Shown here: positions 1-64,000 of the stretch, one piece after another | Layout of the letters: each line of letters begins with the position of its first letter | How positions within the stretch are numbered: the stretch's first letter is position 1 | Assembly: GCF_026151205.1 (NCBI RefSeq) | Contig: NC_087083.1 | Coordinates: forward strand, 2,742,536 to 2,806,535 | Source of the DNA: Bolinopsis microptera | Taxonomy: Eukaryota > Ctenophora > Tentaculata > Lobata > Bolinopsidae | Reading direction: 5' to 3' | DNA: 64,000 bases | Program-made: the position numbers and the translations under genes | Notes under the pieces: generated by a model | Database searches by the model: none | Told to the model about the DNA's origin: nothing | Seen by the model: only the letters and a program-made list of their open reading frames with translations

Positions 1-560
1 AGAGGACTGAACAAGATGCGAGTATAGCCGTGATAAGGAGATACCATGACGTAATTCTTGTCTCTATGACACTAATCAATATATCCAAGTAGTTCAATAT
101 TTAGGAAAAATGAATGAAAGTAATAAGCATTTTTGGATTCGGATATTTTTATTGAAAATAATGAATTCAGTACAAATTAGACAATATGGCATGCTTATAA
201 CTTTCAGTTTAAAGATATTAGCATGCCTAATTTGAAATCCCCTGATAGAACTAGAAGTAGAAGATTGCAATCATTTAGACTACGTTTTTCGCAATCATTT
301 AGACTAGTAATACAAATACAAAATTAGAAAGATTTATTAGAGATGTAAAATCTCTTAAGAGTAAATTATTGTATCGGGATTTGAATATTGATTTGTTGCG
401 TATATACGTTTAAAAATTTATAAAAGCTAAACATCCGTGTACTTATAAGTTTTACGAGGTTTTAACACCTTCTATTTTCATTTAATCGCATTTTTCTGTA
501 AATTACAATGTTTGAAAATTTATTTTGGTGAAGGAGCAAATTTGATATTTTACGATTTTG
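1..560. other. AT-rich stretch, no gene recognised
   Basis: No exon, RNA gene or clear transposon end is visible. From about 561 the sequence becomes homologous to the 5' flank of genes B and C, so an upstream exon of gene A could lie here or left of the window, but none could be supported. Confidence 0.5.
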
Positions 561-1235
561 ATTCATTTCTTGAAATATCGTATTTTTTGTTGTTATTTTG
601 TTGTTATTTTGTTATTATGTAATATTATGTTGATATTTGTTTTAATTTATTATCATTTGTGCTTTTATCATATTTTAGATGATTTCTCGTTGTTTTGATA
701 TTTTTTGGTGTACAGTAATTTTTTGTACAATGTTTTATTATTTATCCGTTACATATTTGTTGTACATTTTTTATTTGATGGGTTACACGGTTATTCCGTT
801 ATGGGGTTGGGAGCATGGTGGTGATGAATAAGAAAAATACGAAATTGTTGAACGATCAGGTGATAACAACACATTTTTATGTTTTGATTTTGACCCTTGT
901 TTTATAATCAATCTGTTATCTAGTTTTGTGTAAATGGAACGGCGATAACAACAATATATTACATAACAAGATGATAGGATTGGCGATACTTCTTCTCTGC
1001 CCAAATACTTTTGAAGGTGAGTCAAAGTGAATCGATCACTTTTCGCAGGTTAATGATGACATGATGAATAAATTATTCCACATAGATTGCACAAGATAAA
1101 CAAAATAGTAGATGACACAGTCTTTTTGTATCATATGCCACATTTAATGACCTAAGTAAAACTTAGCATGACATAATAAACATTCAACATTGTAAAACGT
1201 GAAATCTAGTTCTTCTATCTATCATCATTTTACAG
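561..1235 (+). repeat. Duplicated 5' flank of the receptor genes, copy A
   Basis: Homologous to 9936-10883 (before gene B) and to 35236-35941 plus 38091-38347 (before gene C). This copy is shorter and lacks the AAGATGGCGG segment present at about 10094 and 35399. It ends at the acceptor of the first PAN exon. A 12-nt microexon candidate seen in B and C is present at 1005-1016, but its acceptor reads CCCAA instead of CCCAG. Confidence 0.7.
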
Positions 1236-1808
1236 CGAGGCTTGACCCGAGCTGCTTCAAAGCCGACTTGAGGGCAATTGGACCTGTCTTAAAAGAAGTT
1301 GAATACTCTTCAGACAAAGCATGTATGAATATTTGTATCGCTGCAACGAAGTAAGTTTTGATAATTTTAAGTATTTTATATCATTAAAGTATATATAATT
1401 TGTTACTCTTTGACTTCTTTTTCATCATTAGTGGCATAGTACCACTAACCAAGCTTTGCCTTTTTGTTGCAGACAATGGTGACTTGAACAATTTTGAACC
1501 ATATTTCACATGTGCAACGAGCGTTACATATAGAAGACTCACATGCAGTAGTTCCACAGGAATGCTTATAAAAATGTTGTTTTACTATGAGTAGTTCCAC
1601 AGCTGACTCTTTCAAAAACCTAACAATCAGTTTAATTTCTCCAGCTGTATGGTGGCGGTTATTAGTCCAAAGCTTTTGGATGTGACAAGTTGTTACGCTA
1701 TTGGTGAATACACTCTGTCTGATGATAATGCCTATGGTTGGTACACTGCTGTGAAACAATGCTTGGAAACCAAAACCATTACTAATGCAGCTAATACCCC
1801 TGATCCTG
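1236..1808 (+). CDS. PAN/apple-like module 1 of gene A (two exons)
   Basis: Exons 1236-1350 (acceptor TTTACAG, donor GTAAGT) and 1645-1808 (acceptor CTCCAG, donor GTAATG) join in phase 2 to give AAC then TGT. The module has six cysteines: SCF, ACM, ICI, the junction NCM, SCY and QCL. The spacing YSSDxAC-x3-C-x5-C...C resembles the PAN/apple core, a protein/carbohydrate-binding fold. Between the exons (about 1476-1560) lies conserved sequence ending in CSSST that cannot be joined in frame. Confidence 0.65.
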
Positions 1809-4800
1809 GTAATGAAATATTTAATAAACTTGTTCTGCTCTATAACATTAATTTAGGAAACAATATAAAGATACAAAATTTCTGCCCAATATAATTTCGC
1901 AGAAATTTAACTTTGGAAAACTGCAAGACTCTATGACGCTGTTTATTTCAGCCAATTAGCGGACAAGAATTTTTTATATGTATGAAATGTATCACGCGTG
2001 CAATGAATCAATTTTGGCGCGCGAGGACTTTGACTCGCTGCGAAGAAAGTATACCACTAAAATTGATAAAACTCTCAGTCCCTAAGGTTTCTAGGATATA
2101 TGGTACAAGATATCAAAATTACTTTTGTTACCGTGTGCCGTGCTGCGTGCACACGTTTTTCTTAATTGCAAAATTAAAGTTTTCTGGATTTATTACTTTT
2201 ATAACTTAACTAAATATATAATTAAAATTTTCTGATATAATTGGAGTATTAACCCTTATCTTTATTAGGTACTGAAGATGTCCGAAAATGTTTTACCAAT
2301 GATGTAATAAAGATTTTGTTGGAATATTTAAACTCATTCGTTGTCTGACTGTGGGAACTATTGATTCTTGATCTCTATAACTTAACTACTTTTAAAATCA
2401 TATTTATTTTTCAGATCCAAGTTTTATTAATTTACGCAACAAAAATGGACTTGAACGGCGGCTTTCAGAACACATCCCTAAGTCTCCACCTCCTGCTGCT
2501 GTAAAGAGAGTTCACGATAATATAGGTTTATAATACCAAATTCATATTAATAATTTTACCAAAAACCCATTATTGGGTAAACTTTACCGTAAAGTTGACC
2601 GTTGCCAGTGTATCCCTCCCCCAAACAAAACAAAATGATACCAATTTGAATAGTCGTTCTCAAATGCAAAATGATACCAATAATGAAATTATAAAACATT
2701 AAATTACATCGAACCAACTTAAATTTATTAATGTTTTTAAAGCACTTGGATATGGCGATTTTGGGGTTTTGCCGAATTATATAGCTATTCTTTCTTATTG
2801 TCATTTTAAACATTGAATTAGAGTATTTAAATTTTGAACTAAAACTACACCAAAAACCCGCTGAATGACGTACCTGATGAGTCTAAGTGAACGAAAAATA
2901 GTCAAGTTCGTGGGTATATAATAGTAAAAGGAGTATAACTACATAATATAATTATGGCTGACGGTCGTCCGTCGTGCTTGCCAGCACTGTACTTTCAATG
3001 AATAATTATTAACTACTCCCACTACCCTTATAGTAGCAGGAGGTAGTTGAGTGTGCACTTTGATGTACACGATTTCTGACAACACAGGGTTGTTTGTTAG
3101 GCCATTCTTAACCAAAATCGTTTATGTGCACAATTTGTTTTGTTAAAGACAACACTACAGGGCATATTTCCTAAATTACTGGCGTATTACAGGATTTTCA
3201 TATTTTGGCTCCTGAAGGTCATATAGAGACTTAATTTTTAGCTGATGATTACAGCAATGCCCATATTTATATATAATTTATTAATCAATGTATGGTCTAA
3301 CATTTTTCTTTTCCGAGATCAGAGATGTCTGCAAAAAACTAATTTTAAGCTCAGAAGTCAGATGTAAACTCAAATTTTGACTTAAAATGACCGCGATACT
3401 CATGTTTATAATAGATAATATATATAAACAAAATAATAGATGACATAGTTTTATCATATGCCACATTCAATGACATGAGGAAAACTCAGCATGACGTTCT
3501 AAATATTCAACCTTCTAAATCAGTAAAACGTAAAATCTTGACACACGCTGCAACCCCTTTTGATCGAGCGCGGCCGGCGTGCATGACGAGAGCTGGTATA
3601 CAACGTGTAGCAAGTGAAATATAGTTCTTCTATACTTATCGCCATATAAACTTTCACAGCGACGCTTGACGTGAGCTGCTTCAGAGCCGACAAAAGAGCA
3701 ATTGGACCTGTTTTAAAAGGAGTTGGATACTCTTCAGATGAGGCATGTTTGAATACCTGCATGCGATGCATCGCTACACCGGAGTATGTTTTGATAATTT
3801 TACATATATTCTTACATATATTCTTATATTATAAAAACAAAGTACGTATGACTTCTTTTTCATCATTAGTGCCACTTACCAATTTTTGCCAAAGACTCAC
3901 ATGCTCATGAAACTGACAGTAGTCTTTCAAAAACCTAACAATAAGTATTAATTTCTCCAGCTGTATGGCGGCGGTTACTGATCCAAAGTATTGGGCTGTG
4001 ACAAGTTGTTACGCTATTGGAGAGTACGATTTGATCGACGTAAATATAGATTACGCTAGTTCCTCTTCCAGTTGGTACAGTGCTGAGAGACTATGCTTCG
4101 ATCCTTCTTATACTCCTGATCCTAGTAATGAAATATTTGATAAACTTACTCTGCTCTAACTCTTTTGTGAAAAAGCTTTGGCACCACTTGTATTTCGTCA
4201 TACTGGTTGAAAGGCAATAAAAACATTCGACCCAGCCAAAAAGGTTTCGGCACTATAAAACATCGTTGTTAAATACGCGTACGTCAAAAACTCGGCTCAG
4301 AATACGACGTAGTCAATGTTCTAGAGAAATACATAAGAATGCTGGTTGCACTTGTGTAACAATGTGGCTGTTGGAAAGGACCGAAGTAAAATAAGTTTCT
4401 TGATAAAAAAATTAATGATGATCAACTAGTTAAACTCCCATAGACTCCCATAAAGAAAGTTTTCTGAATTTATTACTTTTACAACTCAACTACTTTTAAA
4501 ATAATACTTATTTTTCAGATCCAGGTTTTACTAGCACTTTACCTTACGGAGGTGATCATGGAGCTGAACTTACTTCTCCTTCTTCTACTTCCTATTATTG
4601 TTGGTATTGTTCGAGTACAACTGCAGCTCCTGCAGTTATATCAATATGGGGGGGAGACTCCCAAGGTAAATACTACATATTCATATTAATCATAGATATC
4701 GACAACAGACTTCTGGAGTCTTAGAGCTCTGTTACCTTGACACGTACGCTGCAACCCCTTTTGATCGCGCGTGGCGGCTGGCTGGCCTGAGTGCACGCTT

Positions 4801-5462
4801 CGCGTGCACGAAAGAGGTATACAACGTGTAGCAACTGTTACCACCGCACCTGGTGCAACTCCATCGGTTAAGGACGGAGAGACAGGGATTTCCAGGAGCG
4901 GTCGTGGCCTACTGATATTTGCTTATTTGCAACTCATATGACTATGAGTATATAATATTCATTGAGGGTGATTGTAGAAGGTTTTGCGGTTTAAATATTT
5001 GACTGTTACTCTTTTGCAGATAAGACACAGACTTCTTCGACGATCGTTAGCATTGTAATACTAATAGCGGCTATATTATTAGTCGCCGTGGTTTTGTGTA
5101 TTTGTAAAAAAGTATCAAGACGGCATGTGATGGAACAACACACAGTACGTCCCACCAACCTACCAATTGTTGTTCCAGTGCAACTGCAGCCAGCTATAAA
5201 TATGCGAGAGGAGCCGCTGTCTTCAGATCCAACTCTGCCTAATGTTGCTGTGGATAATGATCAATACGTTCCAAGTTATGAAGAATTAATGGGTTATCCG
5301 GTGGGCCCACCAATTGTTATTCCAGTACAACTGCAGCCAGCTATAAATGTGCGAGAGGAGCCGCTGTCTTCAGATCCAACTTTGTCTGATGTTGCTGTGG
5401 ATAATGATCAATACGTTCCAAGTTATGAAGAAGTAATGGGTTATCCAGCGGGCTCTCGTTAA
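1236..5462 (+). CDS. Receptor gene A: PAN-PAN-TM-repeat tail (5' end not seen)
   Basis: Predicted single-pass type I membrane protein assembled from seven exons: 1236-1350, 1645-1808, 2415-2525, 3660-3783, 4519-4665, with 3961-4124 before the latter, and 5020-5462. They join in one open frame of about 421 residues up to the TAA. Order: PAN/apple-like module, Arg/Pro linker, second PAN-like module, Ser/Thr linker, transmembrane helix, cytoplasmic tail with two 49-residue repeats. All modules are phase 1-1; only the intron inside each PAN module is phase 2. No start codon or signal peptide exon was found, so the 5' end is missing from this model. A has no LDLa exon, unlike B and C. A role in surface recognition is inference from domain content. 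Exon calls rest on splice sites and frame, not transcripts. Confidence 0.7.
2415..2525 (+). CDS. Arg/Pro-rich linker exon of gene A
   Basis: The 111-nt phase 1-1 exon starts after TTTTTCAG and encodes D-P-S-F...LRNKNGLERRL...KSPPPAAVKR. Close copies lie at 12110-12214 (B) and 42523-42627 (C), always directly after the first PAN module. The basic, proline-rich composition suggests a flexible extracellular stalk. No known domain is recognised. Confidence 0.65.
2545..3230. repeat. Intron repeats: half foldback arm plus LDLa-upstream spacer
   Basis: 2556-2690 is a diverged single arm of the foldback family found complete at 18339-18665. 2700-3060 matches the spacer that precedes LDLa exons in B (23210-23510) and C (42775-43045), yet no LDLa exon follows here. 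This suggests an LDLa exon was lost from A. 3225-3420 is an inverted relative of 23655-23830. Confidence 0.55.
3660..4124 (+). CDS. PAN/apple-like module 2 of gene A (two exons)
   Basis: Exons 3660-3783 (donor GTATGT) and 3961-4124 (donor GTAATG) join in phase 2, GA plus C. The cysteine framework matches module 1, with an extra cysteine at MRC. The second exon is longer in the middle (IDYASSSSSWYSAERLC). The out-of-frame CSSST segment seen in the other modules is largely deleted here, which supports treating it as intron in this gene. Confidence 0.65.
4519..4665 (+). CDS. Ser/Thr-rich linker exon of gene A
   Basis: The 147-nt phase 1-1 exon, from TTTTTCAG to CAAG/GTAAAT, encodes DPGFTSTLPYGG...TSPSSTSYYC-WYCSSTTAAPA...GGDSQ. 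A shortened copy is 24409-24477 in B, and a relative is 50125-50220 in C. Its composition fits an O-glycosylated stalk next to the membrane. Confidence 0.6.
4690..4930. repeat. Intron segment conserved between paralogs
   Basis: About 240 bp starting near GGCAACAGACTTCTGGAGTC is repeated at 24510-24690 (B), partly at 49645-49690 and 54310-54430 (C). It contains a short inverted pair GTGCACGC / GCGTGCAC. No exon was supported. A 46605-46640 fragment shares the hairpin part. Confidence 0.5.
5020..5462 (+). CDS. Transmembrane and cytoplasmic tail exon of gene A
   Basis: The phase 1 terminal exon starts after CTTTTGCAG. DKTQTSST leads into a hydrophobic helix (IVSIVILIAAILLVAVVLCI) and the stop-transfer CKKVSRRH. 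The tail holds two 49-residue repeats (147 bp apart) with VPVQLQPAIN, REEPLSSDPTL and DNDQYVPSYEE[L/V]MGYP. YEEL/YEEV resembles the pYEEI class preferred by Src-family SH2 domains and also fits YxxPhi sorting signals. Function is inferred from motifs only. Confidence 0.8.
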
Positions 5463-6600
5463 ATCGCTCGCCCGAATCATGCCTACAGTACAAACTTTTG
5501 CATTTTCTTAAATCAAAATACGCGTTAGTTATTTCTGATATTTCTAGCGCCGACCAAATAGATTGGATGTGAGCAATTAGGGCTAATATTCCATAGTCAA
5601 AACATTTCGCGCCCGCAGAGAACACAACATTGGAGGCTTCTAGAGTTCTAGTGGACCAGATCGCCATTTTGGATTATGAAAAGGTCGATTTGTCTACTTG
5701 ATAAGTCTGAATATCGAAATTTTATTGATCAGTATCATGGTTCGTTATAATTTTAATGTTTTAGCAGCAGTAGTCAGTACTTCTTTATAATTATTGTTTA
5801 TTGAAGAACAGAGTATTACATTTTTCTATATTATTATTTTGATAGCATGTAGCAATTACTTAAAGTAAGTCGTGTGTTCATTTAATCTCTTGCCGGTAAT
5901 TAACTCCCTCGTAGGAATATTATAAAACTCGACAATATCATATTCTATTGTACTTTTTGTCTTTTGAGGTTGCCGAGATAATAACTTGCTATAATGCTTA
6001 TTTCAATATGACAAACACTATGCATTGCTATTTTTCTGATTACAATACTATCATCTACTATAGTCTATAACAGTGTAAGTGTAACCACTAACCAGTTCAT
6101 GTTATTGACCCACAACAGATCAGCTTTAGCACACATCATGAGTGTTATATTACGTACGCGTAAAACAGTCAATCAAGTTATGTAATTTTCGTTTAGTTCT
6201 CTTTATTATAATTATATCGGATTCAAATGAAAATAACGTACTTTGTAAAAAAAAACAAAAAACTAAAATGGCCAAAGTTTTATCAAATCCCGGAAGGAAA
6301 CCAAATTACGTGCTATTCTCGAAATCTGGGTCAGATTAGAACCCACAATTTGGTTTCCTTTCTGTGAATTTCATTTTATTTTTCCCTCGCACGCTTTGGA
6401 AGCGAAGCGGCAAAGTCCGTCCGTTTCTACCCCCGAGAATTCATTGACAACTTATCCCGTTTTGATGATCGAATAGCTACAGTTATATCCACATTTGTCA
6501 TCTCCGAAAGCCTGGATTGTAAATGTATTAATATGCTTTAGAAAACCTATAATTTTATAGCAATATAAATAAGCTTTTTCAGCTTGAGTATTTTTTGTGA
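5463..6600. repeat. Duplicated 3' flank of gene A
   Basis: Probable 3' UTR and downstream DNA, homologous to 31271-32440 after gene B. No canonical AATAAA is obvious close to the stop; the site matching AATAAA at about 61744 after gene C reads AATAAC here. No other gene is visible. Confidence 0.55.
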
Positions 6601-6614
6601 AACTTGATTTCGAG

Positions 6615-7360
6615 ATAGCAGTTAGTTAACCAACAAACTATAATCCAGTGACCGAACTTTTGAGGGGGTCCCGGACTCCAACCGCCAAACGGAGCCCGCA
6701 GGGCAGCCATGCCCATATTTGGTCCAAATTAGGCCCAATTTAGCCAAATACCCTGAACATACTTAAAACCCAGATTTAAGGTGCTCCACATGTAGCTAGT
6801 GATCTCTTGAACTCGTATATGAAATTTCATCGGACAAAAAATGACTGAGTTATGAGCCAAAAACCATATGTCCATATTTGGGCATACGCATCAAATTTGG
6901 TAGAATTCGTCCCATAAATTTATTAAATATCAATATTTTTGAATGAGACTTACTTTATATTACTTTATATTACTTTATATGAAAGGTAAGCCTAAACTAC
7001 ATATTCTCTGTAAGTTTTAGCTTAAAATCTGTTCAAATGTGGATACTAAGGCAAAAAGACCACAAAAAATAACTAAATTGCTCGTATCTTGGTTCGCGAT
7101 ATTCGCGGAATTGATCTCATTAAAATTGTAACAACTCAATCAGTTTTCAAAATTTTTGCATGAAATTTTTGGAATCGACTCGAAATCGCATTTCCACCTT
7201 ATTTTTGAACAGATTTTTGATTTAGGCCTCAAAAAAAATTGGCGGCTGGGCATTGGACCAAATATAGGCGTGGCTGCCCCGCAGGCACTGTTTGGCGGTT
7301 GGGGTCCGGGACCCCCTCAAAAGTTCAGTCACTGGTCCTAGTTTATTGGTCAACTGCTAT
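6615..7360. mobile_element. Foldback element with GGGGGTCCCGG-type arms
   Basis: The ends are inverted copies: ATAGCAGTTAGTTAACC...CCAGTGACCGAAC on the left, and their complement through GTCACTGG...CAACTGCTAT on the right. The arms include CCAACCGCCAAACG and a CCCATATTTGG block. No transposase ORF is present, so it is non-autonomous. Relatives lie at about 32440-32945, and as separate halves at 39205-39430 and 42180-42350. Confidence 0.6.
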
Positions 7361-8204
7361 ATCGTCCAGAAGATGCTGTCCCTTTCGATTAGGACACTCG
7401 TGAAAAGCGTTGGTGTTGCAGGTGTTTTCCCCAGATGCAGGGTGTTCAGGTCGCCAGCTATAGCTAATATGTCGCGACATGGAATAGATTGGACACAATT
7501 TGTAGTTAATTCTGCATAGAATCTAGGCAAGGTCAATTTTGAAATTTTTGAATTTTGTCGAACGCTTTTTCAAGTTAAGTTCCAATCATTTGGTTATCTT
7601 TCCTTTTGAGTGTGAGGAATGGTTATTTTGACAAATGATTAGAGGTGATTGGGCTTGCAGGTGAACGTAGTACAGTGAGCATGAGAATTTGCCGTACTCA
7701 TACTGTGTTCCATTTTTTGTAATTTTGTACCTGGTTGTATATGGAGCTGCCTGATGGTTTTTGACGAAGTTTTAGATACAGAATCAGTGTACAACTTTAA
7801 TTTCTATAAATTATCCTATACCAATAACAATATCACGTGTCATACTTATATTAAAGATCGTGAATTAAATTGAGGTACAAAAATTGTTGCAAACGAAGAG
7901 CATTTATTCCTTGCACGTAAGGAGGTGTTAGGGAGGTAAGTATCCGTGTGGAACAACCCAGACCAGCCCCAGTCAATTCGAACCGGCCAGCTCTGTTGAA
8001 AAGTTTAAACATTTGGTTTAACGTTTGTCATTGTGTTAAGGTTGTGTCTTAAAACTGCTGCTCTCGCTTATCAGTAATTAGTTCAGTTCGCTGCTACCGT
8101 GTAGTCATTTTTTTATTTGTGTGTCATCAGTCATGTAAGTACGCCGTATATATAATTGCTATAATATATGGTAATTGAAAAATAAACTGAATCTGACTCG
8201 ATTC
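7361..8204. other. Spacer DNA unique to the A-B interval
   Basis: The corresponding spacer after gene B lacks these about 840 bp; homology resumes at 8205 and 32945. This is either an insertion here or a deletion there. No ORF of interest, RNA gene or terminal repeat was recognised. Confidence 0.45.
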
Positions 8205-9060
8205 GAGGAGAAAATTCAGGATTTCGATTATGATGTGGAGGGCTGTGTTGCTTGATGGTGCATTAATTTGAGAAGAGGACTGAATATGGACGACCGGGAC
8301 ATACATTTCTCTATCCATGAAAGATCATGGTTAATATGGTAATAAAATAAACAGACTCCTAGCTAGCAGTAGACTTCGTTTGACGGCAGACTAGGACGCA
8401 TGAAATGAGCATCATGATGGAGACAATTGAGAGCTTCAAGACGGAAGCGCTAATAGACAAGGCAAAAGTGATCAGGCTGCAGGGACTGCTGCTGGTTTTG
8501 TATAAGATTACGGTTGAGGGGACAGTGCAAACTGAAACAGCGGTTATAGAGTCAGGAATTGACAGCTTCAGTGCAGCTGTACAAAAAACAATGGAAGTGG
8601 TATGATCCATAGTTGGTCGTGCGCACTAAACCGTAAACGCAATTTTAAAACCGAACACACTTTTTGCACAAAGTTTGTGCAAGTTTGTGCAAGTTTGTGC
8701 AAGTTTGTGCAAGTTTGTGACAAACAAGAAATGCGGCCCTATTTCCTTTGTGCATGGATGGCCGCTCAATTTCCCAATCCGCGATGGCGTATTTTATCAT
8801 ATTCTATACAACCCGGGGACCCCAGTCTTTACTGTTTATAAGCCTAGCATGCAGATATGGCGGAGTGACAGGCCGAGCGCCGCAGTTAATATATAATTCA
8901 ATATTGAATTTGAAAATCGTGTATATTTCTATGTAACCATATGTTTATTGTTTATGCTACCTGACTAGGATCTGTGCAAAATAGTAACACTAACTCAAAA
9001 TTATAATAATATGCTATCAATTAGTGCCTAGTGGGTAAGGTACAGTGCATGGTGAAATAA
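8205..9060. repeat. Duplicated intergenic block (copy after A)
   Basis: Homologous to 32945-33709 plus 34215-34260. It carries a 66-codon open stretch at 8405-8605 (METIESFKTEALIDKAK...) that is partly conserved at 33150. It may be a relic of a transposon ORF; no family could be assigned. Confidence 0.5.
8671..8720. repeat. 10-bp tandem repeat, five units
   Basis: Five head-to-tail units of AAGTTTGTGC, the last ending in A. The paralogous position near 33385 has no array, so it expanded after the spacer duplication. Confidence 0.9.
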
Positions 9061-9275
9061 ACAATGTACTTGGTACGGTCAGTTCAGCACCGCGCGCCGA
9101 AAATTGTTTAATTCAGATTATCTCGCAAAATAACTTTGCGCAGGTATACTTTGAACGTGGCGATAACAATGGATCGTGTTGAGCTGACCACTTCTCTTTG
9201 ACTGTTTCTTTGTTACGCACTGTCTGGCGAGCTCCTGCGTTTGCTCTCTCGTTACCTGCTCGTCTTTCTGCTATA

Positions 9276-9401
9276 ATGCCTGCAACCAAAGGAAAGGAGT
9301 GGAATGCTGTTATCATTGTTCAGAAAGGGAAAGGGAATCAACAGGACAAAGCAAGATGTCTCTACTGCAACTACGAATTTATTGCAACTGCGACAATGTG
9401 A
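9276..9401 (+). pseudogene. BED zinc-finger fragment
   Basis: The 41-codon ORF MPATKGKEWNAVI...KARCLYCNYEF resembles the start of a BED finger, as found in hAT transposases, with the CxxC pair but not the downstream His ligands. A near-identical copy is at 34475-34600. The sequence just upstream (about 9070-9190) recurs in inverted form at 49835-49945, so it belongs to a dispersed element. Confidence 0.5.
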
Positions 9402-9589
9402 CTATATCAATATGATAACTGACATTAATTAACAGTCATAAAAGATTTTTAATTGTTTCCAAAAAAACCGCACTTAAAGTTAAACGCACGAACAAATCTT
9501 CACGAACTAATTGCACTCTTCCTGGAAAAAGTAACGCATGAACCAACTATGGTATGATCTGCAATAGTAAAACGTAAAAAACGACTGCA

Positions 9590-9920
9590 GAGGAGGACAG
9601 TAGCAGAAACCTGATTGTGTTTGGGTTAAAAGAAGAAGAGGAAGAACAGCTTCCAGCTCTGGAAACCGCAGTTTCGGAGGAGATCGGGATGAAACTTTAT
9701 TTCGAAGCGACAAGAGTCCGGTGGAAGAGGCCAGGTACGGCTATCCAACCAGTCAAGATCAATGTCCCGAGCTCAACAGCAGTTCGTCAGATTGTGATGA
9801 AAAAAAGGGGGACTGAGGCTAGTTGAAATTCACAAAGATGTACGGATATGATCCTGATAAATCAAACGAAGAGTGTGCAGCAAGGATTCAAGGAAGCATC
9901 GGGTTACTGACCTGAAGAAG
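9590..9920 (+). pseudogene. LINE ORF1-like fragment
   Basis: The reading frame SSRNLIVFGLKEEEEEQLPA...FEATRVRWKRPGTAIQPVKI...AVRQIV resembles the RNA-binding ORF1/gag-like region of non-LTR retrotransposons (RNxIVFGL, later RxG...RPxK). It shifts frame at an A/G run near 9800 and then continues as LRLVEIHKDVRI. A copy is at 34900-35240. It lies in the spacer and is not linked to an RT. Confidence 0.55.
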
Positions 9921-9935
9921 AGGAGGGCTGAATTT

Positions 9936-10650
9936 TATGTTGATATTTGTTCTAATTTATAGTCATTTGTGCTTTTATGATATTTTAAATGATTTCTCGT
10001 TGTTTTGATATTTGTTTTTGTTCAGTAATTTGTTGTAAAATGTTTTATTATTTATTCGTAAGAGTCCTCAATTTCCTCGCGTCCTAAGCTATAAGATGGC
10101 GGTTGTCTTGTTGCATATGTAAGTATCTTAGGACGTTTTCGGACGTTATCTGTATTTTAAAGACACATTTTAATATCTACATTCAATATTTTTCGATTGT
10201 TTTCACACTTGTCACAATTCGTTATTTTATTCCTAGGTGGAAATGATGTTATTGTGACTTTGGGCTGCCATCATAAAACTTTTGTTTTGAAAGTTGTCTT
10301 TTGTGCTTGCATTACTGACCCACGCTTTTTAGCATATAATTATACTTATATAAATTTTGACTGAATTTATAAATATATGATTATGCTTGTTCAAATTAAT
10401 ACTGTCAATTTTTTATTTGATGGGTTGCAGGGTTATTCCGTTATGGGGTTGATGGGGATGGGAGCATGGTGGTAATGAATCAAGAAAAATACGAAATTGT
10501 TGAACGAGGTTATAACAACACATTTTCATGTTTTTATTTTGACCCTTGTTTTATAATCAATCCGTTATCTAGTTTTGTGTAATAGAACGGCGATAACAAC
10601 AGTATTACATAACAAGATGATAGGATTGGTGATACTTCTTCTCTGCCCAG
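9936..10650 (+). promoter_or_regulatory. 5' flank of gene B; candidate first-exon region
   Basis: Conserved before genes B and C. It contains AAGATGGCGG (about 10094), a YY1-type start-region motif with a good Kozak ATG, followed by MAVVLLH and a GTAAGT donor. This could be the first coding exon, but no following exon was found that joins it in frame to the PAN module, so promoter and exon status are inference. Confidence 0.3.
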
Positions 10651-10662
10651 ATACTTTTGAAG
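10651..10662 (+). CDS. Candidate 12-nt phase 1-1 microexon (gene B)
   Basis: A strong acceptor (TTCTTCTCTGCCCAG) is followed by ATACTTTTGAAG and then GTGAGT. Read in phase 1 it gives DTFE and joins to the PAN exon as A-R-L-D-P. The copy at 38111-38122 is identical. The A copy has lost the acceptor G. Confidence 0.4.
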
Positions 10663-10883
10663 GTGAGTCAGAGTGAATAGATCAATTTTCGCAGGTTAAT
10701 GATGACATGATGAATACGATATTCCACATAGATTGCACAAGATAAACAAAATAGTAGATGACACAGTCTTTTCGTATCATATGCCACATTCAATGACCTA
10801 AGTAAAACTTAGCAAGACATAATAAATATTCAACCTTCTGAAACGTGATATCTAATTCTTCTATATCTATCATCATTTTACAG

Positions 10884-11458
10884 CGAGGCTTGACCCGAGC
10901 TGCTTTAAAGCCGACTTAAGGGCAATTGGACCTGTCTTAAAAGAAGTTGAATACTCTTCGGATAAAGCATGTATGAATATCTGTATCGCTACATCGAGGT
11001 AAGTTTTGATAATTTTAAGTACTTTATAACATCAAAGTATATAATTTGTTACTCTTTGACTTCTTTTTCATCATTAGTGGCATAGTGCCACTTATAACCA
11101 AGCTTTGCCTTTTTGTTGCAGGTTGACAATGCTGACTTGACCATTTTTGAGCCATATTACACACGTGCAACGAGCGTTACATGTAGAAGACTCACATGCA
11201 GTAGTTCCACAGGAGTGCTTATAACACTGACTTAGACACTAAAAGTAGTTCCACAGCTACTAGGTCTAGACTGAGTCTTTCAAAAACCTAACAATCAGTT
11301 TAATTTCTCCAGCTGTATGGCGGCGGTTATTAGTCCAAAGCATTTGGATGTGACAAGTTGTTACGCTATTGGTGAGTACACTCTGTCCGATGATAATGCA
11401 GAAAGACGATGCTTGGAAACCAAAACCCCTACTAGCACAGCTACTACCCCTGATCCTA
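10884..11458 (+). CDS. PAN/apple-like module of gene B (two exons)
   Basis: Exons 10884-10998 and 11313-11458 join in phase 2 (AG plus C). All six cysteines are kept. The second exon is 18 nt shorter than in A and C because six residues between DDNA and ERRC are missing, an in-frame deletion. The CSSST segment at about 11130-11225 again does not fit the frame. Confidence 0.65.
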
Positions 11459-14400
11459 GTAATGAAATATTTAATAATAAATAAACTTGCTATGCTCTAA
11501 CGTAACATATAAGGAAACAATAATAATATGAGGATAAAAAATTCTGCCCAATACAATTTCGCAGAAAAATTGAATTTAGAAAATTCAAAAACTCTATGAC
11601 CAATGACGCTGTTTATTTCAACCAATTAGCAGACAGGAATTATTTAAATGTATCACGCGTGCAATGATTTGACGCGCGGGAACTTAAACTACTACTAGCT
11701 GTGAAGAAATTACTACTTTAATTAATATTAATAAAACTCTCAGTTCGTAGATAGGGTTTCTAGGATATATGGTACAAAATATCAAAATTACATTTGTTAC
11801 CGTGCGCCGTGCAAACGCCAAACGTATATACTTTATTCCAAAATTAAAATTTTCTGGATTTATTTTTTTTACTGGGCCTTAACGGCCGGTGATACTCGTA
11901 AAATATCTGTTCCATATATTGGAGTTGGACCGTCGACGAGTCCAACTCGGCGCGCGTCCTGGTAGGTAGTAAACCTACAATACTGGGCCGCGCTCAGCTA
12001 GCCTGTCATTCCGCCAAATCTCTATTATGAACATAATAGCCTGAGGTCCCCAGGTAAGATCTATTACCTTTATAACTTTACTAATTTTAAAATCATATTT
12101 ATTTTTCAGATCCAGGTAAAGGTTTTATTATACGCAACAAAAATGGACTTGAACGGCGGCTTTTACAACGCATTCCTAAGTCTCCACCTCCTGCTGCTGT
12201 AAAGAGATATTACGGTATATACCATCTTACCATATTCATATTAATAATTTTACCAAAAACCCATTAATATTATTGGGTAGAGTGGACTGTTGCCAGTGTC
12301 CCCCTTCCCCAAACAAAACGAAATGATATCAATTTGAATAATTACCGTCCTCAAATGCAAAACGATATCGATTATGAAATTGTAAAACATTAAAATTATA
12401 ACGAACCAACTCAAATGTATTAATGTTTTTAAGCCCCTAGCTGGATATGGCAATTTTGGCATTTGGGGTTTTGCCGAATTATATAGCTACTAGAAAACCC
12501 GTGGTCACGGGGAGGAAGCTAATAGTATTTTTTGTTAGTAAGTTTAAATTATATTTAAACTTACTAACAAAGCTATTCTTTATTATATTTATTGTCATCT
12601 TTATGATTGAATTAGAGTATTTTGAACTAAAACTACACCATAAACCTGCTGAATACTATTAGTACTAATAGTACTGTACTAGTGTACTATACTGTACTAC
12701 TAGTAATGTACTATTAGTACTATTAGTACTGTACTATCAGTACTATTAGTACTGCATTATAGTATAAGCATATTAGTCAACCTTCACTATTCTGATAATC
12801 GTAGTCAAGTCCTTCAGTGCTCCATTATTATGTGATTTTAACTGATTACCCTGATAACCCTACAACTCAACAACGCCGGGCCAAAGGGAGTTGATAGTAC
12901 TCTCAACCAGAACGTGGTCTTTATAAACACCTCCGAGTTAGAATAATCAGCCGGGCGGGCGGGATAGATTCTGATAATCCTGGCTCCCGCTGTTAGTTTT
13001 ATTGTTTATCCCGCTTAATAAATAACCCCGGTACAGCTATAATCCCGCCCCGCTAATTTGGCTCAACAAGATGTTGAGTTGATGAATCCAGATTTTTGGA
13101 ACAATTTTGGAATGGGAAAAAATTGTGACATGCATTAATTTGCCCTAATATTATTAGGGCAAATTAATGCATGTCACATATCCATCATTTACAATTATTT
13201 TTGTCACTATTTGGAGCTTATTTATATTAGTAATAAGCTCCAAATAGTGCCAAAAATAATTGTAAATGATGGATATTATAGTTGCAAGCTAGGTCTAGGG
13301 GCCATCGAAAGTAGCATAACATTACCGAGGTTCATGGAATGAAGGAAAATGAACAAAAATTAATATTCTCCTAAAATTGCTCAAAACGGTTCAAAGTGGT
13401 CAGAAAGTGTTTATAATTATATCCACCAGCAGGCTATATTTTGTCTTCTGACCTCTCGCAGCCCGATGTAACAAGACACAGTGCGCGTCCAGCCCGCTTA
13501 AAATACAGCACGCGAGCAGACGACACTTAACGTGACAAGTAACAATACAGCCCGGAGCACTTTCACTTTCAAACACTGCCCGATACGATGATAATTGTTG
13601 AAGTATTCTAATCGCTTGGTTCATTGTCTAAGTATTTACCTACCTTGTTAAAGTTGGATTTGGTTTCTAATTCAATACAGTTTGGTTTTTTATTCAAAAC
13701 GGTTTTAGTATGTCTGTTTGCATGGGAACATGTCTGCTACGCGCGCACGTGACTGCTCTTGTATGTCACGTGACCTACTCGTGCGAGCGCATCTACGCTT
13801 CTATTAGACGAATTTGATGTCACGTGACTGAGCAGTGTACTAGGTGGCAGTTGCCTATACCGGGCCGACTCTAATTAGGGATCGCTTTCACTTTCACGTT
13901 TCCGTTTCCGCCCCTCTGCCTAAATTTCCGCTCATTTCCTGCCCAGCCACTTAATTGTTCGGAGCTCAGCGATTGAACCATTTTGTTGAATCTGACCTCT
14001 GAGGTCACTTAAACGAGATGTCTGATTGTGACCCTAATTATATTCCAACCCCCTCTCAACTTCCCGACCAGGGAGACTCCGATTTTGATCCGGACATTGA
14101 TAAATTGTGTAGAGTAGCTGACCGTCGTCCTTTCTGCCCCGGAAACTTTGATGTTGGAATATCAGACTTGATCCCCTCCACACTTAATCGTTATTCTGGT
14201 TACCTTTATCCTTACCCGTATGTTAAACTGAACTGCCGAACTGTTTGAAATGTTTGACTTGATCCCCGTACTAGCTGGTAGAAATGATTGTTTTTAAACT
14301 GCTGAAAGGTTCATGATCAATACTTCAATAAAATTGTTTTGTGATTTCACCAGACCTTGATATGAATTGCTTAACCTTGTGAAATTAAAATGTTTCATTT

Positions 14401-17400
14401 ATTCTCCTTATTCCTGAGACTGAAGAATTCAAAAATGTAATACTCGACTGCAAAATGTAAAATTTGTCTTTGGCAACGGCTATAAAACTACGCCTGTGGT
14501 TTATAAAACTTAGTAAATGATCATCTAGTTAGTGGCATTACAACTACACTTGAGAAGCGCCCGCTCATGGATATACAATTACACGATATCATTCCTCGCC
14601 ATGAGGGCGGAACTATCGTATAGCACTCGGGCCCGTCGGGCCCTCCGTGCTATACGAAAATATCTCCGCCTCGGGTTGGCGCCCTCGTGGAGATATAAAA
14701 TATTGCACACGCGTGCAATATTTAGTACCGCCCTCAAGGCTGCAGTTATATCTATATATATATTGGTCCTAGGACCACTCAAACCAAGTTTGGGAATCAC
14801 TACATGTCTAGAACCGATTTAAACAATGTTCCGACATTTTCCAATTTTGTCCCAATATTCCTCCTGAGTATCCAGATTTTTGGAACAAGGGGACATCGAA
14901 GTATTGGCTGTATTTGATCAGTGCTGGGAAGAATATAAACTCTTTCCGACAAATTTTAAACCTTTCTGAGAAGTTTTAGGAGAATATTCATTTTTGTTCA
15001 TTTTCGTTCATTCCATGAACCTGGGTAATGTTATGCGACTTTTGATGGCTCCTAGGCCTAGTTTATAACTATATCCATCTTAGAAAACCGAATTGAGGCG
15101 TCCCAGCACTCAAATACAGCCAATACTTCGATGTCCCGATGTCCCCAAAATGGTTCCAAAAATCAAAATTAGAACCACCCTCACATCGGTTCTAGGCATG
15201 CAGTGATTCTCAAACTTGGTTTGAGTGGTCCTAGGACCAATATAAACTCTTTCCGACCAATTTTAAACCATTCTGAGCACTTTGAGGATAATGTTCATTT
15301 TCGTTCATTTCTGGTCATTCCATGGGTAATTTTATACGAATTTTGATGGCTCCTAGGCCTATCTTACGGCTATATATCCATCTTAGAAAACCGAACTGAG
15401 CCTTTCCAGCACTCAAATACGGCCAATACTGCGATGTCCCCATGTTCCAAATTTATGGATTCATCTACTGAAGATTTTGTTTGTTTTGATATTCCATAAG
15501 AATTTCATCCACGCACTGTCACGTATTTTGATGACGTGTATGACGTGACTCACTACTACGACGCGCATTGGTAAAATATGTCACGTGACCTATGACTTAA
15601 CGTAAGAAATATACATTATATTTTCGGGGGGTCAATTGTCGGGAGTCAATTGTCGGGGGGTCAATTGTCGGGGGGTTAATTATCGGGGGGTCAATTGTCG
15701 GGGGGTCAATTGTCGGGGGGTCAATTGTCGGGGGGTCAATTGTCGCCCACCCGTTCCAGAGCTTGTCTCGACGGCAACGGTTACATTTGTCCGGTAAATT
15801 TTGTCGTAGCAATTGCACTTCATGCCACGATCAACTCCACATTTTATCGCTTGCCAGGCTTAACCATTAACTCGTTAACGGGTGATGCTCGTAAAATATT
15901 TGTTCCAAAATATTTGTTCCAAATATTTGTTCCAAGACCGTCGACGAGTCCAACTCTGCGTGCGTGTTGGTAGGATATAAACCTACAATTAACTCGACGC
16001 CCCTAATTATTGATACTCATTCAACGTTCTGGCTGACTGAGAAATATTGTTTAAATAAAGGCCAATTTCAAATGTCATAGTACCTTAGTTTTACTTTTAT
16101 TTATTTAGTACTAGTAGTATAATGTACGTCCCAATTCCATTTCATATTTTCCATATAGTTAGAATGAAAGGTAAATATTAAAACGAATTGGCCCTATATA
16201 TAGCATAGCGCTATATATAGCACTTATCAACACCCCGGAGGTGTTTATATTATAAATTATAATACAAAATACGGGCGCCACGCTCAACTTCAAGGTTATA
16301 TTAAAATAACCCCTCTTACTAAAGCACGTCGGTGGGAAAAGTGTGATTACTGGAGTGTGACTGTGATTACTTGATTACTAAACTAATTGCACTATTTTTA
16401 TTTCAAAATTCAAATAAACTTGACATCAATGTATTACATTTATATTTAGAAAAGACCACAATATCTCCTGTGAGGCAAAAACATGGAAAAAGAGAGCTAG
16501 AAAAATATTCATGAGACTCAACACTACCAGACTGCAGCTGGAGTGAGAAACATTATAGTAAAATTTATTTCGGCTGCACCAAAACACGGTGGTGAAACCA
16601 TAATTACATTGGTGCCGACCCTACATAAAATCATTAATAAATAATCAAGAGAACAAATTAAAATGTATACGATACCTTCTTGCTACTACTCCACAAACTT
16701 ACACGACATAACAACAAAATAACATAATTATATATTATAATATACCAATCTTTATCTATCTAACCACTCGATGGATCTTCACGTACTGCGTGACGCGCTT
16801 GTTTCATAGAAGAAAAAAAGGCGCGTTCTACTGCAGGTGCGAATAAATTTAAATAAAATATATAATAGTCTAATCAGGCCAGCATACGTCAGAAGACCAA
16901 AGAAATTCAGTTAGCTTTGTTTTGAAAATAGAAATTTTCTCAGTTTGTCTAAAACCGTTGCCCTTATATTCACAACACTATGTACCCCCTATACTATTAT
17001 ATCCCCTTTATTGTTTTCCAGGCATTAAGAGTCATCGAAAGTAGTTCAGCAGGTATATTTAAGTTCAAAACATTCTAATTCAATGTTAAAGATGACAGGA
17101 ATAAGAAATAGTTATGTGGGTTATGTGGGTAAAAAACCCAAAATCGCCATATTCAGGTGCCTTAAAAACCATTTTAAAATTGAGTTAGAGATCTGAAACT
17201 TTGCAGAGCGTCTAGACCTTGTCCAAATCGACTGTAAAAAAAATTTATGTTGCAGGAGTATCGGGAAGTGGGTTTTCTGGAACCCCTGTTTTACAACAGA
17301 TTGTCGTGAAGCTATATATATATGTATATATGTATAGACGCTTTTGCAGTAAATTGTAGCCTACATAAACATTTAAGTGTCCGTAGATTCAAAAGTATAA

Positions 17401-20400
17401 AAGATACAGTCATTTCGAACCACAGGTTTTAAAGATAATTGTTTATACTTTAATTTACATTATATCGAAAAATAATTTATCGTCATCATCATCACTTGAT
17501 GACGTCATCAATTTAAGTGTTTTTAAAACTTGATTTTTGACAAAATAATAACTTTTCAAATCGATTTTAAAGCATTAAGAAGTAATTTTATTCAAAATCT
17601 GAGGAAATTTTCACCTTAGATAATTGTTCAAGCATTCTGAAAATCTACCGGAAAGTTTTCCTACCTTGCTCCTTCATAAAGATATTCGCTATTGAAGTTT
17701 GTGCTTTTTTGAAGAATAATTTTATAAAAACACAAAAGTTGTGAATTAGTATTCTCTGGTGTTGGGCCATCCCTTGGGTTGTGGAGCTTAATTTTGCTTC
17801 CTAAAGGTCTAAATTGTGTTATAGGCTAGTTTTAAAGTTGAAAATCGAAAAGTTGCACACGTGGGGACACGCCCAAATTCATTTAAAATAGCTAAAATCA
17901 CTAAAAATTGTTATTTTCACGATTTTTACCAACTTTGGAGTCCCGTTGTGATCCAACTTCTTTTTGAAATCTTCTGAAACTTTTCATGCTTATCAAACTA
18001 TATATTAAATAACACTATGCAAAAATTTATGGTGATTCAATATTTTATGCGCACGCAACGTCCGCTCAAAGTTTGCACGTGCGAAAGGTGAGAATTTTGC
18101 TCATTCGTGATTTCGAATATATTCTGCTTTCCCACGATATTAAAATGGCATTATATATGAATTTAATGCCAACTTGAATGAGTAAAAAGTGCTATATTCA
18201 GTCTGTTATTGACAGATATGCCTACCTAAACACAAGGAAACGTTTTGAAAGGTAAAATTTCGAAATCGTTGAAATTACCTCCTTATTAAGTTTCGACTGT
18301 GTAAATTATCCTGACATTATAATCAAAAAGAGATGATATTTGACCAAAACCCATAATCATGGGTAGAGTGAACCGCTGCCAGTGTCTCTCTTTTCCAAAC
18401 AAAAGAAAATGATATTAATTTGAGGAACCGTCCGCAAATGCAAATTGATACCGAGAATGAAATCGGTCGCTCGCTTTTCCCATTCATTCACGGCTTACGT
18501 ATTGTAATAAAGCTTATTGAATGGGAAAAGCGAGCGACCGATTTCATTCTCGGTATCAATTTGCATTTGCGGACGGTTCCTCAAATTAATATCATTTTCT
18601 TTTGTTTGGAAAAGAGAGACACTGGCAGCGGTTCACTCTACCCATGATTATGGGTTTTGGTCAAATTATAATATACCAATCTTTATCTATCTAACCACTC
18701 GATGGATCTTCACGTACTGCGTGACGCGCTTGTTTCATAGAAGAAAAAAAGGCGCGTTCTACTGCAGGTGCGAATAAATTTAAATAAAATATATAATAGT
18801 CTAATCAGGCCAGCATACGTCAGAAGACCAAAGAAATTCAGTTAGCTTTGTTTTGAAAATAGAAATTTTCTCAGTTTGTCTAAAATAGGCTGGCAATGCA
18901 TTCCACAGAAGCATCTCTATTATAATTCGGAGAATTATTTCTGTTTGTCTGTACGACCGCCCACGTGCAAAACAAACGAAAAATATGAACTTGCGTAGTA
19001 ACCATGGTAACGAGGGTTGTTACACGCACGTGCACGTGCAAAGATTGTTGAAACGGCATTTTTTATCGTTTTTGTTGATATTACGTTGTGTTTAGTGCGA
19101 GCAACATTTTAATTGGCTGTATCTTCGGTTGTGTAGGATATTTTTTGACGCGATTTAAACTTACTAACAAAAAATACTATTAGCTTCCTCCCTGTGACCA
19201 CGGGTTTTCTAGTGTTTTAATAATTCGGTTATTTTGTTTTCAGGAGAGACTAATTGGGAAACTCAACAAAAAGATGTTTGGTTTCCACACTCCTGGGAGG
19301 ATACACCTTTTCAAGTGAAGACAACCTCCTCGATAGGAAGTGATGATGAAATCTTTTTTGAAGTTGGGCAAATTAGAGGCAGCGGTTTTGCAAGAATTGT
19401 AGTGCGATTAAGTAATACTCCTATCTTCTTCATTGCCGAGTGCCAACATGACGCAACGCTGCAAGATCTACCCGACGCCAAAAATGACGTGAGGATTTGG
19501 ACATTCATTAAGCAGGGATTGGAAAGTATTTCAATCAAGTGTAACGGAGTATTGGTGGCAGAAATGAATTTTGACGAATCTGATAAAGAAGATTGTTTGT
19601 CCTCAGAGTGGGTGACTAGTACAGTAGAATTCATCAAGTTTAATCCTGATTGGGATAAAACAGTGGGTTTCAGAGTTGGTGATACAGGTGGGTTAATATT
19701 GTGATATCATTACCTGGGGACCCTAGGCTATTCCGCCGAATAGAAATTCGTCGGAATGACAGGCTGAGCACCGCGCCCAGTACATACGACCGCCCACGTG
19801 CAAATAGATGAGAAATAGGTATAGGTATATACTTATATAATAGTAACGGGGGTTATTTCACGCACGTGCACGTGCAATGATTGTTTTAACGTCATTTTTA
19901 TCGGTTTTGTGGTAATTACGTTGTGTTCAGTGCGAACTAAATTTTAATGGGCTGTAATTATTCGGTTGTGACGGATATTTTTTGATGCGATAAAAACTGA
20001 CTACCAAAGAATACTATTACCTTTCTCCGTGTGATCACGGGCTTTCTAGTTGTTCTATAAAAGAAGCTGTTTCTGAAACTATCGCAGTTCGGTACAATAG
20101 AGCAGGTATATGTGCTGGTGTCAAGTCCTTCAATTACTGACGCCGTGCTCCTTGTGTACCTCATTGTTCCAGCTTCAACAACAGTAATATATTCAGGTAG
20201 AGATATACTTACCAAATCATTTACTATTTTATAGAAGAGCGCAATTGAATTATGGATGAACTTAGATCTAATCGGTAAAATTTTAAGCTCCTTCTGCTTC
20301 TCATAGAATACAATGTCGCTATAATGATCAAACTGTTGTCCATTGATCCATTTGATCGCTCTTTTCTGGATTGCCTCAAACTTCGACAGGTGTGTTGATC

Positions 20401-23400
20401 GCTGAGGACACCATATAACTGAGCAATGTTCAAAGATTGATCTTACAATGGTAAGGTAGAAAGCCCTCTTTTGGCGTTTATCAATGGTAAAATGACAGGT
20501 TCTCTTTAAGAGCCCAAGCTTCGAGCTTGCTTTAGATATCAATTGATCACAATGTGCACCCCACAGAAACCTGTTGGTCATTATTACACCAAGATCTGTA
20601 TGGGATGCCACATAATCAATTATGACTTCATTAAGATTATACCAACAAATATTAAAAGGAAGATTGTCTAATACATTTCTTTGCAGAGTTACAGATAACA
20701 CCTTACACTTTGAAGGGTGAAAAGTCATTTTGTTATCGATTGACCAGGCAAACAACCTGTCTAAATCTCCTTGGAGAATATAGTGGTCTTCAAAGCATTC
20801 GATGACCCTCCAAATTTTGATGTCATCTGCATACAATGCTACATTTGTATCCTCCGAAACACACGAGAACATGTCGTTGATGAATAGAACAAACAGAAGT
20901 GGCCCCAAAATAGATCCCTGGGGCACTCCTGATTGCACGGGAAGCGTGCTTGAGACAGCTCCGCCTACAACAACCTGCTGTCGTCTGTCTTGTAAATACG
21001 ACTTCAAAAATCTAAGCATCAGACCATATAAATTTTTTAGCTTGCGAAGGATAAGGTCATTAGGTCAATTGCCTTAGCAAAATCAAAATACACAATATCG
21101 GATCTTGACTTATTGTTCAGGGCCAGTGCAAGGTTGTCTGTGAATGGGACCATCTGGGTGGTGCAAGACTTCCCATTCACAAAACCGTGTTGTCTACAGT
21201 CGATTAACCCTTCACAATCTGCGAGCAACTCTTTCGAAATACAACGTTCAAAAACTTTCATAACTAAGCATGTCAGTGAGATGGGTCTGTAATTTTCAAC
21301 AGATCCTTTTTCACCCTTCTTGTGTAATGTGTACCGGAACAACAGAAGCAAGCTTCCATTCCTCCGGCACACATCCAGTCATAAAAGAGGTGTTGAAAAT
21401 CATGGTTAGAGGCTTTGCAAGAGTGCTCGCACAACACAGTGCGTTTAGTCCCTTTCAAAATTAACAACACATCTAACACGTGAAATCTCAAATCCATGAA
21501 ATTGTTACTGGAGCTCATGTCGATGTCAATGTCATATGAGCTACTTGAGGAGAATTATTGATAGAAGTATTCATTGAATAAGCTAGCCTGTTCAACTGGT
21601 GTGTTCCTAAAACGATCACCGTATCGGACCGTTTTCAGGTATCGTGTGTCCAAAACTCTTTGGAAATAAGGGCAGAATCAGAATCATCTTCGACACTGAG
21701 TCTCATCTTTTCGTTCATAATGCGTTTAAAATCTTTGCGGTACTGACGGAACTTTTCAAGATCAGACTCATTGCCAAATTCATTAGCCTTTTCTCTCCAT
21801 TTCTCTTTATCTCTTAAAACCCTATCACAAAAAAATTAGAAAATTCCATGTAATTGTCGTCGCTTAGAGTTCCCACTCAATAAAAAGTCGAAATACACAA
21901 CTTTCTACCAGTCGGAAGCTTCAAGACAACAGACAATAACTCAGCTTGAGCTTTCACTACAGATATCCTAGTAATAGTAACATCTAGATCAAATCTACGA
22001 GGAAATCAGAAAAAAGAATCATGATATCATGTTCCGCAATTTGCTGCCCATACGCTAACATAAGTTTGCATTAGTTGCAAGAGCGTAATAATATAGCTCA
22101 ATAATATTATAATATAGTCTTATAGTGTCAATATAAAGTAGCCACACGCGTCACGCTAGGGCTACGGGGGCGGGGTGACAATTATCTCGGATAACCGTCA
22201 TTCCATTTCCGGGCCCTCGTACCCGTTATCCGTCAAAATTTTAGGTTCGCGTGACTGCACCGCGAGCAAATCACAAAAAATAATCATCTTGACATAATAT
22301 ACAGATCACGTGACATCGTATTCACTTTCAGTATTCACTGCTCTGAGCTGAGACCCTATGTCGACGCTTTATAGTGTGACCAGTCGCTGTTTATATTTTG
22401 GGCCCCATATTGAAGTTGATTGTTTGTTGCCAAGTTGTGGTACTGGTAGTGGACCACTATTAGTGGTAGTGGTACATTTAAAGATTTGACAGTTGCGTGG
22501 ACTTATCGTCCAAAGAAGCAACATGCAAATCAACCTGATATTGATAATGGACGACTGAGCGTTTCACAGCAATTGATGACAGCAATTACATACTATAGTA
22601 CTAATAGTACTTCTATAATTTCTAAGATAAAACAACGCCGCGTAGAGTATATTACTCGCAAAACAAAAATGTTATAGTGTTATGCCTTTCAATTAATGAT
22701 TATCAACTACTCCCACAGCTACAGAGGGATCAGAGTGCCCAGATGGATATTGGATGTGCTCGAACGGTGAGAAATGTATTTATGACAGCTGGGTATGTGA
22801 TGTTTTTACGGATTGTTACGATGGATCAGATGAAACAAACTGCCCAGAGTCAGGTTGAGTGTCTACAAACTTATTTGTAAACTTTCTATCAAATCATATT
22901 TAAATTTGTATGATAGGTTATAACTTTATAATTGTCGCGAAAATGTTATAGTGTTATGCCTTTCAACAATTAATGATGATCAACTACTCTCACAGCTACA
23001 GAGGGATCAGAGTGCCCAGATGGATATTGGATGTGCTCGAACGGTGAGCAATGTATTGATGACAGCTGGGTATGTGATGGTTATACGAATTGTTACGATG
23101 GATCAGATGAATTTGAAACAAACTGCCCAGTGTCAGGTTGAGTGTCTACAAACTTATTTGTAAATATATATATAAATATTTATGGACGACTGAGCGTTTC
23201 ACACCAACGAACCAACTTAAATGTATTAATGTTTTTAAAGCACATGGATATGGCGATTTTGGGCTATTCTTCATTATTGTCATCTCTAACATTGACTTAG
23301 AGTATTTTGAACTAAAACTACACCAAAAACCCGCTGATAGAGACCAGATGAGTCTAAGTGAACGAAAAAATAGTCTAGTTCGTGGGTATAATAGTAAAAG

Positions 23401-26400
23401 GAGTATATTGGTTGACGGTCGTCCGTCGTGCTTGCCAGCACTGTGATACCTTTCAATGAATAATTATTAACTACTCCCACTACCCTTATAGTAGCAGGAG
23501 GTAATTGAAGACCTGATTTCTAGAAAAGTTGTAGACACCAAACTGTATGCTCGATTTCAATAAGCTTCTAGAGTAGATATTTTCACTCGCCCAAGTGAAA
23601 ATGAGTTTTTCTGGATTTTTTCCAAAAGTATGCATTTTGGGCTTTATGACGTTTATAGTGTCAATATAAACATGAGTTTCGCGGTCATTTTAAGTCAAAA
23701 TTTAAGTATCTTTGACCTTCAGAAGCTGAGATACAAATTTGATGAAATTTGTGCCTAAGCCTGAGATTAAAATTAGTTTTTGCAGATATCTCGGAAAAAA
23801 ACAATTTCAGACCATACATTGATTAATAAGTTGTATATAAATGTGGCCATTGAGGTAATTTAAGTCAAAGTTTCTATGATTTTTGGTTTAAAATGACCTA
23901 AAAAACAACCATGTGTTGTCAGAAAACGTGCACACTCAACTACTCCCTGCTACTAGAGTATAGCGAACTTAAATTGTAAATGTTTTATAAAATTGTATTT
24001 TTTTGATAACTTATAATTGTAACAAAAATATTATAGTGTAATGCCTTTCAATGAATGCTGATCAACTATCAGATTGCGGATATGGATATTGGATGTGCTC
24101 GAACTATGAGCAATGTATTCCTGATAGCTATGTATGTGATGGTGAAACGAATTGTTACGATGGATCAGATGAATTAAACTGCCCAACGACAGGTTGAGTG
24201 TCTACAAACTTATTTGTAAATTTTCTATCAAATCATATTTAAATTTTTATAATAGCTTATTATAGCTTTATAATAATTGTCGCGAAAATGTTATAGTGTC
24301 ATGACTTTCAACAAATGATGATCAACTACTGCCCATGCCACAAAGAAAGTTTTCTGAATTTATTATTTTTATAACTCAACTAATTTTAAAATAATACTCA
24401 TTTTTCAGATCCAGGTTGTTGGTATTGTTCGAATTTAACTGAAACTCCTGCAGTTATATGGGGGGGAGACTCCCAAGGTAAATACCATATATATTCATAT
24501 TTCATATTAATCATATCGGCAACAGACTTCTGGAGTCTTAGAGCTCTGTTACCTTGACAAGTACGCTGCAACCCCTTTTGATCGCGCGTGGCGGCTGGCT
24601 GGCCGGAGTGCACGCTTCGCGTGCACGAGAGAGGTATACAACGTGTAGCAACTGTTACCACTGCACCTGGTGCAACTCCATCGGTTAAGGAGTCGCAGCC
24701 GACTTTGATTATTGCGGTTATTTCACGAGGCGCAGCCAAGTGTGATAACTGGTCATGGTATAATCGTATTTTACATGAAGTTTTTCCTCCTCCAGGTTAA
24801 ATGAAACTTGTGACCGGACAGGGAGTAAAATGAAACTTGTGATCGGACAGGGAGTTAAATGAAATTTGTGACCGAACAGGGAGTTAAATGAAACTTGTGA
24901 CTGGACAGGGAATTAAATGAAACTTGTGACCGGACAGGGAGTTAAATGAAACTTGTGACCGGACAGGGAATTAAATGAAACTTGTGACTGGACAGGGAAC
25001 TAAATGAAACTTGTGACCGGACAGGGAGTTAAATGAAAATTGTGACCGGACAGGGAGTTAAATGAAACTTGTGACCGGACAAGGAGTTGAATAAAACTTG
25101 TGACTGGACAGGGAATTAAATGAAACTTGTGACCGGACAGGGAATTAAATGAAACTTGTGATCAGACAGGGAATTAAATGAAACTTTTGACCGGACTGGG
25201 AATAGAATGAAACTTGTGACCGGACAGGGAGTTACATAAAACTTGTGACCGAACAAGGAGTTAAATGAAACTTTTGACCGGACTGGGAATAGAATGAAAC
25301 TTGTGACCGGGCAGGGAGTTACATAAAACTTGTGACCGAACAAGGAGTTAAATGAAACTTGTGACCGGACTGGGAATAGAATGAAACTTGTGACCGGACA
25401 GGGAGTTAAATGAAACTTGTGACCGGACAGGGAGTTAAATGAAACTTGTGACTGGACAGGGAGTTAAATGAAACTTGTGACCGGACATGGAGTTAAATGA
25501 AACTTGTGACTGGACAGGGAGTTAAATGAAACTTGTGACCGAACAAGGAGTTAAATGAAACTTGTGACTGGACAGGGAATTAAATGAAACTTGTGACCGG
25601 ACAGGGAATTAAATGAAACTTGTGATCAGACAGGGAATTAAATGAAACTTTTGACCGGACTGGGAATAGAATGAAACTTGTGACCGGACAGGGAGTTACA
25701 TAAAACTTGTGACCGAACAAGGAGTTAAATGAAACTTTTGACCGGACTGGGAATAGAATGAAACTTGTGACCGGGCAGGGAGTTACATAAAACTTGTGAC
25801 CGAACAAGGAGTTAAATGAAACTTGTGACCGGACTGGGAATAGAATGAAACTTGTGACCGGACAGGGAGTTAAATGAAACTTGTGACCGGACAGGGAGTT
25901 AAATGAAACTTGTGACTGGACAGGGAGTTAAATGAAACTTGTGACCGGACATGGAGTTAAATGAAACTTGTGACTGGACAGGGAGTTAAATGAAACTTGT
26001 GACCGAACAAGGAGTTAAATGAAACTTGTGACCGGACTGGGAATTAAATGAAACTTGTGACCGGACAGGGAGTTAAATGAAACTTGTGACTGGACAGGGA
26101 ATTACATGAAACTTGTGACCGGACAGGGAATTAAATGAAACTTGTGACCGGACAGGGAGTTAAATGAAACTTGTGACTGGACAGGGAATTAAATGAAACT
26201 TGTGACCGGACAGGGAGTTAAATGAAACTTGTGACCGGACAGGGAGTTAAATGAAACTTGTGACTGGACAGGGAATTAAATGAAACTTGTGAGTTGTGAC
26301 CGGACAGGGAATTAAATGAAACTTGTGACCGGACAGGGAGTTAAATGAAACTTGTGACTGGACAGGGAATTAAATGAAACTTGTGACTGGACAGGGAATT

Positions 26401-29400
26401 AAATGAAACTTGTGATCAGACAGGGAATTAAATGAAACTTTGACCGGACTGGGAATAGAATGAAACTTGTGACCGGACAGGGCGTTACATGAAACTTGTG
26501 ACCGAACAAGGAGTTAAATGAAACTTGTAACCGGACTGGGAATAGAATGAAACTTGTGACCGGACAGGGAGTTAAATGAAACTTGTGACCGGACAGGGAA
26601 TTAAATGAAACTTGTGACTGGACAGGGAGTTAAATGAAACATGTGACCGGACAGGGAGTTAAATGAAACTTGTGACCGGACAGGTACTAGGGAGTTAAAT
26701 GAAACTTGTAACCGGACAGGGAGTTAAGGGGGCCGGGGGGTCTTAATCAAAATTCTCTCAAAATTGACTTTTTAGTTGTTTCTGATAAAGGGGAGTAATA
26801 TCTATCAGCTGCTTTTTGTTCCTCACTCTGGAGTGGGTCCGAGCAGTAGACTTGCGCTACTGACACCCGGGAATGGTAATGCACGGATACAGTTAACGCC
26901 GTGTAGCAAGAGCTTCAGAGGATCCTGCCTGCTGCAGGTATGCTGAGTGGCAGATGCGACAAGCGCACTACTTCCAGCGGACATCAAGATGGCAGTCTGG
27001 CCATCAGAGTTATTCAGAACACTCTCCCTTTTAACTAGAAACATGTTGATGTCACAGTTTCTAGCCTACTTCTGCTGTAAGAACCTCCTCACAGCATGAT
27101 GACTTTAGGTTCTGTGTACTGAGGCACAAAACCCCCCTATTTTACTCTCCCTCACTGTCTGTGTGTGGCTGCAGACCCTCAGTTCTCTTATCAGTCATTT
27201 TTTGGTTGCTTGAGATCTTGGACTTGTTGCTAGTGGGCTACCAACCCCTAGCTTTACTCTGGTACTCGCAAAGTTTTTTGCCACGCACCCGTTTATCAAC
27301 ATTACAACGAACTAAACAACCACAGCACTAGGGTTCCAGCCCCTACCTCTCCTTCTGATAGTCCAGCTCATGATGACGCTGCACCTTTAAACCCTTCGGG
27401 GAGAGAAGCAGCTGATGGTATCTGGGTTAAAAGAAGGACCATCAAAAAACCAAAAATCAACAAAAAATCTCAGAATCCTTTTACCTTTCTACTTACAATA
27501 TAAGATCTCTCACTGAAGAATGGAAGCAATGGGAACTTGTGTGCAAAGCCAAAGCCTTTGACATACCTGTGATTGCACTTCAAGAGCATCGTATTAAGAA
27601 GACTCCTTATATAATGCGTGATGGCTACAAGTTCCTCCTAGCATCTCCTCCCCCTAAAAGTAGAACGCTCCTCGGACTTGGCTTCCTCCTTTCCCCTTGG
27701 GCCCAACGCTGCTACATCGACCATAATTTATTCTCAGACAGGATAATGTCTGTTTCTTTTACCGGTGAAGTTTGCACACACTTAGTTACTTGTCATTCAC
27801 CTACTAATATATCTACAGACCTTGAAGTTGAACAGTTCTATGCAGAGTTAACTTCTTGTGTCCGATCTTTTCCACCTCATGACGTAGTAGCTATAGCTGG
27901 TGACCTGAATGCTCACCTTGGAAAAGACACCTGCAACACCAACGCATTTTATGAATGTACAAACCGAAACGGACAGCATCTTCTTGATTTTGCCCAAGAA
28001 AACGCGTTCACCATCGGTGCGCTAAAGTTTAACAAAAAGCATTCTAAAAAGGTGACTTGGACAGCACCAAATGGTCAACTGCATCAGAATGACCACATCC
28101 TCATTCGCTCAAAATGGCAGAATTCACTTAAAAACTGTGAGTCATACATTAATCCCTCGGTTCAATCTGACCATCGGATTGTCACAGCGACTATCAAGCT
28201 GTCAATAAGGACCAACATCGTCCGACCTAAGGTAATCAAGTATGACTAGGAGGAGTTAAAAAGTAACACTGCAACTTCAACAGCCTTCCAACTCCAGCTC
28301 CAGAATAGGTTCACTGCCTTAATGGATGAAGAGAACGAGACTGATGACATCGTCCAACACAACCAGCATGCATACACCAACATGATAAGTGCTATTAATG
28401 ACACAGCAGAGAAAGTACTTCCCAAAAGGAAGAAGACTAGTCTAACTGCTCATATTTCATCTAATCCTGAGTACCGGGCTGCTGTCAAGGCACGAGATGC
28501 TGCGTTGAAAGATAGTCACAAAAGAAAGACACGAGCTGCTACTAAAGCCCTCCGTGATGCCACCCTTGAAGTCAGGAAGGTCGAAACCAGCATACAAGAA
28601 GCGTTTGTTAATAAGACAATTGATCAAGTAGATCAGCTGTTTATTCCGCAACCCGCAAACCACCCAGGGTATGCAGCATGGCAGACAATCAAACAGCTCT
28701 GGTATTGCGTGGAAGCTTATAAATGACCTTACCAATCGTAAGCCTAAATCTATGTCTCCATTACCTGGATATAGAAACAAGGCAGATCGAGCAAAGGCGT
28801 GGACTGACCACTACAGCAAACTGCTTTACAATCCTGCTGACAACATCAGAATGGGTAGCTTTGAAGTCCAAAAGCCAGAACTCCCAATTGAAACGTCACC
28901 GTTCTCAGCAGATGCACTATCTACAGCTCTCAAGCAGACAAAGGACACGTACGGTCATGACGGAATTCCTTCTCTGCTGTACAAGTGTGTTGACTTGGAC
29001 ACTACTTTACTATCTCTGTTCAACAACATGCTAGCTACTGGTAAAGCCCCGGAAGAGCTTCTTGTCACTGCCATTCTTCCTATACCCAAAGGAGCTAAAA
29101 AGTTCTGTCCTGAAAATAGCAGAGGCATCTCCATCCTCCCTGTTGCCACGAAAATCTACAACAGGCTGCTTCTAAACCGAATCAGGAGCCACATAGAACC
29201 TCGCCTCCGATACAACCAGAATGGTTTCCGGCCTGGAAGAGGGACTCGTGAACAGATTCTGGCTCTTAGACGTATCATCGAAGAGGTTGTGAACTTCCAG
29301 CTTCCTTGTGTCATCTCCTTTATTGACTTCTCAAAGGCCTTTGACTGCATCTTCAGATCGCATCTTCCCGACATCCTGGCTTCCTACGGCTTTCCTAAAA

Positions 29401-31270
29401 AAATCATAAAAGCCATTATGTCACTCTACATCAACACCAAGGCTAAAATCATGACCCCTGAAGGTATAACCTTAGAATTCCTTACCAACCTCGGAATTCT
29501 CCAGGGCGATGTTCTTGCACCACTCATTTTTATCATTGTCCTGGATTTCATACTAAGACTAGCAATAGGGCCACGTGATGGGTTTAAAGTTGGAAGTAAC
29601 TACATTGCTGATTTGGACTTCGCCGATGACCTAGCAACAATTACTGACAGCTTCAGCGAAAATGGCCGCCTTTGCCAAAGCATTTCTGACATAGCAGCCC
29701 GTTATGGTCTCCTTATTAACATCGGAAAGACCAAATACATGTCCTATAACATCCCGCGACCTGTCAACTCAGACGATAGAGTCTTTATTAACGGCAACCC
29801 TTTAGAAGAAGTTCATGACTTTAAGTACCTAGGATCCTTTATAGCCTCAACAAGCAGAGACATCAATGTCAGGAAAGGCCTCGCATGGAAAGCTTTACAG
29901 AGTCTAGATGCTTTTTGGAAATCTAATATGTCCAGGAAGATCAAGACTAAGATTTTTCGAACTGCAGTAGAACCTGTGCTGCTGTATGGTGCAGAAACCT
30001 GGACTCTTAAAAAGGCTGATATCAGAGCACTAGACGGTGTTTATACTAGAATGCTACGAAGGGTCTTTGGTATCTCATGGAAATCACATACACCTAACTC
30101 CGTTCTTTACGGAAAGATTCCATCGGTGACAGATACTATAAAGACACGAAGACTTCGTTTTGCAGGACATGTCTACCGTCTACAGGACCAACCTGCTCAA
30201 CAACTCCTTTTCTGGCAACCATCCTATGGCCAGCGTTATCGAGGACGACCACATAAGACCTTCCCGGACGTCCTACTTGAAGACACTGGAATGGAACCTG
30301 ACCAGCTGCATTTACTCATGTGTGATAGGGATAAATGGAGAGAAGCGTTGACACGAAACTCGTTCCAGATTTCATCTGGATCGACCTAGGCAGGTAGGCA
30401 GGCTTTTAGTCCCATGGAAAAATATTGTTCCTAATCGTAATTATCGCCGGTCAAAGGTCAGCCAGCGCTTATGCAGTATGCGTTCTGAAAATCTTGGACC
30501 GACAAAAATGTGGGAAAGAGCGGTTATACTGCGGTTCTAAGTTGATATAATAAGCTATTGCCTATTGGAGTCTTTCCTTTGTTGAAGAGATGGCTAGTCC
30601 CTTCTTTGGCATAAGTTAAACCCATGTTTGAGCCACCCACCCCTCTAAAAATCGACAAAAATCGAGGTTAAATATTATCAAAATCAAATTAAAAATCTTT
30701 AAATGCCTATCACAAAATTTTGACTCTAGTGTTCTCTTCTAACTGATCCTAAGATCATATTCTGAAAGTTTGAGGGTGATTGTAGATGGTTTTGCGGTTT
30801 AAATATTTTACTGTTACTCTTTTGCAGATAAGACACAGACTTCTTGGACGATCATTGGCATTGTAATACTAATAGCGGCTCTATTATTAGTCGCCGTGGT
30901 TTTGTGTATTTGTAAAAAAGTATCAAGACAGCATGTGATGGAACAACACACAGTACGTCCCACCAACCTACCAATTGTTGTTCCAGTGCAACTGCAGCCA
31001 GCTATAAATGTGCGAGAGGAGCCGCTGTCTTCAGATCCATCTCTGCCTAATGTTGCTGTGGATAATGATCAATACGTTCCAAGTTATGAAGAATTAATGG
31101 GTTATCCGGTGGGCCCACCAATTGTTGTTCCAGTGCAACTGCAGCCAGCTATAAATATGCGAGAGGAGCCGCTGTCTTCAGATCCAACTCTGTCTAATGT
31201 TGCTGTGGATAATGATCAATACGTTCCAAGTTATGAAGAAGTAATGGATTATCCAGCGGGCTCTCGTTAA
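10884..31270 (+). CDS. Receptor gene B: PAN-beta domain-LDLa x3-TM-repeat tail
   Basis: Nine exons join in one open frame of about 571 residues to the stop: 10884-10998, 11313-11458, 12110-12214, 19244-19687, 22719-22853, 22996-23136, 24073-24192, 24409-24477 and 30828-31270. Predicted type I membrane protein: PAN/apple-like module, Arg/Pro linker, a ~148-residue beta-rich domain, three LDLa repeats, short linker, transmembrane helix and a two-repeat tail nearly identical to A. Introns are large and full of mobile DNA, including a complete LINE and a 1.9-kb satellite in the last intron. Exons are joined here by phase and order only; alternative use of cassettes is possible. No signal peptide exon was identified. 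Confidence 0.65.
11868..12060. repeat. Dispersed repeat with CCGTCGACGAGTCC core
   Basis: Shares CTCGTAAAATAT, CCGTCGACGAGTCCAACTC and the AAACCTACAAT end with 15880-15990. Its right part (CCTGTCATTCCGCC...GGTCCCCAGG) is the inverse of 19715-19780 and resembles 8815-8885 and 33475-33550, so it is part of a mobile family, probably near a Helitron-like end. Confidence 0.5.
12110..12214 (+). CDS. Arg/Pro-rich linker exon of gene B
   Basis: 105-nt phase 1-1 exon (TTTTTCAG / GGTATAT), a copy of 2415-2525. It has an extra PGKG at the start and ends AAVKRYY. It directly follows the PAN module and keeps the frame. Confidence 0.6.
12250..12465. repeat. Half foldback arm plus spacer repeat
   Basis: Degenerate single arm of the 18339-18665 foldback family (ACCAAAAACCCATTA, CCAGTGTC, AAATGCAAAACGATA), followed by the LDLa-upstream type spacer. 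Same arrangement as 2556-2760 and 42660-42830, so it was duplicated with the gene. Confidence 0.5.
12490..12550 (-). mobile_element. Helitron-like 3' terminus
   Basis: Read on the minus strand, a CCCGTG/CACGGG hairpin lies a few bases before CTAG followed by T, as at 19190-19213 and 20026-20050. The rest of the element is not recognisable here; the adjacent 12535-12570 is a palindrome around TTTAAATTATATTTAAA. Confidence 0.45.
12650..12765. repeat. AGTACT-rich low-complexity repeat
   Basis: Irregular repetition of TACTATTAGTACT and GTACTAGT units. The rest of 12765-13120 has no recognised feature. Confidence 0.7.
13124..13275. repeat. Two adjacent long palindromes
   Basis: 13124-13178 is a perfect palindrome with 27-bp arms (TGTGACATGCATTAATTTGC at its start) and one central base. 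13179-13275 has 44-bp arms with one mismatch around a 9-bp loop. They abut exactly. Origin as a small foldback element is likely but unproven. Confidence 0.85.
13280..13430. repeat. Dispersed repeat, inverted relative to 14950-15070
   Basis: Contains GGGGCCATCGAAAGTAGCATAAC and TTCATGGAATGAA, which recur inverted at 14990-15060 and 15290-15360. No coding content is visible in 13280-13740. Confidence 0.5.
13746..13910 (+). promoter_or_regulatory. E-box/CLEAR-type cluster and ISRE-like run
   Basis: Two exact GTCACGTGAC palindromes and a nearby GCACGTGAC precede a TTTCACTTTCACGTTTCCGT run at about 13886. TTTCNNTTTC spacing is that of interferon-regulatory-factor sites. The ATG of a 76-codon ORF lies about 110 bp downstream. 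Binding is inference from motif form. Confidence 0.4.
14018..14248 (+). CDS. Small intronless ORF, 76 residues, unknown function
   Basis: ATG after CACTTAAACGAG opens a frame for a 76-residue protein, MSDCDPNYIPTPSQLPDQGD..., acidic and proline-rich at the start, aromatic at the end (RYSGYLYPYPYVKLNC). A polyadenylation-type AATAAA follows at about 14327. There is no signal peptide or transmembrane segment and no family was recognised. It lies in an intron of gene B on the same strand, downstream of the motif cluster at 13746-13910. It could be a small gene, a processed copy, or a captured exon in a mobile element; codon use is plausible but coding is unproven. Confidence 0.4.
   Translation: MSDCDPNYIPTPSQLPDQGDSDFDPDIDKLCRVADRRPFCPGNFDVGISDLIPSTLNRYSGYLYPYPYVKLNCRTV
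14590..14735. repeat. Cluster of consecutive hairpins
   Basis: Three inverted repeats follow one another: TCGTATAGCAC...GTGCTATACGA around a GGGCCCGTCGGGCCC core, ATATCTCCGCC...GTGGAGATAT, and AAATATTGCACACGCGTGCA and on. A weaker fourth precedes them at about 14583. Confidence 0.7.
14765..15460. repeat. Dispersed repeat, about 2.5 diverged copies
   Basis: 14765-15180 and 15225-15460 share ATATAAACTCTTTCCGAC, TTGATGGCTCCTAGGCCTA and CACTCAAATACRGCCAATAC. 14770-14820 is the inverse of 15185-15235 (GTCCTAGGACCACTCAAACC), giving terminal-inverted ends. No ORF is present. Confidence 0.55.
15626..15746. repeat. 15-bp minisatellite GGGGGGTCAATTGTC
   Basis: About eight head-to-tail units, one with TAATTATC. 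It lies between TCACGTGACC at about 15585 and the dispersed repeat at 15850-15990. 15990-16730 has no recognised gene; it is AT-rich with short inverted repeats such as CTATATATAGCATAGCGC. Confidence 0.9.
16734..16954. repeat. 221-bp direct repeat, left copy
   Basis: Identical, without gaps, to 18665-18885. The two copies bracket a 1.7-kb block that ends in a foldback element. Confidence 0.9.
16955..18338 (-). repeat. Inverted copy of the 43.7-46.4 kb repeat unit
   Basis: Homologous in reverse orientation to 43723-44760 and 45270-46440. Landmarks: AAAATCGCCATATTCAGGTGCC, ATGACGTCATC, GCGCACGCAACGTCC and the TGCACGTGCGAAAGGTGAG block. No gene is visible; short ORFs are not conserved between copies. 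Confidence 0.6.
18339..18665. mobile_element. Foldback element, perfect 148-bp arms
   Basis: 18339-18486 and 18518-18665 are exact inverted copies around a 31-bp loop; the ends read TTTGACCAAAACCC. There is no ORF of its own. Complete but longer-looped relatives are 43204-43722 and 44762-45269. Confidence 0.85.
18665..18885. repeat. 221-bp direct repeat, right copy
   Basis: Identical to 16734-16954; it starts at the last base of the foldback element. Confidence 0.9.
18914..19212 (+). mobile_element. Non-autonomous Helitron-like element
   Basis: Begins TCTCTATTATAATTCGG after an A and ends CCCTGTGACCACGGG-TTTT-CTAG before a T. This fits Helitron rules: 5' TC, 3' hairpin then CTRR, insertion between A and T, no target duplication. 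It shares ACGACCGCCCACGTGC and the CACGTGCACGTGCA block with 19715-20049. The end lies 31 bp before the exon at 19244. Confidence 0.55.
19244..19687 (+). CDS. Beta-rich extracellular domain exon of gene B
   Basis: A single 444-nt phase 1-1 exon (acceptor TTTTCAG, donor GGTGGG) encodes ~148 residues: GETNWETQQKDVWFPHSW, then FQVKTTSSIGSDDEIFFEVG, ARIVVRLSNTPIFFI, RIWTFIKQGLESISIKCNGV, and C...SEWVTSTVEFIKFN. Alternating beta strands, W...CNGV...C...W, and a soluble character resemble a domain common in marine invertebrate secreted proteins, possibly related to FAMeT-type domains; the assignment is tentative. It is the longest exon of the gene, absent from A and C, and tightly bracketed by Helitron-like ends at 19212 and about 19715. 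Confidence 0.6.
19715..20049 (+). mobile_element. Second Helitron-like element
   Basis: The right part parallels 18914-19212 and ends CCGTG-TGAT-CACGG-GCTTTCTAG before T. Its left part (GGGGACCCTAGGC...CCGCC...GACAGGCTGAGC) matches the repeat family at 12000-12050. The 5' end is uncertain. It abuts and truncates the LINE fragment on its right. Confidence 0.5.
20050..21830 (-). pseudogene. Broken Jockey/CR1-like LINE reverse transcriptase
   Basis: On the minus strand a linker (ALISKEFWTH) is followed by RT blocks ENYRPISLTCLVMKVFER, VYFDFAKAID, SGVPQGSILGPLLFVLFIND and ALYADDIKIW (catalytic YADD kept), then a C-terminal domain. The frame shifts near 21040 and again near 21270-21500, and the endonuclease is absent. 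The ORF runs out of the LINE into the Helitron-like end at 20050, so the true 3' end is lost. It is a dead fragment in an intron of gene B, in antisense orientation. Confidence 0.8.
22140..22680 (+). pseudogene. CTLD-end relic, copy 1
   Basis: Homologous to the open copy at 58424-58693. A stop (DAL*CDQ) and loss of the last C-type lectin cysteine break the front. The rear KDLTVAWTYRPKKQHANQPD...GRLSVSQQL is still readable. The upstream GGGCTACGGGGGCGGGG block is shared with 53040 and 58300. Confidence 0.5.
22719..22853 (+). CDS. LDLa repeat 1 of gene B
   Basis: 135-nt phase 1-1 exon (CCCACAG / GGTTGAG): TEGSECPDGYWMCSNGEKC...DCYDGSDETNCPES. Six cysteines and the DCxDGSDE calcium-binding end are intact. 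LDLa repeats bind ligands through Ca2+-organised acidic residues. Confidence 0.85.
22996..23136 (+). CDS. LDLa repeat 2 of gene B
   Basis: 141-nt phase 1-1 exon, nearly identical to repeat 1 with its flanks, so a recent tandem duplication of about 275 bp. It reads CPDGYWMCSNGEQCIDDSWVC...NCYDGSDEFETNC; the FE insertion precedes the last cysteine. Confidence 0.85.
23210..23990. repeat. Intron spacer repeats
   Basis: 23210-23510 matches 2740-3055, 42775-43045 and 46490-46790. 23515-23990 holds an inverted relative of 3060-3420. No exon is supported. Confidence 0.5.
24073..24192 (+). CDS. LDLa repeat 3 of gene B
   Basis: 120-nt phase 1-1 exon: CGYGYWMCSNYEQCIPDSYVC...NCYDGSDELNC. Six cysteines and DGSDE are kept. 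Its acceptor (CAACTATCAG) lacks the CTCCCACAG tract of the others because of a deletion, so splicing may be weaker. Confidence 0.7.
24409..24477 (+). CDS. Short linker exon of gene B
   Basis: 69-nt phase 1-1 exon (TTTTTCAG / GGTAAAT), a shortened copy of 4519-4665: PGCWYCSNLTETPAV...GGDSQ. Contains one N-glycosylation sequon (NLT). Confidence 0.65.
24510..24794 (+). other. Conserved intron segment, possible cryptic exon
   Basis: Shares 24510-24690 with 4690-4930. 24690-24794 is shared with 57075-57194 and has an open frame LIIAVISRGAA...FPPP ending before GTTAAATG in both copies. The upstream joining phase does not fit, so it is not annotated as coding. Confidence 0.35.
24795..26727. repeat. 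29-bp satellite, about 66 units
   Basis: Head-to-tail units around GTTAAATGAAACTTGTGACC + GGACAGGGA. Variants such as GACCGAACAAGG and GGGAATAGAATG recur every 464 bp (16 units): 25116-25343 and 25580-25807 are identical. A single unit exists at 57195-57223 after the same TTTTTCCTCCTCCAG. Confidence 0.95.
26740..30470 (+). mobile_element. APE-type non-LTR retrotransposon, nearly complete
   Basis: Starts after the satellite with a GC-richer leader (ORFs on either strand not conserved as far as can be judged), then endonuclease plus RT coding (27495-30389) and a short 3' tail. No target duplication could be fixed because the 5' flank is satellite. It lies in the last intron of gene B in sense orientation; the corresponding introns of A and C lack it. 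Confidence 0.8.
27494..30389 (+). pseudogene. LINE endonuclease-reverse transcriptase, two lesions
   Basis: The frame opens near TYNIRSLTEEW. APE endonuclease signs: ALQEHRI, AGDLNAHLG, and SDHR at the end. RT signs: NGFRPGRGTREQILALRRII, FIDFSKAFDC, LGILQGDVLAPLIFIIVLDF, LDFADDLAT (FADD at the active site), then LLYGAETWTL and a C-terminal GRP-rich region to the stop at 30389. One in-frame TAG (about 28247) and one frameshift (about 28700) interrupt it; otherwise it is full. An RTE/Nimb-like type is possible, but the clade was not fixed. Confidence 0.85.
30500..30827. repeat. Conserved intron before the tail exon (B)
   Basis: GTGGGAAAGAGCGGTTATRC and following recur at 52500-52700 and 56585-56760. 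30765-30827 matches 4955-5019 just before the A tail exon. Confidence 0.5.
30828..31270 (+). CDS. Transmembrane and cytoplasmic tail exon of gene B
   Basis: 443 nt, same length as the A exon. Helix IIGIVILIAALLLVAVVLCI, then CKKVSRQH and two 49-residue repeats with SYEELMGYP and SYEEVMDYP. Most differences from A are single substitutions, which suggests recent duplication or gene conversion. Confidence 0.8.
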
Positions 31271-32440
31271 ATCGCTCACCCGAATCATACCTACAGTAAA
31301 AACGTTTATATGATTCCTAAATCAAAATACGTGTTAGTTATTTGTAATATTTCTATCGCCGACCAAATAGAGTGGATGGAGGGCTAATATTCCCTAATCA
31401 AAACATTTCGCGCCCGCAGAGAACACAACATTGGAGGCTTCTAGAGTTCTAGTGGACCAGATCGCCATTTTGGATTATGAAAAGGTCGATTTGTTTACTT
31501 GATAAGTCTGAATATCGAAATTTTATTGATCAGTATCATGGTTCGTTTTAATTTTAATGTTTTAGCAGCAGTACTTCCTTATTGGAGAACAAAGTATTAC
31601 ATTTTTCTATATTAGTATGTTGATAGCATGTAGCAATTACTTAAAGTAAGTCGTGTGTTTATTTAATTTCTTGCCGGTAATTTAACTCCCTCGTAGGAAT
31701 ATTATAAAACTCGACAATATCATATTCTATTGTACTTTTTGTCTTTTGAGGTTGCCGAGATAATAACTTGCTATAATGCTTATTTATTCACTATGCATTG
31801 CTATTTTTGTGATTACAATATTATCATCTATAACAGTGTAACCACTAACCAGTTCATGTTATTGACCCACAATTAACAGATCAGATTTAGCACACATCAT
31901 GAGTGTTATATTACGTAAAACAGTCAATCAAGTTATGTAATTCTCGTTTAGTTCTCTTTATTATAATTATATCGGATTCAAATAAAAATAACGTACTTTG
32001 TAAGAAAGAAACAAATTAATCAAATAATAAGTCAAGCAATAAAATAAAATAAAAGTCGAACTAAAATGGCCAAAGTTTTATCAAATTCGCCGGAAGGAAA
32101 CCAAATTATGTGCCATTCTCGAATTAAAACCCACAATTTGGTTTCCTTTCTGTGAATTTAATTTAATTTTTCCCTCGCACGCTTTGAAAGTTAAGCGAAG
32201 CCGCAAAGTCCGTTTGTTTCTCCCCCCGAGAATTCATTGACAACTTATCCCGTTTTGATGATCGAACACAGAACAGCTACAGTTATATCCACATTTGTCA
32301 ACTCCGAAAGCCTGGATTGTAATTGTAAATGTATCAATATGCTATGGAAAAACTATAATTTTATAAAATAGCAATATAAATTAAAATAAGCTTTTAGTTT
32401 TACAGCTTAGGTATTGTTTTGTGAAACTTGATTTCGAGAT
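31271..32440. repeat. Duplicated 3' flank of gene B
   Basis: Homologous to 5463-6614 with small indels. AATAAA-type hexamers occur at about 31983 and 32039 in an A-rich tract and could end the transcript. Confidence 0.5.
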
Positions 32441-32945
32441 AACGGTGCGCGCAGGGCAGCCACGCCCATATTTGGTCCAAATTAGGCCCGATTTAGCCAA
32501 ATACCCTGAACATACCCAAACCCCAGGTTTATGGTGCTCTACGTGTAGCTAATGGTCTCTTAATTGAACTCGTATATATGAAATTTCATCAAGATTGGAC
32601 AAAAATGACTGAGTTATGAGCCAAAAACCATATGCCCATATTTGGGCATACGCACCAAATTTGGTAGAATTCGTCCCATAAATTGGTCAAATATCAATAT
32701 TTTTGAATGAGACTTACTTTATATGAAAGGTAAGCCTAAACTGCATATTCTCTGTAAGTTTTAGCTTAATATCTGTTCAAATGTGAATACTAAGGCAAAA
32801 ATACCACAAAAAAGAACAAAAAAATTGGCGGCCGGGCATTGGACCAAATATAGGCGTGGCTGCCCCGCAGGCAATGTTTGGCGGTTGGGGTCCGGGACCC
32901 CCTCTAAAGTTCGGTCACTGGTCCTAGTTTATCGGTCAATTGCTA
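32440..32945. mobile_element. Foldback element copy, left end deleted
   Basis: Same family as 6615-7360. The left GGGGGTCCCGG arm is missing, the right arm (GGTTGGGGTCCGGGACCCCC ... GTCACTGG) is intact. A 32945-33700 block homologous to 8205-9030 follows. Confidence 0.55.
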
Positions 32946-33709
32946 TAAAAAATTCAGGATTTCGATTATTATGACCAAGAAGATGTGGAGGGCTGTGTTG
33001 CTAGATGGTGCATTAATTTGAGAAAAGGACTGAATATGGACGACCGGGACATACATTTCTCTATCCATGAAAATATAATGGTTAATATGGTAATAAAATA
33101 AACAGACTCAGCGGTAGACTTCGTCTGACAGCAGACTAGGACGCATGAAATGAGCATCATGATGGAGACAATTGAGAGCTTCAAGACGGAAGCGCTAATA
33201 GACAAGGCAAAAGGACTGCTGCTGGTTTTGCATAAGATTACGGTTGAGGGGACAGTGCAAACTGAAACAGCGGTTATAGAGTCAAGAATTCACAGCTTCA
33301 GTGCAGGTGTACAAAAAAACAATGCAAGTAATATGATCCATAGTTGGTTCGTGCGCACTAAATGCAATTTTAAAACCGAACACACTTAATTACTCACGAA
33401 CACTGATCCTTTGTGGATGGCCGCTCAATTTCCCGATCCGCGATGGCGTTTTTTATTATATTCCATACAACAGCTTGGGACCCCAGTCTTTACTGTTTAT
33501 AAACGCAGCATCACAGCATGCAGATATGGCGGAGTGACAGGCCGAGCGCCGCCCAGTTAATATATAATTCCATATTGAATTTGAAAATCGTGTATATTTC
33601 TATCATCTATGTAACCATATGTTTATTGTTTATGCTACCTGACACGGATCTGTGCAAAATAGTAATACTAACTCAAAATTATAGTAGAGATGCTATCAAT
33701 TAGTGCCTA

Positions 33710-34214
33710 CCTTACAAGACATATTTATAACGTACGAAATGTGGCGGTTTTCCGAAGATTTCGCCATATTTTCGGACCGCCAAAATTTCGGTCGTCGTAA
33801 TAGAATCCGTCGCATTATCTTTTAGCTTATTTCAATGACTGTGCCTTCACTGCTTTATTTTGTTTCTAAAAAGTAATATCAAGTAAAATAAATAAATAAA
33901 TTCTGGCATCTTGGGACAAATATCACCACACCAATGACGAATTGAATGTCAAGCAATACAGTTTAAATTTGCATTAAAATACATGTATGTGCTAACATGA
34001 AAGTCTTACAGTCTTAATACAGACTAAGTTTGAACATGATTTTACCGAATTTCAGAAATTTCCTTACTGCTTATTGTCACAAAAAATGATGAAAAATACC
34101 CTTATTTTCGGTGACGTCCGAAATTTGACGGTTTTTGTTCAATTTCGCCATATTTTCGGACCGCCAAAATTTCGGTCGTCGCAAATTAGGCCGCCATAAA
34201 TATGTCTTGTAAGG
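33710..34214. mobile_element. TA-flanked element, CCTTACAAGACATATTTAT ends
   Basis: 19-bp terminal inverted repeats, TA on both sides. The paralogous spacer at 9021-9035 keeps the empty site (GTGCCTAGTGGG). Subterminal blocks with GGACCGCCAAAATTTCGGTC occur twice as direct copies. No transposase. Same family as 59115-60905. Confidence 0.85.
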
Positions 34215-34474
34215 TAGTGGGATACGTACAATACATCAACATGGTGAAATTAACAATGTACTTGGTCAGTTCCTGTTCAGCACCGCGCGCCGAAAATTGT
34301 TTAATTCAGATGATCGCGCAAAATAACTTTGCGCAGGTATACTTTGAACGTGGCGATAACAATGGATCGTGTTGAGCTGATCACTTCTCTTTGACTGTTT
34401 CTTTTTTACGCACTGTCTGGCGAGCTCCTGCGTTTGCGTTTGATCTCTCGTTACCTGCTCGTCTTTCTGCTATA

Positions 34475-34600
34475 ATGCATGCCACCAAAGGAAAGGAGTG
34501 GAATGCTGTTATTATTGTTCAGAAAGGGAAAGGGAATCAACAGAACAAAGCAAGATGTCTCTACTGCAACTACGAATTTATTGCAACTGCGACAATGTGA
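34475..34600 (+). pseudogene. BED zinc-finger fragment, second copy
   Basis: Equivalent of 9276-9401 with two or three substitutions (P2H, D to N); the open frame is kept at 41 codons. Confidence 0.5.
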
Positions 34601-34614
34601 CTATATGATAACTG

Positions 34615-34727
34615 GGTAACTCGGTAATCTGCCGATGCACATCTGGGGCACACCTCGGGCACACCTGGGGCACAAACTCGGGCACACCTCGGGCACACCT
34701 CGGGCACACCTGGGGCACAAAGTTACC
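34615..34727. mobile_element. 113-bp mini-element made of 11-bp repeats, 8-bp TSD
   Basis: Flanked by GATAACTG on both sides (34607-34614, 34728-34735); the empty site is 9414-9421. Ends are GGTAACT / AGTTACC. The inside is mostly GGGCACACCTC units. Confidence 0.8.
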
Positions 34728-34899
34728 GATAACTGACATTTAACAGTCATAAAAGATTTTTGATTGTTTCCAAAAAATAAACCGCTCTTTAAACGCACGA
34801 ACAAATCTTCACGAACTAATTGCACTCTTCCTGGAAAAGTAACGCATGAACCAACTATGGTATGATCTGCAATAGTAAAACGTAAAAAACGACTGCAGA

Positions 34900-35240
34900 G
34901 GAGGACAGTAGCAGAAACCTGATTGTGTTTGGGTTAAAAGAAGAAGAGGAAGAACAGCTTCCAGCTCTGGAAACCGCAGTTTTGGAAGAGATCGGGATGA
35001 AACTTTATTTCGAAGCGACAAGAGTCCGCTGGAAGAGGCCAGGTACGGCTATCCAACCAGTCAAGATCACCGTCCCAGCTCAACAGCAGTTCGTCAGATT
35101 GTGATGAAAAAAGGGGGACTGAGGCTAGTTGAAATTCACAAAGATGTACGGATATGATCCTGATAAATCAAACGAAGAGTGTGCAGCAAGGATTCAAGGA
35201 AGCATCGGGTTACTGACCTGAAGAAGAGGAGGGCTGAATT
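34900..35240 (+). pseudogene. LINE ORF1-like fragment, second copy
   Basis: Copy of 9590-9920 with the same RNLIVFGLKEEEEEQLPALE start. It loses two bases near 35072 and has one A fewer in the A/G run, so its frame differs from the first copy. Both are non-coding relics. Confidence 0.55.
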
Positions 35241-35941
35241 TTATGTTGATATTTGTTCTAATTTATAGTCATTTGTGCTTTCATGATATTTTAAATGATT
35301 TCTCGTTGTTTTGATATTTGTTTTTGTTCAGTAATTTGTTGTAAAATGTTTTATTATTTATTCGTAAGAGTCCTCAATTTCCTCGCGTCCTAAGCTATAA
35401 GATGGCGGTTGTCTTGTTGCATATGTAAGTATCTTAGGACGTTTTCTGACGTTATCTGTATTTTAAAGACACTCATATCTACATTCAATACATTTCGATT
35501 GTTTTCACACTTGTCACAATTCGTTATTTTATTCCTAGGTGGAAATGATGTTATTGTGACTTTGTGCGGCCATCATATAACTTTTGTTTTGAAAGTTGTC
35601 TTTTGTGCTTGCATTACTGACCCACGCTTTTTAAAATATAATTATACTTATATAAATTTTGACTGAATTTATAAATATATGATTATGCTTGTTCAAATTA
35701 ATACTGTCAATTTTTTATTTGATGGGTTGCATGGTTATTCCGTTATGGGGTTGATGGGGATGGGAGCATGGTGGTAATGAATCAAGAAAAATACGAAATT
35801 GTTGAACGAGGTGATAACAACACATTTTTATAATTTTATTTTGACCCATGTTTTATAATCAATCCGTTATCTAGCTTCGTGTAAATGGAAGTTCGGCGAA
35901 CAATATTACATAACAAGATGATAGGATTGACGATACTTCGG
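35236..35941 (+). promoter_or_regulatory. 5' flank of gene C
   Basis: Copy of 9936-10636, including AAGATGGCGG at about 35399. Interrupted at 35942 by the foldback element and resumed at 38091. Confidence 0.4.
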
Positions 35942-38090
35942 TTCTTTTGCGATAGTCAAAACGCGACAACTAGCGCTGGATGGCGACAACTAGCGCTATC
36001 CAGCGCTAGTTGTCGCCATCCAGCGCTAGTTGTTGCTATCCAGCGCTGGATAACGCTGGCCAGCGCAAAATATATATGTTCGATAATTGTCGCTATCCAG
36101 CGCTAGTTGTCGCCATCCAGCGCTAGTTGTCGCCATCCAGCGCTAGTTGTCGCTATCCAGCGCTAGTTGTCGCTGGCTATGCGACACTGTCGCACGCGAT
36201 AGTTTGCGATGGCCATCGATTGCTAAGCAATAGCCAGCGCTGGCCATCGATATCCAGCGCAAAATTTTTGCGCTATTACTCGTCAGCTAGCGCTGGCCAG
36301 CGCTAGTTGTCGCTATCCAGCGCTAGCCAGCGCTGGCCAGCGCTAGTTGTCGCTATCCAGCGCTAGCCAGCGCTAGCCAGCGCTAGCCAGCGCTAGCCAG
36401 CGTTAGCCAGCGTTAGCCAGCGGTAACCAGCGGTAACCAGCGCTAGCCAGCGCAATGTATCAAAATCATATACTTGCGATATTACTCGGATGATGATTAT
36501 AGTAGAGGCTCTTACGGGCATTGTCTGCTCGATACGCTAGGGACCCCAGATACACCTTACTAGTCGTATTTTTGACCGTAGAATCGATTAAAAGTAGTTT
36601 CAAAATGATTGGACTGAGTTAGCACCGTTAAAATTGCAAAAAACCGATTTTGGGGCCAAAAATAGGCCAAAAAAGCATGTTTTTTGATAATTTGAGCAAG
36701 TTAATTTTGTTGGCATGTCGGCAAAATTTGCATGAAGGTAGCTAAAAGACAGCCGCACAAGATGGTATAAAAATAAAACAAATCCCTCTATTTTAGTGCA
36801 GGTAAAAATCCAAAAAAGTGGTAAAAATTTTGACTTTTTTGCTTGAAGTTTGAATAATTTTTTGCAGTTGTATTAAATCAATCCAAAAATAGTCACATCG
36901 TGTTTGCCTAAATTTTTCCTTTCCGAGAAGTACCCACTTCATATACTTTATCGAAGTTTGAATATTGTCACTCCGCAAGCGTTTTTGCCAAATTTTCGAC
37001 GCGCACTACGCGCAAAAGCATTTAGTTGTTATCAATTGGCACCCGCGCGTTCATCATAAATTTCAAACAGCTATAACTCAGCGAGATTATGTCCGTTCTA
37101 GCTCATATTTTCACACCAAATAGAAAATAATGTGATCTTATTGCTGACAAAATATGAATATAATTACTCTATTTGCCTTAGACTAATAGACTGTCAAAGT
37201 TTAAAACGCGCATTGGTATAGCACGTGACTAATAAGGCCAAATTTATACTTCTTAACATATTATTGATCCTTAGACATCATACTATTGTGTCCAATTAGC
37301 GGTTAGGTCTCTAAACTCGTAGCAGAAAACACGTCTTTTTGCCCGTAAGAGCCTCTACTATTAATCACTTTACACTTGACTGTCATGTGCCTTTTTTAAT
37401 CCATTCTCTGACTCTATATTATATGGTTCTGAACGACTTTTCGAAACCCCAACCCTCTAAGTATAATCTGATCCCAACCCTAACCCTAACCCAATCCTTA
37501 ACAAAAACATATGCTGAAACCCTTTCAATAACGAGAAATTAGACTAACTTCCTTATACGGTCATATCACGTGATCGATACATGTACAGTTTTTCGCCAAT
37601 ATCTCGTCAGGAGAGCAAATTAACCCTATGTCATGGGCCCATGGGGGTTGATTCGGAATTAGCGTCCGAAAATACATCGATTGAAGTTGGACAAAACCAT
37701 CGGGGGCCCTTTTAGAACAATCTCGAAGATCGACTGTAGAGTGATTTAGCACGCTCAATATTAGTATTACTCGTCAGCCAGCGCTGGCCAGCGCAATATA
37801 GTTGCGATATTACTCGTCAGCTAGCGCTGGCCAGCGCTGGCTAGCGCTGGTTAGCGCTGGTTAGCGCTGGCTAGCGCTGGTTAGCGCTGGCTAGCGCTGG
37901 CCAGCGCTGGTTAGCGCTAGCTGACGAGTAATAGCGCAAAAATTTTGCGCTGGATATCGATGGCCAGCGCTGGCCAGCGCTGACTATCGCTTAGCGCTGG
38001 CCAGCGCTGGCCAGCGCTAGTTGTCGCTATCCAGCGCTAGTTGTCGCCATCCAGCGCTAGTTGTCGCGTTTTGACTATCGCAAAAGAACC
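35942..38090. mobile_element. 2.1-kb foldback transposon with AGCGCT arrays
   Basis: Ends GGTTCTTTTGCGATAGTCAA and its exact complement, flanked by the 8-bp duplication GATACTTC (35934-35941, 38091-38098). The uninterrupted site is at about 10631. Inside both ends are long arrays of CCAGCGCTAG and TTGTCGCTATCCAG units in opposite orientation. There is no transposase; 8-bp duplications occur with hAT, P and Merlin-type enzymes. Confidence 0.9.
36500..37360. mobile_element. Nested element with 21-bp TIRs and TTA duplication
   Basis: TAGTAGAGGCTCTTACGGGC opens and its complement closes the element; TTA flanks both sides, the usual PIF/Harbinger target. Content is non-coding and AT-rich. 37361-37770 between it and the right array is unassigned and holds three CCCTAA units. 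Confidence 0.6.
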
Positions 38091-38110
38091 GATACTTCTT
38101 CTCTGCCCAG

Positions 38111-38122
38111 ATACTTTTGAAG
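38111..38122 (+). CDS. Candidate 12-nt phase 1-1 microexon (gene C)
   Basis: Same acceptor, exon and donor as 10651-10662. The foldback element ends 20 bp upstream and its target duplication re-creates part of the pyrimidine tract, so the acceptor survives. Confidence 0.4.
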
Positions 38123-38347
38123 GTGAGTCAGAGTGAATCAATAAATTTTTGCAGGTTAATGATGACATGATGAATAACTATAAGATATTCCACATAGATT
38201 GCACAAGATTAACAAAATAGTAGATGACATAGTCTTTTCATATCATATGCCACATTCAATGACTTAGATTAAACTTAGCAAGACATAATAAATATTCAAC
38301 CTTCTAAAACGTGATATATAGTTCTTCTATCTATCATCATTTTACAG

Positions 38348-38905
38348 CGAGGCTTGACCCGAGCTGCTTTAAAGCCGACTTAAGGGCAGTTGGACCTGTC
38401 TTAAAAGAAGTTGAATACTCTTCAGATAAAGCATGTATGAATATCTGTATCGCTACATCGAGGTAAGTTTTGATAATTTTAAGTACTTTATAACATCAAA
38501 GTATATAATTTGTTACTCTTTGAATTCTTTTTCATCATTAGTGGCATAGTGCCACTTATAACCAAGCTTTGCCTTTTTGTTGCAGGTTGACAATGGTGAC
38601 TTGACCATTTTTGAGCCATATTACACACGTGCAACGAGCGTTACATGTAGAAGACTCACATGCAGTAGTTCCACAGGAGTGCTTATAAAACTGACTATAA
38701 AACTGCTATAAAAACCTAACAATCAGTATTAATTTCTCCAGCTGTTTGGCGGCGGTAATTAGTCCAAAGCTTTTGGATGTGACAAGTTGTTACGCTATTG
38801 GTGAGTACACTCTGTCCGATGATAATGCATATGCTTGGTACACTGCAGAAAGACGATGCTTGGAAACCAAAACCCCTACTAACACATCTACTAACCCTGA
38901 TCCTA
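38348..38905 (+). CDS. PAN/apple-like module of gene C (two exons)
   Basis: Exons 38348-38462 and 38742-38905 join in phase 2 (AG plus C). Residues SCFKADLRAVGPVLKEVEYS, then CLAAVISPKLLDVTSCYAIG and WYTAERRC. Six cysteines kept. The CSSST segment (38600-38690) is conserved in sequence but out of frame, as in A and B. Confidence 0.65.
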
Positions 38906-39162
38906 GTAATGAAATATTTAATAATAAATAAACATGCTCTGCTCTAACATATAAGGAAACTATATAAGGATAACAAATTTCTGCCGAATACAACTTCGCA
39001 GAAATTTAACTTTGGAAAATTCCAAAACTCTATGCATGACGCTGTTTATTTCAACCAATTAGTGGACAGGAATTATTTAGATGTATCACTATCACGCGTG
39101 CAATGAGTCAGTACTTTGACGCGCGGGAATTTAAACTCGATGTGAAGAAATAAACACTTTAA

Positions 39163-39200
<38 letters not shown>

Positions 39201-42200
39201 ATGGGTATTTTTTTGTGAAACTTGTTTTCGAGATAGCAGTTGGCCAACAAACTAAAACCAGTGACCGAACTTTTGAGGGGGTCCCGGACCCCAACCGCCA
39301 AACGGTGCCCGCGGGGCAGCCAAGCCCATATTTGGTCCAAATTAGGCCGAATTTAGTCAAATACCCTGAACATGCCCCATACCCATATTTTATGTGCTCT
39401 ACTTGTAGCTACGGGTAAACCCCCCCTAAAATGTCACCCACCCCTAAAACGCCACTCTTGATTGATTGGATCCCATCTTCTTAGAAAGTATCTTACCTAA
39501 TCATTTGTAACTCCTAAACATAAAAAATATCATTCAGACCCTGCCACATCCTGAAATTGAATCTAAATGATGCCATAAGGGCATTTTTTTCACTTTGTAC
39601 GAATTTTTTACTTTTGAAAAAAAGCGCACAATTTTATAACTCTGGAATTCATTAATATTAACTCAGTTTTGGTCTAGGATAGTGATATTTACATATTTTA
39701 GCAACTTTGTACATATGACTGGAGATATGGAAAGTTATACATTACTCAATATTACTACCCTCCCCTAAAATGTCACCTGGCCGCCCCCTAAAATGTCATT
39801 TTATCAGATTCTGGCTTTGAGACTACAAGCACCATAAAATGGAGGTACCACTCATACCAGCCTATTAAACATCATATTTAACATCTAATTGTAATATTGG
39901 AAGGCTTTGGCAGCTCAAGGAATTAGTTTTATTTTATTAATCGCAATAAACATCCCCTAAAATGTCTAATTATCCCCCCTAAAATGTCAGTTTAACCTGA
40001 TCAAATTACTCAGGCTTTTCCTAAGATGCAATGCATTGCTACATACAAGAACAGCTCCTTCCAGCCAAATTTATCTCAATCTGGCCTAGAAAATGCCAAT
40101 AAGTCAATAAAAGTTCAATTTAAAATAAATTTAAAAATTACGAATATTTAAAAAATTCAATGATCTTCACACAACATAATTTTTCCGCAAACAGGCCTGT
40201 GTAACCAGTCCCTACTCACAGTTCGTTAATAGTTGATGTTAATAATTAACAAGTGCCAAAACAAGAGCTATTATCGCACACCATGCGAACAAAATACAAA
40301 TTTGACATTTTAGGGGAGAAAAAAAAGACATTTAAGAGGGCATATCATAGGTTTACCATAAACTAGTAGTTTTTGACAGTCTATAGAGAAGGTCAGATCG
40401 ATTACTGGGTTGGCTTAGTTAACTACAAGTCACTAAAATTGCCAAGATGCAGGATGATGTTAAAAATCTCAAAAAATGCAATTAAAACATGCAATTTGCA
40501 CAAGGTTAAAATCGAATTGAATCCATGTCTTTTGTGCCAATTGTTAGTTTATAACTAGATAATCCAACTACAGGTGTAAATTTTGTTGACTGATCTAGGT
40601 AAACTATAGGTAAAAATATAATATTAATCATAAGCTAAAATGCAAATGTACTAATCTTTGTATTCTAAATGGGGAAAAGAAGAAACATTGTCAGTCAGTC
40701 GAGAAAATTGTCAGTCAGGCTATATGGCAGCTTTGTAGATGTTGTGACAATGCTAGTAGTGGTCCCAGGCTTGCGACTGGAATTGCGGTGTTAAATCGAT
40801 TTAACGGTATACCAACGATCCACCTCCCACTTGTTGTTTGGTACTTAGCATTAATAGTGTTAGCTGTAGCCATTTATAGCAAGAATCTTAAAACTAAAGG
40901 GGATGACAAGGAAAAGAGGAAGGAAAAAGAATAACGGAACAAACAATTAATTAAAGTATTTACAGGAGCATTAGTTATTGTAATTACAAGCTTCAATAAT
41001 AAATCACTGACTAAAACATCTACCTTACTCGGGAATATTATAGCGGGTTAATTTATGACTGGGAAAATTAATAACCGGGAAAAATATGGCGGAATTTCCC
41101 AAAACCCGCCAAATTATCCCGGTCATGTATTTACCGGTGGCCGACCTTTCAAGTTTTTTTTCAGAGGTCAACAAATTTTCAACCGAAATTTCTGTTTTTG
41201 TTACTTGTTAAAGAAGTTATTTCAATTTACAGTTACTGATATTACTCAGAAATAGAAAAAAAGACACGTCTAGTATTTAAAGGAAAATAAATCTATAGCA
41301 ATAATAAGTCAAATCTTCATTAAAGCGTATTCTCATTCTCATTATCGCTAATGTCCCCTCCATTATCATTATTGATATCCCCGGCCTGCTGCTGACCGTC
41401 GTTGTCTTAACAAGACTTTCATTTTGTCCGCTAATGGGGCTACTGCTCTGAAGGTCAGCCGGAGCTTAATTTCCTGCCCACCGCTTGGTATTGGGGAACA
41501 TCTTGGCTTTGCATCTTCAACTGCTCCAGTAATCAATCCACCGTGGACCATGAAATAGTGGCACAGTTTACTCACTTCATGGGCAAGAAAAGTGAGAATC
41601 ACGGTCCACCCTGAAATCTGATTTCTATAACCAAATTGTGATTTTTATAACGAAATTATGGTAGCAACCGCCAATAAAGTTACAGCCCTCCATCCACTGC
41701 TTCAAAAGTCTTCTCTAGCACATATGAGACTTCAGGTAAAATATGATGATCACCACCCCCTTGGAACCCCATAATCTGAGTCGGCGGGTTTTTTTATGAC
41801 TGGTAAAATTTTTGACCGGGAAAAATATGGCGGAATCTTCCAAAACCCACCACTTTATCCCGGTTATAATAATCCCGAGTAAGGTAATTAAAATGACACT
41901 TGGTACGCTCGCCCATTTTCACTGGTCATTCTGAACTTCGGTTTAGCACGTTCGCGTTGTACACTTATTCACCTAAGTTTCAGAATTTTTTTTTCAGTTT
42001 AGCAGAGTTAGTACCCGTGTTTTGCCGTAAGTTCTGGGTATTCAAAAAAAAGTCCCCAAAATGTCACAAAAAGTAAATTGACTAAATTCCACCATTTTTT
42101 TCAATAGAGAGAGAAATTCTGGTCGACACCTCTTAGAAATAGGTTATATTAGTCCCAATTTCAATCTTGATGAAATTTCATATACGAGTTCAGGTGACCA

Positions 42201-45200
42201 CTAGATACAAGTAGAGCACATAAAATATGGGTGTGGGGCATATTCAGGGTATTTGGCTAAATTCGGCCTAATTTGGACCAAATATGGGCGTGGCTGCCCC
42301 GTGGGCACCGTTTGGCGGTTGGGGTCCGGGACCCCCCCCCCCCCCCCCTTAACTAATAAAACTCTCAGTTCGTAGGGTTTCTAGGATATATGGTACAAAA
42401 TATCAAAATTACTTTTGTTACCGTGCGCCGTGCAGACGTATATTCTTAATTCCAAAATTAAAGTTTTCTGGATTTATTACTTTTATAACTTAACTACTTT
42501 TTAAATCATATTTATTTTTCAGATCCAGGTTTTACTTTACGCAACAAAAATGGACTTGAACGGCGGCTTCCACAGCGCGTTCCTAAGAGTAAGTCTCCAC
42601 CTCCTGCTGCTGTAAAGCGATATCAAGGTATATACCATCTTACCATATTCATATTAATAATTTTACCAAAAAACCCATTAATATTATTGGGTAGAGTGGA
42701 CTGTTGCCAGTGTCTCCCTTCCCAAACAAAACGAAATGATATCAAATTGAATAACAAACCAACTCAAATGTATTAATGCCCCTGGATATGGCAATTTTGG
42801 CATTTGGGGTTTTGCCAAATTATATAGCTATTCTTTATTATATTTATTGTCATCTTTAAGATTGAATTAGAGTATTTTAAACTAAAACTACACCATAAAC
42901 CTGCTGAATGACATCTGATGAGTCTAAGTGAACAAAAAAATAGTCATGTACGTACGTGGGTATAATAGTAAAAGGGGTATATTGGCTGACGGTCGTGCTT
43001 GCCAGTACTGTGATACCTTTCAATGAATAATTATCAACTATTCCCACAGATATCGGAACTGCATGTGAAGAAGGATATTGGAAGTGCTCGGACGGTGAGA
43101 AGTGTATTGATGAGCGCTTTGTATGTTCTGGAGTTACAAAATGTTACGATGGGTCAGATCAAACAGACTGCTCAGGTTGAGTATCTACAATCATATTTGT
43201 GAATTTGACCAAAACCCATAATCATGGGTAGAGTGGACCGCTGCCAGTGTCTCTCTTTCCCAAACAAAAGGAAATGATATTAATTTGATTGACCGTTTTC
43301 AAATGCAAAATGATACCGAGAATGAAATCGGTCGCTCGCTTTTCCCATTCATTCACGGCTTATAGTTATACGAATTGTAATAGGTTTCGATAAATTACAT
43401 CGATCACTGTATGCTGTAATAATCTCTTTGGGTTGCGTTCGGGTCGATACCTAGTATTTCGGGATAAGGGTGGTAGTTAGTGAATTAGCTGAAGTTTATT
43501 GAATCTTTATTGCCGAGTACAGCTGTCTTCGGGTATGGTAGTTCTTCTTAATCTATTACATTTGTAATTGTAAATGAATGGGAAAAGCGAGCGACCGATT
43601 TCATTCTCGGTATCATTTTGCATTTGAAAACGGTCAATCAAATTAATATCATTTCCTTTTGTTTGGGAAAGAGAGACACTGGAAGCGGTCCACTCTACCC
43701 ATGATTATGGGTTTTGGTCAAATATCATCTCTTTTTTATTAATGTCAGGGTACTTTATAAAGTCGAAATATAAACTGATATCTTCATTAATAAGGAGGAA
43801 GTTTCAACGATTTCGAAATTTTTCCTTTGAAAACATTTCCTTGTGTTTGGGTAAGCATATCGGTCGATCACTGACTGAATTTGCCACTTTATACTCATTT
43901 AAGTTGGCATTAAATTTATATATAATGACATTGAACTGTCGTGGTAAAGCAGAATTTGTTCGAAATCACGAATGAGCAAAATTATCACCTTTCGCACGTG
44001 CAAACTATGAGCGGACGTTGCGTGCGCATCCAATATTGAATCGCCGTTAATTTTTGCGTGTTGGTGTTTTATATATAGTTTGATAAGCATGCAAAGTTTC
44101 AAAGTATTTCAAGAAGAACTGTAATCACCACGGCACACCAAAGTTTACAGAAAATGGTAAAAACAGCAATTTTTAGTGATTTTAGTAATTTTTAATCAAT
44201 TTGGGCGTGTCCCCACGTGTGCATCTTTTCGATTTTTAACTTCAAACCTAGCCTAATGCACAATTTATACCTATAAGAAGCAGAACTGAGCTCCACAACC
44301 CAAGGGATAGCCCAACACCAGAGAATACTAAATCGCAAAATTGAAGTTTTTATAAAATAATTCTTCAAAAAAGCACTAACTTCAATGGCAAATATCTTTA
44401 TGAAGGAGCAAGGTAGGGAAACTTTCCGGTAGATTTTCAGAATGCTTAAACAATTATCTAACTTTAATATGTCCTCAAATTTTGAATAAAATTACTCTTT
44501 AATGGCGTAAAATCGATTTTAAAAGTGATTACTTTGTAAAAAAACAGGTTTTTAAATGGTTAACTTGATGACGTCATCAAGTGGTAATGATGACGTTAAA
44601 TTACTTTTTAATATAATGTAAACTAAATTCTAAACAATTATCTTCAAGACCTGTGGTCCGAGATGGCTGTATCTTTAAAGCTTCTGAATCTACGGACACC
44701 TGAATATAGCCTATAATTTACTGGCAAAGCGTCTATCCCTGAATATATATGTATATCTGTATTTGACCAAAACCCATAATCATGGGTAGAGTGGACCGCT
44801 GCCAGTGTCTCTCTTTCCCAAACAAAAGGAAATGATATTAATTTGATTGACCGTTCTCAAATGCAAAATGATACCGAGAATGAAATCGGTCGCTCGCTTT
44901 TCCCATTCATTCACGGCTTACGAATTGTAATAAGTTTCGATTGATTAGGTACATCAATCATATGCTGTAAAAATCTCTTTGGGTTGCGTTCGGGTCGATA
45001 CCTAGTATTTCGGGGTAAGGGTGGTAGTTATTACTTATTGAATTAGCTGAAGTTTATTGAATCTTTATTGCCGAGTACAGCTGCCTTTGGGTAGTTCTTT
45101 TTAATCTATTACAAATGTAAATGAATGGGAAAAGCGAGCGACCGATTTCATTCTCGGTTTCATTTTGCATTTGAGAACGGTCAATCAAATTAATATCATT

Positions 45201-48200
45201 TCCTTTTGTTTGGGAAAGAGAGACACTGGCAGCGGTCCACTCTACCCATGATTATGGGTTTTGGTCAAATATCATCTCTTTTTGATTATAATGTCAGGGT
45301 ACTTTATAAAGTCGAAATATAAACTGATATCTTCATTAATAAGGAGGAAGTTTCAACAATTTCGAAATTTTTCCTTTAAAAACATTTCCTTGTGTTTAGG
45401 TAAGCATATCGGTCGATCACTGACTGAATATGCCACTTAATACTCATTCAAGTTGGCATTAAATTCATTTATATTGACATTAAACTGTCGTGGCAAAGCA
45501 GAATTTGTTGGAAATCACGAATGAGCAAAATTCTCACCTTTCGCACGTGCAAACTTTGAGCGGACGTTGCGTGCGCATCCAATATTGAATCGCCGTAAAT
45601 TTTTGCATGTAATTGCTTTATATATAATTTGATAAGCATGCAAAGTTTCAAAGTATTTCAGAGAACTGTAATCACAACGGCACTCTAAAGTTGACAGAAA
45701 ATGACGAAAACAGCAATTTTCAGTGATTTTAGCAATTTTCTATCAATTTGGGCGTGTCCCCACGTGTGCAAATTTTCGATTTTTAACTTTAAAACTAGCC
45801 TAATGCACAATTTATACTTATAGGAAGCAGAACTGAGCTCCACAACCCAAGGCATGGCCCAACACCAGAGAATACTAAATCGCAAAATTGACGTTTTTAT
45901 AAAATAATTCTTCAAAAAAGCACAAACTTCAATGACGAATATCTTTATGAAGGAGCAAGCTAGAAAAACTTTCCGGTAGATTTTCAGAATGCTTGAACAA
46001 TTATCTAAGGTAAAAATTTCCTCAGATTTTGAATACAATTACTTTTTAATGGTGTAAAATCATTTTTAAAAGTTATTACTTTGTCAAAAATCAAGTTTTA
46101 AAAACGCTTAACTTGATGACGTCATCAAGGGGTGTCCATGACGTCAAATAATTTGTTTATTCAATGTAAACTAAAGTGTAAACAATTATTTTCAAGACCT
46201 AATAATAATCTAATAATATAATAATATAATTACAGCACTGTGATATCTGTATATGTCCCGACAATCTGTCGTAAAACAGGGGTTCTAGAAAACACATTTC
46301 CCGATGCTCCTGAAACTTGAAACTTTTTTTGCAGTCGATTTGGTCAACGTCTAGACGCCCTGAAAAATTTCAGATCTCTAACTCAATTTTAACATGGTTT
46401 TTAAGGCACCTGAATATGGCGATTTTGGGTTTTTTACCGAATTTCGTATAACAGTGCTGGCGAGTATTTTATGCAAATTTCTTAAAAATCTCAACATAAC
46501 TATTTTTTATTCCTATCATCTTTGACATCAAATTAGAATGTTTTGAACTAAAAATAAATCTGCTGAACGACTTCCGATGAGTCTTAATGCCTGAAAAACT
46601 CCGGCCGGAGTGCACGCTTCGCGTGCACGAAAGAGGCTTGTAACGTGTACCAAAGGGGGTATTATAGTAAAGGGGGTTTAATAGTAAAGGGGGTATAATA
46701 GTAAAGGGGGTATAATAGTAAATGGGGTACATAGTATACCCACAATAAATGCAACGGTCGTGCTTGCCAGCACTGTGATATCTGTATGTGTCCCGACAAT
46801 CTGTCGTAAAACAGGGGTTCTAGAAAACCCATTTCCCGATGCTCCTGAAACTTGAAACATTTTTTGCAGTCGATTTGGTCAACGTCTAGACGCCCTGCAA
46901 ATTTTCAGATCTCTAACACAATTTTAACATGGTTTTTAAGGCACCTGAATATGGCGATTTTGGGTTTTTTACCGAATTTCGTATAACATGCTGGCGCGTA
47001 TTTTGCGCAAATTTCTTAAAAACCTTCACATAACTATTTCTTATTCCTGTCATATTTAACATTAAATTAAAATGTTTTGAACATAAATATACCTGCTGAA
47101 CTACTTTCGATGAGTCTTAATGCCTGAAAAACAATAAAGGGGTATAATAGTAAAGGGGGTATAAAAGTCAAGGGGGTAAATAGTGAAGGGGGTAAATAGT
47201 AAAGGGGTTAAATAGTAAAAGGGGTAAATAGTAAAGGGGGTAAATAGCAAAGGGGGTAAATAGTATTGTGAATATAAAAGGCACGGTCATGCTTGCCAGC
47301 ATTGTGATTTTCTATCAAGTTTTATTTTTATAATAACTTATTATTATTACAAAAATTCTATAGTGTTATGTCTTTATTCAACGAATAATTATCAACTACT
47401 GACACAGAGAGAGAATGCCAAGGAAATCAAATGGAGAAGTGCGCGGACGGTGAACAATGTATAGATGCTGGCTGGGTATGTACTGGATTTACACAATGTT
47501 ACGATGGGTCAGATCAAACAGATTGCTCAGGTTGAGTATCTACAATCATATTTGTGAATTTTCTATCAAGTTGTATTTTTGAATAAAAATAATAATAATA
47601 ATAATAATTTATTTGTATAATTTGTGATTGTTTCTCCCGGTTTTCTTCTCTTGCGTAGCAAGCCCTGTCTCTTGTAAAAACAACCTCGAAAGATTTGTAG
47701 ATACACATAGTCTCTACACCTTTACCCTCTGGTCCCTAGGGTCAGCTGATCCCGGGCCAGAGGAAAACTACCGACTGCCAAGGTTTGACGCCTAGGCAGT
47801 CGAGACCTCTTATTGAGACCCTTTATAATAATAATAACTAAAAATTTATACATCGCTTTATCATTTATAGCCAAAAAGAACTCAAAATCCAAAGATTCAG
47901 TTTAAGCCATCTAAAGCGACTCATGAACATGTACATAAGAACTTAGCATTTTATGAAGTATGGTTTGTATGATAAAGATATTATATGATAGTTATAATAA
48001 TAACTTATTATTGTTACAAAAATTCTAATTCTATAGTGTTATGCCTTTAATCAACAAATAATTATCAACTACTCACACAGAAAGAGAATGCCATGAAGAT
48101 AGTGAGAAGTGCTCGGACGGTGAGCAATGTTTCCACCCTTCCTGGGTATGTACTGGATTTACGCGCTGTAACGATGGGTCAGATCAAACAGACTGCTCAG

Positions 48201-51200
48201 GTTGAGTATCTACAATCATATTTGTGAATTTTCTATCAAATTGTATTTTTATAATAACTTATTATTCTTACAAAAATTCTATAGTGTTATGCCTTTATTC
48301 AACAAATAATTATCAACTACTGACACAGAGAGAGAATGCCAAGGAAATGACATGGAGAAGTGCGCGGACGGTGAGCAATGTATATATGCTAGCTGGGTAT
48401 GTACTGGAAATACGAATTGTAACGATGGATCAGATGAAACAAACTGCCCAACGTCAGGTTGAGTGTCTACAAACTTACCTTATCGGACCTTATTTGGACG
48501 GACATTACTTGAACGCTGGAGGCCCTAGCGTTCATCTTAATATCCGTTCAAATAAAGTCCGTTCAATTAATGTCCGTCCAAGTTAAAGTCCGTTGAAATT
48601 TTTTCAAAAATTTTTCCATTTCGAACTTTTTACCCAGAATATGACAACTATGAGAACTTTATTGTGCCGTAAGTTAACGACGGAAAGTTTCTCCTTGGTC
48701 CGCCGGAGGCACAGAAAACTTTACTAGTATATGATGTTTTCAAGGGTCACTTGGCGGAAAAAGTCAACGAAATTATGGCACTCAACAACATAGTTCATGA
48801 GCTAGTCCCCGCCAACATGACAAACTTGTTCCAGCCTCTAGATATTACGGTAAATCGTGTTGCCAAGGACATTGTCCGACGTTGTTATAGTTTATATTAC
48901 TGAGGGGAGGTAATGAAACAGTGCTAGGAAAGCTCCACGTGATGTTAAGGTTAACCTAAAGTTGTCTAAGATAAAACCACTTCACGCCGAATGGCTTGTA
49001 AAAGTTAACACTGAAATGCAATACCGGGGTAGTTTGATAAAAAAAGGTTTCCACAAAGCTAGAAATCACTGATGCTTGTTTAAGCATGGACTATTTCATG
49101 CACGAAAACCTATTTAATGAAGATGATATGTGATATTAGACACTCATCATGTACACATATTTTAACATTTTTACTGCTTAATGACTGCTTTTCTTACTTA
49201 CTGTATAAAAAATGGATTAAAAAATCATTTGCTGAAATTAAAAAACGTCAAAAAATTGAAAACAATTCAGATTTTTGATGGTTTTGAATGCCTTCGAGCG
49301 TTCATATTAATGTCCGTTCACAATTCTGTCCGTTCATGTAATGTCCGTTCAAATAAGGTCCGATAAGGTATTTGTAAATTTGCTATCAAATCGTATTACA
49401 ATTTGTATAATAGCTTATAGCTTTATAATTGTCGCGAAAATGTCGATTTTCAACAAATGATGATCAACTACTCCCACAAAGAAAGTTTCCTGAATTTATT
49501 ACTTTTACAACTCAACTACTTTTATAATAATACTTATTTTTCAAAATGCAGGATCACCTTCTTCCCCTTCTTCTCCTTCTTGGACGACCTCTTTCTTGGA
49601 CGACCCCCAAGGTAAATACCATATATATTCATATTAATCATAGATATCGGCAACAGACTTCTGGAGTCTTAGAGATCTGTTACCTTGACACACGCTACAG
49701 GTTGAGTGTCTACAAACTTATTTGTAAATTTTCTATCAAATCATATTTAAATTTTTTCCCGATCCATGACTCAAAGTGCAGAAGGCACAAAAGAGTCAAG
49801 GAAAATGGTTAGCAAACGAGGTTTTTTGTTGTTGTATATATGGTAGTTTTGCAACCGTCGTGCCTGCGAGCGAGCGCACTGTTATCGCCCACGTTCATAC
49901 CTGCGCAAAGTTATTTTACACGATAATTTGAATTAAACAAGTTCTACAAACTTATTTGTAAATTTTCTATCAAATCGTATTTTTATGATAACTTATAATT
50001 GTCGCCAAAATTTTATAGTGTTATGATTTTCAATTAATGGTGATCAACTGCTCCCACAGAGAAAGTGTTCTGAATTTATTACTTTTATAACTTAACTAAT
50101 TTTAAAATAGTACTTATTTTTCAGATCCAAGTTTTACTAGTACTTTACCTTACGGAAATCAACTTACAACTTCTTGGAGTTCGACGACAACTCCTGATAC
50201 TGGTGAGACTTACTCCCAAGGTATATGGACACGTTCATTTGAGTTTGAGGATATTGGTAAATATAAGTGACCTTATTAAAAGGCACAGTGTAGTTGACTT
50301 TGTCACACTATGAAATTACACAAACCCTTGATGGTTAGGATAATCGTCTCATCCTTTAGGCTAACTTAGTCACATAACGATATCTTAATCAGGTGATAAG
50401 ATATCGTTTAAATACGGCCGGCACGGAAATGGTTACATTGTCACACTATAAACATGTGGCAGAGTAAATATGGACCCCTTGCTGCCGTTTTTGACCAAAA
50501 TTTTGAGTGTCCAGTTGATTGGATGGGTACATATGATATATTTCGTTAGATGGTGCACTCAGGTTTACTCTGTCACACATTTAAGAAAATATGTGAACAA
50601 TGTTTAGGGAACCCTGATAAGCAATGCTGAGTAGTGTAGGTTTATTTAATGGCCTGGAAGTGCTAGGAATTGTTATTATATCATATAGTCGTAAGGAATT
50701 AAAACACAGAAGGCACAAACAAGTTTACTTTGTCACATAATCTTGATGATATCTGAACATGTGTGAAATTGAACAAATAATGATATACCAGCTTAAACCC
50801 CTTATATTACGTACTATGGATCAAACAACACTGCTAGTACCATGCACCAGTCACATTAATCATTATCGGGTGGTAATATGTTAACAAATAACAGTGTCAC
50901 AATTAAACTACCGCAACATGGTCAAAAATAGGGTAATTTTGTCACAAAAAATTATTATAACTCTGTCAGCTCCTTGCTGGCAAAATAACTAGTTTATCGA
51001 AATTTTTTGATGATAAAGTCACATAGTATTCTAATAGAGGAATAGTTCTTCAAAATAGGGGCAAGACATGTTTACATTGTCACATCAGTTATTATAAGAG
51101 TTAGGTAATCGTCATCAGATTAACCGATCTTTTTCGTAGTATGGATCGATTAATATAGGCAATAAAGCATCCTAATTCCTATGCCAATTTTAACACCTTA

Positions 51201-54200
51201 TCTTGATATTATTGGGGCAGGAAAAGTTAATTTTGTCACATTTTCAGTGTCTTTGACAAATTAATCTAAAATTGTTAAATTTGAGCTCTGATGTTCTGAA
51301 CAATATTCTACCAATCGTTTCTGAAAGAATGTTGAATTCTAATAGAGTTATAGATCTTCAAAATAGGGGCAAGACATGTTTACTTTGTCACATCAGTTAT
51401 TATTAGAGTTAGGTAATCGTCATCACATTAACATTTTTTTGTAGTAGTTTGGATTGATTTATTTAGGTAATAAAGCAGCCTATGCTAATTTTTACACACT
51501 ATCTTGAAATTGTTGGGGCAGGAAAAGTTAATTTTGTCACATTTTTAGTGACTTTGACAAATTTAACCTGTCACATCAGTTATTATAAGAGTTATTATAA
51601 GAGACTATTTCATTCTATAATCATTGTTTTTAACCTATTTACGATTTCGTATCATTTTTTGTGACAATGTAAACATCAACTGATCTTAACTTGCATCAAC
51701 TACATTGTCATCATGTAAAGTTTTCCCGCCTTTCAAACCAAAATCAGATATAAATAATTCGCTCAAAATTTTAAATTCCATATATTGTGACAGAATTAAC
51801 CTCATTTCCCAATAACCAAGTGCTTGTATTAGCTAACTATTCAAAGCAACATATTTTAGGGCTATGATTGGTACTCCGTACTTGGTAGATCAACCATCAA
51901 ATAATAAGTAAAAAGGGTTTTGAGGACACCTCGCAGTAGAATAGAGGTATGGTATTCTGAGTGTGACAAAGTTACCTAAATATTGCCTCGTAACCCATCG
52001 ATCCGTGCCCTTTAACCAATGTTGTATCATAATTGTTAGATTGACCTAATCTACTATGTTTCAGACCAAGGAATGATAATTAGACAACTGCAGTTAACTA
52101 AGTCACACAAAATTTGACATTTGAAACATTATAGCGCCTAACAACAGCAGATTTTCTTTCTGAGCAGTGCATATGGGAGTGTGGGTTACGTGGCTAATGT
52201 TCAGAACTTCTGAACGTGCTAGGTTAATAGATGTCAAAATTAAGCCAAAAACGCTATTATTTTTGTTTACCAATATCCTCAAACTCAAATGAACGTGTCC
52301 ATATACTATATACCATATTATTATATCTGTTATAACAGATATAACAGATATAACAGAAATAACAGATATAACAGATATAACAGTTGTCTCTTCTGATATA
52401 TATATATATATATATATATCTGTTATATCTGTTATATCTTGCTATTTGCAACTGGTATGAGTACATGCAATATTCCTGATGGGTCATGTTAGTTATTTAC
52501 CTGTGGGAAAGAGCGGTTATGCTGCGGTTCTAAGTTAGTGTCTATGTAGGCTATTAGAATCTTTTCTCTGTTGTATAGACGGTTAAGTTAAACCCATGCA
52601 CCTCCTGTTTGAGCCACCCACGCCACACCGTGTGGAGGTTCGGGTTTTCGGGGGGCGAAAATGGACTTTATAGCGGTAGTTTTGGATCACTGATCCTTAA
52701 CCTCTTTACAAAGGTCTGAAAGGAGGCACAGTTTGCGATGACAAATATGAAGAAAAATGCTGCGGACGCTATTTGTGCATTGCTCGTGTATACAGATAGT
52801 AAAACAGCATGGACCTCAGGATACAAATAAGCTAATAACAGATTAAGACTAACTACATTATCAAAATGAAAAATGTAAAATGTGAGGGCAAAACTTGGCC
52901 AAACTGCACGCGTACGAAAAGGATAGTTCTATACGCTAATCTATCAACTATAATGCGATTTAGTTGCAAGATCTGAAGATCAGTGTAATGATATAGCTCA
53001 ATAATATAGTCTTATAGTGTCAATATAAAGTAGACACACGCTAGGGCTACGGGGGCGGGGTGACAATTATCTCGGATAACCGCCCTCGTACCCGTTATCC
53101 GTCAAAATGTTAGGTTCGAGTGATTGCACCGCGAGCAAATCACAAAAAAGAATAATCTTGACAGACACAGATCACGTACCAACGTATTCCCTTTTTAGTG
53201 TTCACTGCTCTGAGCTGAGACCCTATGTCTAGCCTTAGTGTGACCAGTCGCTGTTTTTATTTTGTTACGGGCCCGATATGGAAGTTCATTGTTTGTTGCC
53301 AAGTTGTGGTAGTGGTACATTTAAAGATTTAACAGTTGCGTGGACAAATCGTCCCAAGAATCAACATGCAAATCAACCTGATATTGATAATGGACGACTG
53401 AGCGTTTCACACCAATTAATGAGAGCTATCCTCCTCCTTACTACTAGCAGGAACCCGTCTAACCCTAAAATGGTGTCAAGACTCAAGAGACTAAAACAAT
53501 TATTACCTATTTAATTCGCGTTTTTGACACCACTTGGGGTACCAAATTTTGGGCTCTAAAACTCCTATTTCTTGGCCAATTTTTTATTTTTTCATGCTGA
53601 TTTGGAGGCCATGAAAGCATTCGACCCAGTCAAAAAAGTTTCAGTTATATATCTTTGACGGTTTTTGCAGAAATTCGCGTTAACGTTGATGCCGTGGTGT
53701 CAGTAAAATGGCACGGATAAATAAATATATCGTCTCGCTTTATATATAGTAAGATAGTACTAATAGTACTTCTGTAATTTCTAAGATAAAACAACGCTTC
53801 GTAGAGTATATTACTCGCAAAAAAAAATGTTATAGTGTTATGCCTTTCAATAAATGATGATCAACTACTCCCACAGATGGATCAGAGTACTGCCCAACAT
53901 TTTATTGGAAGTGCTCGAACGGTTGGCAATGTATTAAGGATAGCTGGAGATGTGATGTTTATACGCATTGTTACGATGGATCAGATGAAACAAACTGCCC
54001 AGAGCCAGGTTGAGTGTCTACAAACTTATTTGTAAAGTTTCTATCAAATCATATTTAAATTTGTATGATAGCGTATAACTTTATAATTGTCGCGAAAATT
54101 TTATAGTGTTATGACTTTCAACAAATGATGATCAACTACTCCCACAAAGAAAGTTTCCTGAATTTATTACTTTTATAACTCAACTGCTTTTAAAACAATA

Positions 54201-57200
54201 TTTATTTTTCAAAATGCAGGACCTGCTTCTCAGCGCGTCCCTCTCGTGCTGCTGTGGAGAAAGACTCCCAAGGTAAATACTATATTCATATTAATCATGA
54301 TAGATATCGGCAACAGACTCCAGGAGTCTTGAAGCTCTGTTAGTGTTACCACCGCACCTGGTGCAACTCCATCGGTTAAGGACGGAGAGACAGGGATTTC
54401 CAGGAGCGGTCGTGGCCTACTAATATTTGCTTATTTGCAAATCTGGTAATCTTTTTTTGCTCTTATGAGTGGGTCAATCATTTAATTTGAATTGTAGTTG
54501 ACGAAGTGAGAGTCTCCACTCAGTGTGTTAAAACATAATTCTTTGTCGACGTTTCGGCTACATGCCTTTGTCATAGACAGGACGTATTGATAACTTACAT
54601 AGCTGCAAAGTTACAATGTTAAAATAATCTATTAATATTACGAAATATTACAACAACAAATAACATCTTGAAACCCATACAATTAACAAGTGACAACGCG
54701 AATCAACCACGTACTCATCACATAAAACCACATACCCCAAATACAATCGGAAACAAGAATTTCGCCGCGGTTAAACCAAGCACGATCAATTTTCCCGGCC
54801 CTACGATGTACTTGTACCATTAATTCTTTTGAGTGTGACTGGAAAAAAAGTGCAACATATTTACATACTATGTTTTTATAAATGAGTGGGATTCGTGCAT
54901 GGTAAACATTTACGATTTATTTGACCAATGTACTAGCGCCGCGCATCAACAATAAATGAATCCAGAAAATTGCGGAAAATAACTTTGCGAAGGAGGAACT
55001 TCACTGTAATTAATTAACACATGGCTAGCGTCGCGCACAGCATAACAGACGCTTCCTATACACATAATTATAGGGGAGTGGTCTATATTGCGAAGGAGCA
55101 GACTTTTGTCGTCAACGTAGGACCGTCGGGCCACCTCATATATCCAAACCCAATTACTTATTCCCTACGATCTTTTTGCCTTCGGCAAGAGCAGGGAAAA
55201 AAATCGCGAAACAAACGATCACAAATTTTTTATTTTTTTATTTTTATTTTTCAAAAGAAACATATTATATAACGGCTAAAAGAATCCACACCGCATCAAG
55301 CCGTGAACAACCTCATAGTACTACAAACATTTTACCAAGATAGCTCCTTCATAAAACTGAGTAATCAAAAATTATTTAGGTTAATAAGTTCAATATTACA
55401 TTAACTTCCAAGTATATTTTGTCAAATCACCTTCATTTACGGACTCAGAAAATTGAGTGTTTATTTCTGGGTTTTCACGTTTTATTAGAACCGACTGCCA
55501 CAATTGACGGTCCACATAATCTTTGCATCTTTTGCGAACTATAAACCGAAACGGTATGTTTGGCATTGAAATGTCTGCATGCTCCTCTAGGTAGTGCTTT
55601 CCCATGGCCGTAGATTTGTTGCCATCCCTTACTGATTTGTAATGTTCCCAGGCTCTATACTTCTTTTAAACCTACGAGTTTCCCCAATGTAGGACTTATT
55701 ACATATCTGGCATATTAATTGGTAGCAAATATTTTTGATCATGCAGGATTTATCGCACTGGTAGCATTTGCTGTCACTTTGTTTATTATATTTTGTTTGC
55801 TGTAGGCTAGATCTTGTTAATGCTTCCATGAGACGTTGTCCTGATGTGAATGTTACCCTTACCTGGTGGAATCCAAGAGGTTTTGATTCCTTAGAGTATA
55901 GTAGACTTTTCGACACGTCTGTTCATTTATATAAGGTAATGATAAGTAATTGCTATTTTTGAGTTCTTTTTAGGCGCATCTTGCTTATCCAGTGAATTCT
56001 GTGTTTCTTGAATAAGTTTCTTGACAATATTAGGAGGGAAACTATTCTTCTTTAGCATATCTGCTATTCTGTTGATACTGAGATCTTGTAGTTCAGGTGT
56101 GGAGCTGTTATTGATAGCCCTTCTGATATCATTTTTGGCTGAGTTCAGCATCGTTCTACGAGGGTGAGCACGCAGAGGCATAATTTAGGAATATGTCCTG
56201 GCTGGTTGGTTTAACAAATAAGAAAAAATCTAACCTCTGTGATCGTTGTTTCGCGATTTTTTCCGATTGTATTTGGGGTATGTGGTTTTATGTGATGAGT
56301 ACGTGGTTGATTCGCGTTGTCACTTGTTAATTGTATGGGTTTCAAGATGTTATTTGTTGTTGTAATATTTCGTAATATTAATAGATTATTTTAACATTGT
56401 AACTTTGCAGCTATGTAAGTTATCAATACGTCCTGTCTATGACAAAGGCATGTAGCCGAAACGTCGACAAAGAATTATGTTTTAACACACTGAGTGGAGA
56501 CTCTCACTTCGTCAACTACAATTCAAATTATTTGCAAATCGTTTGACTATGAGTATGCAATATTAATGATGGGTCATGTTAGTTATTTACCTGTGGGAAA
56601 GAGCGGTTATGCTGCGGTTCTAAGTTAGTGTCTGTGAAGGCTATTATATTCTTTTCTTTGTTGTATAGACGGTTTTAAGTTAAACCCATGCACCTCCCGT
56701 ATGAGCCACCCACACCACACCGCGTGGAGGTTCGGCGAGGTTTTCGGGGGGCCAAATAGTGGTAGTTCTGGATTACTCCTTTACAAAGGAGGCACAGTTT
56801 GCGATGTCAACTTTGACCAAAATATTTTTGCATTGCTCGGGGTATAACACAAATAGTAAAAGTTTTACTATTTGTGTTTTTTACTATTTGTGTAAAACAG
56901 CATGGACCTTAAGATACAAATGTAAGATCCAGTTTAACTATACTTGTAATTTTAAATGAAAAATGTAAAATATGAGGCCAATACTTGGTTGAGCTGCACG
57001 TACGAAAAGAATAGTTTTAATTGTATACTATTACTCTAATCTAACTGCGTATAATACGATTACACTATTAATTGCAGGAGGTGCAGCTGAGTTTGATTAT
57101 TGCGGTTATTTCACGAGGCGCAGCCATGTACAATAACAGCTGGTGTAATTGTATTTTATACATTCACGAATTTTGGTCCGTTTTTCCTCCTCCAGGTTAA

Positions 57201-60200
57201 ATGAAACCTGTGACTGGACAGGGAGTGCGATTACAAAACTAATCGCACTATTTTGAGAGCAACCAAAAACATAGTCGGTGCGATTACAAAATAAATCGCA
57301 TCGATTTTCTAAAAGGTACTATAATATCGTGTTCCGCAATAAAGAGCCACACGCTATATACCTTATCGGACCTTATTTGGACGGACATTACTTGAACGCT
57401 GGAGGCCCTAGCGTTCATCTTAATGTCCGTTCAAATAAAGTCCGTTCAATTAATGTCCGTCCAAGTTAAAGTCCGTTGAAATTTTTTCAAAAATTGTTCC
57501 ATTTCGAACTTTTTGTCCAGAATATGACAACTATGAGAACATTATTGTGCCGTAAGTTAACGACGGAAAGGTTCTCCTTGGTCTGCCGGAGGCACAGAAA
57601 ACTCTACTAGTATATGATGTTTTCAAGGGTCACTTGGCGGAAAAAGTCAACGAAATTATGGCACTCAACAACATAGTTCATGAGCTAGTCCTCGCCAACA
57701 TGACAAACTTGTTCCAGCCTCTAGATATTACGGTAAATCGTGTTGCCGAGGACATTGTCCGACGTTGTTATAGTTCATAATCATATTACTGAGGGGAGGT
57801 AATGAAACAGTGCGAGGAAAGCTCCACGTGATGTTAAGTCACTTAAGGTTAACCTAAAGTTGTCTAAGACAAAACCACTTCACGCCGAATGGCTTGTAAA
57901 AGTTAGCACTGAAATGCAGGACCGGGGTAATTTGATAAAAAAGGTTTCCATAAAGCTAGAAATCACTGATGCTTGTTTAAGCATGGACTATTTCATGCAC
58001 GAAAACCCATTTGATGAAGATGATATGTGATATTAGACACTGATCATGTACACATATTTTAATATTTTTACTGCTTAATGACTGCTTTTCTTACTTACTG
58101 TATAAAAATGGATTTAAAAATCATTTGCTGAAATTAAAAAACGTCAAAAAATTGAAAAAAATTCGGATTTTTGATGGTTTTGAATGCCTTCGAGCGTTCA
58201 TATTAATGTCCGTTCATAATTATGTCCGTTCATGTAATGTCCGTCCAAATAAGGTCCGATAAGGTAACTATATAAGTATATATATCTAAGTATCTAAATA
58301 ACGTGGGCGGGGTGACAATTATTCCACTTTCAGTTTCAGATAACTGTCATCCCGGCCGCCCTGATAACCGTTATCCGTCGAAATGTTAGGTTCGTGTGAC
58401 GAAACATCTTGACAGCTGCGCAGATCACGTACCAACGTATTCACTGCTCTGCTTTGAGACCTTATGAGGTTAAGACGTGTGACCAGCCGCAGTTTTTCTT
58501 TTGTTACGAGCCCGATATGGAAGTTGATTGTTTGTTGCCAAGTTGTGGTAGTGGTACATTTAAAGATTTAATAGTTGCGTGGACATATCTTCCCAAAAAG
58601 CAACATGCAAATCAATCTGATATTGATAATGGACGACTGAGCGTTTCACAGCAATTGATGAGAGATAACACATACTATAGTACTAAATACTAATAGTACT
58701 TCTGTAATTTCTAAGATAAAACAACGCCGCGTAGAATATATTACTCGCAAACAAATGAAACGGTTATTAGATAAACTGGTTTGTATTAATAATTGATATA
58801 TCACAGTATCTTTCAGAAAATCAGAGCGATTAGTTTTGTAATCGCAAACCCTGGAAAATAACCAAAAAAAAATCGGTGCGATTATGGGAAATATAACTCG
58901 TCAAATAAGTCAAAAGTCGAGTTGTAAATGTGCTCTTTATACGTTAATAGCACAATTTTTACCTTGTAATTGTGCAATGATTATATTGCCATTGTGCACG
59001 TACTACAGAAAACATTTTTAATCTTAACCAAATTTACTATTTAGGCCAAAAAAGGTACTTTTACTTTTAGCCACATGTTTTTTTTTCAGAATTTTTGCCT
59101 TGGTATCGTATATACCTTACGAGACATATTTATATGGTACGAAATTTGGGGATTTTTGGAAAAAATCCCCATATTTTCGTACTACCAAAATTGTGGCCGC
59201 CATTTCAAAATCCCACACATTAATTTTTATGTAATTGGCTTAAATAGAGCTAATTTGAGGTGAATTTGTCAAATAAGTTGTTTTACGTGTTTTGTGAGAC
59301 AAGGATACGCATATCTCAGGTAAATAGAAAGTTACTTAGTATAAAAATTACTGAATAGAAAATACTGGTTTTTCAGTGTTACGTGAACAGGCTTGTCCGC
59401 CGTGGCTAAATGGATCGGCGGCGGCGTTTCACTAAAATTACACCGGCGGCGGCGGCGTACGCCAGCGTGAGCCGTGAAATCAAGGCCAACTAAATTGAGG
59501 TCTATGAAATATGAATATGATCATGTACTTAATTTGGGTAATTTAGACTTAACTTCAACAAATGATGTTGGTATATTGTAATGGTATTATCTGCTAACAA
59601 ATAAAAGTTGAGACAAATTGATACAATTATTTTATTTAAGGTAAATACATAAACAATAAATTATTGCTGAAATCAATGGATCTCTCAATCTTTTTTGTTG
59701 GAAACAAAATCATAGTTTTTAGAACAAAACAGTGTATATTTGAAATTCTTAACATTCATCCTAGATCGTTGACTAAAAAGAATTAAACCTGTAGCCGACC
59801 AGGTTCTTTCAATTTCCGCACTACTGGCAGGTATACAATGCACTATTCTTACTATGTTTGAGAGTATTGGGACAGTTTTTTGCCTATCGGCCCAAAATCT
59901 TAAAAGTTCGAATTGTAAAATTTCTTCTTCAGTCAAACTTATGAGTAGGTATCTGCTCAGTTCTTCTGATAAGCAATATTGTTAAGTTAAATAAAGGTGT
60001 TTATCATGTGTGTGTTGCCCCTAGCCGCTAATCGCTACCAGTAACACTGTTATCTTCAAATGAAGACAGAATTATTTTGAAGTCAGAAAATGCACGCCGT
60101 ACGCCGATGTACGCCGGGGTGTATCGGCGGCGTTCGGCGTGGCAAAATCACCCGGCGGCGGCGGCGTTCGGCGGCGGCGGACAAGCCATTTCAAAATCCC

Positions 60201-61483
60201 ACACATTAATTTTTATGTAATTGGCTTAAATAGGGCTAATTTGAGGTGAATTTGTCAAATAAGTTGTTTTACGTGTTTTGTGAGACAAGGATACGCATAT
60301 CTCAGGTAAATAGAAAGTTACTTAGTATAAAAATTACTGAATAGAAAATACTGGTTTTTCAGTGTTACGTGAAAAATGTGCGTCAGATTCAAAATTATCT
60401 CACATATAATTTTATATAGACTTCTATAACAACGACTAGTTTCACACTAGAAAAACATTTAGTACAAAATAGAATAAGGAAGACATGCAATTTCCACCCT
60501 TATGGAATAACTTGAACAGCTAAACATTGTTGTTAAACAAATGGATCCTGCTCCGAAAATTCTAACATTTCAATTGCCTCAGTTATAGCTGATTTCCTAA
60601 ATCCGTTTTTAATGATAGTTTTACCACGATCTGTATGAAACTTATCAAATATTTCTACAATCCATCTTGCATGTTTATCCTTCAAAACGGACAACCTTAA
60701 ATCGACACTGACATTTAGTTTTTCACGATTTTTAAAAATTCCATCAAAAACTGATTTTGATTTCTCTGAAATAATTTAGCGTGAAAATGCGACAATTTAA
60801 TTTGGGGTACGAAATTTGGGGATTTCTGAAAAAAATCCCCATATTTTCGTTCCCCCATAATTCCGATCCCCAGAATTATGATCCACATAAATATGTCTTG
60901 TAAGGTAATTATTTTGCCTGTGCGTTTAAGTTCACCATTTACTAGGCTCGCTACTATTTTTCGAGCTTCTTGCAAAGTTCTTGTATATGTGAAGGGAACT
61001 GGGCCGAGCGAAAAAATATACAGCATGTACGGAGGCTAATTATTGAACTTGGGAATAGCCTGGAAGATTTTGTTTATAAACTTCCTCTATCATATGTTTT
61101 TTACAAATTGTAGAAGGTTCCGTGGTTAAAATATTTGACTGTTCCTTTTTTGCAGATAGCTCAGCTAAGACACAGACTGCTTTGACGAACGTTGGCATTG
61201 TAATAGCGGCTCTATTATTCGTCACTCTCGTCAGTCGTCACTCTGCTTGTTTGTCTTTCTAAAAAAAGGATCAAGACAGCATGAGATGGAAGAACCCACA
61301 GAATGTCCCATCATGACTAACCCACCCCCACCAATTCTTGTTCCAGTGCAACTGCAGCCAGCTATAAATGTGCGAGAGGAGCCGTTGTCTTCAGATCCAA
61401 CTCTGTCTAATGTTGTTGTGAATAATAAGCAATATGTTCCAAATTGTGAAGTTTTGATGGGTTATTCTACGGCTGCGGTCTGA
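38348..61483 (+). CDS. Receptor gene C: PAN-LDLa x5-TM, damaged 3' part
   Basis: Exons 38348-38462, 38742-38905, 42523-42627, 43050-43175, 47408-47530, 48081-48200, 48329-48457, 49552-49611, 50125-50220 and 53877-54008 join in frame. If the phase-broken exon 54220-54272 is skipped, the frame continues into 61156 and stops at 61262, giving about 424 residues with a short helix and no tail. The tail repeat (61263-61483) is out of frame. Thus C encodes either a tail-less receptor or is becoming a pseudogene. It differs from B in having five LDLa exons and no beta-domain exon. Introns contain pogo-like, Penelope-like and hAT fragments. No 5' exon with a signal peptide was found. Confidence 0.6.
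39420..40345. repeat. Region with recurring CCCCTAAAATGTC
   Basis: The motif or close forms occur at both ends and about four times inside, in direct orientation on the left and inverted at the right end. GGTAAACC / GGTTTACC mark possible termini. No ORF. Confidence 0.4.
41023..41884. mobile_element. TA-flanked element, CCTTACTCGGGA ends
   Basis: Terminal repeats CCTTACTCGGGAATATTATA and complement with small differences; TA on both sides. Subterminal AAAATATGGCGGAATYTYCC occurs twice. A 77-codon minus-strand ORF (41369-41602) is present but not recognisable as a transposase. Confidence 0.75.
42523..42627 (+). CDS. Arg/Pro-rich linker exon of gene C
   Basis: 105-nt phase 1-1 exon: PGFTLRNKNGLERRL...PKSKSPPPAAVKRYQ. 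Same module as 2415-2525 and 12110-12214. Confidence 0.65.
43050..43175 (+). CDS. LDLa repeat 1 of gene C
   Basis: 126-nt phase 1-1 exon: CEEGYWKCSDGEKCIDERFVC...KCYDGSDQTDCS. Six cysteines; the usual DGSDE ends in Q instead of E, as in the next two repeats. Confidence 0.85.
43204..44761. repeat. Tandem repeat unit 1 (foldback plus 1-kb block)
   Basis: Begins with a foldback element (43204-43722, arms TTTGACCAAAACCC) whose loop carries GGGTTGCGTTCGGGTCGATACC. It continues with the ATGACGTCATC block. Directly followed by a second copy. Inverted relative at 16955-18665. Confidence 0.7.
44762..46440. repeat. Tandem repeat unit 2
   Basis: Copy of 43204-44761, starting again with the foldback (44762-45269) and extending further to GACAATCTGTCGTAAAACAG and AATATGGCGATTTTGGG. 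A partial third copy of this end is 46770-47130. Confidence 0.7.
46651..46730. repeat. Minisatellite AGTAAAGGGGGTATAAT
   Basis: Five irregular 17-bp units. A second array of the same motif (…GGGGTAAATAGTAAAG) is at 47133-47265; both sit in equivalent repeat copies. Confidence 0.85.
47133..47265. repeat. Minisatellite GGGGGTAAATAGTAAA
   Basis: About eight 16-17-bp units, same origin as 46651-46730. Confidence 0.85.
47408..47530 (+). CDS. LDLa repeat 2 of gene C
   Basis: 123-nt phase 1-1 exon (GACACAG / GGTTGAG): RECQGNQMEKCADGEQCIDA...QCYDGSDQTDCS, six cysteines. Confidence 0.85.
47575..47840 (-). mobile_element. SINE or LINE-tail insertion with (TTA)n end
   Basis: Read on the minus strand: a GC-richer body (GGTCTCGACTGCCTAGGCGT, CTCTGGCCCGGGATCAGC), then GAGAGAAACC-type sequence and an ATT/TTA microsatellite tail at 47585-47605. 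It interrupts the LDLa-flanking intron, whose homology resumes near 47990. No RNA polymerase III boxes were identified with certainty. Confidence 0.45.
48081..48200 (+). CDS. LDLa repeat 3 of gene C
   Basis: 120-nt phase 1-1 exon: RECHEDSEKCSDGEQCFHPS...RCNDGSDQTDCS. Six cysteines; Tyr of CYDGSD is Asn. Confidence 0.85.
48329..48457 (+). CDS. LDLa repeat 4 of gene C
   Basis: 129-nt phase 1-1 exon: RECQGNDMEKCADGEQCIYA...NCNDGSDETNCPTS. The start is like repeats 2-3, the end like the gene B repeats, which suggests a recombinant exon. Confidence 0.85.
48478..49368 (+). mobile_element. Pogo-like TA-flanked element, copy 1
   Basis: Ends CCTTATCGGACCTTATTTGG and complement; TA on both sides; the empty site survives after other LDLa exons (CAAACTTATTTGTAAA). 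Repeated GTCCGTTCAA motifs lie at both ends. Carries a DDE relic; deletion derivative. Confidence 0.85.
48694..48903 (+). pseudogene. DDE transposase remnant (pogo/Tigger type)
   Basis: Frame LGPPEAQKTLLVYDVFKGHL...NNIVHELVPANMTNLFQPLD. YDVFKG holds the second catalytic Asp, and VPANMTxxFQPLD is typical of DDE_1 (CENP-B-like) enzymes. The N-terminal half is deleted; a further piece (KPLHAEWLVKVNTEM) follows after frame breaks. Copy at 57577-57780. Confidence 0.75.
49552..49611 (+). CDS. Ser/Pro linker exon of gene C
   Basis: 60-nt phase 1-1 exon after TCAAAATGCAG: SPSSPSSPSWTTSFLDDPQ. Probable stalk. Confidence 0.55.
50125..50220 (+). CDS. Ser/Thr linker exon of gene C
   Basis: 96-nt phase 1-1 exon: PSFTSTLPYGNQLTTSWSST...GETYSQ, related to 4519-4665. 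Its donor GGTATAT is directly followed by the terminal repeat of an inserted element at 50224. Confidence 0.6.
50224..52303. mobile_element. 2.1-kb element with 41-bp TIRs and GTCACA repeats
   Basis: 50221-50261 and 52266-52306 are perfect inverted copies (TATGGACACGTTCATTTGAG at the end), with TA outside. The inside is non-coding and contains about eleven [AT]TTGTCACA motifs plus a ~300-bp direct duplication (51050-51250, 51360-51550). Confidence 0.75.
52320..52440. repeat. ATAACAGAT microsatellite and (TA)n
   Basis: ATAACAGAT units, a TA run and inverted ATCTGTTAT units form a large imperfect hairpin. 52445-52980 is the conserved intron segment also seen at 30500 and 56570. Confidence 0.9.
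52980..53520 (+). pseudogene. CTLD-end relic, copy 2
   Basis: Frame disrupted before MEVHCLLPSCGSGTFKDLTV; open from there to 53514. Otherwise equal to 22140-22680. 53520-53870 holds no recognised gene (homology to part of 4190-4260). Confidence 0.5.
53877..54008 (+). CDS. LDLa repeat 5 of gene C
   Basis: 132-nt phase 1-1 exon: EYCPTFYWKCSNGWQCIKDSWRCDVYTHC then DGSDETNC. Six cysteines; closer to the gene B repeats than to C repeats 1-3. Confidence 0.8.
54220..54272 (+). pseudogene. Linker exon with broken phase (gene C)
   Basis: Starts after TCAAAATGCAG like 49552 and ends CCCAAG/GTAAAT, but is 53 nt, so it enters in phase 1 and leaves in phase 0. Using it would shift the frame of the tail exon. 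Confidence 0.6.
55396..56181 (-). pseudogene. GIY-YIG endonuclease remnant of the Penelope-like element
   Basis: Three minus-strand pieces in shifted frames: 55927-56181 (SFPPNIVKKLIQETQN), 55629-55916 (CYQCDKSCMIKN then LICQICNKSYIGETRRF) and 55396-55605 (GKHYLEEHADISMPNIPFRF). YIGET after CxxC-type pairs is typical of the nuclease end of these elements. At least two frameshifts. Confidence 0.7.
56441..56468 (+). ncRNA. Hammerhead-ribozyme-like core in the terminal repeat
   Basis: TGACAAA-GGC-ATGTA-GCC-GAAACGTC resembles the CUGANGA / stem II / GAAA core of type I hammerheads known in Penelope-like elements, but two conserved positions differ. The inverted copy is 54545-54572 on the minus strand. 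Probably inactive. Confidence 0.3.
56541..57360. other. Intron DNA of gene C, with single satellite monomer
   Basis: 56570-56960 repeats 52500-52860. 57075-57194 parallels 24690-24794, and 57195-57223 is one unit of the 29-bp satellite. 57225-57360 contains RATTACAAAAYTAATCGCA twice. No exon is supported. Confidence 0.5.
57361..58264 (+). mobile_element. Pogo-like TA-flanked element, copy 2
   Basis: Same family and orientation as 48478-49368, TA on both sides, DDE relic at 57577-57780. The two differ by scattered substitutions and small indels, so they descend from one deletion derivative. Confidence 0.85.
58424..58693 (+). pseudogene. C-type lectin C-terminal exon with linker, open copy
   Basis: Open frame ITYQRIHCSALRPYEVKTCD then QPQFFFCYEPD: C...C...FFCYE is the usual end of a C-type lectin domain. 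A Cys-bearing linker (DCLLPSCGSGTFKDLIVAW, then SDIDNGRLSVSQQL) follows. The first two thirds of the lectin fold are not in the window and no donor in the right phase was found, so it is treated as an exon relic. Confidence 0.45.
59115..60905. mobile_element. TA-flanked element, CCTTACGAGACATATTTAT ends
   Basis: Same family as 33710-34214; TA outside both ends. Enlarged by a nested hAT fragment and an internal 189-bp duplication (59199-59387, 60185-60373). Confidence 0.8.
59390..60187 (-). mobile_element. Nested hAT fragment
   Basis: Ends GGCTTGTCCGCCG and complement, with CGGCGG-rich subterminal DNA. 59685-59936 (minus) reads FELLRFWADRQKTVPILSNI, IPASSAEIERTWSATGLIL, the hAT C-terminal dimerisation block. 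No 8-bp duplication is seen at its edges. Confidence 0.7.
61156..61483 (+). pseudogene. Transmembrane/tail exon of gene C, frameshifted
   Basis: In the splice frame it reads SSAKTQTALTNVGIVIAALL, FVTLVSRHSACLSF and stops at 61260-61262. A 16-bp duplication (GTCACTCTCGTCAGTC) and an extra A explain the shift relative to A and B. The other frame keeps a single tail repeat (VPVQLQPAIN...EEPLSSDPTL) in which SYEE has become NCEV, removing the tyrosine. Confidence 0.7.
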
Positions 61484-63094
61484 GAAGGCTCTTGCTTAAT
61501 AGCTAAATCACTCGCCCAAATCATGATGACTATAGTAAAAACTTTTACGCGTCTCCTACCTTCTATATATGCACGTTGGTTATTTGTGATATGTTTAGTG
61601 CTTACTATATATATAGAGTAGATATGAGCAATCAGGACTAATATTGTCTTCTCAAAATGTTATAAAACACGGCTCGACTAGCACTATATCATATTATTCT
61701 ATTGTACTTTTTGTCTTTTGAAGTTGCTGACTGAACCTGAGATAATAAATTACTGTAATGCTTATTTCAATATGATACACACTATACACTATACACACTA
61801 TAATACATAGCTATTTTTCTGATTATAATATGTTTTGAGATTGCCGAGTAATGCTTAATTCAATATGATACACACTATAATACATTGCTATTTTTCTGAT
61901 TATAACATCTTTTGAGGTTGCTGAGTAATGCTTATTTCAATATGCTATACTATATTGATGTTTTCCTGTATTAACATCTATTTTTGTCTGAATGCAGAAT
62001 AGTTATGACAATATGCTAAATTTATGACTATTAAAAATATAAACATTTTCTAGAAAAATCATCAAATGACACTATTATACATAACAATGCACACTTAATG
62101 ATAATCAATACCTACTGAAGATTTGTAAATTCAAATTAAATTGGTCGACAGGTCGAGAATAAATATATTTATTGAACAAGATATTTGATAATTAAACGTA
62201 CACATTACATGCATGAAGCATGGTTACAAAAACAACGCCCAGAAATACATATGTATATTTTAATGAAATGTCGATGAGCATAAATTTTAGTTTCTTTTTT
62301 TTGTACAACAATATCATCAACAAGAATTGCACCCGTTGTTTCGTCTTGGCGGACGCTAGATTTCCATTTCACTATAACTATTAATATAAGCTCTAATCAG
62401 GTCACCTTATAATAATAATATTGAAACATCAATACACTACGCGTGCCACGTTCAAGTTGGGCTTATTACAAAATATTATACATTACTAGTATACATTAAA
62501 ATATGCTCGTGCGCCGCGCATTCATTGACCACAGACTAGCTATACACCACATCTCCCCAAGCAATCCTCGCGCGCGTGCGCGCGGCAAGTTGACATGGTA
62601 ACGAACGGAAGCAACACGACATATATTTGACCCACCTACTGCAATCCCCAAAATCCACGTTTTTCTGCAAAAACGTCCATTCGTAACCTTTCACTATTGC
62701 CTTTTTTCAAAAGGGTGAAAAGGAAAAAAAGTTTTAAAATTTTTATTTCTATTTATAAAGAATCTGAAATAAAACCTATAATGCAACTAAAAACTATGAA
62801 AATTGAAGTTTACAAAATTAAATCTTAAATTTTTTGCCATGCCAAAAAAAAATAAAATGATACTGATACTCTGATAGTTCAAAAACTAAAAAGCTACAGA
62901 TAAAAGGAAAACCGAATTTGATACAAGACAGATAGCGCCGGTAACACACATAACCTACGTAGCGCAAGTAAAACTTGGTCCATTTGTTCCGAGCGGGTGG
63001 ATCCAATAAATATAATTGCTTTTGTATAAACACAAGCCTGTATATCATTATGGAACTAATAACATTTTAAAAATCTGTTAAAATTTTCAACACT
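61484..63094. other. Downstream of gene C; intergenic DNA
   Basis: 61500-61980 resembles the A and B 3' flanks, with an AATAAA at about 61744 and three diverged copies of the CTTATTTCAATATGATACAC stretch. 61980-62740 is AT-rich without features except a CGCGCGCGTGCGCGCG palindrome near 62567. TTTATT at about 62742 could be the minus-gene polyadenylation signal. Confidence 0.45.
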
Positions 63095-63923
63095 TTAGTT
63101 TTGTGAAACATCGTCTGCAGTTTGTGGGGCACTAGCGCAGCAAAATCTCCCCGATACCTTATCAAAAGCGAATATGTTAGCGGTAACCAGTAGGGTCACC
63201 GCAGAGATGATGCCTCCCCAGTACCAGTTGTAGATCACAGTCACACATGCGAGGAGGATTGCAGCCGAGGGGATCATGGGGGTCCATACTCCCCACCGAT
63301 ATATTCTGGAGATTCAGGTCATTATAAAAAGTAATGTTAAAATAACAAACTAATACAGTGTAGTGCAAGATTAATATTAAAGGTAAAAGCAATATAAAGT
63401 CATTGATTGAAGTCTATTCACTTATTGATGCATCAGGTCTCAGGAGCGTCGTAAATTTGTACGAAATTTAAAGCTTCAAAGGTATTAAAATACATTAAAA
63501 ATTTTAATTTACAATAGGTAATGATAAATATTTAATAAGGAGAAGTTATACCCAGCGATGCCATGTTTCTGTTCAAATGAGGCTATTATAGACACGGACC
63601 CAATAACGAGCAAAGCCAGGAATATCCGAACTACTGCGTAAATCTGTTTGGAAGTGTACGTAGGTAATACTGAAATAAAGATTCGTTAGTGCAATTATTG
63701 GAAACTACTTGGGTTCCTCTCAGGGAACAGTTTACAAAATGTAAGTTTCAAGCACAACATCCCTTTGTAAAACAAACTTGTTCGTTTCAAATTACACAGA
63801 AGTATCCATGGAAATGCGACTCACTAATGAAATCTCCGGCGATATCAGCGATACAGAGCGCCAATGAAGAACATATTACCATCACCAGAAGGATTTTTAT
63901 CGCCTTTAGTGGCTTCAGAGAAC
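63095..63923 (-). CDS. Four-helix membrane protein, last three exons
   Basis: Minus-strand exons 63825-63923, 63552-63669 and 63095-63305 join in frame (phase 1, then 2) to a stop at 63095; the 5' exons lie beyond the window. Hydrophobic helices: IKILLVMVICSSLALCIADI, VVRIFLALLVIGSVSIIASF, MIPSAAILLACVTVI and GIISAVTLLVTANIFAF, with GIAGIYRWGVW between helices 2 and 3 and a short tail CCASAPQTADDVSQN. The small tetraspan layout recalls MS4A or MARVEL-type proteins, but no signature settles it. It is convergent to gene C and unrelated to the receptor family. Confidence 0.65.
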
Positions 63924-64000
63924 CTGGAAGGATGACATTCTTATTTTATTACAAAGCAATACAGTATTATTACATCACTTTTTGATAAAGCAGTAGACTG

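Follow-up and report, generated by a model that had tools for sequence, protein, structure and literature searches.

The window analysed here is a 64-kb stretch of the Bolinopsis microptera genome (C12:2742536-2806535; C1 to C13 are the large contigs), and genome-wide searches covered the 264.65-Mb assembly. It contains three paralogous units, A, B and C, all on the plus strand, with fronts at 1236, 10884 and 38348 and tails at 5020, 30828 and 61156. The first-pass annotation had described three paralogs with a common PAN-like front and a repeat-bearing tail that differ in the middle. This picture has held up: the three units share one orientation, and their middles are a second PAN in A, a beta domain plus three LDLa in B, and five LDLa in C. 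We believe that they are probably a tandem cluster of single-pass surface receptors built from swappable exons, of which A and B are intact and C is a pseudogene. Rfam gave no matches in the 64-kb window.

Exon borders were set by comparison with paralogues; an automatic scan for splice-bounded exons missed several real exons. Nine exons make up gene A (971-5462) and ten make up gene B (10617-31270), with AG and GT borders throughout. The predicted proteins of both run from a signal-peptide-like N-terminus through a two-exon PAN-like domain, a linker, a variable middle and a stalk to one transmembrane (TM) segment and a two-repeat tail. The N-terminus is a candidate signal peptide with a hydropathy of just 1.1-1.2 over 19 residues, the TM segment is strongly hydrophobic (3.46 over 19 residues), and the tail holds two 49-residue repeats containing YVPSYEE(L/V)M. 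The membrane topology is thus a predicted one, and recognition or adhesion is a putative function of A and B. The tail tyrosine motifs YEEL and YEEV were considered as an ITAM and rejected, because at 49 residues apart they do not follow the ITAM rule. In the lists that follow, a slash within a sequence marks a junction and pairs of digits are the phases at the two exon ends.

Gene A
971-1016, plus strand: exon 1, Met and signal-peptide-like MIGLAILLLCPNTFE, moderately hydrophobic, phase 0-1, donor AG/GTGAGT
1236-1350, plus strand: PAN-like, first half, phase 1-2
1645-1808, plus strand: PAN-like, second half, phase 2-1
2415-2525, plus strand: linker cassette, common to B and C, 1-1
3660-3783, plus strand: second PAN-like, first half, 1-2
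3961-4124, plus strand: second PAN-like, second half, 2-1
4519-4665, plus strand: stalk cassette, 1-1
4832-4900, plus strand: optional Thr-rich stalk cassette, 1-1, weak donor GTCGTG
5020-5462, plus strand: TM helix and tail with two 49-residue repeats (YVPSYEELMGYP and YVPSYEEVMGYP), stop

Gene B (its beta exon is listed below with the element around it)
10617-10662, plus strand: exon 1, signal-peptide-like
10884-10998, plus strand: PAN-like, first half
11313-11458, plus strand: PAN-like, second half, with a short in-frame deletion
12110-12214, plus strand: linker cassette, 1-1
22719-22853, plus strand: LDLa 1, 1-1
22996-23136, plus strand: LDLa 2, 1-1
24073-24192, plus strand: LDLa 3, 1-1
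24409-24477, plus strand: stalk cassette, 1-1
30828-31270, plus strand: TM and two-repeat tail, stop

The homology of B to the A stalk exon 4832-4900 ends inside the B counterpart, at about 24691. It stops there at a 29-bp minisatellite of 66 copies (24796-26727) in the last intron of gene B, and this adjoins a reverse-transcriptase frame at 28632-30386 in the same intron (RVT_1, E 5.7e-27).

Reading frames and domains

Joined from Met to stop, gene A gives 461 codons and gene B 588, in one frame and with AG and GT at every junction. The full-frame joins described earlier, 422 codons for A and 572 for B with the stop counted, are sound in frame and borders but lacked exon 1 (46 nt) and, in A, the exon 4832-4900 as well. 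Our models without exon 1, and in A without that optional exon, give 423 and 573 codons including the split first codon, which correspond to the earlier figures. It had also been said that nearly every exon has length 2+3n+1. This is true of 17 of the 25 internal exons, which are 1-1, but the other eight are PAN halves, 1-2 and then 2-1, and are symmetric as a pair only. The count of 25 covers A, B and C and excludes two doubtful exons of C, namely 54220-54272, which is open only as 1-0, and an out-of-frame exon near 54344 that corresponds to 4832-4900. As gene models, A and B support the view of modular receptors made from symmetric phase-1 cassettes. That any cassette can be added or skipped stands on the evolutionary scale, where five LDLa exons in C compare with eight in the inverted paralogue described below and B holds a beta exon borne by a Helitron. 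It is important to realize that a 1-1 design is, in itself, the usual exon grammar of extracellular proteins in animals.

As a control for chance, we counted open 1-1 intervals of 110-150 nt with at least six Cys and splice borders. There are five on the plus strand and two on the minus strand, and the same criterion found one in total in ten Markov-1 random sequences. All five on the plus strand are LDLa exons, out of eight in the window. A candidate third PAN exon (1432 to about 1560 in A) was rejected: it is open in A without a GT donor, and in B and C a GGTT insertion leads to a stop. Exon 1236-1350 ends in phase 2 and joins 1645-1808, which starts in phase 2, directly.

The LDLa identity proposed at first is certain. 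These exons, three in B and five in C, carry six cysteines and a DGSDE-type acidic cluster, and in a profile search the joined proteins matched Pfam PF00057 with whole-protein scores of 80.9 bits for B (E 7.4e-23) and 97.8 bits for C (E 3.8e-28) against a cut-off of 24.1. The front domain is PAN-like by pattern rather than a filed PAN/apple member, so the earlier label keeps its pattern but not a family. Six cysteine columns are invariant in an alignment of ten sequences, seven of which are joined tblastn pieces, and their spacing is what we take to be the PAN pattern. The Pfam scores, however, fall under the curated cut-offs. The window fronts reach 19.4 and 18.3 bits for MANEC (cut-off 25.5) and 11.5 and 12.0 for PAN_4 (cut-off 27); the lowest E among the ten front sequences is 0.0012, for PAN_1. 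Against PDB, the factor XI apple domain appears at E 0.42, outranked by viral E2 chains at 0.015. The TMEM51 profile scores 25.3 bits on the TM and tail of A against a cut-off of 25.5, 17.0 on those of B, and 22.3 (E 1.2e-4) on the exon alone. We regard this match as borderline, not as membership.

SPINT1/HAI-1 and LRP11 combine a MANSC/PAN-like domain with LDLa and a single TM, and our cluster resembles them in its PAN/MANSC-like front, its LDLa and its one TM helix. It differs in that Pfam finds no Kunitz or PKD in A, B and C and the MANEC match is below cut-off; the tail repeats and the beta domain are not features of SPINT1/HAI-1 or LRP11. The beta domain is undescribed and by sequence has no counterpart in Pfam or PDB. 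The B exon matches no Pfam family at an E of 1 or below, the 16 copies compared give nine unrelated single-member hits, and no PDB sequence matches the exon at an E of 5 or below. C66, W85, C99 and N100 are invariant in those 16 copies. A single-sequence AlphaFold2 model has a pLDDT of 41 and is unusable. The genome has at least 123 matches to this exon (150 of 236 candidates were scored, some exons being split in two rows and many matches weak), and the domain family is strongly expanded in it.

Gene C, the inverted paralogue and selection

Gene C is probably not functional in this genome because a TIR transposon splits its exon 1 and its TM exon is frameshifted. Its parts are as follows.

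35940-38090, plus strand: TIR transposon, 2,151 bp, within exon 1, with the 8-bp target duplication GATACTTC at 35932-35939 and 38091-38098
38348-38462, plus strand: PAN-like, first half
38742-38905, plus strand: PAN-like, second half
42523-42627, plus strand: linker cassette, alternative earlier donor possible at 42588
43050-43175, plus strand: LDLa 1
47408-47530, plus strand: LDLa 2
48081-48200, plus strand: LDLa 3
48329-48457, plus strand: LDLa 4
49552-49611, plus strand: candidate stalk cassette
50125-50202, plus strand: candidate stalk cassette
53877-54008, plus strand: LDLa 5
61156-61483, plus strand: TM and tail remnant with one repeat; compared with A and B, the frame breaks within the TM segment

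Other repeats lie in its introns. The last intron holds inverted repeats of 274 nt (54483-54756 and 56257-56530), 1.5 kb apart and 99.6-100% complementary, which are likely a young TIR transposon. Between LDLa 1 and 2 there is a 1.5-kb tandem copy (43194-44652 and 44752-46200, 90.6%), and nested arms of about 150 nt, direct and inverted and 98-99% alike, occupy 43203-46200.

About 320 kb away, C12:3123912-3183731 is an inverted paralogue of C12:2734953-2805897, either a true duplication or an unpurged haplotype. Identity is 90-99% among the blocks listed (at least 300 bp and over 90%) and less in other blocks. Exon 1 of gene A with its flanks is 95% identical to this copy, exon 1 of gene C is uninterrupted there, and the frame break in the TM exon of C is present there too. 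The beta exon has no match in the copy. It holds two genes, A' and C'. A' is damaged, with a truncated front and broken exons. Its tail exon is nearest to A (99.0%, against 96.2% for B) but the DNA around and behind the tail is nearer to B (97.8% to window 30770-34614, against 93.7% to 3417-6617), and this indicates that units have recombined. C' has eight LDLa exons, two of which carry stops, against five in C, so cassette number changes between close copies. A further family copy on C2 (15658000-15669000; L007, L008) has one front and two tail exons, in DNA about 78-85% like the window.

Pairwise dN/dS was computed for 17 pairs. For the front domain the ratios are 0.41 (A/B), 0.38 (A/C), 0.86 (B/C), 0.63 (A/A2) and 0.61 (C/C'), and for the tail of A and B the ratio is 1.83, with two synonymous changes. 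The LDLa pairs, named by gene and exon, give 3.80 (B1/B3), 1.58 (B1/C5), 0.58 (C2/C3) and 0.51 (C5/C'7), zero for C1/C'1 and C2/C'2, and undefined values for B1/B2 and C3/C'3. Since the synonymous changes are too few, the ratios demonstrate neither purifying nor diversifying selection.

The first-pass annotation took the array for a variable immune-recognition locus, here read as one under diversifying selection. The modular ectodomains, the TM and the tyrosine-bearing tail repeats fit this idea, as do the change from five to eight LDLa between paralogous copies and the ratios above 1 (3.80 and 1.58 for LDLa, 1.83 for the tail); SRCR and other immune-type domains are reported to be abundant in ctenophores in what PMC11797021 summarizes. 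We nevertheless consider it unlikely. There are two intact genes only and one broken one, the inverted copy is decayed, every one of the five front pairs has a ratio below 1 (0.38-0.86), and the ratios above 1 come from pairs with just 1.2 to 2.2 synonymous changes. One could also argue that the whole array is a decaying relic in which A and B are unexpressed pseudogenes as well, still open because they are recent. C, A' and C' do carry stops, frameshifts or insertions, the tail ratio is not below 1, and the homology of B to one stalk exon breaks off at the minisatellite and LINE region. However, the frames of A (461 codons) and B (588 codons) are open throughout and no splice border is missing, and the front ratios of 0.41 (A/B) and 0.38 (A/C) are low. 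We believe this makes the relic idea improbable.

The beta exon and the element around it

Among the candidates scored, the best match to the beta exon of B besides itself is on contig C6, at 96%. The flanking intron of the two is also alike, which is unexpected for an old paralogue. The homology stops at identical bases on both sides, at A/TCTCTATT on the 5' side and at CACGGGCTTTCTAG/T on the 3' side. These are the ends of a composite Helitron-like element, which in the window is made up as follows.

18914-20049, plus strand (sense), in an intron of gene B: composite Helitron-like element, 1,136 bp, with the beta exon inside; 5' end A/TC, 3' end a hairpin and CTAG/T
18914-19212, plus strand: unit 1, a complete 299-bp non-autonomous Helitron, TC...CTAG
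19244-19687, plus strand: beta-domain exon, 147 codons, captured cargo, 1-1
19785-20049, plus strand: unit 2, a 5'-truncated Helitron, source of the terminator of the composite

The C6 composite, which we call C6a, is 1,046 bp long (C6:12331109-12332154, minus strand). Identity between the two is 98.3% (1017/1035 aligned columns, with 112 gap columns besides) and their parts are equally alike: 433/441 in the exon, 235/240 in the 5' flank and 348/354 in the 3' flank. Both have the termini of a Helitron, starting with TCTCTATT (5' TC) and ending in CTAG (CTRR). In B, the element interrupts a dispersed repeat inside a 10.5-kb intron. This repeat is probably a LINE, as suggested by a minus-strand reverse-transcriptase fragment about 1 kb from the element (E 1.5e-6, just under the cut-off). 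The empty site of B can be found in the genome. Its joined flanks occur 38 times, 4 of them exact, 32 with one mismatch and 2 with two mismatches, and the reversed control occurs 0 times. Insertion at A/T without target duplication is seen at this empty site and at an empty site on C7 for a related 71-bp element described below.

Other features of the family agree. A 3' hairpin with a stem of 5-6 bp, 8 bases before the end, forms in every terminus folded with RNA parameters, four in all, including two identical ones. Unit 1 has at least 78 genome matches (40 of 1,226 candidates scored). Of these, 45 span positions 1-299, the copy in the window included, and several stand head to tail. In each full-length locus inspected (L053, which is the window, L054 and L055) an A precedes the unit and a T follows it; the match at L056 is partial and begins at base 7. 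The 23-base 3' terminus (19191-19213 in the window) has 1,022 genome matches at up to two mismatches, against 0 for the control. Candidate sources of the transposition machinery are 41 genome matches to the profile of the Helitron Rep domain PF14214, several in long open frames.

The shared 1.1-kb block could in principle stem from segmental duplication or from gene conversion instead of transposition, and duplication is active here, as the C12 inverted copy and near-identical 3.5-kb copies on C13 attest. We find this hardly credible. The block ends are TC and CTAG at both sites, unrelated DNA lies directly beyond it, and B's site has 38 uninterrupted counterparts.

Both composites lie in sense in receptor-like genes. 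C6a is between two SRCR exons (Pfam E 9.2e-12 and 4.8e-13) in an intron that is phase 1 as read by eye from the bordering bases and open frames, and the B composite is between the phase-1 borders 12214 and 22719. A 1-1 beta exon in phase-1 introns can be spliced in without a frameshift, and in our model of gene B it would be part of the mRNA. The serious alternative is that Helitrons did carry the exon but that it is dead cargo, a passive intronic insertion that the B transcript ignores, B being PAN, three LDLa and TM. To this we would give a little less than an even chance. The exon is inside a dispersed repeat in a 10.5-kb intron, and according to PMC4778049 most of the fragments captured by maize Helitrons are drifting. 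The beta ratios are near 1 (0.85 for B/C6a, 0.97 for B/C6b, 0.79 for C6a/C6b, where C6b is the second C6 copy introduced below). B and C6a differ by 2.5 synonymous and 8.5 nonsynonymous changes, in which selection is not detectable; with only 11 changes the open frame means little. Against dead cargo is the arrangement itself, a complete open exon with both splice sites, in sense and in matching phase 1-1, found twice (B and C6a).

Proposed capture of the exon and comparison with known systems

Earlier states of the exon are still present in the genome. The beta copies on C7 read ACGTCCA/TGTTTT, which is the state before any Helitron. At C6b (C6:12766567) the beta exon is outside any composite and a 71-bp TC...CTAG element is 30 bp upstream, at the same A/T. 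When the Helitron end and the adjoining beta intron are searched as a single pattern, three of the ten matches listed are exact (B, C6a and C6b) and the other seven have three mismatches. The junction between native intron and unit 2 is found in B and C6a only, at up to three mismatches.

We propose the following sequence of events. A Helitron would first have inserted at A/T, upstream of a native beta exon and some 30 bp away from it. A later transposition would have passed the 3' terminator of that Helitron, run through the exon and stopped at the terminator of a second Helitron, to give a 1.1-kb composite with the beta exon and both its splice sites. The composite would then have arrived, in sense, in phase-1 introns of the SRCR receptor gene on C6 and of gene B on C12. 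The element found at C6b is a 71-bp relative and not the 299-bp unit 1, so the exact donor state is missing. On the whole we consider it likely, from the structure of these loci, that the receptor ectodomains change by gain and loss of phase-1 cassettes, through local tandem duplication of LDLa exons and through delivery of the beta exon by Helitron read-through.

A more ambitious reading is that Helitrons are a recurrent vehicle which ships ready-to-splice beta cassettes between receptor genes, in which case the 1-1 exon grammar and an abundant transposon would together make a working engine of receptor diversification. The composite is present in two copies only, which makes it one capture and not a demonstrated system. 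Beta exons on C13 (L057, L058) and C3 (L059), with a Helitron about 230-300 bp downstream in the same orientation, were tried as further captures and turned out to be ordinary paralogues. Over 3.5 kb the two C13 sequences agree at 99.5%, and the C3 paralogue (81-89%) has its Helitron at the same point. All three thus go back to a single old insertion and do not represent captures. Because these candidates for a second capture failed, we now regard the engine as quite improbable.

Shuffling of class 1-1 exons among animal extracellular domains, like exon movement between animal genes in general, is mostly inferred from ancient homology. Our cluster resembles that system in its 1-1 LDLa, stalk and beta exons and in PAN as a two-exon 1-1 unit. 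It differs in that the vehicle is still attached. One domain exon can be traced through four states: native without a transposon, native with a Helitron beside it, and composite in two receptor genes, the second of which (B) has a known empty site. The vehicle, the junctions and the reading-frame rule are thus directly testable in an early-branching animal lineage, and Iso-Seq was used in the annotation of Bolinopsis microptera, as stated in PMC10232365.

Capture by Helitrons is itself known. The closest parallel is Helraiser and the bat Helibat family, where 3' read-through captures DNA. As described in the excerpted account of PMC4778049, Helraiser has 5'-TC and CTAG-3' ends, carries a hairpin 11 nucleotides short of its 3' end and inserts between A and T, and bypass of its 3' end with transduction of flanking DNA was demonstrated experimentally. 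The elements here share the TC and CTAG ends, the 3' hairpin, the A/T insertion and the proposed bypass of a terminator with transduction of the 3' flank. In the bat case the same account has a captured promoter, six codons and a splice donor, whereas what is carried here is an entire domain exon, symmetric in phase, that lies in sense within phase-1 introns of two ctenophore receptor genes. Maize Helitrons with gene fragments also mobilise host fragments and give chimeric exon combinations, as outlined in PMC3288121 and PMC4528327; in contrast to them, we trace one capture, in two copies, with earlier states still present. No title or abstract opening among the papers listed on Helitron exon capture and ctenophore exon shuffling describes such an event. 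What is new here is an intact 1-1 domain exon inside its vehicle in two receptor genes, with the earlier states preserved.

Further observations come from the genome-wide searches. Among the 150 LDLa matches scored, dozens are in open frames of at least 500 residues. We considered this as a transposon mark and rejected it, since the one example read (L015, C5:8819001-8825500, 2826-6500 on the minus strand) is an intronless frame of 1,225 residues with LDLa and several hydrophobic segments and looks like an intronless LDLa-GPCR. Among solved chains, the Mnemiopsis glutamate receptor ML032222a is the best match to a ligand-binding piece of one receptor of this genome (L021), although the genomic copy nearest to ML032222a has just 79% identity; for another receptor (L016), vertebrate kainate receptors rank first at the strict cut-off applied. 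The glutamate-receptor ligand-binding domain has 32 matches in the genome, 10 of them in single open frames of at least 900 residues.
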